A stretch of 54,219 nucleotides of DNA, from positions 1 to 54,219 of the forward strand of contig PNNF01000016.1 in NCBI GenBank assembly GCA_013824085.1, in the 5' to 3' direction. This document shows, piece after piece, positions 1 through 54,219 of this stretch (position 1 is its first letter; every line of letters begins with the position of its first letter). This DNA is from Chlorobiaceae bacterium (GTDB taxonomy: Bacteria > Bacteroidota > Ignavibacteria > Ignavibacteriales > Ignavibacteriaceae). The notes under the pieces are model-generated. The model was not told the origin of the DNA and did not search any database. It was given only the letters and a program-made list of their open reading frames with translations. Position numbers and translations under genes: made by a program.

Positions 1-220
1 AAATCGAATGATCGTTAGCAACTTCTTTACAAACATCGAGTCCACTTAGTTCTGGCATCATAATATCGAGCAGCACCAAATCAGGTTTTTCACTTCTAAT
101 TTTTTCTAATCCAACTCTTCCATCGTAAGCAGTAATAACATCAAAGCCATCCTTCTCAAGTCTGTTTTGTAGAAGAAAAACATTCTCAAGATTATCATCA
201 ACTACTAATATTTTTTTCAT
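1..220 (-). CDS. Response regulator receiver protein (partial, C-terminus off the window)
   Basis: Reading leftward from an ATG at 220, the first 73 residues form the first half of a CheY-like receiver domain. The acidic pair Asp8-Asp9 and the phospho-acceptor Asp52 in LLDIMMPELSG are visible. The start overlaps the last 23 bp of the hybrid kinase gene, so the two are probably co-transcribed and translationally coupled. The frame continues to base 1 without a stop, so any output domain lies outside the window. A partner of the preceding kinase is the natural inference, but the output is unknown. Confidence 0.9.
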   Translation of the reverse strand, partial: MKKILVVDDNLENVFLLQNRLEKDGFDVITAYDGRVGLEKIRSEKPDLVLLDIMMPELSGLDVCKEVANDHSI

Positions 221-3200
221 TCTTTTTTATTTCGGATAAAAGTTTTGTAATTCTGAATGCAAGCACTCCTGCATTAACGGGCTTAGTAATTAAACCATCA
301 AACCCAGTGTTGAAAATTACTTTGCGGTCTTCAATCATTGCTTTAGCGGTAACTGCAAAGACAGTAATATGTTTTAGTTTTTCGTTTGACTTAATATTTC
401 TGATTGTTTGAAAGCCATCCATTATTGGCATCATAATATCGAGCAGAATAATATCAGGTTTTTTTGTTTTAAGAATTTCGAGACACTCTTTCCCATTTTT
501 TGCGAGAAGAGTTTCACAATTACATTGTTGAACAACTTCATTCAAAGTGAATAAGCTATCATTGTCGTCATCAACAATTAGAACTAAGCCGAGCGGATTT
601 TTTTGATCGAAGAATGCATCGTTTTTTTTAAGTGGAGAATCGCCTCTATTTTCACGCGTATTCTTATGCTCCACAATTGTTGAATTCTCAGTTTGATTTT
701 CCTCTGCATCAAAATTATCATCTTCAATCTCTTGAGCATCTTCAAATTGATTTAATGAATCGCGCACAATTTTAAGAACATCGTTCGAATGTCCTTTCGA
801 TTTGATAGCAATTTTTTCGACAATATTTTTTAGTTCGCTTATCTCTTTGTCAGTTAAATTTCGAGCGGTGCTAATTATAATAGGAATATTTTTTGTTTCT
901 TTGTCAGATTTTAATTTATGTGAAAGAGTGATTCCGTCCATATTTGGCATCATCAAATCGAGGACGATTAAATCTGGTTTATATTTTTTTATTCGGTCGA
1001 ACGCAAGAGTGCTCTCTTGTATGTAGTCAATTTTGATTTCTTTATTTTTTGCGAATTCTTTTTTAAATTTTTCAAATTCAACCGCGTCATCATCTACTAA
1101 AGATATTTTTTCAATTTTTCTTTTAGCGAGCTTTTCGAGCTTATTTATTGTGCTCAGTAACGCATCAGCTGCAAATGGTTTTATTAAATATTCAAAAGCA
1201 CCAAGCCCATAACCAGTTTTTTTCTCATCATTAATTGTAATAAGAATTACAGGAATATTTTTTGTTTGAGGAGACTCTTTCAGTTCGCGCAGAACAGTAA
1301 AGCCGTCTTTATCAGGAAGCATAATATCAAGAGTGATCGCAAATGGATTAATTCTTTTTGCTAGTTGTATTCCTTGTTCACCCGTTTCTGCAAAAACTGT
1401 TTCGTAGCCTTTAGAATTAAGGTATTGCCCAATCGTATATCTAATTTCTTGATCGTCATCAATAACTAAAATTGGATTGTTAAGATTTTTTTGAAGAGAA
1501 GTTACTTCGATCTCTTCAGTTCTAAATTTGCCTTCAACAATTTCAACGGGTAGAGAGAAAGAAAAAGTTGAGCCTTTTCCTAATTCGCTATTAACCGTAA
1601 GAGTGCCTTTAAAAAGTCGTGTAAGTTTTTTAGAAATAGAAAGTCCTAATCCAGAGCCACTGAATTTTCTTGTACTTGAGCTATCAACTTGTCTAAATTC
1701 TTCAAAAATAATTTTTTGTTGTGCAGCAGAAATTCCAACACCCGTATCAATAACATCAAAGCTCAACCAATTGTTTTCTAATTTTTCTATCTTAAGTTGA
1801 ACAGAGCCGTTGTCAGTAAACTTAATTGCGTTGCCAAGTAGATTCAGTATCACTTGCAAAATTTTCCCTTTGTCGGAATTAACAAAAATATTTGGTGGAA
1901 ATTTTTTTATAACAGTAAACTTTAAATTTTTATCTGAAGCCATCGGTTCAATTTGTGCGGTTACTTCAGAGACTAAATCATTGAGGAGGAAGTTCTCGTT
2001 ATTGAGTTCCATCTTTCCCGCTTCAATTTTTGAAAGGTCAAGAATATCATTTATCAAGTTGAGTAATCTTTTGCCACTTCTTAAAACGACTGTTAAACGT
2101 TCTTTGTTTTTCGGATTAATTGAACTGTCTTCGAGAACTAATTCAGTCAAGCCCAGCACAGCGTTCATCGGGGTTCTAAGCTCATGCGACATTGTAGCAA
2201 GGAAGAGCGATTTTAGTTCTGTTGCTTCTTCAGCTTTCATTTTTTGAATTTCAAGTTCTTCGGCTTTTTGTTTCAACTCAGCGTGAAGTTTAACAAGCTC
2301 TTCATTCTGTTTTTTTATCTGAACATTTTGAATCTGATAATTATCATTAAGTTTTTTTAACTCAACTACAAAATTTTCTAATTTTAGAAAAGCGATAGAA
2401 TTCACTAATCCAATTGCCAATTGATCTTTTATCTTCGACAAATATTCATTAGAATTAATATCTGGTTTAGATGCAGCGCCAAGTTCAATAATTGCAATCA
2501 ATTGATTGTTGTAAACGATCGGAAGAATTAGTAGATATTTTATCTCGATATTCAGAAGCCCTGAAGTTATCTGCGGACCTTTTTCAGAAAAATAAATTTC
2601 AACTTTTTCAAGTTTTTCAATTACGGGTTTAAATAAATCAGAGTTGGTAGTGACATTTATTTTTGTATCGCTTAAACCATAAGTAACAATTTGTTTTATC
2701 TGTTTCGTTTCGTCAATAGAATAAATTGCACCAATCGTATATCCCGTAGAAGAAATTATTTTTCTAAGCGAAGCTTCAGAAATTTCCTTCAGTGTTGGGT
2801 TCTGATTTATCAATGAAATAAACTCTGTATAATCTTTTTTTGATTTTTCTTGTTTGTCGAGTTCATTGAGCATCTCATTAAACGCTGTTGCTAGTTCTCC
2901 AATTTCATCTTTACTTGTAATAATTAATCTGTTTTGGAAATTTCCAGTCTTAGTAATTTCGGTTGCCTGATTGAGAAGAAAAATTTGTTTTCTTAATCGT
3001 CCTGTAAATAATAAAGTTAAAATCATTGCAAGTACAACGCCAGCCAGCCCGCCAACAATAAGAATAATTCCAAGTCGAGATTGCATTAGAGTTGTTTCAG
3101 GCACGTTACTGAAAATAATTAAATTAATATTTCTGAATGATAAGAAGGAATCTCGAAGCCGATAAATAGTTGCACTAAAATTTGATGTTTTAGTTTCTTC

Positions 3201-3809
3201 GGAATACAAATCGAAATTATTTTTTAATGATAGCGCATCGTAAGCTTTGTTAATCTCATAAAAATAATTTTGGTTAATTGCGACGTTTGAATAACTCGTA
3301 AGATTATCATCGAAAAAAAGTGCAATGTCGGATCTAATTTTTCTTGCGTATTGATTTATATAATCTTGAGAAAAAATAAAACCGTAAATAAATTCTTCGT
3401 TCTCTGAAATCTTTTTTACTTTGAACAATGCTGCAGGATTTTTCAACTTAAAATCTTCGAGGTCAAAAATATTATTTCTGTTTACTATTCGACTTGAAGT
3501 GAAGCGCGTTTGGTCAATTGAGGAATCAGGAAGTAACACAAAAATAAAGTCAATTCCCTTAAACTCATTAATATTAATATCTGTTGATTGATAACCTCTT
3601 GCTTCAAAAATCGATTCAAAAGTTTCTTCAATTGATTGACTTTGAGATTGGATCTGATAAATAAAATCGTTAGAAGAATCTATGAGAAGTTTATTTTGTT
3701 GAGTAGTAAGAACACTGTACATAATCGAATAGAATGCTATTCCCGTACCTGCAAGAATAGAGACTACGATTGCAAAATTTATTAAAATAATTCGGTAGGT
3801 AATTTTCAT
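198..3809 (-). CDS. Hybrid sensor histidine kinase with three receiver domains
   Basis: A membrane-bound signalling kinase of 1203 residues. A first membrane segment (about 8-30) and a second (about 247-269) enclose a sensor region of about 215 residues. HAMP (about 270-322) and a GAF-like region (about 335-475) follow, then a coiled coil (about 480-535). The HisKA domain has His542 in SHELRTPMNA. The ATPase domain shows the N box (LLGNAIKF), G1 (DTGVGIS) and G2 (GSGLGLS). Three receivers follow, with phospho-acceptors at about Asp828, Asp951 and Asp1124. A low-complexity acidic linker (about 1022-1070) separates receivers 2 and 3. It starts 2 bp after the upstream receiver gene, at the end of the pilus gene run, so control of pilus assembly or use is plausible but inferred. 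The ligand cannot be told from the sequence. Confidence 0.93.
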   Translation of the reverse strand: MKITYRIILINFAIVVSILAGTGIAFYSIMYSVLTTQQNKLLIDSSNDFIYQIQSQSQSIEETFESIFEARGYQSTDININEFKGIDFIFVLLPDSSIDQTRFTSSRIVNRNNIFDLEDFKLKNPAALFKVKKISENEEFIYGFIFSQDYINQYARKIRSDIALFFDDNLTSYSNVAINQNYFYEINKAYDALSLKNNFDLYSEETKTSNFSATIYRLRDSFLSFRNINLIIFSNVPETTLMQSRLGIILIVGGLAGVVLAMILTLLFTGRLRKQIFLLNQATEITKTGNFQNRLIITSKDEIGELATAFNEMLNELDKQEKSKKDYTEFISLINQNPTLKEISEASLRKIISSTGYTIGAIYSIDETKQIKQIVTYGLSDTKINVTTNSDLFKPVIEKLEKVEIYFSEKGPQITSGLLNIEIKYLLILPIVYNNQLIAIIELGAASKPDINSNEYLSKIKDQLAIGLVNSIAFLKLENFVVELKKLNDNYQIQNVQIKKQNEELVKLHAELKQKAEELEIQKMKAEEATELKSLFLATMSHELRTPMNAVLGLTELVLEDSSINPKNKERLTVVLRSGKRLLNLINDILDLSKIEAGKMELNNENFLLNDLVSEVTAQIEPMASDKNLKFTVIKKFPPNIFVNSDKGKILQVILNLLGNAIKFTDNGSVQLKIEKLENNWLSFDVIDTGVGISAAQQKIIFEEFRQVDSSSTRKFSGSGLGLSISKKLTRLFKGTLTVNSELGKGSTFSFSLPVEIVEGKFRTEEIEVTSLQKNLNNPILVIDDDQEIRYTIGQYLNSKGYETVFAETGEQGIQLAKRINPFAITLDIMLPDKDGFTVLRELKESPQTKNIPVILITINDEKKTGYGLGAFEYLIKPFAADALLSTINKLEKLAKRKIEKISLVDDDAVEFEKFKKEFAKNKEIKIDYIQESTLAFDRIKKYKPDLIVLDLMMPNMDGITLSHKLKSDKETKNIPIIISTARNLTDKEISELKNIVEKIAIKSKGHSNDVLKIVRDSLNQFEDAQEIEDDNFDAEENQTENSTIVEHKNTRENRGDSPLKKNDAFFDQKNPLGLVLIVDDDNDSLFTLNEVVQQCNCETLLAKNGKECLEILKTKKPDIILLDIMMPIMDGFQTIRNIKSNEKLKHITVFAVTAKAMIEDRKVIFNTGFDGLITKPVNAGVLAFRITKLLSEIKKNEKNISS

Positions 3810-3811
3810 TC

Positions 3812-4177
3812 TTAGTCATCTTTTTGGAGAACTTTTCTAATTGTAATTAGGAGTTCGTCAAAATCATAAGGTTTACTAATAAAATCACTTGCACCAATTT
3901 TGACAGCATCAATGGCGCTCTTAACATCAGCATAAGCAGTTAGTACAATAATTTTATAATCTGGATTTTTGTTTTTCAATTTTTGCAAAACAGTGAAGCC
4001 ATCCATTTCGGGCATCTTTAAGTCTAACAAAACCAGATCAACTGAATCTGTTGCTAAATGTTCAAGAGCTTTAACGGGATTGGTATAAAATGAAGTTAAA
4101 TAACCGACATTAGAAAGTTCTTCTTGAAGCACTTTACAGAGATTCAGGTCATCATCAATTATTAAAATTTTTTCCAT
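3812..4177 (-). CDS. Stand-alone response regulator receiver (CheY/PilG-like)
   Basis: A 121-residue single receiver domain with no output domain. The acidic pocket is Asp8-Asp10 in IIDDDL, the phospho-acceptor is Asp52 in LLDLKMPEMDG, and the switch Thr (VLTAYA) and conserved Lys (SKPYD) are present. It lies 11 bp downstream of the secretin gene and 2 bp upstream of the hybrid kinase, which ties the signalling genes to the pilus genes. Such receivers act by protein-protein contact in phosphorelays or on pilus motors. A PilG/PilH-like role fits the context but is not proved. Confidence 0.92.
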   Translation of the reverse strand: MEKILIIDDDLNLCKVLQEELSNVGYLTSFYTNPVKALEHLATDSVDLVLLDLKMPEMDGFTVLQKLKNKNPDYKIIVLTAYADVKSAIDAVKIGASDFISKPYDFDELLITIRKVLQKDD

Positions 4178-4188
4178 TAATGTTCCTT

Positions 4189-5439
4189 CTACTCTTCTTT
4201 CACTTCTGTTTCATCAGTGGGTTTAGTTAAAGTTTGAAGTTTATACATTTGTATTTTTTCGCGCTGCTTAGAAAGTTCTTCTTGCATCGCTCCATCTACT
4301 TGCGGAAATGCGAGTCTTTCTTTTAGTGTTGGAACTAAGTCAACTTTAATTAAGATGATTAATTCTTTTTTAGAAACAGTAATTCGATCGCTACCAAAAA
4401 GATATCTTAGCCCGAAGACCCACCAAGGCAGATCTTTTAAGCCGGGAATACCAACACGTGTAACCTTCTCATCATTCACAAACAATCCGCCAATAACAGT
4501 CTCTTCGCCATCCAGCATTAATACTTGAGTTTTTGCTTGTGTCTTTTTTATTTCAGTTGAAAGTTCTGAAGGAAAACCACTGCTTCTTTCAACATCCAGA
4601 TTTACAAGAATGTATGGAACACCTTCTTCAGTATAGATATAAGGAATTACTCGAATGATTGACCCAGTTGAAAAAAATTGTTCAACTACGTTGCCCGCAA
4701 AATCTCTTTGCTTAATAGAAAAATCTGAACCAACTTGAATACGTCCTTCAATTCTATCGCGAACAATAATGCTTGGACTTGCAATAACTTCGCCAAGGTT
4801 TTCGCTCTCAAGAAATCTAATTAGTCCCGCGAACTCGCCGAGCATTCCGCCAACAGAAAAATTTCTTGTAGTTGTAATTTTTCCATCAGGAGCATTAATT
4901 CCACCAGTAGCAGAGCCTTGCTGTTCGCTTTCTGTAGCAGTTGTTTTAACTCCGCCGCCAATAGAAAAATCTCTTTGACTCATTAACAATTCCCAATTCA
5001 TTCCACGTTCTTTAAAGTTTGTAATATCCAGCTCAAAGAAGACAGCAGAAATTTTTACTTCACGAGAGTTCACAGATGCATAAGTTTTCGGCTCAATTAC
5101 AACAGCTTCTTTTTGTTTAATTACTATTACTCTTGGAGTTCTTTCAATTAATAAATTTGCTGCTTGCGTAATAATTAAGAGAGCTTTTTCATAATGGATA
5201 TTAGGAAGTTCAATTCCGATAGGATCAGTCCTTTCAACCTGCGAAACAATAGTAACTCCTTTTTTTGTCAAACTGATATCACTAAGTATTTCGATTGCTT
5301 TGTTGAAAGGAAGTGATGCTGAAAAAGTTACAATCTCGTCGGGAGGAGTGAATCCTCTAAGTAAATTTTCAGAAGGATCTTGCGCAAATAGATTCGCACA
5401 AAATATGAGAGAAAAAATAGATATAAAAATTTTTTTCAT
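4189..5439 (-). CDS. pilQ: Short PilQ/GspD-family secretin (outer-membrane pilus channel)
   Basis: Forms the gated outer-membrane pore through which a type IV pilus or pseudopilus passes. From the ATG at 5439 it has 416 residues: a signal peptide (1-20), an N-terminal ring domain (about 30-110) and a secretin core (about 205-370). The core includes the family signature from GEETVIGGLF through IPGLKDLPWW to the LILIKV strand, and a charged tail follows. A GTG at 5451 would add four residues and give a 4-bp overlap with the preceding gene. The ATG is preferred because GAGG lies 6 nt before it and a normal signal peptide starts there. It is shorter than usual PilQ (about 600-700) and no AMIN domains are seen. 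A PilP-like partner is fused into the upstream gene. Confidence 0.88.
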   Translation of the reverse strand: MKKIFISIFSLIFCANLFAQDPSENLLRGFTPPDEIVTFSASLPFNKAIEILSDISLTKKGVTIVSQVERTDPIGIELPNIHYEKALLIITQAANLLIERTPRVIVIKQKEAVVIEPKTYASVNSREVKISAVFFELDITNFKERGMNWELLMSQRDFSIGGGVKTTATESEQQGSATGGINAPDGKITTTRNFSVGGMLGEFAGLIRFLESENLGEVIASPSIIVRDRIEGRIQVGSDFSIKQRDFAGNVVEQFFSTGSIIRVIPYIYTEEGVPYILVNLDVERSSGFPSELSTEIKKTQAKTQVLMLDGEETVIGGLFVNDEKVTRVGIPGLKDLPWWVFGLRYLFGSDRITVSKKELIILIKVDLVPTLKERLAFPQVDGAMQEELSKQREKIQMYKLQTLTKPTDETEVKEE

Positions 5440-5447
5440 AAATAACC

Positions 5448-6335
5448 TCACTTAGGTTTTACTTCTTTCGTAAGTTTAAGTTCAATTTGTTCAACAATGC
5501 CGCCTTTGTTCAGAATAAATTTGACGGTGTTTTTTTCATAATCGACGCGTGTGGCATAACCAAGATAGACAGGATCGCCTTCATTGACAATGAACGAATT
5601 GCCCGCTACATCAACAATGAATGCTCCTTCTGGCACTAAGGCAAGTAATTTGGCGCCTTGCTGAACGTCAAGTAGTCCGTCAATATTGGGCGGAATTTCA
5701 GAAAGGATTAACGGATAAAAAGCATCAGATAATTTTCGAGCGATTAATCTGTTCTCGACTAAGTTAGCAACACTAAACCTATTGTCTAAAGAATAATAAA
5801 CTGAAACTACTATCTCATAAGCGACTAAATATTTTATTCCCTCATCATCTTTACTTGCAACAAGGTTAGACAAATTTAATGTTTTTATTTTTTTTAATTC
5901 TTTACTCTGTTCAATTGCGAAAATTAATTGATAGATATCGTTGTAAGTTCCTTGTCCCGCAATTTTATAATTATAGAAAAAAAACTCACCTTCAGGTTTC
6001 TGTTCAATGAACTCAATGTTGGTCTGGAAATCACTTGAAAAAAGAGGTCTAATTTTTGTTATAAAATCATAGAATTCAAGCATCGAAAGATTTTGTGGAA
6101 TGTTAAATTTTCGAGCGGAAAGTATAGAATCAATTAATTCTGATTTAATTAATTTTGTTTTAAGATCTTCTTTCAATAGTACAGGATCATACTCGAATTC
6201 TCTTAATTTAACTAACTCTGTTTTTTTGTTACTAATAGTTCTAAGCTGAAAAAAATAGATATAAGCAACTCCAAGCGCTATTAAAAAAACAAGTACTCCA
6301 AATAAAGAAAAAGTATTTTTTAATTTTCTATTCAT
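5448..6335 (-). CDS. pilO: PilO-PilP fusion-like inner-membrane alignment protein
   Basis: A 295-residue bitopic protein: short cytoplasmic start, one membrane helix (about 9-29), a coiled stretch (about 30-75), a PilO-like ferredoxin-fold region (about 85-180) and a final beta-rich domain (about 218-287). The last domain has VVDVAGNSFIVNEGDPVYLG followed by a strand run ending in LNKGGIVEQ, which resembles the C-terminal domain of PilP that contacts the secretin. In classical systems PilO and PilP are separate proteins. Here both seem joined, which fits the absence of a separate pilP between pilMN and the secretin. The PilO part is recognised by topology and context rather than strong motifs. 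An unrelated membrane protein with a PilP-like tail is the alternative. Confidence 0.68.
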   Translation of the reverse strand: MNRKLKNTFSLFGVLVFLIALGVAYIYFFQLRTISNKKTELVKLREFEYDPVLLKEDLKTKLIKSELIDSILSARKFNIPQNLSMLEFYDFITKIRPLFSSDFQTNIEFIEQKPEGEFFFYNYKIAGQGTYNDIYQLIFAIEQSKELKKIKTLNLSNLVASKDDEGIKYLVAYEIVVSVYYSLDNRFSVANLVENRLIARKLSDAFYPLILSEIPPNIDGLLDVQQGAKLLALVPEGAFIVDVAGNSFIVNEGDPVYLGYATRVDYEKNTVKFILNKGGIVEQIELKLTKEVKPK

Positions 6336-6434
6336 TGTAGCAAACCGAATAGTAGAGGAATTTATTTTTTATTTGTAAACGTGACGCAAAAGATTTCTTG
6401 ATTAAGAAAATATTTTTTAACGAGAAAGAATTCA

Positions 6435-7967
6435 TTATTGCTTCTCCATCTCGTTAGTTAATACCGACATTTTAAAAATTAGATTGAACCTATAAGCAGA
6501 TGATTCACGAATTGGTTCATAAATTATACTCTTAAGTGTTGAGGGTTCAAATTGTTCAGCGAATCTTGTGATAGCTCTGGGTGTTAAAGATAAACCTTCG
6601 ATAATAATATCATCTTGTTCAGAGCGCGCAATATTTCGTACCCATAAATTATTTTCGCTTCCAGTAAATTTAGAAATTGTTTCAACAAGTCCGCCAAAAA
6701 TTTCTACGCCAATAGTGGCAGAGTCAAGAATAGCTTGAGTTCGGTCGAAAGCATTTATTTTCACGTCCAGAACTTCTAACTGTGAAAGAAGTTCTAAGTT
6801 CTGTCTTTTTAATTCCGATTGGAGAAAAATCTCTTTGTCTAATTCACTTTCAGTTCTATTATTAACTAAAATCTGTTGAGTAATAAAAAATGCAGTAATA
6901 AAGAGAAGGGGAATCATTGCATAACCATGCCAAGCGAACTGAAATGGTTTCTGATCTTCTTTAATATATGTAGGAGTTAGATTAATTCCTTTATGTTCTT
7001 TTTTAACTTCATCAAAATATTCTTGTGCGGCTGCAATTGGTCCGGCGAATGATGAGAGCTTTGCACGCGTCATTTCATCGAGAGCAGTAGTATCTACTTC
7101 GTTAAATTCTAATCGAGAGACATTTGCTTCGGGGAATGTTCCGTAGAAAGATAAAATTAAATTTTCCGAATCATCTTCACCACAAACAATAATATTGTCA
7201 AGAGTTGGAATTCCACCGTTCTCCATCTCGAGTAAAATTTTTGAGAAGAAGACATCGTAAGTGTGAAGATTATTAATACCCAGATCAAGTGTAGGTCCAA
7301 TATGTTTTAATTCTCTACCGTGTAAAAAAATTAATTTGCTATACTCTTTTCCAATGTAAAAAATTAAGGAGTAATCGTCAGGGAAGAATTTTTTTCTTTT
7401 TGCTACGTAATATGCGAGCGAAAGATCAACACTTTTTACAGATGCAATTTTGTAGATTCTTCGATTATTATAATTCGCTAAATTCTTGACTAACCTTAAA
7501 CAAGGAACATCAGCTCCAAGAAAAACCCCAAGCATCGATTTGTCTGAAAGTTGAACATAACCTACGGAATCTTTGTCTATAAAAATATTTTGAGAATTTT
7601 TTATTTCATCATAAATCTCAAGAGTTAGCTTACTTGTGTTAGTTTGCTTTTTATTTGTTTGATGATAAAATATTGATGGCTCTGTTAGGACAGGAATAAA
7701 TAAGGCATTTTTTAAATTAACTCCAGTGAGAGCAGAATTGATGACACTTTCATTAGAAATTTTTAAAACACCAGTATCACCGCCGGAGTCAAAGCTAATA
7801 TTTTTATCATCTGAACTTATTTCAAAAGCGGAAGATGAAGCCCCGAGATTAGAAACAAGGACATCAACTGAAGCAGCTTTAATGACTTTAAGTTTGTTGC
7901 CGACGTACTCTATAGCAGCAATTTTTGTGTCAGTACCTTCACAATATATACAAACTAGTGTTTTCAA
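6435..7967 (-). CDS. pilM: PilM-PilN fusion protein of the pilus alignment complex
   Basis: The first about 325 residues are an actin-like cytoplasmic domain of PilM/HofM type, ending near the conserved-looking segment DNIIVCGEDD (about 257-266). At residues 328-333 comes GINLTP, which matches the NLLP peptide that starts PilN and that PilM binds. A membrane helix (about 348-367), a coiled coil (about 370-410) and a PilN-like periplasmic domain follow, to residue 510. PilM and PilN therefore appear fused, so the binding peptide is held in cis. The start is a TTG at 7967, 2 bp after the pilT-like stop; no nearby ATG keeps the domain intact. It links the cytoplasmic ATPases to the PilO/P periplasmic frame. 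Confidence 0.75.
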   Translation of the reverse strand: MKTLVCIYCEGTDTKIAAIEYVGNKLKVIKAASVDVLVSNLGASSSAFEISSDDKNISFDSGGDTGVLKISNESVINSALTGVNLKNALFIPVLTEPSIFYHQTNKKQTNTSKLTLEIYDEIKNSQNIFIDKDSVGYVQLSDKSMLGVFLGADVPCLRLVKNLANYNNRRIYKIASVKSVDLSLAYYVAKRKKFFPDDYSLIFYIGKEYSKLIFLHGRELKHIGPTLDLGINNLHTYDVFFSKILLEMENGGIPTLDNIIVCGEDDSENLILSFYGTFPEANVSRLEFNEVDTTALDEMTRAKLSSFAGPIAAAQEYFDEVKKEHKGINLTPTYIKEDQKPFQFAWHGYAMIPLLFITAFFITQQILVNNRTESELDKEIFLQSELKRQNLELLSQLEVLDVKINAFDRTQAILDSATIGVEIFGGLVETISKFTGSENNLWVRNIARSEQDDIIIEGLSLTPRAITRFAEQFEPSTLKSIIYEPIRESSAYRFNLIFKMSVLTNEMEKQ

Positions 7968-7969
7968 TT

Positions 7970-9193
7970 TTAAGTCGCCGATAAAATTTGTTGCATACGT
8001 GTTTTATTATTTGAAAAATTTATTGCCGTATCTAATGAAATTTTCTTTACCAAATATAACCTTTTTAAATCTTGTTCCATCGTGGTCATGCCATTTTGTG
8101 AACCTTGATTAATCATCATATAAATTTCTGAAGTGTTATTATTTTTTATTGCCGCTTTAACGCTGGATGTAACTAACAAAACTTCTTTTGCTAATGTAAG
8201 TTTACCTTGCACAGTAGGAACTAATTTTTGTGAAACTACAGTCGTCAAAACATCTGCTAATCTATTTCTTACTCGGTCTTGTTCGGATGGATGCACTTCA
8301 GCAATAATACGATCAATTGATTCAACAGCGGATGAAGTATGTAAAGTTGAAAAAACTTTGTGACCAGTATCTGTAACTTCAAGCGCAGCCATAATTGTAT
8401 CAGGGTCTCTCATTTCACCAATGACAATAATATCTGGATCTTGTCGCAATGATTGGATAACACCATCTTTAAAAGACTGAACATCTCTACCAACTTCGCG
8501 ATGTTTGATTATAGCAGTATTAGATTTATGGATAAACTCTAATGGTGAAGCAATAATAATAATATGAGCAGGGTCAAATTTGTTATGATGATCAATAATT
8601 GAATCAAGCGTTGCTGATTTTCCGGAGCCTGTAATTCCAGTGATTAAAGTTAGTCCAAACTTCAAAAAGTTGTGGCTTAATGCTTTCATTATGCTCGGAT
8701 GAAATTCTAAAGACTCTAAAGATCTTACAGAAGAAGAAATAGCACGCATATTAAGTGAGAGAGTATCAACCTCGAAATATGTAGTTGCTCTAAATCTGAA
8801 TTGCAAATTTTTTCTTGGATAGAAAAACGAATAACTAAAGTCGATGCTTTTTGTAACGCTCAAAAATTGTCTTTGATTATCTGAAAGAAGAGTAAGAATA
8901 ATTAACGCACTTTCATCAGCAGACATTTTTGGTAGTTCTTTAACTCTTTCTTTTTTTCCATGAACTCTCATCCAAACCATCTCACCGTTGCCATGTCCAC
9001 CAAATTCAATATCAGAAGCTTCTGACTCAATCATTGAAGAGAGCATTTTGTTGAAAAAATTTCTTAAAACAATAATGTCTTCAGTTTTCAATAATGAAAG
9101 GTTATCGATAATGAAATTAATTCTATCTTGCCCTAAGAGGACAGAGGATAATTTTGATAATACTTTGTTTAATACTTCTTTTACAGCTTCCAA
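7970..9193 (-). CDS. pilT: PilT-like retraction ATPase with altered Asp box
   Basis: A hexameric secretion ATPase of the PilT group, 407 residues (PilT is usually about 345-370). The Walker A is GITGSGKS (186-193), Walker B is around DIIVIGEMRD (254-263), and the His box is GHKVFSTLHT (277-286). The C-terminal half carries PilT-like features (QKLVPT, AKEVLLVTSSVKAAI). The Asp box, normally TIEDPIEF, reads IIASPLEF, so Glu and Asp are replaced by Ala and Ser. The start is a TTG at 9193 with AGAGAT just upstream; the next Met is at residue 50. It lies 12 bp after pilB. A retraction or regulatory ATPase of the pilus is the likely role; the Asp box change could slow or abolish hydrolysis. Confidence 0.85.
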   Translation of the reverse strand: MEAVKEVLNKVLSKLSSVLLGQDRINFIIDNLSLLKTEDIIVLRNFFNKMLSSMIESEASDIEFGGHGNGEMVWMRVHGKKERVKELPKMSADESALIILTLLSDNQRQFLSVTKSIDFSYSFFYPRKNLQFRFRATTYFEVDTLSLNMRAISSSVRSLESLEFHPSIMKALSHNFLKFGLTLITGITGSGKSATLDSIIDHHNKFDPAHIIIIASPLEFIHKSNTAIIKHREVGRDVQSFKDGVIQSLRQDPDIIVIGEMRDPDTIMAALEVTDTGHKVFSTLHTSSAVESIDRIIAEVHPSEQDRVRNRLADVLTTVVSQKLVPTVQGKLTLAKEVLLVTSSVKAAIKNNNTSEIYMMINQGSQNGMTTMEQDLKRLYLVKKISLDTAINFSNNKTRMQQILSAT

Positions 9194-9205
9194 TTTTATC
9201 TCTAT

Positions 9206-10993
9206 TTATTCTTCCATAGTTGCAGAAATTACTTCTTCGAATGAAGTGATACCAATTTTAACTTTTTCTAAACCGCTATCTCTTAAGTTTAGACTGCCAT
9301 CTTTTTTTGCTTGTACTCTGATTAGTTCTTCATCAATATCGCCACCAGATTGGACAATTATTTTTCTAAGTTCTTTAGTAAAGTAGAGCGCTTCGTGAAT
9401 AGCAGCTCTTCCTTTGTATCCGGTTTTGTTGCATTTTTCACAACCCACAGCTTCATATATAGTAAAGTTTTTCCATTCCAAGTAATCTAATCCTAAAGAT
9501 TTAATAAAAACTTCATCAAGATTTGAAATTTTTCGTTTACAATTAGTACATAAAGTTCTAATCAATCTTTGTGCCACAATTAGATTAATTGCATAAGCAA
9601 TCAGAAAAGGTTCAATTCCCATCTTGTAAAGACGAGCAACTGCGCTGGGTGCATCGTTTGTGTGAAGCGTCGAAAAAGTTAAGTGTCCAGTATTTGCAAG
9701 TTTAATTGCCACTTCGGCAGTCTCTTTATCTCTCATTTCGCCCACGAGTACAATGTCAGGATCGTGTCTTAAGATTGATCTGATTGCTTGCTCAAAATTC
9801 ATTTTGTAACCGATCTTCAACTGACGCGCACCTTCAATTACATACTCAACTGGATCTTCAACAGTAAGTGTATTCACAGACGGATCAATTACTTGATAAA
9901 GAGCAGCAACGAGAGTTGTACTTTTTCCACTTCCCGTTGGTCCAGTCAAAATAACCATTCCTTGCGGTTGGTTGATAGCTTTTTCAAAAGCTTGTTTTGC
10001 ATATCCAAACAAACCAAGTTTACTTAAATCTCGAATTACTTTTCTATCGTCAAGAATTCTAATTACAATACTTTCAAATTTATTTTTTAATTCCGTTCCA
10101 ACCATTGGAAGAATAGAAACTCTAAATCGAATTATCTGTCCATCAATTTCTCTTTGAATAAATCCATCTTGTGCTCTCTCTCTTTCAAATCTATCTAATC
10201 CTTTTGCACGGTCTTTAACAACGGCTATAACAGCTTCAGGCGAAGTGTTGTTTTGTGCGTGCCAAAGACTCAAGTTGCCGTCAACTCTAAAAAGTATATC
10301 AGTTTGTTTGTTAGATTTAGGTACGAAGTGAACATCACTCACGCCTTTACGGACGGCTTCAACAAGTGCTGCTTCAATTAGATTAATGAGTGCACTTTTA
10401 TTAATTTCAGCATCGAGTTCTTTCTCATCAAGCCCTTGGTCACGGTCATCAACAGAAATTTCGGTGTTCTCTTCGAACATTTTTAAGAAGGTGTTTTCGG
10501 GGGGGAATATTTTAGAAATTAGAGCGTCGTAATTTTTTTTCTTAATGAAAGTAACTTCATATTTTTTTACATTCAAATCAAAAGCAATTTTTGGAATCGC
10601 CCTTTCAGTAGGATCAACAGCGGCTAAAAGTAGTTTTTCTTTTAGTCTATCGTCCCATCCAAATGGAATTACTTTATGTTCAAGCATTAAATTTTTTAAT
10701 TGATCGCCGGCAGCAGAGAAAGCATTTTTGATTGATTCAATTTTTTCATGAGTTACTTCGTCGATTCTTAAATCAAGCTCGCGGAAAGCATAAAGAAATG
10801 CCACTTCGCGAAAAATGGTGTCATGATCGTAACCAAAATCTTGAACAAGTATTTGCGCAAGGTTTCTTTTAATTTTGCTCTTGTCACTATTTTTTGCAGC
10901 TAACGCCTTTTCGAGTGTGGCTGCATCAATAATTCCTTTCTTAAAAAGTAAGTAACCGATTTTGTCGGTCATCTCAAGATTAGCATCAATCAT
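9206..10993 (-). CDS. pilB: PilB/GspE-type pilus assembly ATPase
   Basis: The cytoplasmic motor that drives pilin polymerisation. The 595 residues comprise an N-terminal GspE_N-like domain (about 10-160), a linker and the ATPase. Visible motifs are Walker A GPTGSGKS (351-358), an intact Asp box TVEDPVEY (about 377-384), Walker B IVLVGEMRD (414-422), the His box GHLTFSTLHT, and a zinc-binding set of two CxxC pairs (Cys482, 485, 518, 521). The ATG overlaps the pilC stop by 4 bp, so translation is coupled. The intact motifs contrast with the next gene, whose Asp box is altered. Confidence 0.95.
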   Translation of the reverse strand: MIDANLEMTDKIGYLLFKKGIIDAATLEKALAAKNSDKSKIKRNLAQILVQDFGYDHDTIFREVAFLYAFRELDLRIDEVTHEKIESIKNAFSAAGDQLKNLMLEHKVIPFGWDDRLKEKLLLAAVDPTERAIPKIAFDLNVKKYEVTFIKKKNYDALISKIFPPENTFLKMFEENTEISVDDRDQGLDEKELDAEINKSALINLIEAALVEAVRKGVSDVHFVPKSNKQTDILFRVDGNLSLWHAQNNTSPEAVIAVVKDRAKGLDRFERERAQDGFIQREIDGQIIRFRVSILPMVGTELKNKFESIVIRILDDRKVIRDLSKLGLFGYAKQAFEKAINQPQGMVILTGPTGSGKSTTLVAALYQVIDPSVNTLTVEDPVEYVIEGARQLKIGYKMNFEQAIRSILRHDPDIVLVGEMRDKETAEVAIKLANTGHLTFSTLHTNDAPSAVARLYKMGIEPFLIAYAINLIVAQRLIRTLCTNCKRKISNLDEVFIKSLGLDYLEWKNFTIYEAVGCEKCNKTGYKGRAAIHEALYFTKELRKIIVQSGGDIDEELIRVQAKKDGSLNLRDSGLEKVKIGITSFEEVISATMEE

Positions 10994-12369
10994 ACAAAAA
11001 AGTTTTGGATATAGTTAATAAAAAATTCTGACATTCCAGGAGTCTTAGGTCTAATGGTTGCTGTTTCAGCAGATACAAGAGTAAGTGCAATCATAACGAC
11101 CATAGTAACCATAGCAATAATAATTTGAATCAATTCAATAATATTTTTTAATCGAAATACTGTTTCGCTTTCATAATAATTTGCAAGCTGAAGAGCAGTA
11201 TTTTTTATTGTTCCAGTTTCTTCTCCCGAGTGAAATCGAGAGATAGCAGTTTCAGTAAAAACTCCGCTTGCTTCCATAGCTTCGGTAACACCAATTCCTT
11301 TTTGTATCATCATTGGAATTGCAACATTTTTTATTTTCGACTCAAAGTAAGAGTTTCCTGTTGCTTCCGAAGCGATTCTAATCGGCTCAATACTTTCTGC
11401 AGAACCACTATAAAGCGTATAGAATACTCTGCAAAATACTTCTATCAAAGTCTTATGGATTAAATTTCCTACGATAGGAATCTTCAACATCATTTTATGA
11501 AAAAACAATTTTCCGTTTGTTGTTCGAGAAAATTGCCATAAAGCGACAGCAGGAATCAAAACAGAGATTAAAATAATTATTACATTATCGGTTAAAAAGC
11601 CGCTGAACTTTAGTGTGAATGCTGTCATCGGTGGTAGTTCAATATCGAATCTTAAAAAAAGTTTTGCAGTTTCAGGAAAAATATAACCTACATAGTAAAG
11701 CACGGCGAGGAAGAGGACAAAAATTGTTACGGCTGGAGTAATCAAAGCGCTGCGTAAACTTCTGTTAAATTCTTGTTGTCGTTCCAAAAATTTTGCTGTG
11801 GCTTTATAAATTTCAGTCATATTGCCACTCTTAGATGCAAGTCCAAGCATATATGCGGTAAATTTTCCAAAAACAGATTGATAACGTAAAAATACAGATT
11901 GGCTGTCAGAACCTCTTTTTAATTCATTGTTAATCTCTTTTAATGCATCTCTAAGAGTTTTGTTTTGCGTATCATTTATAAGGAGAGTTAAAATTTCTCC
12001 ATAAGAAAGTTTTTGGTCGAGGAGTTCAGCACTAATTTTCACGAAAGATACAATTTCTTGTGCAGGAGGTTTGGCTACAAAATCAAGGAGTTTTTTATTG
12101 ACATAAACTACTTCGTAACCAAGTTTAGAGAGAGCATCAACCACTTCTTGCTTGTTAAATGCTTTCTGTTCACCCGTGATTGGTTTGTCGCCCCCTTTTT
12201 TTACTTTATAAAGATAAGATGACTTTTTTTCTAAAAGTTTAAGAGTTAGTTGATTTTTTTGTAAAATTCCATTAAGTTTTCGCTTAGCTTCTTTTACGCT
12301 ATCCCCAGTTAAAACTCCTGAAATAATCTTTCCAGATACATTTTCAGCAGAGAAACGATATTCTACCAT
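10990..12369 (-). CDS. pilC: PilC/GspF-type inner-membrane platform protein
   Basis: A polytopic protein on which PilB acts to add pilins. Of its 459 residues the first about 100 form a cytoplasmic extension that resembles a GspF N-terminal segment (MVEYRFSAENVSGK). Two GspF domains follow (about 105-230 and 305-430), and membrane helices lie near 207-230, 257-280 and 410-435. GLASKSGNM and SGEETGTI are the paired loop motifs of the two repeats. It is the first machinery gene after the pilins, separated from pilin A by 131 bp in which no clear terminator is seen. Confidence 0.93.
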   Translation of the reverse strand: MVEYRFSAENVSGKIISGVLTGDSVKEAKRKLNGILQKNQLTLKLLEKKSSYLYKVKKGGDKPITGEQKAFNKQEVVDALSKLGYEVVYVNKKLLDFVAKPPAQEIVSFVKISAELLDQKLSYGEILTLLINDTQNKTLRDALKEINNELKRGSDSQSVFLRYQSVFGKFTAYMLGLASKSGNMTEIYKATAKFLERQQEFNRSLRSALITPAVTIFVLFLAVLYYVGYIFPETAKLFLRFDIELPPMTAFTLKFSGFLTDNVIIILISVLIPAVALWQFSRTTNGKLFFHKMMLKIPIVGNLIHKTLIEVFCRVFYTLYSGSAESIEPIRIASEATGNSYFESKIKNVAIPMMIQKGIGVTEAMEASGVFTETAISRFHSGEETGTIKNTALQLANYYESETVFRLKNIIELIQIIIAMVTMVVMIALTLVSAETATIRPKTPGMSEFFINYIQNFFV

Positions 12370-12500
12370 AATTGAAAAACTTCTTATGCTGTTTGAAACT
12401 GAAATTTAATTATTTTTTAAACGAAAAGAAACAGATATTTAAACAAAAATCAAAAAAAAGCTATTATTTTTAATTGCCCGCTTAAGGCACAACCCATTTC

Positions 12501-12887
12501 TTATGGATTGGTTACACTTGTGGAGATGTTGTTCATTGTTACTACCGCCTCTACCTCTACTTTATTTCCATTGCTACCAATTTCAGTCCCGGTTCCTGTG
12601 ATGACTACAGTGCCCGCATTGATTGAAGTAATTGCATAGCTACCATAACCTGTAGTATCTAACCCCGAAACTATTGTCCAGCCAATGAATGAGTTGCCAC
12701 CACCGCCCGTAGCGAGTGGTTTTTTATAATATTGTTGTGCCATTGAACCAAGGTTTACAACATCAGAAGTGAGTCCTTCGATATTGGTATGTTTAGTATG
12801 CGATACGAATAAGTTGATTCCGACAATCACCGCAATACCAACAAGAATAACGCCCAGCACTATTAACAGAAGTTGTTGTTGACCCAT
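12501..12887 (-). CDS. MGQQQ-type pilin A
   Basis: A 128-residue pilin-like subunit. The start is the ATG at 12887, shared with all copies in this array; an upstream in-frame Met at 12938 would read back through a terminator hairpin and is rejected. The mature end would follow Gly2 (MG then QQQLLLIVLGVI), giving an almost leaderless pilin with one hydrophobic N-terminal helix (about 6-28). The conserved Glu5 of classical type IV pilins is absent. The globular part (about 45-128) has a YYKKPLA motif, a GGGGNSF loop and a beta-rich end finishing in NP. It is about 60% identical by eye to pilin B. Its leader carries a hairpin terminator about 25 nt before the ATG, so expression may depend on read-through. 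Major-pilin status is inferred from position and duplication. Confidence 0.82.
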   Translation of the reverse strand: MGQQQLLLIVLGVILVGIAVIVGINLFVSHTKHTNIEGLTSDVVNLGSMAQQYYKKPLATGGGGNSFIGWTIVSGLDTTGYGSYAITSINAGTVVITGTGTEIGSNGNKVEVEAVVTMNNISTSVTNP

Positions 12888-12978
12888 ATTATACTCGATT
12901 ACTTGTAAAAAAAGAGCAGAATTACTTCTGCTCTTCAAGATAAAAAATATTTTAATCTTAGGGATTAAATATTACTGT
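12862..12978. repeat. 117-bp direct repeat, copy 1 (pilin array)
   Basis: Identical base for base to 13384-13500. It covers the first codons of pilin A, its leader with the terminator hairpin, and the last codons of the preceding pilin. It marks a tandem duplication of a two-gene pilin cassette, offset 522 bp. Confidence 0.95.
12907..12935 (-). terminator. Rho-independent terminator/attenuator before pilin A
   Basis: Read on the minus strand, a perfect 10-bp stem (AAGAGCAGAA / TTCTGCTCTT, at 12912-12935) with a 4-nt loop is followed by a run of Ts. It ends about 20-25 nt before the pilin A ATG and follows the shrunken pilin copy. An identical structure lies at 13428-13457. Confidence 0.8.
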
Positions 12979-13029
12979 ACCTACAACGATAACGCCAAGT
13001 ACGATTAGGAGAAGTTGTTGTTGACCCAT
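12958..13029 (-). pseudogene. Pilin B copy with an in-frame 105-codon deletion (23-residue ORF)
   Basis: From an ATG at 13029 the frame reads MGQQQLLLIVLGVIVVG and then jumps directly to TVIFNP and a stop, 23 residues in all. The DNA on both sides matches pilin B and its leader exactly. Positions 12979-13100 equal 13816-13937 and the stop side equals 13493-13500 and below, so bases corresponding to 13501-13815 (315 bp) are missing. The start codon, ribosome site and terminator are kept. It may be a dead remnant, or a translated mini-peptide made of the pilin helix only. An assembly error in a repeat array is the third possibility. Confidence 0.85.
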
Positions 13030-13100
13030 TGTACATTTTCCTTATTTTATTATTAATTAATGTAAAAATTTTAGTTAGACCTGACTAAATATTATAAAAA
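12979..13100. repeat. 122-bp direct repeat, copy 1 (pilin B start and leader)
   Basis: Identical to 13816-13937 (offset 837 bp). Weaker similarity continues to about 13179, matching about 14016. It holds the first codons of the deleted pilin, the ribosome site and an 18-bp imperfect dyad at 13071-13088. Confidence 0.95.
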
Positions 13101-13179
13101 GTCATACCAAAAAATAATTTTTGCATAATTATTGAAATTTGAGCAAAATAATTCATAAACCGATTATTTTTAACATTAT

Positions 13180-13252
13180 ATTGTTCTCTAAATGTTCTCT
13201 TAAAACCTGCACTTTAAACTCTGCTGTGAACTTTCTTTTTTGGTTTTTCATT
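13180..13252 (-). pseudogene. Transposase OrfA fragment (IS3-like, truncated and frameshifted)
   Basis: From an ATG at 13252, preceded by AGGAG, the frame reads MKNQKRKFTAEFKVQVL, the usual opening of an IS3-type OrfA helix-turn-helix protein. In the next frame the text continues as REHLENN, which also fits OrfA, so one extra A near 13197-13202 appears to break the frame. Nothing after about 24 residues survives. Not functional. Confidence 0.6.
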
Positions 13253-13264
13253 TTTACTCCTGAA

Positions 13265-13290
13265 GCCTGCCCGATGCAGGCGGGTTTTTT
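13265..13290 (+). terminator. Hairpin with T run in the IS leader (plus strand)
   Basis: GCCTGC and GCAGGC pair around a 5-nt loop, and GGG then six Ts follow on the plus strand. It could stop plus-strand transcription entering the element. No plus-strand gene precedes it, so it may simply be part of the IS end. Confidence 0.35.
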
Positions 13291-13307
13291 ATACATAATT
13301 TATTGCT

Positions 13308-13409
13308 TCAAAAGTAACTTTCCAACTTAAGCATTATAATTCCGACCATCACAGCAATTCCAACAAGAATAACTCCTAACGTAATTAACAGAAGTTGTTG
13401 TTGACCCAT
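13308..13409 (-). pseudogene. Pilin A-like copy truncated by the IS remnant (33-residue ORF)
   Basis: From an ATG at 13409 the first 24 residues follow pilin A closely (MGQQQLLLITLGVILVGIAV, then MVGI). The frame then runs into element DNA and ends IMLKLESYF and TGA. The whole globular domain is missing. Its leader is identical to that of pilin A, including the hairpin. If translated it would give a membrane helix with a short tail. It is most simply a broken duplicate. Confidence 0.8.
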
Positions 13410-13500
13410 ATTATACTCGATTACTTGTAAAAAAAGAGCAGAATTACTTCTGCTCTTCAAGATAAAAAATATTTTAATCTTAGGGATTAAATATTACTGT
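13384..13500. repeat. 117-bp direct repeat, copy 2 (pilin array)
   Basis: Second copy of the block at 12862-12978, with no mismatch. It spans the start of the truncated pilin, the hairpin leader and the last codons of pilin B. Confidence 0.95.
13428..13457 (-). terminator. Rho-independent terminator after pilin B
   Basis: Same 10-bp stem (13434-13457) and T run as at 12907-12935, here 22 bp after the pilin B stop and about 25 nt before the ATG of the truncated pilin. It should end most pilin B transcripts. Confidence 0.82.
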
Positions 13501-13866
13501 TGTAATATTGTTAGGAGTAACAGTTGCCCGCACTGAAATTGGCGCCCCGTTATTCCCAAGTTCTGTTCCAAGACCTTCAAGAACTAAAGATTGAGCACCT
13601 GGAGTTTGAATAGTATATCTACCATTTCCAGTTGTATCAAGAGCTGCAGGAACAACCCATCCAGTAAAAGTATTTCCACCACCAGCGAGAGCAAGAGGTT
13701 TTCTGTAGTAAGCTTGTGCCATAGAGCCAAGATTCATAAGATCTGATGTTACGCCATCAATGTTTGCTTGTTTTGCACTTGCGGTAAAGACGTTAATACC
13801 TACAACTACTGCGATACCTACAACGATAACGCCAAGTACGATTAGGAGAAGTTGTTGTTGACCCAT
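13480..13866 (-). CDS. MGQQQ-type pilin B (first gene of the array)
   Basis: A 128-residue pilin-like subunit with a two-residue leader: MG then QQQLLLIVLGVIVVGIAV. A hydrophobic helix spans about 6-28. The globular domain has MNLGSMAQAYYRKPLA, a GGGNTF loop and a beta-rich end finishing in NP. No Glu at mature position 5. The ATG at 13866 is preceded by AAGGAAA. It is the only intact gene of its type at the promoter-proximal end of the array and is followed by a strong hairpin terminator, the layout expected for an abundant subunit. Major pilin of the adjacent machinery is the likely role, inferred from context. No processing enzyme is encoded nearby. Confidence 0.83.
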   Translation of the reverse strand: MGQQQLLLIVLGVIVVGIAVVVGINVFTASAKQANIDGVTSDLMNLGSMAQAYYRKPLALAGGGNTFTGWVVPAALDTTGNGRYTIQTPGAQSLVLEGLGTELGNNGAPISVRATVTPNNITTVIFNP

Positions 13867-13937
13867 TGTACATTTTCCTTATTTTATTATTAATTAATGT
13901 AAAAATTTTAGTTAGACCTGACTAAATATTATAAAAA
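13816..13937. repeat. 122-bp direct repeat, copy 2 (pilin B start and leader)
   Basis: Parent copy of the block at 12979-13100. After one mismatch at 13938 a further 12 bp match, and weaker similarity runs on to about 14016. Confidence 0.95.
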
Positions 13938-13939
13938 AT
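13908..13939 (-). promoter_or_regulatory. Candidate operator dyad and -10-like box upstream of pilin B
   Basis: TTAGTTAGACCTGACTAA (13908-13925) is an 18-bp imperfect dyad in which seven of nine positions pair. It lies about 50 bp before the pilin B ATG. On the minus strand a TATAAT-like box lies at about 13928-13933, just upstream of the dyad. Both are kept in the second leader (dyad at 13071-13088). A regulator site is inferred from symmetry and position only. Confidence 0.35.
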
Positions 13940-14087
13940 CATACCAAAAAAGAAATTTTATAATTTATTGAAAATTGAGCGAGAAAAGTTCAAAAATAAT
14001 CTATTTTCACATTATTTATCCACGAAAATGCTGAAAGAAAATTTTGCTAAAAAAAACAAACGGTAATAATTTTAATAACAAGCAAAT

Positions 14088-14107
14088 ATTACAGGTAAAT
14101 ATTGCCA
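14088..14107 (+). promoter_or_regulatory. Conserved 20-bp motif, copy 1
   Basis: ATTACAGGTAAATATTGCCA differs at one base from 16350-16369. The core GGTAAATATTGCC is an imperfect dyad. It lies about 220 bp upstream of the pilin B start, pointing away from it. A shared regulator site for pilus genes is possible. Confidence 0.35.
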
Positions 14108-14519
14108 AAAATTGGAAAAGAGAATTTAAGTAAAAATATTTTTCGTTATCTTTTTGTTTAATAATACGATAAGGGTTTTTGCTAATAATTTGGTTGAAGA
14201 ATTTTTTGTCAGAAGAATAAAATCTTAAGGTTAAGCTGAAAGTATTTGGAGATTTTATTTTTTTAATTATTCTCCAACTATAAATGTGCTAAAAAAACAG
14301 AATAACATTGCAACGGGAATCTCGATTGCTGGTGGGAAATGAATCGAACTAAACAAGGCCATCCAATAATTAAAAGTTCTGCCTTTGCTACGTTTGGTGA
14401 GAGTTGAAATTTTGTGACAAAAGAGAATGGATTGTTTTACGCAGTCTCTGTTACAACTATAATAATCAACTGGGATAGATCTCCACACTTTGTAAATTAA
14501 AAGCGATTATTTATTTGTG

Positions 14520-14633
14520 GGCATCTCTAAAAATTAATTTGTCGTTTGTTGTTGTCTCCGTATATCAGCGGGAAATATTCACCTAGAGATTATTCCGAAA
14601 ACTTTCGGAACAGAGTGAGTTTTTAGAAGTACC
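14520..14633. repeat. Small inverted-repeat element, family 1, copy 1 (MITE-like)
   Basis: About 114 bp bounded by GGCATCTCTAAAAATT and, in reverse at the other end, GGTACTTCTAAAAACTCA. The same ends bound 42300-42390, and both are followed by TTTATTA. The interior is not coding. Ends resembling each other in inverted order and dispersed copies suggest a non-autonomous transposable element. Confidence 0.6.
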
Positions 14634-14948
14634 TTTATTATGATGTTGAGTGACTCGAAGCATATCGATGCCAAAAAATATGAAACTCTCTCTACAAAAG
14701 TTTTCAGAGAAAGGATGACAGTTATAAAAACTATAAAATTTTCTTTGTTGAACAATTTTTCTTCAATACGTTTTTAAGAATTATTTTTTCTAAATTTTTT
14801 AAAATCTACTCATCAAGTTGTAACTCTTTACTCAATGATAGGAATCACAAATAAAAAAAATCATTCAAGTTGAACTTTAAACTCTCCTATTCTATTGCTA
14901 TATTACGCAACAATATCTGTGCAAACAATAAACAATAAAAGGAGTAAT

Positions 14949-15440
14949 ATGAAAAAGAGAATTATTTATCTTTCAGCTATTTCTGTTCTTTTTCTTTTTT
15001 CGTCAATAGTAGTTTTTACTGGTTGCCAACAAAAAGCAGAAGAACCAGAACAATCACAAACAACAATCGAGCAAACGCCAGAACAAGCTTACGGAACTGA
15101 GCAAGCTGCTAAACCAGAAGAGATAGAACCAACTGTTGAATTAGAAGGAACTTGGACAGGAACATTTTGGAATAAGAACATGACCCTTGTTATTGCTACT
15201 CAAACTGCTTATTCGTTTGAAGGCGAAACTACAGTTAGATGGACAAAGCCAGTAGTATCAAAGGTGAAAGGCACTATCGATCCTGCTACTTTAGAGATGA
15301 AGTTTCAAGACGTAGTTGATGGAAAAGATGCTGGTTCATACACAGGTAAACTATCAGAAGATAAGAAATCATTCACGGGTCAATTTAAATTAAACTCAGG
15401 CGCTGGAAATCCATTTAACGTAAAACTGAAATTGCAATAA
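14949..15440 (+). CDS. Lipoprotein of unknown function
   Basis: A 163-residue exported lipoprotein. The start at 14949 follows AAAGGAG; an earlier in-frame Met at 14895 lacks this and would spoil the signal peptide. The signal ends in the lipobox FTGC with Cys26. A Glu/Gln-rich linker (about 27-60) precedes a beta-rich domain (about 62-163) that opens ELEGTWTGTF and ends in alternating strands, resembling small lipocalin-like or beta-barrel folds. No family is recognised. It lies 17 bp before the PEGA lipoprotein and shares its transcript. Between pilin clusters it could assist surface assembly, but that is guesswork. Confidence 0.85.
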   Translation: MKKRIIYLSAISVLFLFSSIVVFTGCQQKAEEPEQSQTTIEQTPEQAYGTEQAAKPEEIEPTVELEGTWTGTFWNKNMTLVIATQTAYSFEGETTVRWTKPVVSKVKGTIDPATLEMKFQDVVDGKDAGSYTGKLSEDKKSFTGQFKLNSGAGNPFNVKLKLQ

Positions 15441-15457
15441 ACAGAAGGAAATAATTA

Positions 15458-16237
15458 ATGAAAAAAATATCTTTGCTTTTCGCTCTCTTCGCTCTACTAA
15501 GCTTTGCTTTTGTTGGTTGCGAAACTACAACCGATCCAGATCCTGCAACTCAAACTGGAACGCTAACTTTAACCTCATCTCCTGTCGGTGCACAAATTTG
15601 GAGAGATGGTGTTAATACTCAAAAAGTTACTCCTGATAGTTTAACAGGACTAACCGCGGGAAATTATAGCATCACACTAAAACTACAAGGTTTCAGAGAT
15701 TCAACATTTACAGTTACTGTTGTTGCTGGACAAAGAGTCTTAAGAAATATTAACTTAACACAAAATCCGTTGGTAACGGAAAGATTCACTAACGTTCGTC
15801 TTTTTGAAAGAGAAGCTACTGGATTTAGTGGATTGAGATTAAGTGATGGAAGACAGCTAAGTTCTAATGATGCAACTGCAGATATCTTCCTCGATGGAAC
15901 TGGAAATGGTCCTCTTGATTTAAAGAGTCAACATTTAAGATTACCTGCACCATCAACATTAAGATACACAGACTTCTTTAATGGCAATGGCACTGGAGCT
16001 ACAAACATTGATGATGGAGTTGATTCTCCAATTTTTTCATCTGCCCCAACTGCTGGTTGGACTACTTCAAAATTATTCACTACCAGAAGCACATATAGTT
16101 TCTTGTACACAGATGATTTGTATTATGTAAAACTAATGGTAACAAATAATGGTGGTGGAACAGGCCCAGGAGATCCATTCCGTTGGATAGATGTAACGTA
16201 TATTTTTAATAAAACTCTAAATGATAGAAGATTTTAA
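15458..16237 (+). CDS. PEGA-domain lipoprotein
   Basis: A 259-residue lipoprotein with lipobox FVGC (Cys21). Residues about 34-102 form a PEGA domain: GTLTLTSSPVGAQIWRDG, a PDSLTGLTAGNYSITLK turn and the closing VAGQRVLRNINL. The remaining about 155 residues are a Gly/Asn-rich beta region without a recognised family; its layout loosely recalls HmuY-like domains (uncertain). PEGA domains are common in surface proteins. It is the last gene before a terminator at 16261, so it forms a two-gene unit with the lipoprotein upstream. Confidence 0.85.
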   Translation: MKKISLLFALFALLSFAFVGCETTTDPDPATQTGTLTLTSSPVGAQIWRDGVNTQKVTPDSLTGLTAGNYSITLKLQGFRDSTFTVTVVAGQRVLRNINLTQNPLVTERFTNVRLFEREATGFSGLRLSDGRQLSSNDATADIFLDGTGNGPLDLKSQHLRLPAPSTLRYTDFFNGNGTGATNIDDGVDSPIFSSAPTAGWTTSKLFTTRSTYSFLYTDDLYYVKLMVTNNGGGTGPGDPFRWIDVTYIFNKTLNDRRF

Positions 16238-16260
16238 GAAGTAATTTTCGATAAAAATAT

Positions 16261-16292
16261 AAAAGGCTGTCTAAAAGGCAGCCTTTTTTTTG
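16261..16292 (+). terminator. Rho-independent terminator after the PEGA lipoprotein
   Basis: AAAAGGCTG pairs perfectly with CAGCCTTTT across a 9-nt loop and is followed by eight Ts. It lies 23 bp after the stop codon and separates the lipoprotein pair from the minor-pilin cassette. Confidence 0.85.
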
Positions 16293-16349
16293 TTTTACAT
16301 AGAAAAAATGGAATTTGTAAAGACGTAAATTATTCGGAGAAGAGAAATA

Positions 16350-16369
16350 ATTACAGGTAAAAATTGCCA
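16350..16369 (+). promoter_or_regulatory. Conserved 20-bp motif, copy 2
   Basis: ATTACAGGTAAAAATTGCCA, one base different from 14088-14107. It lies 190 bp upstream of cassette 1 and points toward it. The flanking bases differ, so it is not part of a longer repeat. Confidence 0.35.
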
Positions 16370-16559
16370 CTAAGTTAGGCAAAATAAACCTCAAAAACGT
16401 CGCCTCAAATAATCGAATTCAATTACCCAAATATCATATGGAACCAAAATGACATTATACTCTTCATTTATTGATAATAGGATTTGATTTTTTTATTTTC
16501 GAAATTATGGCATTAGTATTGTTGACTATGTTATATATGAATTTATTTAGAAAGAAAAA

Positions 16560-17054
16560 ATGAGTACCGGTCAATCGCTTTTAACTTTATTTGGAATAAT
16601 GATGTTAAGTATGTTGGCACTTAGGTTGAATTCAACGTTACTTATTACTCAGGACACAATGCAAAACTCTAAGTTTGGATTATTGGCCGTATCGTTAGCA
16701 ACTTCATACTTAGAGGAAGCTAATAGAAAAGCATTCGATGAAATTACCCTTGCCCAAGAAATTACTACGGTAACGCAACTAACCGCGGTTAATGCTCTTG
16801 GTCCTGAAATTGGTGAAGTTTATCCAGATTTTGATGACTTTGATGATTTTAATAATTTAATCAGAGTGGATGACACAATGCCTTCAGCAATTTTCAATAT
16901 ACGTGCCAATGTTGTTTACACAACTACCGCAAACCCAAACTCAACTTCCGCAACAAGGACATATCACAAAAGGATAAATTTAACAATTTCAAGCCCTTCG
17001 ATGACAGATACTTTGAGATTTTCAACTGTTTATAGTTATTGGGCATTTAGGTAG
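16560..17054 (+). CDS. PilV-like minor pilin, cassette 1
   Basis: A 164-residue pilin-like protein. A possible four-residue leader MSTG is followed by QSLLTLFGIMMLSMLALRLN, a hydrophobic helix without Glu5. The segment LAVSLATSYLEEANRKAFDE (about 42-61) fits the PilV/GspI pattern in which a Glu-containing helix follows the N-terminal stalk. The rest is a beta-rich region ending in a Tyr/Trp-rich strand. The paralogue at 19340 has the same plan. It is the first gene of a three-gene unit and ends 7 bp before the next. A minor pilin that primes or caps the fibre is the likely role. Confidence 0.72.
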   Translation: MSTGQSLLTLFGIMMLSMLALRLNSTLLITQDTMQNSKFGLLAVSLATSYLEEANRKAFDEITLAQEITTVTQLTAVNALGPEIGEVYPDFDDFDDFNNLIRVDDTMPSAIFNIRANVVYTTTANPNSTSATRTYHKRINLTISSPSMTDTLRFSTVYSYWAFR

Positions 17055-17061
17055 GTATGAT

Positions 17062-17661
17062 ATGGGATTTTCATCATTAATAGATATTTTAGGCGCAATG
17101 GTAATTGGTGGAATTATGCTTTTGACGCTCTATAGGGTGAATGAAACAGCAGTCGCAAACAACTACTATTACACTAACGATATGCTTGTACAGCTAAATT
17201 TAGTTGAGGTTGTTAGACTTATTGAGCATGACTTTAAGAAAATTGGTTATTGTAGGGATTTTACACAAATTCCAATCCCAAGTAGAGCGATACTTCGGGC
17301 TGATACTTCGAGCATTAGTTTTTTAACTGATGTGGATAATAATGGAATTGTAGATACCTTAAACTATTATTTAGGGACAACAGTAGAATTAAACATGACA
17401 GCAAACCCTCGTGACAGATTACTTTACAGAAGAGTAAATAGTGAAATTCCTCGAAGTGCAAACTTAGGTGTCATTCAATTTAATATTGTTTATTTTAATC
17501 CACTTTATGATCAACTGTCAACACCGGTTAGCGAACCCGGAGAAATTGCCTATATGCAAATAAATGTTCGCGTCGAAAATATAAATGCGTATGATGAAAA
17601 TTATGCGGGTGCATTTTGGCGACAAATAAGATTAGCGGCAAGAAATTTACAAAACAGATAG
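17062..17661 (+). CDS. PilW-like minor pilin, cassette 1
   Basis: A 199-residue protein with leader MG and then FSSLIDILGAMVIGGIMLLT. This resembles the GFTLIELLVA start of PilW/GspJ proteins, but the acidic residue is an Asp shifted by one place. The long helix runs on through NLVEVVRLIEHDFKKIGY (about 48-65), the usual PilW pattern of an early helix followed by a GY/GF turn. A beta-rich domain with a DVDNNGIVDTLNYY strand follows. The 19885 protein is its paralogue. Minor pilin role inferred. Confidence 0.75.
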   Translation: MGFSSLIDILGAMVIGGIMLLTLYRVNETAVANNYYYTNDMLVQLNLVEVVRLIEHDFKKIGYCRDFTQIPIPSRAILRADTSSISFLTDVDNNGIVDTLNYYLGTTVELNMTANPRDRLLYRRVNSEIPRSANLGVIQFNIVYFNPLYDQLSTPVSEPGEIAYMQINVRVENINAYDENYAGAFWRQIRLAARNLQNR

Positions 17662-17673
17662 CAAGAGAAAATT

Positions 17674-18888
17674 ATGTTTGGAAAAGCATCGATAATATTA
17701 ATACTTGGTTTCAGCGCAATATTTTTACTCTACACTCAACGATTTACTGGTTTTTCTGACACTTCTGTGGAGAATTATGTTGACTATTATAGCGAATCAA
17801 TGGCGGCAAGTATGGCATTGACCGGCGCTAATATGGCGGCTAATCAAATTTTTTTAGATCAAAGTTGGACTGAAGGTTTCAATAATATTGCTTTCAATAA
17901 TGGGAGAATTAATGTAACCGTCAATACTCTTAATATAGTTCAGCGAGAAGTTGTATCAATTGGAACTTTTAATAGTGTTGATCGAGAAGTTAGAATTCTT
18001 CTGCAACCGAGTAATTTTGCAAAGTTTGCATACTATACTTCAATTATGCCGGGAAATCTTTGGTTTGTTACTGGAGATACAATTTGGGGCCCAATGCATA
18101 TACAAGGGAATTTGAATGTCTTTGGCACACCAGTATTTAACGGGCGAGTAACAATACGTAATCAATTAAGACGATTTAATGCTGCGTCAAATCCAAGGTT
18201 TTTTGGGGGATTTGAGACAGGTGTTAGTATTCCAATGCCAGGGAATGTTGATGCTTTAATTGCTGCTTCCAATAGTGGTGGAAGAAATTTTAGGAATACC
18301 GATCTTTTTATAACTTTTAATACAGATGGAACTGTAACTTGGCGAGCAGGAACCTCAGGAAACTTTGTAACAGAACCGCTTTCAACCTTTGCTCCAAATG
18401 GTTCAATTGTTACTGAAAGGGGGAACGTTCATGTAAGCGGGACGCTAAATGGTCGTGTTACGCTTGCAGCAACTCATAGTAGTGGTACTGGTCATGGAAA
18501 TGTTTTTTTAGTAGATGATTTAGTTTATAGACAAAATCCTTTAACTGGTCCCAGTCAAGATATGTTAGGTTTAGTTGCAACAAACAATATCATTATCCGA
18601 AATGTACCTGCAAATAGAGGAGATGTAAATATTCATGGCTCTTTATTAAGTCTTGGTGGTGGTTTAATGGCAGAAGATCATGGCTCTATTGGTCGTCAAG
18701 GTGCTATTAATCTTGTAGGTGGAATAATAGAAAGACAAGCCCAACCGACTGGAGTTTTTGATCCGGGTACTGGCCAAATAACCTCTGGATATAATTCGCG
18801 CTTTAAATACGATGAAAGATTTATGCTCACATCGCCGCCATTTTTTCCTGTTACTGGTAGTTTGGAAATAGTTTCTTGGTATGAATAG
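17674..18888 (+). CDS. Large PilX-like pilin with DUF4900-like passenger, cassette 1
   Basis: A 404-residue protein: leader-like MFGK, a hydrophobic helix (about 5-24), then an alpha region with ALTGANMAANQ and WTEGFNN, seen also in its paralogue at 20441. A long Gly/Asn-rich beta passenger follows (about 115-404). Its C-terminal half, from VDDLVYRQNP through DMLGLVATNNIII to the FPVTGSLEIVSWYE end, looks like the DUF4900 domain of pilus-tip or secretion-associated proteins. By size and order it corresponds to PilX/GspK. It is the last gene of cassette 1; a weak hairpin (TTTCGAA / TTCGAAA, 18929-18945) lies after it. Confidence 0.72.
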   Translation: MFGKASIILILGFSAIFLLYTQRFTGFSDTSVENYVDYYSESMAASMALTGANMAANQIFLDQSWTEGFNNIAFNNGRINVTVNTLNIVQREVVSIGTFNSVDREVRILLQPSNFAKFAYYTSIMPGNLWFVTGDTIWGPMHIQGNLNVFGTPVFNGRVTIRNQLRRFNAASNPRFFGGFETGVSIPMPGNVDALIAASNSGGRNFRNTDLFITFNTDGTVTWRAGTSGNFVTEPLSTFAPNGSIVTERGNVHVSGTLNGRVTLAATHSSGTGHGNVFLVDDLVYRQNPLTGPSQDMLGLVATNNIIIRNVPANRGDVNIHGSLLSLGGGLMAEDHGSIGRQGAINLVGGIIERQAQPTGVFDPGTGQITSGYNSRFKYDERFMLTSPPFFPVTGSLEIVSWYE

Positions 18889-19339
18889 TTCTGAACCTTG
18901 TTAGCTTTAATTATCAACATAAGATAATTTTCGAAAAGTTCGAAATATTATTTGGTTAGGTTCTTCAGGTTTAAAAATTTTGCAAAAATATTTCCTAAAA
19001 TCGTCCACAAAATTTAGAATGAAATAAATGTGTTCTAAGTATCGAACAAGTAATTGAGACTTCTGAATTATTTTATTCTTTCATTAAGTGAAGCCAACCG
19101 AAATATCTCAATCAAAAGAATTGATACTTTTCTTCTTCTACTTTGGGAGGTCACCCAAATGATTTTGGAGTCAAGTGACAGCTTAAGAAATTTTCAAAAG
19201 TCTCCGATTATTAAAGTAATTTTGTAAACAATTTTTTTTTCTGATAAATAAGAGAGAATAATAGAGAACTACTAATTCGCTTGATTATGGTTCAAAATTT
19301 TTTCAAGTTACGCTCATAAAAGATAAATGATTTAAACTA
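18889..19339. other. Intergenic region between the two minor-pilin cassettes
   Basis: About 450 bp with no gene. It has a 7-bp perfect hairpin at 18929-18945 with no good T run, the family 2 inverted-repeat element at 19055-19205 and an A+T-rich leader before cassette 2. Confidence 0.6.
19055..19205. repeat. Small inverted-repeat element, family 2, copy 1 (MITE-like)
   Basis: About 151 bp with one end TGAGACTTCTGAATTATTT and the other, read in reverse, GGAGACTTTTGAAAATTTC. The same GAGACTTCTGAA-type ends bound 28612-28731. The interiors differ in length and sequence. Non-coding. Confidence 0.5.
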
Positions 19340-19882
19340 ATGCAAACGAACATGTTCATTACAGTTGGAACGATAATTTTGTTAGGTACTTTTATCCTTA
19401 CATCGAACACTATTATCTCCACAACTAGGCAGTCGTCTATGAATACTGAATTTTATCTAACTGCAATTGCTCTCGGTCAATCGGTTATTGAAGAAGCAAA
19501 GACAAAACTTTTTGATCAGGCTGCTACTGTGGGCACAGTTACTAACGTTTCTGATTTAACAGCTCCAAGTTTATTAGGAAGAGATGGTGGCGGTGAATCT
19601 GTTGGTAATCCCGATACACTATCCGGAAATATTTTTCGTTCTGCCGTCTTATTTAATGATGTAGATGATTACCATGATTACAATCGTCGAATAAATACAA
19701 CAAGAGCAACAAATTACAATATTAGAACTACAGTTACCTATACGAGTCCAACTTTCCCCGATAGTATTCGAACTGTCAGAACTTGGTGCAAATTAATGAC
19801 GGTCTTTGTCACTAATCCATTTATCTTGAATCCAGATAATCAACAAGATACGATTCGACTTACATATACTTTTTGTTATTAA
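19340..19882 (+). CDS. PilV-like minor pilin, cassette 2
   Basis: A 180-residue paralogue of the 16560 product. The N-terminal helix MFITVGTIILLGTFILTSN (about 5-23) is preceded by MQTN or is itself the start, since a second ATG lies at 19352. LTAIALGQSVIEEAKTKLFD (about 41-60) matches the Glu-containing helix of cassette 1. A beta-rich domain follows with repeated Thr/Asp strands and a Cys near the C-terminus. No Gly-ended leader is obvious, unlike its paralogue, so processing is doubtful. No strong ribosome site is seen. Confidence 0.68.
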   Translation: MQTNMFITVGTIILLGTFILTSNTIISTTRQSSMNTEFYLTAIALGQSVIEEAKTKLFDQAATVGTVTNVSDLTAPSLLGRDGGGESVGNPDTLSGNIFRSAVLFNDVDDYHDYNRRINTTRATNYNIRTTVTYTSPTFPDSIRTVRTWCKLMTVFVTNPFILNPDNQQDTIRLTYTFCY

Positions 19883-19884
19883 CC

Positions 19885-20433
19885 ATGCAGACATTAATTG
19901 ACATATTAGGTGCTTCACTTATAGGCGGAATTGTTGTGCTGATGATAATTCAGCTAAATATGAGTATCAATAATTCTTTGACTACACAAGTTTTGAGTAA
20001 AGTGAATCAGGCTGAGCTTTCCAATGTCGTTTTGGTTCTAGAAGAAGATATAAGAAATACAGGATTCCGAATCCCCGACAGTCTTAAAATTTCAAGAGCC
20101 GATTCGAACAGAATAACAATTAGACTTGATATGGACAATGACGGTGGAATGGACTCAATTTCTTATTATCGACAAGTTGATGGAGGAGTAAGTTTTTTGT
20201 ATCGTGTAGTGAATAATCAAGTTGCAAACGCTGCAAGATTTCCGATCGCAACATTTAGAGTTTGGTATTATGATGCGAATGGAAACATCACAACATTTAG
20301 ATCTCGAATAAAATCTTTTAGAATTTTAATGACAGTAGTAAGTAGCATCCCAGAACCAGAACGCGATCAAGCAGGAAATTTTATTTTTGCAGCGGTTCAT
20401 TGGGAAAAATTATTCAATCCAATAAATCTATAA
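19885..20433 (+). CDS. PilW-like minor pilin, cassette 2
   Basis: A 182-residue paralogue of the 17062 product. The ATG at 19885, 2 bp after the preceding stop, is chosen over a TTG at 19873 because it starts MQTLIDILGASLIGGIVVL, which aligns with the cassette 1 start. A long helix and the NVVLVLEEDIRNTGFRI turn follow, then DMDNDGGMDSISYYRQ, equivalent to the DVDNNG strand of cassette 1. There is no leader Gly before the hydrophobic helix, so it may stay membrane-anchored. A minor pilin is still the best call. Confidence 0.72.
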   Translation: MQTLIDILGASLIGGIVVLMIIQLNMSINNSLTTQVLSKVNQAELSNVVLVLEEDIRNTGFRIPDSLKISRADSNRITIRLDMDNDGGMDSISYYRQVDGGVSFLYRVVNNQVANAARFPIATFRVWYYDANGNITTFRSRIKSFRILMTVVSSIPEPERDQAGNFIFAAVHWEKLFNPINL

Positions 20434-20440
20434 AAAAAAT

Positions 20441-21556
20441 ATGTTTGGAAAAGGTTTATTAATATTTGTCTTAGGTGTAATCTCCATTGGAGGATATATT
20501 TTCTCTGATCTCTTTTTTTTCAGTGACCAGATGACAAGAAATACAGTTACTTTTTTTAATAGTCAAAGTGCAAATAATGTGGCGCACGCTGGGGCAAATA
20601 TGGCACTAAGGCAGTTGGCTAATAATTCAAATTGGAGAACGGGATTTAATAACCTAAATGTTATGGGAGGACGATTAAACGTAACCCTACACGATGTAAC
20701 TTTTGACGGACAAAGCACAATTCTTATTAGATCCATTGGAATTGCAGGATTAAACACAGATGAAATTGTAAGAGATACACAATTAGTTTACGTTAGAGCA
20801 GGAGCTGTTGCAATTCCAACAACAGTTAGAGGAGCGATAACAACAAACAATAATGTAAGAACACTTGGTAATTTAGTCGTTGATGGAAGAAATTATAGTG
20901 CAGCAGGCAATTTATTGTCTGGAACTGGAACCTTTGCTTTTTGGTCAACAAGAAATATTGATCAAGGAGGAAGTTCAAGTTTTGGAGGGACATCCAGCGG
21001 AAGTGATATTGTCCCATCAAGTCCAGCAAATGCAAGTATTTTTAGAGAGAACCAAATTTTTGCAGGTGGTTTTCCATCAACTCCGGATAGCGTTTTGGGA
21101 GGAACTGCAATGGGCTTTCCACCAGGCAGATTAAAGCAAATAGCTATGAGTGGTGTTAATGGTAGCCAATACACAACTGATCCCAGAACTTTAACGCATC
21201 CTTTGCGAGGTGTTACTTTTGTTGAGTTGCCAAGCGGTGATAATTGGGGTCCGGCTAATATTACTGGTTCGGGAGTTCTTGTTGTGAGTAATTCTGCTCG
21301 GAATGCAGAGATTAGAAATATAAACTGGGGACCATTTAATGGATTAATGATTGCTGATGATGTTACTAGAATTCATACTGATATTCTTGGAGGACTAATT
21401 GTTTTAAGTAACGCTCCACCTTCAGGTAATACAATTGGAAATGGAAATGGACGAATTCGTTACTCAAGTGAAACAATTCAGAATGCAGTAGGACTTGTAA
21501 GGGGATTTGGAACAGGTGGAGGCTCTCACTCTATGGTTGTGGCTTGGAGAGATTAA
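20441..21556 (+). CDS. Large PilX-like pilin, cassette 2
   Basis: A 371-residue paralogue of the 17674 product with the same MFGK start, hydrophobic helix (about 5-26) and ANVAHAGANMALRQ / WRTGFNN region. The passenger (about 120-371) is rich in Gly, Ser and Asn with many short strands and differs strongly from that of cassette 1, lacking its DUF4900-like end. It includes a GSGVLVVSNSARNAEIRN strand pattern that recalls right-handed beta-helix repeats. Divergent passengers on a shared stalk suggest different surface or tip specificities. Followed by the hairpin at 21563. Confidence 0.68.
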   Translation: MFGKGLLIFVLGVISIGGYIFSDLFFFSDQMTRNTVTFFNSQSANNVAHAGANMALRQLANNSNWRTGFNNLNVMGGRLNVTLHDVTFDGQSTILIRSIGIAGLNTDEIVRDTQLVYVRAGAVAIPTTVRGAITTNNNVRTLGNLVVDGRNYSAAGNLLSGTGTFAFWSTRNIDQGGSSSFGGTSSGSDIVPSSPANASIFRENQIFAGGFPSTPDSVLGGTAMGFPPGRLKQIAMSGVNGSQYTTDPRTLTHPLRGVTFVELPSGDNWGPANITGSGVLVVSNSARNAEIRNINWGPFNGLMIADDVTRIHTDILGGLIVLSNAPPSGNTIGNGNGRIRYSSETIQNAVGLVRGFGTGGGSHSMVVAWRD

Positions 21557-21562
21557 AAAAAT

Positions 21563-21590
21563 GAGAGAGACAAAATTGATTCGCTCTCTC
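21563..21590. terminator. Bidirectional terminator between cassette 2 and aspS
   Basis: GAGAGAG and CTCTCTC form a 7-bp stem between two convergent genes. On the minus strand it is followed by ATTTTTTT, a good T run for aspS. On the plus strand the tail TTAAAAT is weaker. Confidence 0.7.
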
Positions 21591-21610
21591 TTAAAATGAA
21601 ATATATTTTT

Positions 21611-23380
21611 TTACGTTTTAATTTTTATGTGCAATTCTTTTAACTGATGTTCATCCACATTTGATGGCGAGTCGTCCATTAACGACATTCCACTTGCTGT
21701 CTTTGGAAATGCAATCACTTCACGAATCGAATTTTCTCCTGCAAAAATCATCGCGAGTCTATCGAACCCGAAAGCAATTCCACCGTGTGGCGGAGCACCA
21801 TATCGAAAAGCGTTCATCAAAAATCCAAATTTATACTCAGCTTCTTCAGGCGTTATTCCTAATACATTAAACATCTTTGCTTGTAATTCTGCCGAGTGAA
21901 TTCTAATACTTCCGCCCGCAATTTCATTTCCATTTAAAACTAAATCGTAAGCTCTGGCTTTCACTTTTGATGGATCGGAATCCATTAACGCAATATCTTC
22001 AAGTCGTGGCGAAGTGAATGGGTGATGCATTGCGTAATATCTTTTTGTCTCGTCGTCATATTCAAAAAGTGGGAAGTCAGTTACCCAAATTAATTTTGGT
22101 TCTGTATCAGGTTTAATTAATTCTAAACGAGAAGCCATTTCTAATCGTAAGTTTCCCATCATTGTTAATGTTTTGATTTTGGGTCCACTCAAGATAAAAA
22201 TTAAATCACCAGATTTTGCATTCAACGAAGCGATTAAATTTTTCTGTTCTTCTTCCGAGAAAAATTTTACTGTTGGAGATTCTAAGCCATCATCTTTAAC
22301 ACGAATCCAAATCAAACCACCTGCGCCAAGTTTTTTTACAAAATCAGTTAAGACATCAAGTTGATTGCGAGTATAATTTCCGCAGTTAGGTGCAAGTAAA
22401 CCAGTTACAATTCCACCTTTCATAATCTGTTCTTGAAAAACTTTAAATGATGAATTTTGAAAAACAGAATTCAATGTTTTCATTTCAAGATTAAATCTTA
22501 AGTCTGGTTTATCGCTGCCATATTTTTCCATAGCGTCATCAAATGAGAGCCGTGTTAATGGTAGTGAAAGCGACTTTCCAAAAATATCTTCAAAAAGATT
22601 TTTCATTAATCCTTCGACCATTTCAAAAATATCTTCTTGATCGATGAAAGACATCTCAACGTCTATTTGTGTAAATTCAGGTTGTCTGTCTGCTCTTAAA
22701 TCTTCATCACGAAAACATTTTACGATTTGAAAATATTTGTCAAATCCTGCAACCATCAAAAGTTGCTTGTATGTTTGTGGAGATTGTGGAAGAGCGTAAA
22801 ATTTTCCTTTGTGCAATCGACTCGGAACTAAAAAATCGCGGGCACCTTCAGGAGTGCTTTTCATCAGCACGGGAGTTTCGACCTCAATAAAATTTATTGA
22901 ATCAAAATATTTTCTCACGACTTGATACATCTTGTGTCGAAGTATAATATTATTCTGAATCGAAGGTCTTCTTAAATCGAGATACCGATATTTTAAGCGG
23001 ATGTCCTCACTCGCGTCAACTGAATCTTTAATTGGGAATGGAGGAGTTTTAGCTTCATTTAAAATAATTAATTTGGTTGCCATTACATCAATGGTACCAG
23101 TAGCGAAGTCATTGTTTTCAGTGCCTTCGGGCCGCTTGCGAACAATTCCTTCAATTGCAATAACATATTCACTGCGGAGCTGTTTTGCATTTTCGTGCGA
23201 GCTTGAATTAAAAGTTGGTTCAAAAACAACTTGAGTAATACCATATCTATCGCGGAGTTCAATAAAAATTAATCCACCTAAATCTCTTCGTGTATCAACC
23301 CAGCCATTTAGTACAACCGATTCACCAACATTCGACTCCCTAAGCTCACCACAAGTATGTGTTCTTCTTTGAAAGAGCAT
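21611..23380 (-). CDS. aspS: Aspartyl-tRNA synthetase
   Basis: Charges tRNA-Asp. The 589 residues have the bacterial layout: OB-fold anticodon domain (about 1-110), class II core with motif 2 FRDEDLRADRQPEFTQID (223-240), an inserted GAD domain (about 290-420) and motif 3 GIAFGFDRLAMI (about 534-545). In the anticodon domain the loop reads RRDLGG, with Leu where non-discriminating enzymes often carry His, which suggests the tRNA-Asp-specific type; this is inferred from a single residue. AGGAGA lies upstream of the ATG. Convergent with minor-pilin cassette 2. Confidence 0.97.
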   Translation of the reverse strand: MLFQRRTHTCGELRESNVGESVVLNGWVDTRRDLGGLIFIELRDRYGITQVVFEPTFNSSSHENAKQLRSEYVIAIEGIVRKRPEGTENNDFATGTIDVMATKLIILNEAKTPPFPIKDSVDASEDIRLKYRYLDLRRPSIQNNIILRHKMYQVVRKYFDSINFIEVETPVLMKSTPEGARDFLVPSRLHKGKFYALPQSPQTYKQLLMVAGFDKYFQIVKCFRDEDLRADRQPEFTQIDVEMSFIDQEDIFEMVEGLMKNLFEDIFGKSLSLPLTRLSFDDAMEKYGSDKPDLRFNLEMKTLNSVFQNSSFKVFQEQIMKGGIVTGLLAPNCGNYTRNQLDVLTDFVKKLGAGGLIWIRVKDDGLESPTVKFFSEEEQKNLIASLNAKSGDLIFILSGPKIKTLTMMGNLRLEMASRLELIKPDTEPKLIWVTDFPLFEYDDETKRYYAMHHPFTSPRLEDIALMDSDPSKVKARAYDLVLNGNEIAGGSIRIHSAELQAKMFNVLGITPEEAEYKFGFLMNAFRYGAPPHGGIAFGFDRLAMIFAGENSIREVIAFPKTASGMSLMDDSPSNVDEHQLKELHIKIKT

Positions 23381-23581
23381 TTAACCAACTTCTCCTATTA
23401 AATTTAATGAACGACAAAGATAAAGAAATGGCTTAGGGCAAACAAATTTAGTTTCTGAATTTTGAATGCTATTTTTTTTGAATTGTGGTTTATTTTTCAT
23501 CTTGTTGATAATATTCGTTCGACAATAGTAAATAAAGGTCATCTTGATTCTGTAGATAAACAGATGCGAAGAATATTATTT

Positions 23582-24643
23582 TTAACCACGCAAAAATTTT
23601 TCTGCGCTCTCAAAAACTATGTTGACGTCTAATTCCTTTATGCACTTGAATTCTACATCTGTACGTGAACAGGAGAGCGGCTTTGGAGAATAGAAAAAAC
23701 AGGGTGAACATTCTAGATTAAGTGATGCAATAGTATGAACTGTATTCCAAGGGCTGATGTAATTAGTGTTAGTTGGTCCAATAATAGCAACAGTTTTCAC
23801 TTTCATTGAAGCGGCAACGTGCATCAAACTTGAATCATTAGTAATAAACAAACGACATTTTTTTATCAATGCAGCAGATTCTCCTAAGTTTCTCGATTCG
23901 ACAGAAAAAATTTTATCGCTATTTACTTTCGAAATAAGTTCAGCTTTTAATTCCGCTTCTTCAGGTCCGCCGAAAACAAAAATATTTGCATTTTTTTCGT
24001 CTATCAATTTTTGTGCAAGTTGCGAAAATTTTTCGGGTTCCCATCTACGCTTGGTATGATTTTTTAGCGTTGAACAGCCGGGATGAAAGCCAATCAATAG
24101 GTCAGTCGAAACAATATTTCTTTCGGTTAGAAATTTTTCAGCAAAAAGTTTGTCGTCAAGATTTATGTTAAATAAAAGATCGGGTGAAGAATCAAAAGTA
24201 GTAGAAAATAATTTTTCAGACATTCTAATATTTTCTTCAACATTATGTAACGAATCATTTTCTTGAACTATGTGAGTGTTTAGAAATCCGAGATTAATAA
24301 AATCAGAACGTAAATATTTTACAGCACCTCTTTTCTTTGCACCAAGAAGAAAACTAATGATATTGTATTCTTTACGATTTGATGGATAAACATTTATTGT
24401 AGCATCAAATTTTTTTCTCAGCGATAAAACAAATTTTAAAGAAGAAAATTTACTTGAGTTTAAAAAATCGTGATAATGAATTTGGTTGAACAATGCTGTT
24501 CGAGAAAAAATATCTTTGACACCTTTGTACATAACTATTGCATCGATTGAAGAATCAGGAAACTGCTTCTTAATCAATTGTAATGCGGGTGTAAACATCA
24601 ATGCATCGCCAATTCCGGAAAGAGCTATAACTAATATTTTCAT
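23582..24643 (-). CDS. Glycosyltransferase family 9 (heptosyltransferase-like)
   Basis: A 353-residue cytoplasmic GT-B glycosyltransferase of the LPS core heptosyltransferase type. Recognised by ALSGIGDALMFTPAL at the start, the sugar-nucleotide region GFHPGCSTLKNHTKRRW and the ITNDSSLMHVAASMKVKTVA motif. The last 60 residues contain a Cys-rich segment (CSPCFFYSPKPLSC), common in this family. It lies downstream of the DUF2723 gene on the same strand, separated by a terminator, so it may have its own promoter. The acceptor sugar cannot be told. A second member is at 42777. Confidence 0.88.
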   Translation of the reverse strand: MKILVIALSGIGDALMFTPALQLIKKQFPDSSIDAIVMYKGVKDIFSRTALFNQIHYHDFLNSSKFSSLKFVLSLRKKFDATINVYPSNRKEYNIISFLLGAKKRGAVKYLRSDFINLGFLNTHIVQENDSLHNVEENIRMSEKLFSTTFDSSPDLLFNINLDDKLFAEKFLTERNIVSTDLLIGFHPGCSTLKNHTKRRWEPEKFSQLAQKLIDEKNANIFVFGGPEEAELKAELISKVNSDKIFSVESRNLGESAALIKKCRLFITNDSSLMHVAASMKVKTVAIIGPTNTNYISPWNTVHTIASLNLECSPCFFYSPKPLSCSRTDVEFKCIKELDVNIVFESAEKFLRG

Positions 24644-24651
24644 ATTTGATA

Positions 24652-24677
24652 ATAAAAAGGCGACTTTGAGTCGCCTT
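24652..24677 (-). terminator. Rho-independent terminator after the DUF2723 gene
   Basis: On the minus strand a 9-bp perfect stem (AAGGCGACT / AGTCGCCTT) with a 3-nt loop is followed by TTTTTATT. It is 9 bp after the DUF2723 stop and 9 bp before the glycosyltransferase start. Confidence 0.85.
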
Positions 24678-24685
24678 AATTTTAA

Positions 24686-27628
24686 TTATTTCTTAATCGA
24701 ATCTTCTTCTGCTTTTTGCATTTTCAATCGATTGATCATATCGTCAATACTTGGGTCATTTGAAAATGTTTTAACTTTATTCAGAAGATCAATTGATTTG
24801 TCATACTGTTTTGTAAATTCATAAATATCGAGTAAAAGCCGATAAGGATTATAGAAACTACTAACATCAGTTGGGTTTAATTCAAGTGCTTTGAGTGCAT
24901 AAACTTCAACGTCTTTTGCAATTTCTAAATATTTTTCTATTGCTCCAGCTTGTCTATATACATTTCCGACATCAAACAATAATCGATGATCCATCTCAAT
25001 AACTGAACGTGGAATTTTGCTTTCCATCATATCGAGTGTCTCAATAACTTTTGTGTCTTCTCTTTGAGCTGCATAATAAAGCGCAAGTCTGATAAATGAA
25101 TTTCTATAATTCTGTGTTAGTCTTTCATGATTTTCATCAAAGAAAATATTTGGATTATTTAATCCTCTGAACTTAAAGCCGGGCTGATAATTTACACTAT
25201 ATCCTTCTGGCTCATTAAACAAATGTGCACGATGTACAGGTTCATTAATAAACTCAACTCCAGGAGTCTGTTTAAATGGAACGACTCTTAATGCCATACC
25301 TTCCATTCTCAAAAAGTCAGTCAAACCAATTTTACTGTCGTCGCCTGTAGTAACTGCAAAATAAATTGGTCTTCTCCATTGATTTGATTCAATGATTTCG
25401 CGAACTACCATATCTTGAACTCTAATAGCATTAATTCCACCATAGTTTACAGTTGGATTTTTTCTCCAAGTCATTGCTAATCTGTTAGTTATAGAAGTAT
25501 CAGTAATTCCAAATTCTTTAAAGACAGATAGTGGAACAGGGACTGATATATCAGCGCCATCAAACTGAATTGGTTGCAACTGATCTACTTGTGCATCTGT
25601 AAATCGCATCGCAACTTTTTCCGCACCGTGCGGTTCAAGATTTTTTGCTTGCTTAATATACCAAGATGTATTTGCTAAACTCAGATTCACAACTCTTACA
25701 TCACGCCGTACACCCTCGACATCTTGCAAATACCAAAGAGGAAAAGTGTCATTATCACCATTTGTGAAGAGCACTGCATTTGGTTCACAGCTTTGAAGAA
25801 GATTATAAGCATAATCCCAAGGAACAAAATTTAACGATCTATCGTGTTGGAAATAATTTGCGTGCAACATTTTTGCTGGAACGAAACCTACACCCAAAGC
25901 AAGCAGACCAATAACTGCAAAGCGTTGAGCATTTTGTTGTGTAACTTTTTCAATTACAATATCGGATAACGCACGCACTGCAATACCAATCCAAATTGCA
26001 AAGACGAAGAACGCACCGACATAAAAATAATCTCTTTCACGGGGCTGTGGCTCTTGTTGATTTTGATAGAACGCAGTCAAGTATCCCATAAAAATAAAGA
26101 GCACCATAAAGATAGAAGCTGTCTTCCAATCTTTCCTAAAGTGGAAATAAATTCCTAACAGTCCGAGCAAGAGCGGAATTCCGTAGAGAGAATCTTTTGG
26201 TCCGCCAGCGAAACGAATATTAATAATTTTTCCGAGTGCATTTCCAATGCTGTTAAACGGCCAGATGTTTGCACCTGCGTCTTGATCCCAAGATTCTCTT
26301 CCCGCAAAATTCCAAAGAAGATATCTCGTCTTCATATGGTGCATTTGATAGTTCCACCAGAAACTTAAATCGGAAGAGTAGTTAGTATAAATTTGTTGTT
26401 GATGAGTCTCCATCGAGAATCGACGCTTGAATATTGGGAAATCGCCATACTGCTCACGACCAAGATAAGAAACTAACTCAGTAAAATCATCGGGTTGATT
26501 TTGATTCATTGGTGTGTCCATATTTGCTCGAATAATAACCATCGAGTAAGTAGTAAAACCAAGAACAATAAAAATCAAACTCATAGAGACAAGATGTAAA
26601 GTCGGTTTTTTATTTTTGATTGAATAATAAACTCCATACCCAAGTACACTAAAAATAAAAGCGAGTAATATCAGTTCAAGCACAATGTTGTCACCTGCGA
26701 CACTTTTCATAATTCCGGGAAGAACTTTTACAACACCGGGATAAGTAACAAATAGAGCAATTCCACCAATAATTAAAGTTAGATAGATTGAATTTTTGTC
26801 AATAAGTTTTTTCCAAAAAGCTCCAATTATTAGGACTGTAATACCACCCATAATAAGTACAAATCTTAAATCGAATGCTTCATATTCGGCTTGCGAAGGA
26901 GGTGTAGTTGTAGTTTGTGCACCCCAAAGAGCGAATGCAATCAATAATAACAACGCAATATTTCCTAATAGGATATATGCAGATTTTTTTAGTGCTTCAT
27001 CATCATCCACATATTTTCTAAACATAATTGTCATAACAACTGAGATGATTGCAAGAACACTCATTAAGTGAACTCCTGTTGAGAGTCCAATCAGATATGC
27101 GATCATCAAGATATATTTTTCATTGTCGGGGTTGTCAGCTTTTTCATTCCAAAGCACCATTAGATAAGTAATAGCAGCAAGTAAGAAAGTACTTGTTGCG
27201 TAAACTTCTGCTTCAACTCCGTTGAACCAAAATGTATCACTAAATGAAAATGCCAAAGCTCCAATTGCAGCTGAGGTGAAAGTTATGATTGCATCAAAAG
27301 TATTTTTGTAAACTTTGCCTCTATAGTTTTCAATCAATTTTACTATAATTAAATAGAGGAAAATAATTGAAGCGGCACTTGCAATTACAGATACGGTATT
27401 AATCCTGAATGCAATATTATCGGCGAATGGAATCATCGAAAAAATTCTTCCTATCAAAAGAAAGAATGGAGTGCCAGGTGGATGTGGAACTTGCATAGCA
27501 TAAGCAGCAGCAGCAAACTCGCCGCAATCCCAAAATGACAATGAGGGCTGAACAGTAGAAAAAAGTACAATTAATGAAATAAGGAATACACCAAAAGCGT
27601 ATAACCTGTTAAGCAATTTTAAGTCCAT
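24686..27628 (-). CDS. DUF2723 membrane protein (GT117-like O-mannosyltransferase family)
   Basis: A 980-residue polytopic protein. The N-terminus has the family signature LSFWDCGEFAAAAYAMQVP followed by HPPGTPFF. About a dozen membrane helices follow in the first 620 residues, then a large soluble domain with LLFTNGDNDTFPLWYLQDVE and a TPR-like helical end (about 860-980). Members of this family in Bacteroidota are thought to transfer sugars from lipid carriers to secreted proteins; the mannosyl role is known for only some members. A 73-residue conserved-looking gene lies 47 bp upstream. A strong terminator follows. Confidence 0.9.
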   Translation of the reverse strand: MDLKLLNRLYAFGVFLISLIVLFSTVQPSLSFWDCGEFAAAAYAMQVPHPPGTPFFLLIGRIFSMIPFADNIAFRINTVSVIASAASIIFLYLIIVKLIENYRGKVYKNTFDAIITFTSAAIGALAFSFSDTFWFNGVEAEVYATSTFLLAAITYLMVLWNEKADNPDNEKYILMIAYLIGLSTGVHLMSVLAIISVVMTIMFRKYVDDDEALKKSAYILLGNIALLLLIAFALWGAQTTTTPPSQAEYEAFDLRFVLIMGGITVLIIGAFWKKLIDKNSIYLTLIIGGIALFVTYPGVVKVLPGIMKSVAGDNIVLELILLAFIFSVLGYGVYYSIKNKKPTLHLVSMSLIFIVLGFTTYSMVIIRANMDTPMNQNQPDDFTELVSYLGREQYGDFPIFKRRFSMETHQQQIYTNYSSDLSFWWNYQMHHMKTRYLLWNFAGRESWDQDAGANIWPFNSIGNALGKIINIRFAGGPKDSLYGIPLLLGLLGIYFHFRKDWKTASIFMVLFIFMGYLTAFYQNQQEPQPRERDYFYVGAFFVFAIWIGIAVRALSDIVIEKVTQQNAQRFAVIGLLALGVGFVPAKMLHANYFQHDRSLNFVPWDYAYNLLQSCEPNAVLFTNGDNDTFPLWYLQDVEGVRRDVRVVNLSLANTSWYIKQAKNLEPHGAEKVAMRFTDAQVDQLQPIQFDGADISVPVPLSVFKEFGITDTSITNRLAMTWRKNPTVNYGGINAIRVQDMVVREIIESNQWRRPIYFAVTTGDDSKIGLTDFLRMEGMALRVVPFKQTPGVEFINEPVHRAHLFNEPEGYSVNYQPGFKFRGLNNPNIFFDENHERLTQNYRNSFIRLALYYAAQREDTKVIETLDMMESKIPRSVIEMDHRLLFDVGNVYRQAGAIEKYLEIAKDVEVYALKALELNPTDVSSFYNPYRLLLDIYEFTKQYDKSIDLLNKVKTFSNDPSIDDMINRLKMQKAEEDSIKK

Positions 27629-27675
27629 TATCTCCTCAGAAAAAGAAGTGGTTTAATTATGAGCAATTAATTTGT

Positions 27676-27897
27676 TTATTGTGTTTTTTTGAAAAATTGT
27701 TCTATATCTAATTTTGATTTAGTTGTGTAATATTTCTCATGAAGAGATTTTAGTCGTTTCATCGAGACTGAATCAAACTCATCTTCATCTTTATCTCGTT
27801 TAATGAAGAGCTTGTAGTCAGCTTTGTCTTTCTCTTCCATTTTCCATTCATAACGTTTTAGTTCTTCAAGAAATTTTTTTTGCTCTCTGAAACTCAT
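27676..27897 (-). CDS. Small charged protein of unknown function
   Basis: A 73-residue soluble, highly charged protein, about 40% Lys, Glu and Asp, predicted as mostly helical (MSFREQKKFLEELKRYEWKM, then a KDEDEFDSV stretch). No signal peptide or family recognised. It lies 47 bp upstream of the DUF2723 gene on the same strand. Its codon use resembles its neighbours and the opposite strand has no competing gene. Real but uncharacterised. Confidence 0.6.
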   Translation of the reverse strand: MSFREQKKFLEELKRYEWKMEEKDKADYKLFIKRDKDEDEFDSVSMKRLKSLHEKYYTTKSKLDIEQFFKKTQ

Positions 27898-28016
27898 TTT
27901 ATCATTAAATTTTATTGTTAATTTTTAACTTTCAAAGATACTAATTGAAATTATAATAAAGTAAGATTAACTAACAAGATTTAGAAAAGCAATAATAACA
28001 ATTTTTAAAGAATAAC

Positions 28017-28595
28017 TTGGAAAAAGTAAATAAATATTTTCTTCTCAATAAGCCATTTAATCTTCTCTCTCAATTTACCGATGAGCTTGGAAGAAGAAAC
28101 CTTGGCGAATTTAATTTTCCGCCAAATGTTTATTCGGTCGGAAGACTCGATTACGACAGCGAAGGATTGTTGTTCCTGACTGATGATAGAACGCTAACTG
28201 ACAAAATATTGAATCCAAAGTTTAAGCACGAAAAAGAATATTTAGTTCAAGTGGAAGGAATTCCAAGTAGTGATGAATTGATGCTACTCGAAGCGGGAGT
28301 TGTGATTGAAGGAAAAAAAACTTTGCCCGCAAAAATAAAATTAATTGAGTCGCCAATAGTTTGGGAAAGAAGACCACCAATTAGAGATAGAAAAAATATT
28401 CCAACTGCTTGGCTTAGTATTACGATAACTGAAGGAAGAAAGAGACAGATAAGAAAAATGACTGCAGCTATTGGGCATCCTACACTTAGACTAATACGAA
28501 TTAGATTCATGAATTTAGTTTTGGCGGATCTTCCAAATGGAAAGTTCAGAGAATTATCTGAAGAAGAAATTACTCAACTGAAAAATAAATTGTAA
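28017..28595 (+). CDS. RsuA/RluE-family pseudouridine synthase
   Basis: Converts a uridine in ribosomal RNA to pseudouridine. The 192 residues open with LNKPFNLLSQF, carry the catalytic Asp45 in VGRLDYDSEGLLFLTDD and the later GRKRQIRKMTAAIGHPTLRL motif. There is no S4 domain at the N-terminus, as in RluE, so a 23S rRNA target is plausible. The start is a TTG at 28017, since no ATG precedes the conserved start. Divergent from the small gene at 27897. Confidence 0.9.
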   Translation: MEKVNKYFLLNKPFNLLSQFTDELGRRNLGEFNFPPNVYSVGRLDYDSEGLLFLTDDRTLTDKILNPKFKHEKEYLVQVEGIPSSDELMLLEAGVVIEGKKTLPAKIKLIESPIVWERRPPIRDRKNIPTAWLSITITEGRKRQIRKMTAAIGHPTLRLIRIRFMNLVLADLPNGKFRELSEEEITQLKNKL

Positions 28596-28611
28596 CAATT
28601 ATTTACTTCAA

Positions 28612-28731
28612 GAGACTCCTGAAAAATCTCTCTGCCGTCACTCTGAATGAAATGAAGTGGCTCAAATATTTTAGAATCGAGCTACTTCGCTTCCACTCAA
28701 GATGAACGAAAAGAAAAATTCAGAAGTCTCC
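28612..28731. repeat. Small inverted-repeat element, family 2, copy 2 (MITE-like)
   Basis: About 120 bp with ends AGAGACTCCTGAAAAATC and, in reverse, GGAGACTTCTGAATTTTTC. Inside, an imperfect inverted pair (TGAAATGAAGTGGCTC with GAGCTACTTCGCTTCCACTC) could fold into a long hairpin. It fills the gap between two convergent genes. Confidence 0.55.
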
Positions 28732-28750
28732 AAAAATTAATTAACAAAAT

Positions 28751-29071
28751 TCAATTAATTTGTTTAACAAAAACAAAAAACGAAACAGTTAGTGAAATCA
28801 ATATTAACAGACCAGTAATAACCTTTGCTCTAACCGGCATTTTTGCGCCATTGTTATAATCTCTTACGTATTGGCCAAACTGTTTGTTGTTCAATAACCA
28901 ATCGTAAAATTTTTGTGATGTTTTAGAAAACAAATAAGCAGAGATAAGAATAAAAACTACTCCGGGTAACATTGGAACAAAAATTCCTATGACTCCAATC
29001 GTCAAAGAAATGAAACCTAAAAAAAGAACTATCCTTCTTAAAAAATAATTTTTTATTAAACCTCTACTCAT
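28751..29071 (-). CDS. DUF454 (YbaN-like) inner-membrane protein
   Basis: A 106-residue membrane protein with the DUF454 pattern: two helices joined by GIFVPMLPGVVFILISAY (about 28-45), a soluble loop with FYDWLLNNKQFGQYVRDY, and a last helix (about 84-104). Function of the family is not established. It stands alone between a repeat element and the dipeptidyl peptidase gene. Confidence 0.88.
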   Translation of the reverse strand: MSRGLIKNYFLRRIVLFLGFISLTIGVIGIFVPMLPGVVFILISAYLFSKTSQKFYDWLLNNKQFGQYVRDYNNGAKMPVRAKVITGLLILISLTVSFFVFVKQIN

Positions 29072-29173
29072 AAACCCTAACTATTAATATTAAAAAATTA
29101 GACGAAAAAAATTTCTGCGAAAGATAACTCGAAAAAAAAAAATTAAAATTTCGCAAACAAAATTTCAAATTCA

Positions 29174-31354
29174 TCATAAATTATTTAGAATAAACTCCGT
29201 CATCATATTGTACAAATGTAATCTTGATTTGCCACCGAATATTCCATGGTCGCGTTCGGGATAAAACATCATTTCAAACGGCTTTGCTTCGGCAATTAAT
29301 TTCTCAGCAAGTTTAACTGCATTCTGAAGATGAACATTATCATCAGCTGTTCCGTGCACAAGCAATAATTTTCCTTTTAAGTTTTCAGTGTATTTGAGAA
29401 CTGAACTTCTTTCGTATCCTTCAGGATTAAGCTCAGGCGTTTGCATATATCTTTCAGTATAAATTGTATCATAAAAACTCCAATCAGTTACAGGTGCAAC
29501 TGAAATTGCAACTTTATAATAGTCAGCAGCTTTTAACAATGTTAGAGCCGATACGTAACCGCCATAACTCCAACCCCAAATTCCAATTCGTTCTGAATCA
29601 ACATAACCTAAAGATGCAAGATACTTTGCAGCTTCTATATGATCGAAGACTTCCCATTTTCCCAAATCTTTATACATAAGATTTTTAAATTCTTTTCCTC
29701 TTCCGCCAGTGCCACGATTATCAATCATAAAAATGATATAACCTTTTTGTGCAAGTAATTGATGCCACAAAAAATTTCCACCACCCCATCTGTCAAAAAT
29801 TAATTGAGAACCAGGACCACTATAATTAAAAACTAAGACGGGATATTTTTTATTCGGATCGAAATCAGTTGGCTTTATCATTGATGCATTTAATACTACG
29901 CCATCGCTTGTTGTGAAATTTAAAAACTCGAGTGGAGAGAATTTATACTCCTTAAATACTTTCATATCTGACAAAGCCAAATCGCGAATTTTGACTCCTG
30001 TAACATCATACAAAAATGATGATGGAAGTGTGTTGGCATTTGAATAGCGAGAAATAAAATGTTGATAGTTTGGCGAAAGGTTTATTGCATGAAAGCCGAC
30101 TGCTTCAGTAATTCTACTAAATTTTGAGCCATCAAGTTTAACAGAAAATAAATCTTGATGCTTTGTTCCTCTTTCATTTGCTGTAAAGTAAACTAAATTA
30201 TTTTTTTCATCAACAGATAAAACATCATTCACTTCCCAATTGCCGTTGGTTAATTGCTTTATCGTTTTTCCATTGAAATCATATAAATAAATATGATTGA
30301 ACCCATTTTTTTCTGAAGTCCAGATAAATTGTTTTTTTGATTTTAGAAATCTTAAATTGTCGTGAACATCAATCCAAGCGGGATTAGTTTCTTGAAAAAC
30401 CAAATGAGTTTTTCCAGTGTTTGCGTCAGCAAAAAGAAAATCGAGTGTGTTCTGAAGTCGATTTAGCCTTTGAACAGCAACGGTTTGATTATCAGCAAAA
30501 TTAATTCTTGGGACATAAATATCCGTCTCCTCTCCAAGGTCAACCCAAGCTGTTTTAGTAGTATAAATATCAACTATACCAATTTGAACTAAAGAATTTT
30601 TTGCTCCTGCTTTTGGATAACGCATCTCAATAAAATTAAAATAGAGTGAATCCCATTTTGCAATTTGAATCTCAGGAACTTGAGATTGGTCTAATCTCCA
30701 ATAAGCAATTTTATTGCTTTCAGGCGACCATTGAAAAGCGTTTATGATAGAAAATTCTTCTTCGTAAACCCAATCGAAATGTCCGTTTAAAATAATTCCG
30801 TTTCCGTCAAAAGTAAGTTGTGTTTCTTTTCCAGTTTGAATGTCAACAACGAATAAATTATCTCCTCTAACGAATCCGAGCTTTTCGCCATCGGGAGAAA
30901 ACTGTGCATTTAGTTGTGTCTTTTCTGATTCAACAACGAGTTTAAATTTTTTCTCGAGAAAATTATAGACATAAAATTTACCACTGCTTTTTACGCCACG
31001 TGCCGCAGTAACACCCGTGAATAAAATATATCGACTGTGAGGAGACCATTGATAATTCTGTATCGAAAATGATGTGTCTTCTGAAGCTTCTCGCAAATCA
31101 TTAGTAGAAAGCAGACGAGTTTCTTCACCAGTTTTGAGATCGTGTGTGTACAATGCAAGTGATTTTATAACAGTATCCATTTTTAGAAATGAATATTTAT
31201 TTCCATTGTCATACCATTGGACACCGTTAATATTTTTTCCCGCAAATGCTCTATTAGTTTGAATTGCTTCAACAGTAAAATCTTTTTTCTGTGCAAAAGA
31301 AACTGTAATTGCGATAAATAAGAAAAAGAATAAATTTCTACTAAATGTTTTCAT
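29174..31354 (-). CDS. Dipeptidyl peptidase IV (S9B family), exported
   Basis: Removes N-terminal dipeptides, typically X-Pro, from peptides in the periplasm or at the surface. The 726 residues begin with a signal peptide (1-21), followed by an eight-bladed propeller (about 40-480) and an alpha/beta hydrolase domain (about 490-726). The nucleophile is Ser596 in GWSYGG, the acid is Asp671 or 672 in GTADDNVH, and the base is His703 in ERDHGI. The substrate-binding Glu motif DWVYEEEF (194-201) is present. A monocistronic gene divergent from the VWA gene. Confidence 0.95.
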   Translation of the reverse strand: MKTFSRNLFFFLFIAITVSFAQKKDFTVEAIQTNRAFAGKNINGVQWYDNGNKYSFLKMDTVIKSLALYTHDLKTGEETRLLSTNDLREASEDTSFSIQNYQWSPHSRYILFTGVTAARGVKSSGKFYVYNFLEKKFKLVVESEKTQLNAQFSPDGEKLGFVRGDNLFVVDIQTGKETQLTFDGNGIILNGHFDWVYEEEFSIINAFQWSPESNKIAYWRLDQSQVPEIQIAKWDSLYFNFIEMRYPKAGAKNSLVQIGIVDIYTTKTAWVDLGEETDIYVPRINFADNQTVAVQRLNRLQNTLDFLFADANTGKTHLVFQETNPAWIDVHDNLRFLKSKKQFIWTSEKNGFNHIYLYDFNGKTIKQLTNGNWEVNDVLSVDEKNNLVYFTANERGTKHQDLFSVKLDGSKFSRITEAVGFHAINLSPNYQHFISRYSNANTLPSSFLYDVTGVKIRDLALSDMKVFKEYKFSPLEFLNFTTSDGVVLNASMIKPTDFDPNKKYPVLVFNYSGPGSQLIFDRWGGGNFLWHQLLAQKGYIIFMIDNRGTGGRGKEFKNLMYKDLGKWEVFDHIEAAKYLASLGYVDSERIGIWGWSYGGYVSALTLLKAADYYKVAISVAPVTDWSFYDTIYTERYMQTPELNPEGYERSSVLKYTENLKGKLLLVHGTADDNVHLQNAVKLAEKLIAEAKPFEMMFYPERDHGIFGGKSRLHLYNMMTEFILNNL

Positions 31355-31603
31355 TGTTTCTCCATCAATTTTGAAAATTAACTGATTTGCAATATATGAA
31401 TATTGAATAAAAGAGAGGAAATTTTCTTTAAAATTCAGAGTTGAGAATTGTGTGGACTTACGATATTTTTTTTATCCAAATATTTTGCTTGGGAAAACAG
31501 AACGTCAAAATTAATTAGTCAGCTAAATTCACTCTTTATTATTAACTTTCTTTCTTAATTCACAAAGCAAATTTATTTTTGTTCAACTAAAAAATAATAT
31601 TAA

Positions 31604-33703
31604 ATGACTTTTTTAAATCCAGCAATTTTAATCGGATTAATAGCAGCCGGCATTCCGATACTTATTCATCTTTTCAATTTGCGAAAGTTGAAGAAAGTAG
31701 AATTTTCAACTTTGATGTTCTTGAAGGAACTTCAAAAAAATAAGATTAGGAAAATTGTTCTAAAACAATGGCTCTTAATGTTGATCAGAATATTAATCGT
31801 AATTTTTTTAGTCTTAACTTTTTCGCGTCCCGCTATTAAAGGTTATGCAATTATTGGAACTCCAACCTTAGCGAAAACTACTGCAGTCTTTATTGTTGAT
31901 GACACTTTCAGTATGAGCGTTGCTGATAACAAAGGATCATATCTCAATCAATCAAAGACATTAATAACCAATTTGATAAATAATTTGCAAGATCAAGATG
32001 AAGCAATAATCATAAGGGTTAGCAACCCCAATGAGGAAAATAATATTTTTACATCAGATAAGAATGGATTAATAAAAAGAGTAAGCGAAATTATTTTGTC
32101 CGATCGAAGCGAAAATCTGAATGATGCAGTTGTCAAAGCGGCATCAATAATTGGTGAAGCGAAAAATTTTAATAAAGAACTTTATCTTTTTTCTGATTTC
32201 CAAAAATCACGGATGACAAACAATGAAGTATTTTCTGATTTGGGCGAATTACTAAATGAACGCGTTAGAGTTTTTATTTTCAATTTTGGAACTGCCACTC
32301 CTTTCAATATTGGAGTTGATAGTTTAAAAGTAAATTCACAAATAATTGAAATAGATAAACCGTTAAGATTATCGGCTTTCATAAATAATTATTCAAATAG
32401 AAGCGTTGATAACCTTGTTGTATCAATGTTTTTGAATGATGAACGAATAGCACAAAAGGGAATTTCTCTCAAAGAAAATGAGAATCAAGAAGTGATGCTT
32501 GAGTCAAATATAAAAAACTCAGGAACGCAACGCTTAAGAATTGAGATTGAAGATGACGAAGTGTTAAACGATAATCGAAATTTTGTTTCTTTAAAAGTTC
32601 CAGAAAAATTTTCAATTTTATTTTTGAGTGATAACTCTGAGGAAACAATTTTTGTTCGATATGCTCTTCAGGCGGCTGATAATAAAGGGCAATTTCAGAT
32701 TGATGAAAAGCGACTGAGCCAAATTGCTGCGACTAATCTGAATAATTATGATTTAGTTTTTCTCTTTGCAAATGAAAAAATTTCATCATTGGCGGACATT
32801 CAAAAATTTGTTCAGAATGGTGGTGGGCTTTTCATTTTTCCAAATGAGAATCTTAATTTGAATTACTTCAATTCACTATTACAAAATTTTGATTTACCAA
32901 TAGCATCTGATAAAATAATTTTACAAAATGAAAACAAAATTTTGTTCGACAAAGTAGATTTTCAACATCCACTTTTTTCAGATTTATTTGTTTCCGAAGA
33001 GAATAGAAAAATTGAATCTCCTGATATCAAAAATTATTTTAAGATTAATTCTGGCGGAAAAGGATTTGAAATTATTTCGCTTCAAGATAAATCATCATTC
33101 TTAAGTTCTTACAATTTTGGTAAAGGAAGAATTTTAGTTTGTGCAGTGCCTCCAAATTTAACTTCATCTAATTTTCCATTGAAAGGAATTTTTGCTCCGA
33201 TTGTTTATAATTCAATTTTTTATCTAACAAATTTTAAAAACTTGAACGCAAGTATTGTAGCTGGAGAAAGCTTTAATATCAACCTTCAGGACGAAGTAGT
33301 AAAAATAGTTACTGTAAAAAAACCTACTGATGATGAAGAAAGAATTGTAGTTGATAATCTTAGCACAAATATTGATTTTACGAATACTGATGTTTTAGGA
33401 TTTTATTTTGTTAAGGGCGATGAAGAATTTACTGAAGAGTTTGTAGTTAATCATAATTCAAAAGAGTCTGAGCTGATTTATCTAAATGAAGAAGCGATAA
33501 AAGAATACTTGACAAAAATAAATTTTACAGGAAACTTTTATTTCGTAAACAAAGAGGAGAACGTTTCAGAGGTTGTTAACAGTGTACGCTTTGGTTCAGA
33601 GTTATGGCAACCATTTTTAATTATAGCATTAATACTTGCTTTAATCGAGATGTTTTTGTCAAGAAGCACTCGGAAAGATTTTGAAAGTTTAAAAAATTCA
33701 TAA
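31604..33703 (+). CDS. BatA-like VWA-domain membrane protein
   Basis: A 699-residue inner-membrane protein. It starts with the BatA N-terminal pattern: helix about 6-24, then HLFNLRKLKKVEFSTLMFLK and a second helix (about 55-75). A von Willebrand A domain (about 90-240) has a metal site reading DDTFSMS, a variant of DxSxS. A glutamine amidotransferase-like region (about 320-480) is followed by a beta-rich part and a last membrane helix (about 668-687). Such proteins are common in Bacteroidota/Chlorobi, often with MoxR ATPases, but none is in this window. Function not defined. Confidence 0.85.
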   Translation: MTFLNPAILIGLIAAGIPILIHLFNLRKLKKVEFSTLMFLKELQKNKIRKIVLKQWLLMLIRILIVIFLVLTFSRPAIKGYAIIGTPTLAKTTAVFIVDDTFSMSVADNKGSYLNQSKTLITNLINNLQDQDEAIIIRVSNPNEENNIFTSDKNGLIKRVSEIILSDRSENLNDAVVKAASIIGEAKNFNKELYLFSDFQKSRMTNNEVFSDLGELLNERVRVFIFNFGTATPFNIGVDSLKVNSQIIEIDKPLRLSAFINNYSNRSVDNLVVSMFLNDERIAQKGISLKENENQEVMLESNIKNSGTQRLRIEIEDDEVLNDNRNFVSLKVPEKFSILFLSDNSEETIFVRYALQAADNKGQFQIDEKRLSQIAATNLNNYDLVFLFANEKISSLADIQKFVQNGGGLFIFPNENLNLNYFNSLLQNFDLPIASDKIILQNENKILFDKVDFQHPLFSDLFVSEENRKIESPDIKNYFKINSGGKGFEIISLQDKSSFLSSYNFGKGRILVCAVPPNLTSSNFPLKGIFAPIVYNSIFYLTNFKNLNASIVAGESFNINLQDEVVKIVTVKKPTDDEERIVVDNLSTNIDFTNTDVLGFYFVKGDEEFTEEFVVNHNSKESELIYLNEEAIKEYLTKINFTGNFYFVNKEENVSEVVNSVRFGSELWQPFLIIALILALIEMFLSRSTRKDFESLKNS

Positions 33704-33769
33704 TACTTAGAAAGTTAAAACTCATTTTTGATTAAATTGTAAGTTCATTTTTATCGAGTAAAAAAATAT

Positions 33770-36223
33770 ATGCGTTATCCATTTTCCGAAATAGAAACTA
33801 AATGGCAAATAAATTGGGAACAGAATAAAGTTCACAAAACAGATTTTTCAAATACTGAAAAAAAACTTTATACACTTGTAATGTTTATTTATCCCAGTGG
33901 TGCAAAACTTCATTGTGGGCATTGGTATAATTATGGACCAACCGACACTTGGGCACGATTCCAAAAATTAAAAGGTTACAATGTCTTTGAACCGATGGGA
34001 TATGATGCGTTCGGTTTACCCGCAGAAAATTATGCAATAAAAACTGGAATCCACCCGAAGGATAGCACACTAAAAAATATTGAGGACATTCGGCAGCAGT
34101 TGAAAAAAATTGGTTGCATGTATGATTGGGACGCTGAGTTAATGACTTGTGTGCCTGAATATTATAAATGGAATCAGTGGCTTTTTCTTCAACTATATAA
34201 AAAAGGTTTAGCTTACAGAAAAAATGCTCCAGTGAATTGGTGCACTTCTTGTCAAACTGTTCTTGCAAACGAACAAGTATTGAATAATGGAACTTGCGAA
34301 AGATGTAACGCTGCGGTGATTCAAAAAAATCTTACACAATGGTTTTTTAAGATTACTAATTATGCAGAAGAACTTCTGGATGGATTAGATAAAATTAACT
34401 GGCCAGAAAAAACCAAGTTGATGCAACGAAATTGGATCGGTAAATCGATTGGTGCGGAAGTAACTTTTAAAATTGCTGATGCTGAAGATCAGATCAAAGT
34501 ATTTACAACAAGACCCGACACACTCTTCGGTGCGACCTATATGGTTCTTGCACCCGAGCATCCTTTGGTTGAAAAAATTACTACAAAAGAATTTAAAGAT
34601 AAAGTTGAAGCGTATAAAGACTCGATAAAAAGTATGAGTGAAATTGAACGCTCTTCAACAGTGAAACAAAAAACAGGAGTTGCAACCGGCGCCTTTGCTG
34701 TCAATCCCGCTAACGGAAAAAAAATTCCAATCTGGATTGCTGATTATGTTTTGATGACGTATGGAACAGGTGCTATAATGGCCGTTCCGGGACAAGATGA
34801 ACGCGATTGGGAATTTGCTACTCAGTTTAATCTTCCAATTATTAGAACTGTTCAGCCACCAGAAAATTTTTCGGACAATGCATTTCTCGGCGATGGGCTT
34901 GCAATCAATAGCGATTTCTTAAACGGACTTTATGTTGATGATGCAAAGAAAAAAATGATTGATTGGTTAGAAGAAAAAAAGATTGGCAAAAGTACAATCA
35001 ATTATCGGCTACGTGATTGGCTAATTTCAAGACAACGTTATTGGGGAACTCCAATTCCAATTGTTCACTGTGAAGATTGCGGCGAAGTCCCTATTGCTGA
35101 AGATCAGTTGCCAGTTGAACTTCCTTACGAAATTGAATTTAAACCCACAGGCGAATCTCCTCTTGCGAGTAATCAAAAATTTATAAATACTACTTGTCCA
35201 ACTTGTGGAAAAAATGCGAAACGCGATCCTGATACTATGGACACTTTTGTAGATTCGGCTTGGTATTATTTGCGTTTCTTAGATCCTAAAAATGAAAAGA
35301 TGTTTGACAAAAATCTTTCTGATAATTGGACTCCTGTTGATATGTATGTTGGTGGTGCAGAGCACGCAACAATGCATCTTCTCTACTCAAGATTCATTCA
35401 TAAATTTCTTCGCGATCTTGGTTTAGTCAATAGTGATGAGCCTTTCAAGACTCTTGTCCATCAAGGAACAATTACAAACAATGGCGCAAAGATGTCTAAA
35501 TCAAAAGGCAATGTTGTTAATCCTGATGAGTTTACTGTAAAAGTTGGCAACGATGTTTTTAGATTGTACTTGATGTTTATGGGACCTTACGAACAAGGCG
35601 GAGATTGGAGTGACAAAGGAATTTCAGGCACTGAAAGATTTGTTGCAAGAGTTTATGATCTTTGCTGTAATTATAAAAATATTTACAATGAAATAAATAC
35701 TCCAAATAAATTTGAGTTGGAAGATTTATCAAGCATAGAAAAATCTGTTTATCGTAAAGTCAATCAATCAATTGCTAAAGTTGAAACAGAATTGGAGCAC
35801 TTTAGATTTAATACTGCAATTGCGGCTTTGATGGAATGTTTGAACGAACTAACAAAAAATCTTGTTAATTGCAGAAAAGAATTGCAATCATATTCACTCG
35901 AAAGATTTATCGTTTCGTTGGCGCCACTTGCTCCACACCTTTCAGAAGAGTGTTGGGAAATTATTGGAAAAAAAATCTCCATCTATCACAAGCCACTCTG
36001 GGTTGATTGCGATGAGAAAGCATTGATTGAAGAGAGCGTTTCGATTGCGATTCAAGTTGGTGGAAAAATGAGAGGAACTGTTGATGTGCCGATGAATAGC
36101 AGCGAAGATGATGTTAAGTCAGCAGTAATTGCAGATGATAAAATCGCAAAGCATCTGGAAGGAAAGACAATAGTAAAACAGATTTTTGTGCTCAATAAAA
36201 TTATGAACTTTATTGTAAAATAA
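33770..36223 (+). CDS. leuS: Leucyl-tRNA synthetase
   Basis: Charges tRNA-Leu. The 817 residues have a class I catalytic core with a HIGH-type motif reading HCGH in YPSGAKLHCGHWYNYG, a zinc-binding insertion (CTSC and CERC), the CP1 editing domain with TRPDTLFGATYM, the KMSKSKGN loop (about 575-585) and the anticodon and C-terminal domains. Length is normal for bacterial LeuRS. Cys in place of Met in the HIGH motif is unusual but looks like a tolerated variant. Confidence 0.97.
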   Translation: MRYPFSEIETKWQINWEQNKVHKTDFSNTEKKLYTLVMFIYPSGAKLHCGHWYNYGPTDTWARFQKLKGYNVFEPMGYDAFGLPAENYAIKTGIHPKDSTLKNIEDIRQQLKKIGCMYDWDAELMTCVPEYYKWNQWLFLQLYKKGLAYRKNAPVNWCTSCQTVLANEQVLNNGTCERCNAAVIQKNLTQWFFKITNYAEELLDGLDKINWPEKTKLMQRNWIGKSIGAEVTFKIADAEDQIKVFTTRPDTLFGATYMVLAPEHPLVEKITTKEFKDKVEAYKDSIKSMSEIERSSTVKQKTGVATGAFAVNPANGKKIPIWIADYVLMTYGTGAIMAVPGQDERDWEFATQFNLPIIRTVQPPENFSDNAFLGDGLAINSDFLNGLYVDDAKKKMIDWLEEKKIGKSTINYRLRDWLISRQRYWGTPIPIVHCEDCGEVPIAEDQLPVELPYEIEFKPTGESPLASNQKFINTTCPTCGKNAKRDPDTMDTFVDSAWYYLRFLDPKNEKMFDKNLSDNWTPVDMYVGGAEHATMHLLYSRFIHKFLRDLGLVNSDEPFKTLVHQGTITNNGAKMSKSKGNVVNPDEFTVKVGNDVFRLYLMFMGPYEQGGDWSDKGISGTERFVARVYDLCCNYKNIYNEINTPNKFELEDLSSIEKSVYRKVNQSIAKVETELEHFRFNTAIAALMECLNELTKNLVNCRKELQSYSLERFIVSLAPLAPHLSEECWEIIGKKISIYHKPLWVDCDEKALIEESVSIAIQVGGKMRGTVDVPMNSSEDDVKSAVIADDKIAKHLEGKTIVKQIFVLNKIMNFIVK

Positions 36224-36330
36224 AATTAGCAATTTTTTTTTGTTCTTTTCAATTTAATAAAATTTAAAATTAGAAAAATGAAAACCATTTTTTAGATCTG
36301 GTTTTTATAAGCGTAGAGAAAGGTTCTTAA

Positions 36331-37608
36331 ATGTTAGACATAAAATTAATTCGTGAAAATCCTGAAATAGTTAGCAAAGGCTTGTTAAATAAGAACGCAA
36401 AAGATATTGTAAGCGAAATATTAGAAATAGATCAAGAACGAAGAAAATTAATTCTTCAAACTGATGAATTAAAATCCAAGCGAAATCAAGTCTCGGCTCT
36501 AATTCCAAAAATGAAAAAAGCGGGAGAAGATACGACTCAAATACTTGCTGAGATGAAAGAAGTATCTGATAAAATTACTGAGTTGGATTTACAACTTCGG
36601 CAAGCAGAAGAGAAGCAAGAAGAAATTTTAATTTATACTCCAAATTTGGCGCACTCATCTGTTCCAGTAGGGAAGAGTGCAGAAGACAATGTCGAAACAA
36701 AAAGATGGTTGCCTGAAGGATTCTCTTTTGAAAATGATTTTGAAGTTTCAGACCACGTTCAACTTGGAAAAAAACTTGACATACTTGATTTTGAAAGAGG
36801 AACAAAAATTTCTGGTTCTGGTTTTCCACTTTATAAAGGAAAAGGTGCAACACTTGAGCGTGCATTAATCAACTTCATGCTCGACTTTCACATTCGGCAG
36901 CACGGCTACACAGAAATTTTTCCGCCTTTCTTAGTTAATAGAGAATCGATGAAAGGGACGGGACAAATTCCCAAAATGGAAGATGATATGTATCAAATAG
37001 AAAAAGATGGGCTTTATCCAATTCCAACTGCTGAAGTTCCTATTACAAATATTCATCGAGACGAAATATTGACCGAAAAAGAGTTGCCAATAAAATATGT
37101 TGGTTACTCTGCTTGCTTTAGAAGAGAAGCGGGTTCTTATGGAAAAGAGTCAAAAGGATTTTTGAGAGTTCATCAATTTAATAAAGTTGAAATGGTGAAA
37201 TTTGTAAAACCCGAAAAATCTTTTGAGGAATTAGAATTACTCGTAAAAGATGCTGAAGATATTTTACAAGCGTTGAATGTTCCATATCGTTTGCTCTTGC
37301 TTTGCAGTGGAGATTTAAGTTTTTCTGCTGCTAAATGTTATGATATCGAAACGTGGTCTCCCGCTGAAAACAAATGGCTTGAAGCGTCATCGTGTTCAAA
37401 TTTTGAATCATTCCAAGCTCGTCGTGCAAATATCAGATATCGAAATGAAGCGACGAAAAAGCCCGACTTCATTCATACATTGAATGGAAGCGGTTTGGCG
37501 ACAAGTCGGCTGATGGTTTCATTATTGGAAAATAATCAGACTCCTGAAGGGAAAATTGTTGTCCCTAAAGTGCTTCAAAAATATACGGGCTTTGAAATAA
37601 TCGATTAA
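36331..37608 (+). CDS. serS: Seryl-tRNA synthetase
   Basis: Charges tRNA-Ser and supplies Ser-tRNA for selenocysteine where present. The 425 residues comprise an N-terminal coiled-coil arm (about 25-105) and a class II core: motif 2 with [20 protein letters not shown] and motif 3 [17 protein letters not shown]. Length and layout are normal. It follows leuS by 107 bp; AGAAAGG lies 8 nt before the ATG. Confidence 0.97.
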
Positions 37609-37690
37609 CTTATTTATGAAATTGATTTATATAAAAATAGAATTGAAAAAGTTCTCCCAAAGATTTAGGATAGTTGATAATTAATTTTTA

Positions 37691-39439
37691 ATGAAAAATC
37701 TCAAAACCCTAAAAAAATATTTTGTTCGTTACAAAACGAAAATCTTTCTTGGAATACTTTTCATTTTGTTGTCAAATCTTCTTTCAACATATATTCCATT
37801 GGTCATTCGTGATGCAATTAATTTGCTTCAAACAAAAATTACGCAGAGCGATTTAATAAGACTCAGTTTGATGATAGTGGCTCTTTCATTAGTTGCAGGC
37901 GTCTTCAGGTTTCTAATTCGTCAAACAATAATTGTGGTCTCGAGAGAAATTGAATATGATTTGCGTCAAGATTTTTGGCAGCATATTCAGTTGCTTCCCA
38001 CAAAATATTTTCAGAATACATCAACGGGAAATCTAATGGCACACGCAACAAGCGACATCAACGCTGTGCGCATGTTTATTGGTCCCGCTGTAATGTACTC
38101 GATTGACACGATCATTCGTTTTGTTTTAGTAATTTATATGATGTTGTCGATTAGTCCTGCTATTACACTCTATTCCCTCTCACCACTTCCGATACTTTCG
38201 TTTTTGGTTTACTATGTTGGAAAAAAAGTTCATGTGCGATTTACTGCAATTCAAGAAAAGTTTGCAGAGTTAACGACAAAAGCACAGGAAAATTATTCGG
38301 GAATTCGTGTGATAAAATCTTACGTAAGAGAAACTCAGGAGATAGAAGATTTTAAGAAATTAAGTAACGAATATCTTCATAAGAATATGCATCTGATAAA
38401 AGTGCAAGCATTGTTTCAGCCCACTCTATTTATGATAACAGGAATTTCAGTGATTGTTGTAATCTGGATTGGTGGGGGAAGCGTTATCTCTGGTAAATTA
38501 ATGTTGGGAGATATGACCGCACTAATTATTTATCTCGGCATTTTGATTTGGCCAATGATTGCTTTTGGTTGGGTAATAAATATTATTCAACAAGCAGAAG
38601 CAAGTATGAAAAGATTGAATAAAATTTTTAATGAAGAATACGAGATCACTGATACAGAAGTTACTGATAAGAAAATTGAATCACTAAAAGGTGAAATTGA
38701 ATTTAGAAATGCCTCATTCAAATACAATGAAAATTTTTCAAATGTATTGAATAAAATAAACTTAAAAATTTCTGCAGGCAGCACATTCGCAATTATGGGT
38801 TTAACAGGAAGTGGTAAATCAACTTTCGTAAGTTTAATACCAAGGCTTTATGATGTTACTGATGGAGAAATATTAATCGATGGAATTAATATAAAAAAAA
38901 TTCCTCTTTCTGTTTTAAGAAAGTCTGTTGGATTTGTTCAGCAAGAAAGTTTTTTATTTTCAGATACGATAACAAATAATTTGTGTTACGGACTTAATGA
39001 AGTTGATATTAATAAGGTTTATCAAGCTGCGGCTATTGCTCAGTTCGATAAAGATGTAAGAGATTTTCCATTGAAGTATGATACAATTCTTGGTGAAAGA
39101 GGAATCACTCTTTCGGGTGGACAAAAACAGAGAGCGTCATTAACTCGTGCTTTAATAATCGATCCACAAATTTTAATTCTTGATGACTCCTTCTCAGCAA
39201 TTGACACCAACACTGAAGAAGAAATTTTAAAGAACTTAAAATCTTTTATGAAAAACAGAACGAGCATAATTATCTCTCACAGAATTTCTACAGTTAAAGA
39301 AGCAGATCAAATTATTTTGTTTGATAAAGGAACAATAGCTGAAAAAGGAACTCACGAAGAACTTATTGCACTCGGTGGTAAGTATGCAAACATTAATCAG
39401 AAACAGTTATTAGAAAAAGAAATAGAAGAATTTAATTAA
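37691..39439 (+). CDS. ABC exporter half-transporter, subunit 1 (degenerate catalytic site)
   Basis: A 582-residue fusion of a six-helix membrane domain (about 1-310) and an ATPase domain (about 335-582). Walker A is GLTGSGKS (370-377), the signature is LSGGQ (474-478) and the switch His is near 530. The Walker B end reads ILILDD, with Asp499 where the catalytic Glu should be. This is typical of one half of heterodimeric exporters such as MdlAB or BmrCD. The partner gene follows 24 bp later. Likely exports drugs, lipids or peptides; substrate unknown. Confidence 0.92.
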   Translation: MKNLKTLKKYFVRYKTKIFLGILFILLSNLLSTYIPLVIRDAINLLQTKITQSDLIRLSLMIVALSLVAGVFRFLIRQTIIVVSREIEYDLRQDFWQHIQLLPTKYFQNTSTGNLMAHATSDINAVRMFIGPAVMYSIDTIIRFVLVIYMMLSISPAITLYSLSPLPILSFLVYYVGKKVHVRFTAIQEKFAELTTKAQENYSGIRVIKSYVRETQEIEDFKKLSNEYLHKNMHLIKVQALFQPTLFMITGISVIVVIWIGGGSVISGKLMLGDMTALIIYLGILIWPMIAFGWVINIIQQAEASMKRLNKIFNEEYEITDTEVTDKKIESLKGEIEFRNASFKYNENFSNVLNKINLKISAGSTFAIMGLTGSGKSTFVSLIPRLYDVTDGEILIDGINIKKIPLSVLRKSVGFVQQESFLFSDTITNNLCYGLNEVDINKVYQAAAIAQFDKDVRDFPLKYDTILGERGITLSGGQKQRASLTRALIIDPQILILDDSFSAIDTNTEEEILKNLKSFMKNRTSIIISHRISTVKEADQIILFDKGTIAEKGTHEELIALGGKYANINQKQLLEKEIEEFN

Positions 39440-39463
39440 TGAAAATATTGAGTTAAGAAAATC

Positions 39464-41251
39464 GTGGCAGTTGATAAACAAGATGATGAAGTACTTGGTA
39501 AGGCTTACGATGCCAAGTTAATGAAGCGGCTTTTGCAATATATAAAGCCGTACAAAAAATATGTCGTGATAGCAATATTGTTGAATATAGTTGTTGCTGC
39601 ACTTGGTCCAGTCCGCCCATATCTGACAAAGATCGCAATTGATGTGAACATTGCAAACAAAGATTATCATGGACTTTTTATAATCACATTAATTCTATTC
39701 GGAACGTTGTTGTTCCAATCGGTGATACAATATTTTCTTACTTACTACACAAACTATCTTGGACAAAAAACAATTTATGATTTGCGAACACAATTGTTTG
39801 CACATACACAAAAATTAGCAACAAAATTTTTTGACAAAACTCCAATTGGCAGAACTGTAACGCGTGTAACAAATGATATTGAATCGCTGAACGAATTATT
39901 CTCATCAGGAATTGTGATGGTCTTCAGTGACATCTTTATAATTTTTTGGATACTTGGGTTCATGCTCTTTATTGATATTCCTCTTACGCTTGTAACGTTG
40001 TCAGTGCTCCCCGCACTTTTTTATGGGACATTTTTATTTAGAAAAAAAGTTCGAGAATCTTATCGTGATGTTCGTTTGCATTTGGCAAGACTGAATACAT
40101 TTATGCAAGAGCATATCACGGGAATTTCAGTTGTGAAAATTTTTAATAAAGAAAAAAATGAACTTAAAAATTTTTCTAAAGTGAACAATGATCATAAAAA
40201 AGCAAATGTTGACTCAATTTTTTATTACGCAGTTTTTTTCCCAACTGTCGAATTACTTTCTTCAATTGCTATTGCATTAATCATTTGGTATGGTGGCGGC
40301 GAAACGATTCAAGGCTATATAACATTGGGAACACTACTCGCATTTATTCAATACACAGAAATGTTTTTTAGACCAATTAGAGATCTTTCAGAAAAGTATA
40401 ACATTATGCAAACAGCAATGGCATCCTCTGAAAGAATTTTTAAATTACTTGACAATGAGACGATTATTCCAAATCCCAAAAATCCATTGCCAGTTGAAAA
40501 AATAAAAGGTGAAATTGAATTTAAGAATGTCTGGTTCGCATATAATCAAGAAGACTATGTTTTAAAAAATATTTCATTCAAAGTGAAACCGGGTGAATCG
40601 ATTGCAATTGTTGGTGCAACAGGAGCAGGCAAATCAAGCGTGCTAAATATACTGACGCGATTTTATGATATTAACCAAGGAGAAGTTTTTGTTGATGGCT
40701 TCAATATTCGTTCAGTCGATAAAAGTAGTTTACGAAAACATATCTCGATAGTGTTGCAAGATGTATTTTTATTTAGCGGAACTATTAAATCCAACATCGG
40801 AATGAATAATCCCGATATAACTGATGAAGAAATTCGTCGAGCCGCTGAACTTGTAGGAGCAGATAAATTTATTTCAAATCTTCCCAAGGGATATGATGAA
40901 GAAGTAAAAGAGAGAGGCGCTACTTTAAGTGTTGGACAAAAACAATTAATTTCTTTTGCGAGAGCGATTGCTTATAATCCGCAAATTCTTATTTTAGATG
41001 AAGCAACTTCTTCAATTGATACAGAATCAGAAGTGTTGATTCAAAATGCAATTGAAAAACTTCTTAAAGGAAGAACATCAATAGTTGTTGCACATAGATT
41101 ATCAACCATTCAAAACGCTGATAGAATTATTGTTATGCACAAAGGCGAAATAAAAGAATCAGGAAATCATCAAGAACTTCTTTCCAAAAAAGGAATTTAT
41201 TTCAAGCTATATCAACTTCAATACAAAGACCAAGAAATAAAGATTAACTAA
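39464..41251 (+). CDS. ABC exporter half-transporter, subunit 2 (canonical Walker B)
   Basis: A 595-residue partner of the preceding product, with membrane domain (about 30-325) and ATPase domain (about 350-595). Walker A is GATGAGKS (384-391), Walker B is ILILDE (508-513) with the catalytic Glu, and the signature is LSVGQ (488-492), deviating from LSGGQ. The altered signature pairs with the altered Walker B of subunit 1, so only one of the two composite sites should hydrolyse well. The start is a GTG at 39464; the ATG at 39439 is followed by a stop after five codons. fbp follows 12 bp later. Confidence 0.92.
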   Translation: MAVDKQDDEVLGKAYDAKLMKRLLQYIKPYKKYVVIAILLNIVVAALGPVRPYLTKIAIDVNIANKDYHGLFIITLILFGTLLFQSVIQYFLTYYTNYLGQKTIYDLRTQLFAHTQKLATKFFDKTPIGRTVTRVTNDIESLNELFSSGIVMVFSDIFIIFWILGFMLFIDIPLTLVTLSVLPALFYGTFLFRKKVRESYRDVRLHLARLNTFMQEHITGISVVKIFNKEKNELKNFSKVNNDHKKANVDSIFYYAVFFPTVELLSSIAIALIIWYGGGETIQGYITLGTLLAFIQYTEMFFRPIRDLSEKYNIMQTAMASSERIFKLLDNETIIPNPKNPLPVEKIKGEIEFKNVWFAYNQEDYVLKNISFKVKPGESIAIVGATGAGKSSVLNILTRFYDINQGEVFVDGFNIRSVDKSSLRKHISIVLQDVFLFSGTIKSNIGMNNPDITDEEIRRAAELVGADKFISNLPKGYDEEVKERGATLSVGQKQLISFARAIAYNPQILILDEATSSIDTESEVLIQNAIEKLLKGRTSIVVAHRLSTIQNADRIIVMHKGEIKESGNHQELLSKKGIYFKLYQLQYKDQEIKIN

Positions 41252-41263
41252 AGGAATAAAATC

Positions 41264-42289
41264 ATGATCAAAAGATTCATGACTCTTGAACGACACATTA
41301 TAGAAGGCGAAAGAAAACATCCTGCAGCAACAGGCGAACTTTCAAAACTCCTTTCTGATCTGGTAATTGCCGCCAAAGTAATTTCACTTGAAGTAAACAA
41401 AGCCGGACTAATGGATATTCTTGGCTACACTGGTGATAATAATATTCATGGCGAGCAAGTAAAAAAACTTGATATGTATGCTCATGAAATGATTTTTAAA
41501 GCGATGGATCACGGCGGACATTTATGCGTAATGGCATCGGAAGAAGAGGAAGATATTATTCATATCCCAGATGCTTTTGAAATTGGTAAATATGTTTTGT
41601 TGTTCGATCCACTTGATGGCTCTTCTAACATTGATGTTAATGTAAGCATCGGAACTATTTTTTCAATTTATAAACGCGTTTCGCCACAAGGATTACCCGG
41701 CACTTTGGAGGATTGTTTACAGCCCGGTTTAAAACAAGTTGCTGCGGGATATGTCGTTTATGGTTCGAGCACAATAATGGTTTATACTACGAGCAATGGT
41801 GTTCATGGTTTTACTTTAGATCCATCAATCGGAGAATTTTTACTTTCGCATGAAAATATTCGAATTCCAAAGAAGGGAAGAATTTATAGTATCAACGAAG
41901 GGAATTATAAATTCTGGCATCCGGGATTAAAAAAATATATTAAGTGGTTGCAAGATGAAGAACTCGAAACCGACAGACCTTACTCGAGCAGATATATTGG
42001 TTCAATGGTGGCGGATGTTCATCGCACACTTTTTTACGGCGGAATTTTTATGTATCCACAAGACAGCAGAAATCCCAACGGAAAACTTAGATTGATGTAC
42101 GAATGTAATCCAATGTCAATGATTGTTGAAGCTGCAGGCGGCAGAGCAACCAATGGTAAAAAGAGAATTTTAGAAATTGTTCCTGAGTCGCTTCATCAAC
42201 GAACACCAATATTCATCGGTAGTGTAGATGATGTTAATCTTGTAGAAGAGTTTATGTCTGAAGAAAATAATAATCAAGAAAAAGAATAA
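41264..42289 (+). CDS. fbp: Class I fructose-1,6-bisphosphatase
   Basis: Hydrolyses fructose 1,6-bisphosphate in gluconeogenesis. The 341 residues show the metal-binding motif DPLDGSSNIDVNVSIGTIFS starting at Asp115, the Glu-rich loop SEEEED (92-97) and a C-terminal region with PMSMIVEAAGGRA. Length matches class I enzymes. AAGGA precedes the ATG. It lies 12 bp after the ABC pair and may be co-transcribed, although the functions seem unrelated. Confidence 0.96.
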   Translation: MIKRFMTLERHIIEGERKHPAATGELSKLLSDLVIAAKVISLEVNKAGLMDILGYTGDNNIHGEQVKKLDMYAHEMIFKAMDHGGHLCVMASEEEEDIIHIPDAFEIGKYVLLFDPLDGSSNIDVNVSIGTIFSIYKRVSPQGLPGTLEDCLQPGLKQVAAGYVVYGSSTIMVYTTSNGVHGFTLDPSIGEFLLSHENIRIPKKGRIYSINEGNYKFWHPGLKKYIKWLQDEELETDRPYSSRYIGSMVADVHRTLFYGGIFMYPQDSRNPNGKLRLMYECNPMSMIVEAAGGRATNGKKRILEIVPESLHQRTPIFIGSVDDVNLVEEFMSEENNNQEKE

Positions 42290-42299
42290 TATTTTTTAA

Positions 42300-42390
42300 G
42301 GGCACCTCTAAAAACTAAATCATGTTTTCTTGTTATCTGCGCAAATCAGTCTTGAAAACTTTTGGGACAGTATGAGTTTTTAGAAGTGCC
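42300..42390. repeat. Small inverted-repeat element, family 1, copy 2 (MITE-like)
   Basis: 91 bp with ends GGGCACCTCTAAAAACTA and, in reverse, GGCACTTCTAAAAACTCA, matching at 14 or more positions. Followed by TTTATTA as at 14634. It lies between the convergent fbp and the 87-residue gene and could also act as a terminator. Confidence 0.7.
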
Positions 42391-42400
42391 TTTATTAGAA

Positions 42401-42664
42401 TCACTTAATTTTACTTAATTCTTCTGCTAATTTTTGCGAAAGTTCTTTCTTAGAAACTCCAACAATTTTTAGTTTTGCATTTTTGACAGAAATTTCAGGC
42501 GAGTCACCTTCACCCGTTAGATACTTGTAAAGATTATATGCAAGTCTATATCTATCATTAACGATTGGCAAATTTTCTTTAAACTCTTCAACCAAATTAT
42601 ATACTTGTTTTTCCAACGAATCATTTGGAAAAAGTTTTGTAGTTGGGGGCGCAAGTGTTGACAT
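42401..42664 (-). CDS. Small protein of unknown function
   Basis: An 87-residue soluble protein. An N-terminal Pro-rich start (MSTLAPPTTKLFP) is followed by helices (VYNLVEEFKENLP, YRLAYNLYKYLTG) and a Lys-rich end. AAGGA lies just before the ATG at 42664. No signal peptide or family recognised. The position between convergent and divergent genes, and codon use like that of its neighbours, support a real gene. Confidence 0.6.
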   Translation of the reverse strand: MSTLAPPTTKLFPNDSLEKQVYNLVEEFKENLPIVNDRYRLAYNLYKYLTGEGDSPEISVKNAKLKIVGVSKKELSQKLAEELSKIK

Positions 42665-42776
42665 TTAAAATCCTTTTTTTTTCTTACGAAAGTTAATTCA
42701 TTACTTACAGAAGTTCAATCTTTCTTTGTAGTAAAATACAAAATTGGTTAATTTTGCATAAAAATAATTTAAACTA

Positions 42777-43772
42777 TTGAATCTTTCAAACGCTGAAAAT
42801 ATCTTAATCGTTCGACTATCGTCGCTTGGGGATGTATTATTATCTACTCCTTTAATTAGAGGAATAAAAAATAAATATAACTCTCTCAATATTGATATTA
42901 TTACTCGCAATCAGTTTGGTGATGTTTATAGACACAATCCCTACATCAGAAATTTATACACTTTAGAAGAAAATAATTTCGATGAATTAAATAAGTCTAT
43001 TTCAAAAAATTCTTATGACTTTATTTTAGATCTTCAGAACAATTTGAGATCAAGAAAAATTACTTCCCAGTTCAATACTCAAATATCAAGATTTAAGAAA
43101 AAGACTTTCGCAAAATTTTTGCTCGTCAATTTTAAAATAAATTTTTTAAAAAATCTTCTACAACTACCAATTAGATACGCAGAAACAGTTTCTGAGAATG
43201 GAAAAAAATTCTTGGATGAAAAAGGTTTAGAATTATTTTTGCCAAATGAGATTAAACCATCGATAACAAAAATGAAAAGCACAATTGGATTTATCCCAGG
43301 TTCTCAACATTTTACAAAAAGATGGCAAAAAGAAAATTTCATTAAGTTAGGAAACATGTTGATAAATCAGGGGAAAGAGGTTCTACTCTTTGGTGGAAAA
43401 GCGGACAACCAATTGTGTGATGAATTGTCAAATGAAATTAAAGACGCAAAAAATTTATGCACCGATGACAATCTGTTTCAACTTGCGATGGATATGACGA
43501 TGTGCGATGCAATTGTTAGCAACGATTCCGGATTAATGCATTTAGCATCAACGCAAAATGTTCCGCTTGTAGTTTTGTTTGGTTCAAGCGTTGCAGAGTT
43601 CGGGTTTACTCCATACAAAACAAAAAATATTATTGTTGAGAATAAAAATCTTTCGTGCAGACCTTGTTCACATATTGGAAAAAATAGTTGTCCCAAAGAG
43701 CATTTTAATTGTATGAAAACTTTAACTCCCGAAATTGTTCACGAAAAACTAAAAACCATTTTAAGCCAATGA
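42777..43772 (+). CDS. Glycosyltransferase family 9 (heptosyltransferase-like)
   Basis: A 331-residue LPS core-type glycosyltransferase. It shows the start ILIVRLSSLGDVLLSTPLIR, the donor-site region FIPGSQHFTKRWQKENF and CDAIVSNDSGLMHLAS, plus a Cys-containing tail (CRPCSHIGKNSCPKEHFNC). The start is a TTG at 42777; no ATG is available before the conserved first strand. Its stop overlaps the ATG of the Kdo transferase gene as ATGA, so the two are translationally coupled and both act in LPS core assembly. Confidence 0.9.
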   Translation: MNLSNAENILIVRLSSLGDVLLSTPLIRGIKNKYNSLNIDIITRNQFGDVYRHNPYIRNLYTLEENNFDELNKSISKNSYDFILDLQNNLRSRKITSQFNTQISRFKKKTFAKFLLVNFKINFLKNLLQLPIRYAETVSENGKKFLDEKGLELFLPNEIKPSITKMKSTIGFIPGSQHFTKRWQKENFIKLGNMLINQGKEVLLFGGKADNQLCDELSNEIKDAKNLCTDDNLFQLAMDMTMCDAIVSNDSGLMHLASTQNVPLVVLFGSSVAEFGFTPYKTKNIIVENKNLSCRPCSHIGKNSCPKEHFNCMKTLTPEIVHEKLKTILSQ

Positions 43773-45040
43773 AAATGCCTTATTCAACTCTATATAATTA
43801 CGTTCTGCTGCCAATTGTTTATCTACTTTTTCAGATAGTTGGATTGTTCAATAAAAAAATTAAATCAGGAATTGATGGGCGAAGAAATTTATTTTCCGAA
43901 TTAGAAAAAGTTGTAAAGAAATTTAAAGTTGGTAAAAAAATAATTTGGTTTCATTCTTCTTCGCTTGGTGAATTTGAACAAGCTAAGCCGATAATTGAAA
44001 AATTAAAATCCGAAAAAGATGTCTATGTAGTAGTTACTTTTTTTTCACCTTCAGGTTATCAAAACTCAAAAAAATATTCATTCGCTGATTATGTTACATA
44101 CATTCCATTCGATACAAAAAAGAACGCAGAGAGATTTGTAGAAATCTTAAAACCTGACGTAGTACTTTTTATGCGATATGATATTTGGCCAAATCATGTT
44201 TATCAAATAAAGAAGCAAGGAATAAAGTTATTTTTAGTTGATGCAACTTTGAGAAGAAAAACAATTCGAAATGTTCCTCTATTTTTTAACTTTCATAAAA
44301 AACTCTACAATCAGTTCGACAAAATATTGACAATCTCAAAAGATGATTATGAAAGCTTTACAAATTTTGAAGTTGATCTAAATAAAATTGAAATAGCAGG
44401 AGACACAAGATTTGATCGTGTGCATCAACGAAGCGTAATTTCTGGAACAAAAAAATTATTGCGTGAAGATATTTTTACAAACAGAAAAATTATTGTTGCT
44501 GGGAGCACTTGGCATGAAGATGAAGAAATTTTGCTCCCGGTATTTAATAAAATTGTTGAGCATCATAAAAATGTAATTCTCATTATTGCTCCGCACGAAC
44601 CTACAATTGAGTATATCGAAAAAATTGAAGCAGAATGTAAAATAAATACAATTCGATTTTCAGCGCTCAACAATTATAATAATGAACAAATTATTATTGT
44701 CGATTCAATCGGAATATTGATGACGCTTTACTACTATTCATACATCGCTTTTGTTGGCGGAAGTTTCAAGAGTAATGTGCACAACGTCTTAGAAGCTGCT
44801 GTTTATGGTGTTCCTGTCTTTTACGGTCCGAAAATATTTAATTCGCAAGAAGCAGTAACACTTTCAAAAATTGGTGGCGGAAAGATTATTCATAATAAAA
44901 AAACTTTCTACAGGAATATTTCCGAACTCTTGAGAAATGAAAATTCTCAGAAAAAATTAGGCGAACTTTCAAAAAAGTTTGTTCTTGAAAATACTGGAGC
45001 AACAGAAAAAATATTAAATGAAGTTTACAAATGGATTTAA
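43769..45040 (+). CDS. waaA: 3-deoxy-D-manno-octulosonic acid (Kdo) transferase
   Basis: Adds Kdo to lipid A precursor at the inner membrane. From the ATG at 43769, which overlaps the previous stop by ATGA, it has 424 residues: an N-terminal membrane anchor (about 7-25), the acceptor domain with IIWFHSSSLGEFEQAKPII and the donor domain with VAGSTWHEDEEILLP, IIAPHEP and VGGSFKSNVHNVLEAAVYG. An upstream in-frame Met at 43709 lies deep in the preceding gene and is rejected. Together with the GT9 gene it indicates an LPS-type outer membrane. Confidence 0.93.
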   Translation: MKMPYSTLYNYVLLPIVYLLFQIVGLFNKKIKSGIDGRRNLFSELEKVVKKFKVGKKIIWFHSSSLGEFEQAKPIIEKLKSEKDVYVVVTFFSPSGYQNSKKYSFADYVTYIPFDTKKNAERFVEILKPDVVLFMRYDIWPNHVYQIKKQGIKLFLVDATLRRKTIRNVPLFFNFHKKLYNQFDKILTISKDDYESFTNFEVDLNKIEIAGDTRFDRVHQRSVISGTKKLLREDIFTNRKIIVAGSTWHEDEEILLPVFNKIVEHHKNVILIIAPHEPTIEYIEKIEAECKINTIRFSALNNYNNEQIIIVDSIGILMTLYYYSYIAFVGGSFKSNVHNVLEAAVYGVPVFYGPKIFNSQEAVTLSKIGGGKIIHNKKTFYRNISELLRNENSQKKLGELSKKFVLENTGATEKILNEVYKWI

Positions 45041-45063
45041 TGAGATTTAAATCTGAATTTAAA

Positions 45064-45579
45064 CTAACTCTTCAAATATCTTTCTTCTAAAATTTTTAAG
45101 TGATGGGCTTCGTGTCCCGCAATAGCATGAATAATAGCTCGAACAGTTACTTCATTATTATTAGCAATTCCTTTTCTATTTAACTCCTCTTCAGAAAAAG
45201 ATTTAAACAAAATAATATTTGCCATTCTTAAATTCACATACTCATCAAGCAAACTTTTTATTGAACGATTTCCAAACTTACCGTAAAGGATGTAATCATC
45301 TTGTTCATAGCCGGCAATTATATTTTTATCATTGCGAGCAAAAGTTAAGATACGATATCCAAAAATTCTTTCCGTATCAATAACATGACCAAACAACTCT
45401 TTAATCGTCCATTTGTTTTTATCATAAGCATAATCAGCGCTTGAGTCCTGCAGCGAAGAAAAAATTGCGATCGTTTTTTCTTTCTGTTTTTCAAGAAGAT
45501 CAATTACATCTTCATCATTCAGGTATGAATAATAAAATTCATAATAACTCGGAAACTCGCCTTTAATTGGTTTTCTCAT
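45064..45579 (-). CDS. DinB-like four-helix protein
   Basis: A 171-residue protein of the DinB_2 / YfiT-like superfamily. Recognised by KNKWTIKELFGHVIDTERIF and the C-terminal AGHEAHHLKILEERYL, whose three His residues (with His in GHVIDTE) form the usual metal site. These proteins are metal-dependent hydrolases or thiol transferases; the substrate is not known. It lies 10 bp after the isoaspartyl peptidase gene, likely in the same transcript. Convergent with waaA. Confidence 0.88.
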   Translation of the reverse strand: MRKPIKGEFPSYYEFYYSYLNDEDVIDLLEKQKEKTIAIFSSLQDSSADYAYDKNKWTIKELFGHVIDTERIFGYRILTFARNDKNIIAGYEQDDYILYGKFGNRSIKSLLDEYVNLRMANIILFKSFSEEELNRKGIANNNEVTVRAIIHAIAGHEAHHLKILEERYLKS

Positions 45580-45589
45580 AATGTTATTC

Positions 45590-46561
45590 TCATTCCCATA
45601 TTTTTACAATTTTTTTGCCGTCAGAATTTATCGCACCTCTGAACATTGCATTAGTTGAGTAAGATAATTCAAAGTTACCGTGTTTGTCTATTGCAATTAA
45701 ACCGCCGTCACCTTTTTGCAATCTTTTGTGAATCATTTCATCAACTGCTTCTTTAAGTGTGTAACCTTTGTATTCCATCAACGCAGAGACATTGAACGCA
45801 ACAGTGTTTTTGATAAATCGCTCGCCCCAACCAGTGCAAGAGATTCCTGCAGTTTTATTGTTTGCATAAGTTCCTGCATTCACAAGCGGAGCGTCGCCTA
45901 CTCTGCCGGGAAGTTTGTAAAACATTCCTCCTGTTGATGTAGCAGCAGAGATATTTCCCGCCATATCAAGTGCAACGGCGCCAACAGTTCCTTTTTTCTC
46001 AGACTCTTTTTTCTTCGTCCATCTTTCATATTCTTCGCTTGTAATAAAATAAGATGGGTCAACCATTTCTAATCCTTTTGACTTCGCAAATTTTTCAGCA
46101 CCATCACTCACCAACAAAACGTGATTCGATTTTTCCATTACAGTTCGTGCCGCAGTAATTGGATTCTTCACTCTTTTCACATTAGCCACAGCACCAGTGG
46201 AAAGATCTTTCCCATACATTATTGAAGCGTCAAGTTCTGCAACACCTTCGGAAGTTAAAACAGCACCTCTACCCGCATTAAACAAAGAGTCGTCTTCTAA
46301 AAATCTCACAACTTGTTCAACTGCATCAAGAGAAGAGCCGCCCGACTCTAATATTTTTTTACCAATTTGCAACGCACTTTCGAGCGAGCTTAAGTATTTT
46401 TCTTTTAATTCGGTTGGCATATTTTTGTCGGCATTTCCAGCCCCGCCATGAATAACTAGCACATATTTTCCTTTGGTAGGTTCTTCTTTTGGAGTTTGAC
46501 CAATGAAGACAGTTGCCGAAATAATTAGAATTGTAATGATAGAAAAAATTATTGTTCTCAT
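45590..46561 (-). CDS. Isoaspartyl peptidase / type 2 L-asparaginase, exported
   Basis: An Ntn-hydrolase that splits isoaspartyl dipeptides or asparagine after self-cleavage. The 323 residues begin with a signal peptide (1-20), then VLVIHGGAGNADKN and LFNAGRGAVLTSEGVAELDA. The autocatalytic Thr192 lies in GTVGAVALDMAGNISAATST, and GWGERFIKN follows in the beta subunit. Thus a periplasmic form. It is followed after 10 bp by the DinB-like gene and is divergent from the DUF2459 gene. Confidence 0.93.
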   Translation of the reverse strand: MRTIIFSIITILIISATVFIGQTPKEEPTKGKYVLVIHGGAGNADKNMPTELKEKYLSSLESALQIGKKILESGGSSLDAVEQVVRFLEDDSLFNAGRGAVLTSEGVAELDASIMYGKDLSTGAVANVKRVKNPITAARTVMEKSNHVLLVSDGAEKFAKSKGLEMVDPSYFITSEEYERWTKKKESEKKGTVGAVALDMAGNISAATSTGGMFYKLPGRVGDAPLVNAGTYANNKTAGISCTGWGERFIKNTVAFNVSALMEYKGYTLKEAVDEMIHKRLQKGDGGLIAIDKHGNFELSYSTNAMFRGAINSDGKKIVKIWE

Positions 46562-46635
46562 ACATTTATTATTTATTATTGATTAAAAATATTTTATGTT
46601 CTGTTGCAAATGTCGGACAAAAAAAAAATCACACA

Positions 46636-47244
46636 ATGAAATTAGTATTTCTTTTTCTTATTCTCTATAATTTTTCTTTTGGTCAACTGAGAGAAAATAT
46701 CTACTTGATAAAAAATCATTGGCACACTGGATTTGTTTTTATTAATAAAGATGAACCTGAAAAATTAATTCCTCACATAAAATTATTTGGAGATTATCAA
46801 TTCGTAGATATCGGTTGGGGAGATGAAAAATTTTATCAGCATCCGGGCTTCAATCTGTTCTTAGCTTTTCGTGCTTTATTTATTCCAACCTCAAGTGTAG
46901 TTAGGATTCAAGCCTATTCTAACTCTATAGAAAAATATTTACAAAACTCAGATGCCGCATTAAAGATTTCGATTACTTCCGCACAATACGAAAAAATACT
47001 TAACTATATAAATCAGTCTTTTGAGTTGAGAGATAAAGAGGCAATTATAACTTCGGAAAATAAAAATTGGAGAATAAAATTTCTCAAGTCTAAGCTAAAA
47101 TATCACTTATTCTTTACTTGCAACACTTGGATAGCTTATGCACTAAAAGAAGGTGGCGTTGAGATTGCGCCTGCCGGAATTATAACTGTTCAACAATTAT
47201 TTAATAACTTAGGAAAGCTCAAAAACGTAACGAGAATAAAATAA
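46636..47244 (+). CDS. DUF2459 protein, exported
   Basis: A 202-residue protein with signal peptide (MKLVFLFLILYNFSFG, about 1-16). The family pattern is seen in KNHWHTGFVF, DIGWGDEKFYQHPGF and FFTCNTWIAYALKEGGVEIA, with a conserved His and Cys that suggest a papain-like or NlpC-like fold. Function unknown. The ATG at 46636 is chosen because the signal peptide starts there; the longer frame from 46552 would overlap the divergent gene. It ends 2 bp before the stop of the convergent epimerase gene. Confidence 0.87.
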   Translation: MKLVFLFLILYNFSFGQLRENIYLIKNHWHTGFVFINKDEPEKLIPHIKLFGDYQFVDIGWGDEKFYQHPGFNLFLAFRALFIPTSSVVRIQAYSNSIEKYLQNSDAALKISITSAQYEKILNYINQSFELRDKEAIITSENKNWRIKFLKSKLKYHLFFTCNTWIAYALKEGGVEIAPAGIITVQQLFNNLGKLKNVTRIK

Positions 47245-47246
47245 AA

Positions 47247-48179
47247 TTAAAGTTGCTTGAAATAATTTATAGTTTTAGTTATTCCTTCTTCCAAACTAAA
47301 CATCGCTTTAAATTTTAACTGCTCCTCTGCTTTGCTTACATCAGCAAAGCTGTGTTTTATTTCTCCCGCTCTCTCTTCGAGATGAACAATTTTAGAATTG
47401 CTTCCAATTTCCGAAATAATTTTTTCTGCTAAAGAATTAACTGATCTACTTCGTGATGAAGCAATATTGAAAACACCGATTTGGGTTTCATCAAGAGCAG
47501 CCAATAAATTAGCGGCTACCACGTCTTTCACGTAGATAAAATCTCTTGTCTGTTCGCCGTCACCAAAAATTAATAAATCTTTTTCCTGAATTGCCTTGCT
47601 AATAAAAATTGGAATAACTGCAGCATATTGACTGAAAGGATTTTGTCTTTCACCAAAAACATTGAAGTATCTTAACGACACCGATTTTAGTCCAAAAATT
47701 TCTGCATACATATTTAAATAGTATTCTCCGTCGAGCTTCGTTATTCCGTAAGGTGATTTTGGATTTGGTAAAAAACTCTCAACGTGTGGAAGGTTTGGGT
47801 TATCCCCATATATTGCTGAAGAACTACTGAACACAATTTTTTTTACATTAGAATTTTTTGCTGCTTCTAAAATATTTAAGAGTCCATTCACATTTACTTC
47901 AACACAATTTTTTGGTTTCTCAATCGACTCAGGAACAGAAACCATTGCTGCGAGATGATGAATGTAATCGACATCCTGAACAATTTTGTTGACTAAAGAT
48001 TCATCGCAAACATCACCTTGAACAAAATCGATATTTTTTAGATGACTCAAATTTTCAACTTTTCCAGTTTTTAAATTATCGAGCACAATGACCTTGGCGC
48101 CTTTGTTTATCCACTCCTCAGCGATATGGCTGCCAATAAATCCTGCACCACCTGTAATTAGCACTTTAATATTTTTCAA
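47247..48179 (-). CDS. NAD-dependent sugar epimerase (GalE-like, extended SDR)
   Basis: Interconverts nucleotide sugars for surface polysaccharide. The 310 residues have the NAD-binding GGAGFIGSH (10-18), the catalytic Ser near 119-121 and Tyr144-xxx-Lys148 in SPYGITKLDGEYY, then the substrate region RYFNVFGERQNP. Close to UDP-glucose or UDP-GlcNAc 4-epimerases of the WbpP/GalE type. The exact substrate cannot be read. A monocistronic gene bordering the Ton operon. Confidence 0.9.
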   Translation of the reverse strand: MKNIKVLITGGAGFIGSHIAEEWINKGAKVIVLDNLKTGKVENLSHLKNIDFVQGDVCDESLVNKIVQDVDYIHHLAAMVSVPESIEKPKNCVEVNVNGLLNILEAAKNSNVKKIVFSSSSAIYGDNPNLPHVESFLPNPKSPYGITKLDGEYYLNMYAEIFGLKSVSLRYFNVFGERQNPFSQYAAVIPIFISKAIQEKDLLIFGDGEQTRDFIYVKDVVAANLLAALDETQIGVFNIASSRSRSVNSLAEKIISEIGSNSKIVHLEERAGEIKHSFADVSKAEEQLKFKAMFSLEEGITKTINYFKQL

Positions 48180-48729
48180 AAGATTCCTAAATAAAATTGT
48201 TTGTAATTATTTTAAAATCAAAAATAACACATTTATCTATACAATTTTTTAGTTGGGTGGTGAGAAAATAATTTAATACGAATAGAGAAATGAAAAAGAG
48301 TAAAAAATTGGTCTCGTTTATCTCTCGATCTAGTAATAATATTTACTCAACAATTTTGAAATACTTTCGATAATCAGACTTAAGAGTAGATATTGAAAAA
48401 AGTATTTTATTCTGGTATTTTAATTTTTTTCTCAGCTGATATAAAGAAATAAGAGAAGAAGTTCTATTTTTGTTTAACGAAACTAAAAGATTAAGAAAAT
48501 TTAATGTGAAGTTTTTTAGAATTGTGCTAGTGAAAAGACAATTTAAATTTTGAAATCAATTTTCTAAACTATAATTTTGCTAGGCTATTACTGTTCTTTA
48601 ATTATTCCTGGTATTATAATATTATTATTGAATAAATAATTGATAAAATGAATAATAATGTTTTGCTATAGTGAGAACAAATTTTAGAGTTACAAATTAA
48701 TTAATTTATTATGTAAGGAGATATAAATA
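48180..48729. other. Intergenic region upstream of the Ton operon
   Basis: About 550 bp, very A+T-rich, between divergent genes, so both promoters should be here. A 9-bp inverted pair (ATTATTATT / AATAATAAT, 48621-48659) is low complexity. Two tiny ORFs (from 48290 and about 48392) lack support. The leader ends with a strong ribosome site, TAAGGAGAT, before exbB. No structured RNA was recognised. Confidence 0.55.
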
Positions 48730-49506
48730 ATGAAACAATCCTTTTTCGTTGTTGTTCTTTTCTTCATCGCATTTGCTATATCATTAGCGATATACTATTT
48801 CGTTTTTGGTGATGTGGCTAATTTTAAAGATGGCGCGGCTCGAAGAGTACCGCAAAATATGTTAGGTACAGTTTTTACAGGTGGTCCTCTTGTGGCTTCA
48901 CTTGTAACATTGTTAATCATGGTAGTTGCAGTAGTTCTTGAAAGATTCTTTTCATTGAACAAAGCTGCTGGTAAAATTAACACAACTAAATTCTTTGCAG
49001 GTGTACTCGAAGATGTTCGTGCTGGAAGAATTGACGAAGCTTTAGAAGCTTGCGATAATCAAAGAGGTTCTGTAGCAAATGTTATTCGAGCAGGTTTAAC
49101 CAGATATAAAGAACTCTCAAGTGATAAAACGAAACCTTTCGATCCAGAAAAAGGGTTAGTTGAAGTACAAAGAGCAGTAGAAGAAGCTATGATGTTGGAG
49201 TCTCCATGGTTGGAAAAAAACTTAATCGTACTTTCAACTATTGCATCAGTTGCAACAATGATTGGACTTTTGGGTGCTACAATTGGTATGATTCGTTCGT
49301 TCGCAGCTCTTGGTCACGCTGGTACAGTAGATGCTATTTCTTTAGCTATCGGTATTTCTGAAGCACTAATTAACACTGCAGGCGGACTTGGAGTGGCAAT
49401 TATTGGAATTATAGCGTATAACTTTTTTGTAAATAAAGTAGATAATTTTACTTATCAAGTAGATCAAGCATCTTATAATATAATTCAAATTCTAAAGACC
49501 AAATAA
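48730..49506 (+). CDS. exbB: ExbB/TolQ-family proton channel subunit
   Basis: The inner-membrane scaffold that, with ExbD, converts proton flow into TonB motion. The 258 residues include an N-terminal membrane helix (about 5-27), a second (about 50-70), a cytoplasmic helical loop with EACDNQRGSVANVIRAGLTR, and two helices in the MotA/ExbB core: VLSTIASVATMIGLLGATIG and AISLAIGISEALINTAGGLG. The Thr/Ala-rich pore pattern is intact. First gene of the operon, with a strong ribosome site. Confidence 0.93.
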   Translation: MKQSFFVVVLFFIAFAISLAIYYFVFGDVANFKDGAARRVPQNMLGTVFTGGPLVASLVTLLIMVVAVVLERFFSLNKAAGKINTTKFFAGVLEDVRAGRIDEALEACDNQRGSVANVIRAGLTRYKELSSDKTKPFDPEKGLVEVQRAVEEAMMLESPWLEKNLIVLSTIASVATMIGLLGATIGMIRSFAALGHAGTVDAISLAIGISEALINTAGGLGVAIIGIIAYNFFVNKVDNFTYQVDQASYNIIQILKTK

Positions 49507-49522
49507 ATTAGAGAGGTCTTAA

Positions 49523-49984
49523 ATGGCAAGTATTAAAAAGAAAAGGCTTGGTATCGCAATTGACATGACTCCATTCGTGGATGTTGTTATTTTGCTGCTA
49601 ACCTTTTTTATGATGACCACTCAGTTTAAACCACAAGAAGAAATCGAAGTGATTCTTCCTCAGTCACATTCTGAGCTTAAACTTCCAGAAACTAATGTTA
49701 TGTCTCTTTGGGTTGCGGCTTCAGGAGAAATTCAGTTAGGTTTCGACGCTCCAAGAATGATGCAATCTATGTTTGGTGAAGACTTTAGACTCAAATCATC
49801 TGCTCCTGTTAAGAAAGAAGAATTAGCAGATCTGTTGATGAGAGCTAGAATTATGAATCCAAAACTGAGAACTATTATTAGAGGAGATCAGGATGTAGAA
49901 TATGGTTTGATGTCAGACATCATGGATATTTTACAGAAAACGCAAATTACAAGATTTGCTATGGTCACTCTAGATGAAAATTAA
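49523..49984 (+). CDS. exbD: ExbD/TolR-family protein 1
   Basis: A 153-residue bitopic protein whose single helix has the proton-carrying Asp in IDMTPFVDVVILLLTFFMM (about 13-31). The periplasmic domain (about 45-153) has the ExbD fold ending in MDILQKTQITRFAMVTLDE. It lies 16 bp after exbB. A second ExbD follows, and together they could form a mixed ExbD dimer in the channel. Confidence 0.93.
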   Translation: MASIKKKRLGIAIDMTPFVDVVILLLTFFMMTTQFKPQEEIEVILPQSHSELKLPETNVMSLWVAASGEIQLGFDAPRMMQSMFGEDFRLKSSAPVKKEELADLLMRARIMNPKLRTIIRGDQDVEYGLMSDIMDILQKTQITRFAMVTLDEN

Positions 49985-50037
49985 TTGAAACAAAATTTTA
50001 TTTGGTAAGTATAAGAAATTAAATAAGGAGTTTTATT

Positions 50038-50535
50038 ATGGGCGGCCTCGATGCTGGTGGTGGTGGCGGTTCCAGAACTAGGAAAAAAGGAAAACATAAG
50101 GCGAAAAAGAGAGTTAATATCAGAATTGATATGACTCCGTTTGTTGACGTGGTAATCTTACTCTTAACATTCTTCATGTTAACAACAACTTTTAGAAAGC
50201 CTTCAACCTTGGAGATTAATCTCCCGCCTAGTCAAGCGAAAGTTGAAATTGCTGAATCAAATTTACTGACTTTACGACTAAATGAGGAAAAAGAAGTTTT
50301 TTATAACTTCGGTATTGAAATCCCTAAAAAGATGACTTTCGATCAGTTACCAAAATTTCTGAAAGAAAGTGCTCAACAAAATCCTAAACTAGTTGTTTTG
50401 TTAAAGATCGACAGAAAAGGTAAATTTAATTTTATGGTCGATGTAATTGATGAATTGAATATTTCAGGTCTAAGTCGGTTTTCCATTGCTCCTATGACCG
50501 ATATTGACCTAAAAGAAATGGCTAGGGCAACTTAG
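50038..50535 (+). CDS. exbD: ExbD/TolR-family protein 2
   Basis: A 165-residue paralogue with the same DMTPFVDVVILLLTFFML helix (about 35-55). It differs by a longer N-terminal cytoplasmic tail, Gly-rich and then very basic (GGLDAGGGGGSRTRKKGK). The periplasmic domain ends VIDELNISGLSRFSIAP. TAAGGAG lies before the ATG. The pair of ExbDs next to one ExbB is common in Bacteroidota/Chlorobi. Confidence 0.93.
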   Translation: MGGLDAGGGGGSRTRKKGKHKAKKRVNIRIDMTPFVDVVILLLTFFMLTTTFRKPSTLEINLPPSQAKVEIAESNLLTLRLNEEKEVFYNFGIEIPKKMTFDQLPKFLKESAQQNPKLVVLLKIDRKGKFNFMVDVIDELNISGLSRFSIAPMTDIDLKEMARAT

Positions 50536-50554
50536 CATGAAAGGAGTATAGAAT

Positions 50555-51313
50555 ATGAAAGATAAAGTTGAAAATCAAATTCCTGAAGCAGCGGATTACG
50601 GCTGGTTTGAGCTAAAACGAATCTATGCGAAAAATTATTCGATTGGCGTTGGTATTTCAACTGTGTTTCACGTTCTTTTGTTAGGTTTGTATTTCTTCGT
50701 TGTAGTGATGGGAAAAGAAGAAGAAGAAAATATTCCTACTGTTAGAATTATGAAATATAGTGAATTGGGTCCTCCTCCTTCAATTTCGAATGAAATTCCT
50801 CCTCAATTAGCTGTTTCAAGTGCAGCTGTTAAACCTTCGGTCGGTGTCCCTGTTCCAGTGCCCGACGCAAGTGTATCTCCTGAACAGACTTTTGCTACTC
50901 AAGAAGAGTTAAGTCAAACAATGGGACCTACAATTGGTGAGGGTTTTGGCACATCCGGAATTCAAATTGAGCAGGATATTCAGATAGAACCTGAACAACT
51001 TGGTGAAGAAGACCCCGATATTGATAAATTTGTGGCAGTTGAAAAAATGCCGGAAATTGTTAAAGTCGAAAAACCAATCTATCCTGATCTCGCAATTCGC
51101 GCAAATCTGGAAGGTAAAGTTTTTGTTAAAATTCTTGTTGACCGTGAAGGTAAACCAAGAAGAGCTGTTGTAATTAAGAGTGATGCTGAAATATTTAATC
51201 AAGCGGCAATTGACGCAGCGATGAAATATGCTTTTACTCCTGCTTTACAAAATCAAAAACCAGTTCCTGTTTGGGTTGTAATTCCCTTCAAATTTGAATT
51301 GAGAGGAAATTAA
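50555..51313 (+). CDS. tonB: TonB energy-transducing protein
   Basis: Spans the periplasm and drives outer-membrane receptors. The 252 residues comprise a cytoplasmic start, a helix (about 30-51), a Pro-rich linker (SELGPPPSI onward, about 65-165) and a TonB C-terminal domain (about 170-252) with YPDLAIRANLEGKVFVKILV and a YAFTPALQNQKPVPVWVVIP end. No TonB-dependent receptor lies in the window. Tandem hairpins follow its stop. Confidence 0.94.
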   Translation: MKDKVENQIPEAADYGWFELKRIYAKNYSIGVGISTVFHVLLLGLYFFVVVMGKEEEENIPTVRIMKYSELGPPPSISNEIPPQLAVSSAAVKPSVGVPVPVPDASVSPEQTFATQEELSQTMGPTIGEGFGTSGIQIEQDIQIEPEQLGEEDPDIDKFVAVEKMPEIVKVEKPIYPDLAIRANLEGKVFVKILVDREGKPRRAVVIKSDAEIFNQAAIDAAMKYAFTPALQNQKPVPVWVVIPFKFELRGN

Positions 51314-51335
51314 ACTGTAACTTACAGTTGTTTTT
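51313..51335 (+). terminator. Hairpin overlapping the tonB stop codon
   Basis: AACTGTAA-C-TTACAGTT is a perfect 8-bp inverted repeat (51313-51329) whose first base lies in the stop codon; G and five Ts follow. The one-base loop would open in practice. Confidence 0.5.
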
Positions 51336-51337
51336 AT

Positions 51338-51369
51338 GCGGAGAAGTTTCTTGCTTCTCCGCCTTTTAA
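51338..51369 (+). terminator. Rho-independent terminator after tonB
   Basis: GCGGAGAAG pairs perfectly with CTTCTCCGC (51338-51362) across a 7-nt loop and is followed by CTTTTAAA. It separates the exbB-tonB unit from the genes downstream. Confidence 0.75.
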
Positions 51370-51475
51370 ACTTATTGTTAAGTAACTGTTTTTGTTCGGT
51401 AAATAATTTTGACGGGGGATGTTAATTAAATGGTTTTATTATTTACAACATTTTGCTTTATAATCTTAGTGATAA

Positions 51476-51709
51476 ATGAATAATATTTTGAAGTATTTTG
51501 GATTAGGCGCAGGTATTGTTTTCTTTATTTTGGGCTTTGTTGTTTTGTTCAGCAACATCTTAGCTGATCATCTTCCCGCTCAATTTAAGGTTATGATGGG
51601 TATTGTCTTAATTATGTATGGACTTTATAGAATTATTTCTACTTTAACTAGGATAAAAATGGAGAAAAGAGATGCTGATAAAGAAAATGATAAAATCATC
51701 CAATCTTAA
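51476..51709 (+). CDS. Small two-helix membrane protein
   Basis: A 77-residue membrane protein with helices at about 8-29 and 39-58 and a charged C-terminal tail (KMEKRDADKENDKI). No family is recognised. Its 3' end overlaps the start of the PstS-like gene by 38 bp, which implies coupled translation. Neighbours suggest an envelope role linked to the Ton or TPR genes. Confidence 0.75.
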   Translation: MNNILKYFGLGAGIVFFILGFVVLFSNILADHLPAQFKVMMGIVLIMYGLYRIISTLTRIKMEKRDADKENDKIIQS

Positions 51710-52562
51710 ATATTTAATTTTTTCGTCTCTCGTTGCTATCTTCTTTTTAAAAGGCTGTACAGAAAGTGTTGACGCGCCTCAAAGAGGTAAAGCTACAATT
51801 TATGTTGATGAGTCTGTAATAAATATGGTTGAAGCACAAGTAGAAGCTTTTGTTAAATTATATCCAGAAGCAATCATTCAATTAGATACGCTGACCGCCC
51901 GCGAAGGTATTGTGAAAATATTAAATGATGAAGCAGAACTTTTTATTAGTTCCCGAGAGTTGAATAAAGAAGAAGTAGAATTTATTCAGAAAACTAACAG
52001 AGAAGTTAGAGTCAATAAGATTTGTTTCGATGGTGTTGTAGTGATAGCGTCAAAACAAATGGGTATTGATCGGATTAAACTCAGCGATCTAAAAGATTTG
52101 TTACGAGGTGATTCTAAAAAATATCGAGTATTCATCCCACAAAAAAATTCTGGAATTTATGAATATTTACAAAAAGATATTTTAGAAGGAGCAGAGCTTG
52201 CCGGTGTTGAAGTTGTGAATAGCGAGTTTGACATTAAAGAAAAAGTCTTAAACACTCGGAACTCAATCGGTTTACTTGGGTATAACACACTAGATGAAGA
52301 TACTTCAGAAGTTAGAATGTTAAAAATTGGATGGATGAAAAATCCAACTATTGGTGAGATTTATTTTGAACCTCATCAAGCATATTTTATTAATGGAGAT
52401 TATCCATTAACAAGATTAATTTATTTTATATTGAATGATAAAAGATTTGGAGTCGCTACAGGCTTCTCCTCATTCTTGACCGGAAATGAAGGTCAAACGA
52501 TAATTAAAGAAGAAAAATTAGGGCCGGCAACTGTACCGGTTAAATTAGTACCATCAAATTAA
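51672..52562 (+). CDS. PstS-like substrate-binding lipoprotein
   Basis: A 296-residue lipoprotein with lipobox FLKGC (Cys29) and a periplasmic binding protein-like fold. The region AEGIVK-type switch is replaced by TAREGIVKILNDEAELFISS, then NKICFDGVVVIASKQMG and RVFIPQKNSGIYEYLQK, which follow the PstS pattern. Phosphate residues are not clearly kept and no ABC transporter is nearby, so the ligand is open. GGAG lies 9 nt before the ATG at 51672; an alternative ATG lies at 51687. Confidence 0.82.
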   Translation: MLIKKMIKSSNLKYLIFSSLVAIFFLKGCTESVDAPQRGKATIYVDESVINMVEAQVEAFVKLYPEAIIQLDTLTAREGIVKILNDEAELFISSRELNKEEVEFIQKTNREVRVNKICFDGVVVIASKQMGIDRIKLSDLKDLLRGDSKKYRVFIPQKNSGIYEYLQKDILEGAELAGVEVVNSEFDIKEKVLNTRNSIGLLGYNTLDEDTSEVRMLKIGWMKNPTIGEIYFEPHQAYFINGDYPLTRLIYFILNDKRFGVATGFSSFLTGNEGQTIIKEEKLGPATVPVKLVPSN

Positions 52563-52571
52563 GCGAAATAT

Positions 52572-53963
52572 ATGAAAACACTTAAATATTCACTGTTATT
52601 AGTTTTATTCCTTTTACCTGCTACCATTTTTAGTCAGAACCGAATGGCTCAAGCGATGGACGCAATCAAGAAAAGTAATTTTGATTTAGCTTTGATTATT
52701 GCTAAAGAATTTCTTGATAAAGATTCTACTCAAGCTGCTCTAAGAATTTTGATTAATGCAGAAGAAAGATATCTCGATTCTCGACAACTCTTTGAACTTA
52801 TTGGAGATGCTTATAGAAAAACTGGCGTGGTTGAGTTAGCTTTGTTGAATTATGAAAAAGCTGAAGCTCGAGACTCTCTGGATCTTGATCTAAAATTTAA
52901 AATTGCTGACTATCTCTTTAAACAAAGAAGATACACTGATGCAGCTAATAAATACTTAAAAATTATTAGTATGGACTCCACAAACACAAAAGCTTATTAT
53001 GAAGTTGGAAATATTTTTTACTTAGCTGAAATGTATGCTGATGCAGGAGCAATTTTTGAAAAATATTTGAGTTTTACTTCTGACCAAGATATCTATCAAA
53101 AGGCTGCTAAGTCATTTACAGAAGCAAAAAATTGGCAGAAAGTTTACGATATCTCTTCAAGTGGATTGTTAAAATTTCCTGATGATGTATTGTTACAAAA
53201 ACATAAAGGAACTTCTGCTTATTGGCTAAGAAAATTCGATGAAAGTATAGAAGTTTACTCTTCTTTGCCTGATACTATGATGACTATTGTTGATTTAGTT
53301 AGAGGCGGCAAAGCTGCAGAAATAACAAAAAGAGATTCTGTCGCTTTAGTCTTTTATTATAGAGCTTTTGAACGAGATACTACTTTGAAAGAGTTATATC
53401 TTGATATGGCACGTTTAAATTATGGACTAAAAAATTTCATGGAAGCGGCACGTTTTTACAGAAAGAAAACTGAATATGATCCAACTTTTGAACCTGCTTG
53501 GAGATTCCTTGCTTTCTCTTACTTAAACATGCAAGATTTTGAAAACACAAAAAATTCTTTGCTAAGAGCAATTGCTCTGAACGACACAATTGTTGATTCA
53601 TTTTTCTGGCTCGCTAACTCATACAAAGGCGTTGACTCTGCAGCAAAGGCAATGGATATTTATGTGCAGATGTTAAAAATGATTGAAGGCAGAGAAGAGA
53701 GATTCAAAATGCAAGCGACTGAAGCAAATAGAGCGTTAGGTCAATGGCACTTTGAAAGAAAGAATTTTGGGCTCGCAATTCCATTCTTGAGAAAAGCTGT
53801 TGAGCTTAGTCCAAATGACGTAAACTCAAATCTCTTTTTAGCGTCAGCTTATCATTCCAATGGAAATCTAGACGAAGCTATCAGATTTTATAGAAGAATT
53901 CTTCAGCTAGATCGCAATAATGACGCTGCCAAAAAAGGGCTTCGGCTACTTAGCGCAGATTAA
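52572..53963 (+). CDS. Exported TPR-repeat protein
   Basis: A 463-residue protein with a signal peptide (1-21, ending in TIFSQ) followed by about ten tetratricopeptide repeats over its whole length, clearest at GVVELALLNYEKAEARD, NTKAYYEVGNIFYLAEMYAD and NVNSNLFLASAYHSNGNLDE. No enzymatic domain. It starts 9 bp after the PstS-like gene. This arrangement of Ton genes, PstS-like lipoprotein and TPR protein suggests a shared periplasmic scaffold. Confidence 0.9.
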   Translation: MKTLKYSLLLVLFLLPATIFSQNRMAQAMDAIKKSNFDLALIIAKEFLDKDSTQAALRILINAEERYLDSRQLFELIGDAYRKTGVVELALLNYEKAEARDSLDLDLKFKIADYLFKQRRYTDAANKYLKIISMDSTNTKAYYEVGNIFYLAEMYADAGAIFEKYLSFTSDQDIYQKAAKSFTEAKNWQKVYDISSSGLLKFPDDVLLQKHKGTSAYWLRKFDESIEVYSSLPDTMMTIVDLVRGGKAAEITKRDSVALVFYYRAFERDTTLKELYLDMARLNYGLKNFMEAARFYRKKTEYDPTFEPAWRFLAFSYLNMQDFENTKNSLLRAIALNDTIVDSFFWLANSYKGVDSAAKAMDIYVQMLKMIEGREERFKMQATEANRALGQWHFERKNFGLAIPFLRKAVELSPNDVNSNLFLASAYHSNGNLDEAIRFYRRILQLDRNNDAAKKGLRLLSAD

Positions 53964-53989
53964 TAAATTATTAAATATTTGAGGTGTAT

Positions 53990-54219
53990 ATGAAAAAATT
54001 TCTGTCATTAATTGTTCTTTTCATTTTTGTGTTCATAACGGGTTGTGCAAGAAAAGAAGAACCTATGGTTTTTGAATTTCAAAAATATATCGACCCAGTA
54101 GCCAAGTATTCTTTGATGCATCCTAAAAATTGGGTACTCTCAATGGATGAAGGAACAGTTAGAATTTTCTCATCTGCTGATGCTTACACCAAGTTTCTAG
54201 ACCCGTCAGCTCCTGCTGA
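53990..54219 (+). CDS. Lipoprotein (partial, C-terminus off the window)
   Basis: The first 76 residues are visible. A signal peptide ends in the lipobox ITGC (Cys19), and a mature part begins RKEEPMVFEFQKYIDPVAKY and includes HPKNWVLSMDEGTVRIFSSA. The pattern YSLMHPKNW recalls PsbP-like domains, but too little is present to assign a family. GAGG precedes the ATG. Last visible gene of the Ton/TPR run. Confidence 0.85.
   Translation, partial: MKKFLSLIVLFIFVFITGCARKEEPMVFEFQKYIDPVAKYSLMHPKNWVLSMDEGTVRIFSSADAYTKFLDPSAPA

Follow-up and report, generated by a model that had tools for sequence, protein, structure and literature searches.

To our knowledge, all textbook type IV pili need a prepilin peptidase. 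The glutamate at mature position 5 of pilins (Glu5) is often missing from the pseudopilin GspK. The type IV filament superfamily, as previously defined, has conserved features that include prepilin cleavage by a dedicated peptidase; the leader comprises 6-26 residues and ends in Gly, and Glu5 is near-invariant in bacteria and often absent from archaeal pilins (PMC4471445). Within the phylum Bacteroidota, the Cytophaga-type 'T2SS' (PMC5553014) clusters with type IVa pili (PMC6668835).

The window analyzed here, the whole 54,219-nucleotide stretch from a member of the Ignavibacteria (phylum Bacteroidota), contains an entire type IV pilus operon together with two genes for major pilins and two triplets of minor-pilin genes. 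The encoded machine resembles type IVa pili (PilB/PilC/PilT/PilMNOPQ and the minor pilins FimU-PilVWX) in its homologous ATPases, platform protein, secretin, PilN and PilO, as well as in its predicted pilin fold, its GspJ/PilW-type minor pilin and its gene clustering, but it is a leaderless system, without a class III leader, a detectable prepilin peptidase or Glu5 in its major pilins. GspK and the archaeal pilins similarly often lack Glu5, but their leaders are made and then cut by prepilin peptidase. The Cytophaga-type system shares the phylum and a related platform protein, but possesses an A24 peptidase (CHU_3197), and the classical Bacteroidota systems that we read have platform proteins outside the leaderless clade and lie in genomes with A24. 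The type IV filament genes of Nanoarchaeota (PMC4471445) differ in belonging to an archaeal lineage and in having subunits recognized by their class III signal peptides. In the open-access literature, we came across no report of a type IV pilus whose pilins lack a leader.

Organization of the locus

The machinery genes and their accessory neighbors are:

198..3809, minus strand: hybrid histidine kinase, accessory neighbor; homolog adjoins the response regulator in loci L167 and L168
3812..4177, minus strand: response regulator, accessory neighbor; homolog adjoins PilQ in loci L167, L168 and L170
4189..5451, minus strand: PilQ secretin (PF00263, 1.9e-23; TIGR02515, 2e-22)
5448..6335, minus strand: PilO-like protein with a C-terminal extension (family profile versus M. 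xanthus PilO 3jc8, 0.0013)
6435..7967, minus strand: PilM-PilN fusion (family profile versus M. xanthus PilN 3jc8, 3e-6, positions 363-483)
7970..9193, minus strand: PilT retraction ATPase (TIGR01420, 5.9e-93, 311.8 bits, slightly below the cut-off of 319.1)
9206..10993, minus strand: PilB assembly ATPase (TIGR02538, 5.1e-127, 424.8 bits, below the equivalog cut-off of 675.65)
10990..12369, minus strand: PilC platform protein (PF00482, 1.6e-24; GspF/PilC families)

The interval 4189-12369 is filled by the six genes from PilQ to PilC with no spare gene among them, bearing out the original prediction that the machinery is complete apart from a prepilin peptidase. In the PilM-N fusion family, 5/8 members match the PilM-like Amuc_1101 family and 2/8 match PilN (PF05137), while PF04350 matches 1/6 members of the PilO-like family; the C-terminal extension of the PilO-like protein is, judging from its position, putatively PilP-like. 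The locus thus contains the assembly traffic ATPase (PilB) and polytopic platform protein (PF00482) of the type IV filament superfamily, as well as the retraction ATPase PilT, secretin and PilM/N/O alignment proteins of type IVa systems, with PilP as a candidate. Compared with type II secretion, PilT is present and no GspC, GspL or GspM family was matched, albeit among divergent assembly proteins.

Pilin starts, sequences and predicted folds

The pilin genes are:

12501..12887, minus strand: major pilin B, leaderless, MGQQQLLLIVLG; start at 12887 rather than at the TTG that the ORF list gives further upstream
13480..13866, minus strand: major pilin A, leaderless, MGQQQLLLIVLG; identified from its model and PDB matches
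16560..17054, plus strand: minor pilin V1, GspI/PilV-like by gene order, MSTGQSLL; leaderless family, residue 5 mostly Gln
17062..17661, plus strand: minor pilin W1, GspJ/PilW by predicted fold, MGFSSLIDILG; invariant Asp8 at the Glu5 register
17674..18888, plus strand: minor pilin X1, GspK/PilX-like by gene order, MFGKASII; large C-terminal domain (PF16241 DUF4900, 4.5e-6, below cut-off)
19340..19882, plus strand: minor pilin V2, MQTNMF; homologous to V1
19885..20433, plus strand: minor pilin W2, MQTLIDILG; homologous to W1; start at the ATG, not at the TTG at 19873 of the ORF list
20441..21556, plus strand: minor pilin X2, MFGKGLL; homologous to X1

Pilins A and B share the N-terminus MGQQQLLLIVLGVI and are 61% identical. 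Every pilin in the window starts at its mature N-terminus or at most about three residues from it, and neither these proteins nor their homologs carry a class III signal peptide, i.e., a leader of 6-26 residues with Gly at its end. Among 196 distinct major-pilin homologs, the start codons (ATG in 160, TTG in 19 and GTG in 17) fall in one common column. No in-frame start lies upstream in 189 of them, the open codons upstream number fewer than six in 140, and the upstream frames show no conservation. The claim that these pilins lack the classical leader was thereby confirmed. The family itself is strongly conserved. Residue 5 is Gln, and none of the first 24 residues is charged, in 196/196. This pattern of Gln5, an uncharged N-terminus and no upstream start is far beyond chance.

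The AlphaFold model of pilin A (pLDDT 94.7) has a helix at residues 2-55 and four strands. Foldseek alone returned no match under 0.001 for the models of pilin A and W1, so structural re-alignment was needed. By this approach, the top PDB matches of pilin A were all type IV pilins, and in the alignment with PilA4 (Z 8.9) model residue 1 falls on mature residue 1; the modeled major pilin has the type IV pilin fold. The profile search that had been proposed for this family gave weak matches only in the PDB (Geobacter pilin domain, E 0.2), and the Pfam pilin models match few members of the leaderless family.

The ten best chains for the W1 model (pLDDT 86.2) were GspJ/XcpW/EpsJ, a pseudopilus model or T. 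thermophilus TTHA1219 (Z 9.9-12.4; the next, 4.0), and on this modeled fold W, the middle gene of the triplet, is GspJ/PilW. The assignment of V as GspI-like and X as GspK-like rests on gene order. Minor-pilin families V, W and X are all leaderless, with X1 homologs beginning M(F/G/A)G[KR] or similar. The two GspJ/PilW-like proteins (starting at 17062 and 19885) keep an acidic residue that is invariant in 38 homologs and that structural alignment places at mature position 5. The earlier view that no pilin here has Glu at that position therefore holds for the major pilins, and fails for the GspJ-like minor pilins.

Search for a prepilin peptidase

PF01478 missed A24 in most of the family f36 genomes that carry classical systems; we therefore built and checked a tuned profile from divergent Bacteroidota A24 proteins. 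It recovered the peptidase in 7/7 independent control genomes missed by PF01478, and in 0/19 leaderless genomes tested. In the genome-wide search that had been proposed for PilD/GspO, neither profile found an A24 prepilin peptidase in the window's genome, which is 98% complete in 75 contigs. Detection of A24 is imperfect, because three genomes (G065, G184 and G281) with classical prepilins and a platform protein came out A24-negative. Two A4 matches were weak (E 0.007 and 0.011) and, being interrupted by stops and failing to cover the catalytic motifs, were dismissed as chance. A canonical major pilin elsewhere in the genome, which would have spoken against the original prediction, was likewise not found: no classical N_methyl pilin exceeded the cut-off, and a single weak match (E 0.8) falls within an unrelated region.

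Distribution in the phylum

In a sample of 296 genomes from the phylum, with A24 called by the union of PF01478 and the tuned profile, A24 was present in 11/101 genomes with both a leaderless pilin and a platform protein versus 37/41 with a platform protein only (Fisher p 8e-20). The platform protein was present in 101/101 leaderless-pilin-positive genomes. Of the 90 A24-negative leaderless genomes, 11 are single-contig; at the class level, A24 was absent in 71/79. Each of the 11 A24-positive leaderless genomes has at least four platform-domain matches, which amounts to a second platform protein. When nine A24 loci were read, classical GFSLTE/GFTLIE prepilins adjoined A24 in eight, while the remaining locus carries a second PilB; in the examined loci, then, the usual companions of A24 are GFTLIE-type classical prepilins belonging to a second system. 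The PilC proteins of leaderless systems form one clade (support 1.0, branch 0.50), and leaderless pilin genes adjoin PilC in most gene maps read. Leaderless pilins without the peptidase are thus a real observation and a property of the lineage.

Alternative explanations

The most serious alternative, albeit an unlikely one, is that a non-A24 or extremely divergent peptidase removes a stretch of one to four residues ending in Gly, the leader then being unusually short. Gly does precede the hydrophobic tract in most major pilins (MG|QQQ) and in many V, W and X proteins (MNTG|Q, MG|FST, MFG|K), and a homology search is blind to a peptidase unrelated to A24; however, many minor pilins have no such Gly (MAYWLD, MNHLLD, MQTLID, MSSAQ, MARFI), a Gly at residue 2 is also suited to methionine aminopeptidase, the core operon has no spare gene, and A24 is absent by two models with working controls. 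Of the two possibilities first raised, nearly unprocessed pilins are strongly favored, given the fixed start and the 0/19 result, and a divergent peptidase encoded elsewhere is not. That A24 hides in gaps of incomplete genomes is highly improbable: many assemblies are drafts, the window's own among them, but A24 is also absent from the 11 single-contig genomes with a leaderless system, and an independent isolate report for Melioribacter (PMC3534657) speaks against it as well.

We see little chance that the MGQQQ proteins and the minor proteins serve some role other than filament subunit, with the machine a remnant or one using classical pilins encoded elsewhere. Their subunit role is a prediction, and Pfam recognizes few of them as pilins, but the modeled folds of pilin A and W1, the linkage to PilC, the invariable co-occurrence with the platform protein, the strong sequence conservation and the lack of a classical pilin over the cut-off all argue for such a role. 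Finally, true leaders encoded upstream of misread major-pilin starts are almost inconceivable. Pilin B has an upstream open frame with a TTG, but that frame falls within a duplicated stretch, and the comparison of homologs, in which GTG and TTG starts share the column of ATG and upstream frames are unconserved, refutes upstream starts for the family.

A proposed model of a leaderless pilus

The explanation that we consider very probably correct is a type IV pilus independent of prepilin peptidase, in which the translation start makes the mature end, with the topology and the fibers as predictions. The absence of a leader and of detectable A24, the pilin folds, gene linkage, co-occurrence and the single clade are its observed basis. 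Maturation by prepilin peptidase would have been lost in the leaderless lineage, and the pilins would be translated without a leader, such that initiation directly yields the end that PilD makes elsewhere; Met may be kept or, if followed by Gly, Ala or Ser, may be cut off by the ordinary methionine aminopeptidase. With an uncharged N-terminus and a mostly negative flank behind the helix, the pilins could take up an N-in orientation without a basic leader, and PilC and PilB would then assemble the fiber. In the major pilin, an invariant patch of polar residues, Gln5 being the last, may stand in for the Glu5 salt bridge, with GspJ keeping its acid. The apparatus would comprise a complete extension/retraction machine (PilB, PilC, PilT, PilM-N, PilO and PilQ) plus minor pilins in two GspI-J-K-like sets.

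Somewhat less firmly, we propose that this lineage probably builds retractable type IV pili, including a tip complex, without signal-peptide processing or N-methylation, the major pilin docking via its invariant Gln5 instead of a salt bridge between Glu5 and the N-terminus. The data suggest that a whole lineage dropped a processing step thought universal. A natural, conserved, peptidase-free system would show that pili can do without leader and peptidase and would uncouple targeting from maturation, and the roles of the leader, Glu5 and N-methylation would become testable in cultured organisms.

Organization of the pilus locus

The machinery operon of the window contains no spare gene, and its pilin and minor pilin genes (families V, W and X) lie close by.

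12369 to 4189, minus strand: PilC, PilB, PilT, a PilM-PilN fusion, a PilO-like protein and the PilQ secretin, in that order
13866-13480 and 12887-12501, minus strand: two pilin genes (A and B), just upstream of the operon
16560-18888 and 19340-21556, plus strand: two triplets of minor pilin genes

Two poorly conserved operon genes were assigned through family profiles: that of the PilM-N family matched M. xanthus PilN in 3jc8 (3e-6), with five of eight family members matching a PilM-like NCBI family, and that of the PilO-like gene matched PilO at 0.0013. The draft genome is 2.65 Mb and 98% complete; the pilin search placed Melioribacter and other Ignavibacteria as the nearest named relatives.

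Several neighboring features were also observed. The pilA-pilB unit is duplicated in tandem (12434-14000, direct repeats of 193 nt and 162 nt), and the inner pilin pair is decayed, one copy ending prematurely after 33 residues (about 13411-13310), the other carrying an internal deletion (about 13029-12958); a reading like the start of an IS3-type transposase lies within the duplication, at about 13250. Two genes for small lipoprotein-like proteins (14895-16237) separate the pilins from the minor pilins. A response regulator and a hybrid histidine kinase (198-4177) follow PilQ; because homologues of both keep this place in two other loci (L167 and L168), and the regulator also in L170, the pair may control the pilus.

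Pilins without a leader

The AlphaFold model of pilin A (mean pLDDT 94.7) comprises a helix (residues 2-55) and a four-stranded sheet. Eighteen pilin chains topped its VIA-align ranking (Z 9.5 to 4.9), with mature residue 1 of T. thermophilus PilA4 (6xxd) aligned to model residue 1, that of gonococcal PilE (5vxx) to residue 2, and PAK pilin (1oqw) offset by three. Among pilin A family members, some also matched ComP_DUS (9.4e-5) and PilE_C, two pilin families in Pfam. Judging from the predicted fold, the leaderless MGQQQ-family major proteins are pilins.

Pilin A homologues from the sampled genomes were read from each stop codon to the next, which would reveal any leader. All 196 distinct homologues have a start codon (ATG 160, TTG 19, GTG 17) followed by Gly; 189 lack an in-frame upstream start, and in 140 the previous stop lies fewer than six open codons upstream. 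The shortest classical leaders are six residues (PMC4471445). Residues 1-24 hold no acid and no base in any of the 196, and in 136 the post-helix flank (residues 27-42) carries a net negative charge. The minor pilin homologues read are leaderless too (V, MNTGQ type; W, MGFSTLID or MxxLLD type; X, M(F)G[KR] type), which agrees with the original observation of leaders of at most about four residues.

That no pilin carries Glu5 held for the major pilin, where residue 5 is Gln in 196 of 196, but not for W. The model of W1, the W protein of the first triplet (pLDDT 86.2), aligned best to ten chains (Z 9.9-12.4, next 4.0), namely GspJ/XcpW/EpsJ structures, a pseudopilus model and T. thermophilus TTHA1219. 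Because mature residue 1 of the full-length pseudopilus chain 9a1f_S falls on W1 residue 4, Asp8, invariant at this W residue in 38 homologues, is placed at mature position 5. On this modelled alignment, the GspJ-like subunit retains the position-5 acid that the major pilin lacks. Gene order points to V as GspI-like and X as GspK-like. The two full V-W-X triplets (16560-21556) suggest two alternative tip complexes; X proteins end in large C-terminal domains of divergent sequence, one of them a weak match to DUF4900. In the deep relative bacterium SM23_31 (L143, 8177-9049), the V protein MNTGEIIL has Glu at residue 5 and the W protein MNSLLEIL has Glu at residue 6, possibly an intermediate state.

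No A24 prepilin peptidase detected in most leaderless genomes

The prepilin peptidase (A24) model PF01478 had no match in the window's genome (98% complete), and matched 8 of the 149 genomes sampled from the class and 38 of the 296 from the phylum. This model is insensitive in Bacteroidota, as several genomes with classical platform (PilC-type) proteins were negative; because of these misses, a new A24 profile was built to include divergent enzymes of ~160 residues. It was positive in 10 of 11 control genomes; three of the ten had supplied seed sequences, leaving seven independent (E 1e-13 to 1e-21). In 19 leaderless genomes, the window's included, it gave no credible match. Re-scanning recovered the same eight class genomes and 46 in the phylum sample (n=296). 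The original reading that the machinery is complete apart from a peptidase withstood a whole-genome search with both models. In one Bacteroidota family (f36), most prepilin peptidases escape Pfam Peptidase_A24; surveys based on that model will falsely score these enzymes as absent.

With both models joined, A24 was found in 11 of 101 phylum-sample genomes with a leaderless pilin, against 37 of 41 with a platform but no leaderless pilin (Fisher p 8e-20, which ignores shared ancestry and so describes the contrast, not independent events). A platform protein was present in all 101, and 11 of the 90 A24-negative leaderless genomes are single-contig assemblies. Each of the 11 A24-positive leaderless genomes has at least four platform-domain matches, which implies two or more platform proteins. 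Eight of nine A24 loci examined encode classical prepilins near A24 (GFSLTELLI, GFTLIELMV and similar), most of the eight also having a second PilB or PilC; the remaining locus (G013:C31) has PilB only. Three genomes (G065, G184 and G281; loci L181, L228 and L229) encode a classical platform and prepilins, yet no A24 by either model, which gaps in the drafts or another divergent peptidase would explain; for this reason, absence from one draft genome alone calls for caution. In G381 (L227), which has no A24, a classical platform gene is broken by a stop, as if a classical system were decaying there while the leaderless one stays intact.

Origin and proposed mechanism

In a tree of 122 platform proteins, 89 from leaderless-pilin loci (plus five from short loci) stood apart from all classical ones (support 1.0, branch 0.50), and the simplest reading is a single loss of the leader and of peptidase dependence, retained since. 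The system also occurs in genomes labelled KSB1 and Candidatus Kryptonium. According to a type IV filament survey, Nanoarchaeota alone among phyla has prepilins while lacking a detectable peptidase (PMC4471445). The open-access literature searched yielded no description of leaderless pilins.

Normally, SRP and Sec insert the prepilin so that its basic leader stays inside; PilD then cleaves after Gly, and methylation often follows (PMC4471445). The nascent leaderless pilin has one or a few uncharged residues ahead of the helix, and its free amine and negative flank would favor an N-in orientation. Methionine aminopeptidase removes Met before Gly, Ala or Ser, and its action on the major pilin would leave Gly1. 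Assembly by PilC and PilB, retraction by PilT and the action of the secretin would, by homology, then proceed as usual. Classical pilins mutated at Glu5 fail to form homopolymeric pili (PMC4471445), which makes the invariant Gln patch the natural candidate to replace the Glu5 contact. Three of the features tested from the standard definition of type IV filaments (leader, Glu5 and peptidase) were not found in the window's system, but it has homologous machinery, and the type IV pilin fold is predicted for its subunits. From sequence and predicted models, we file it as a variant that would work like a type IV pilus.
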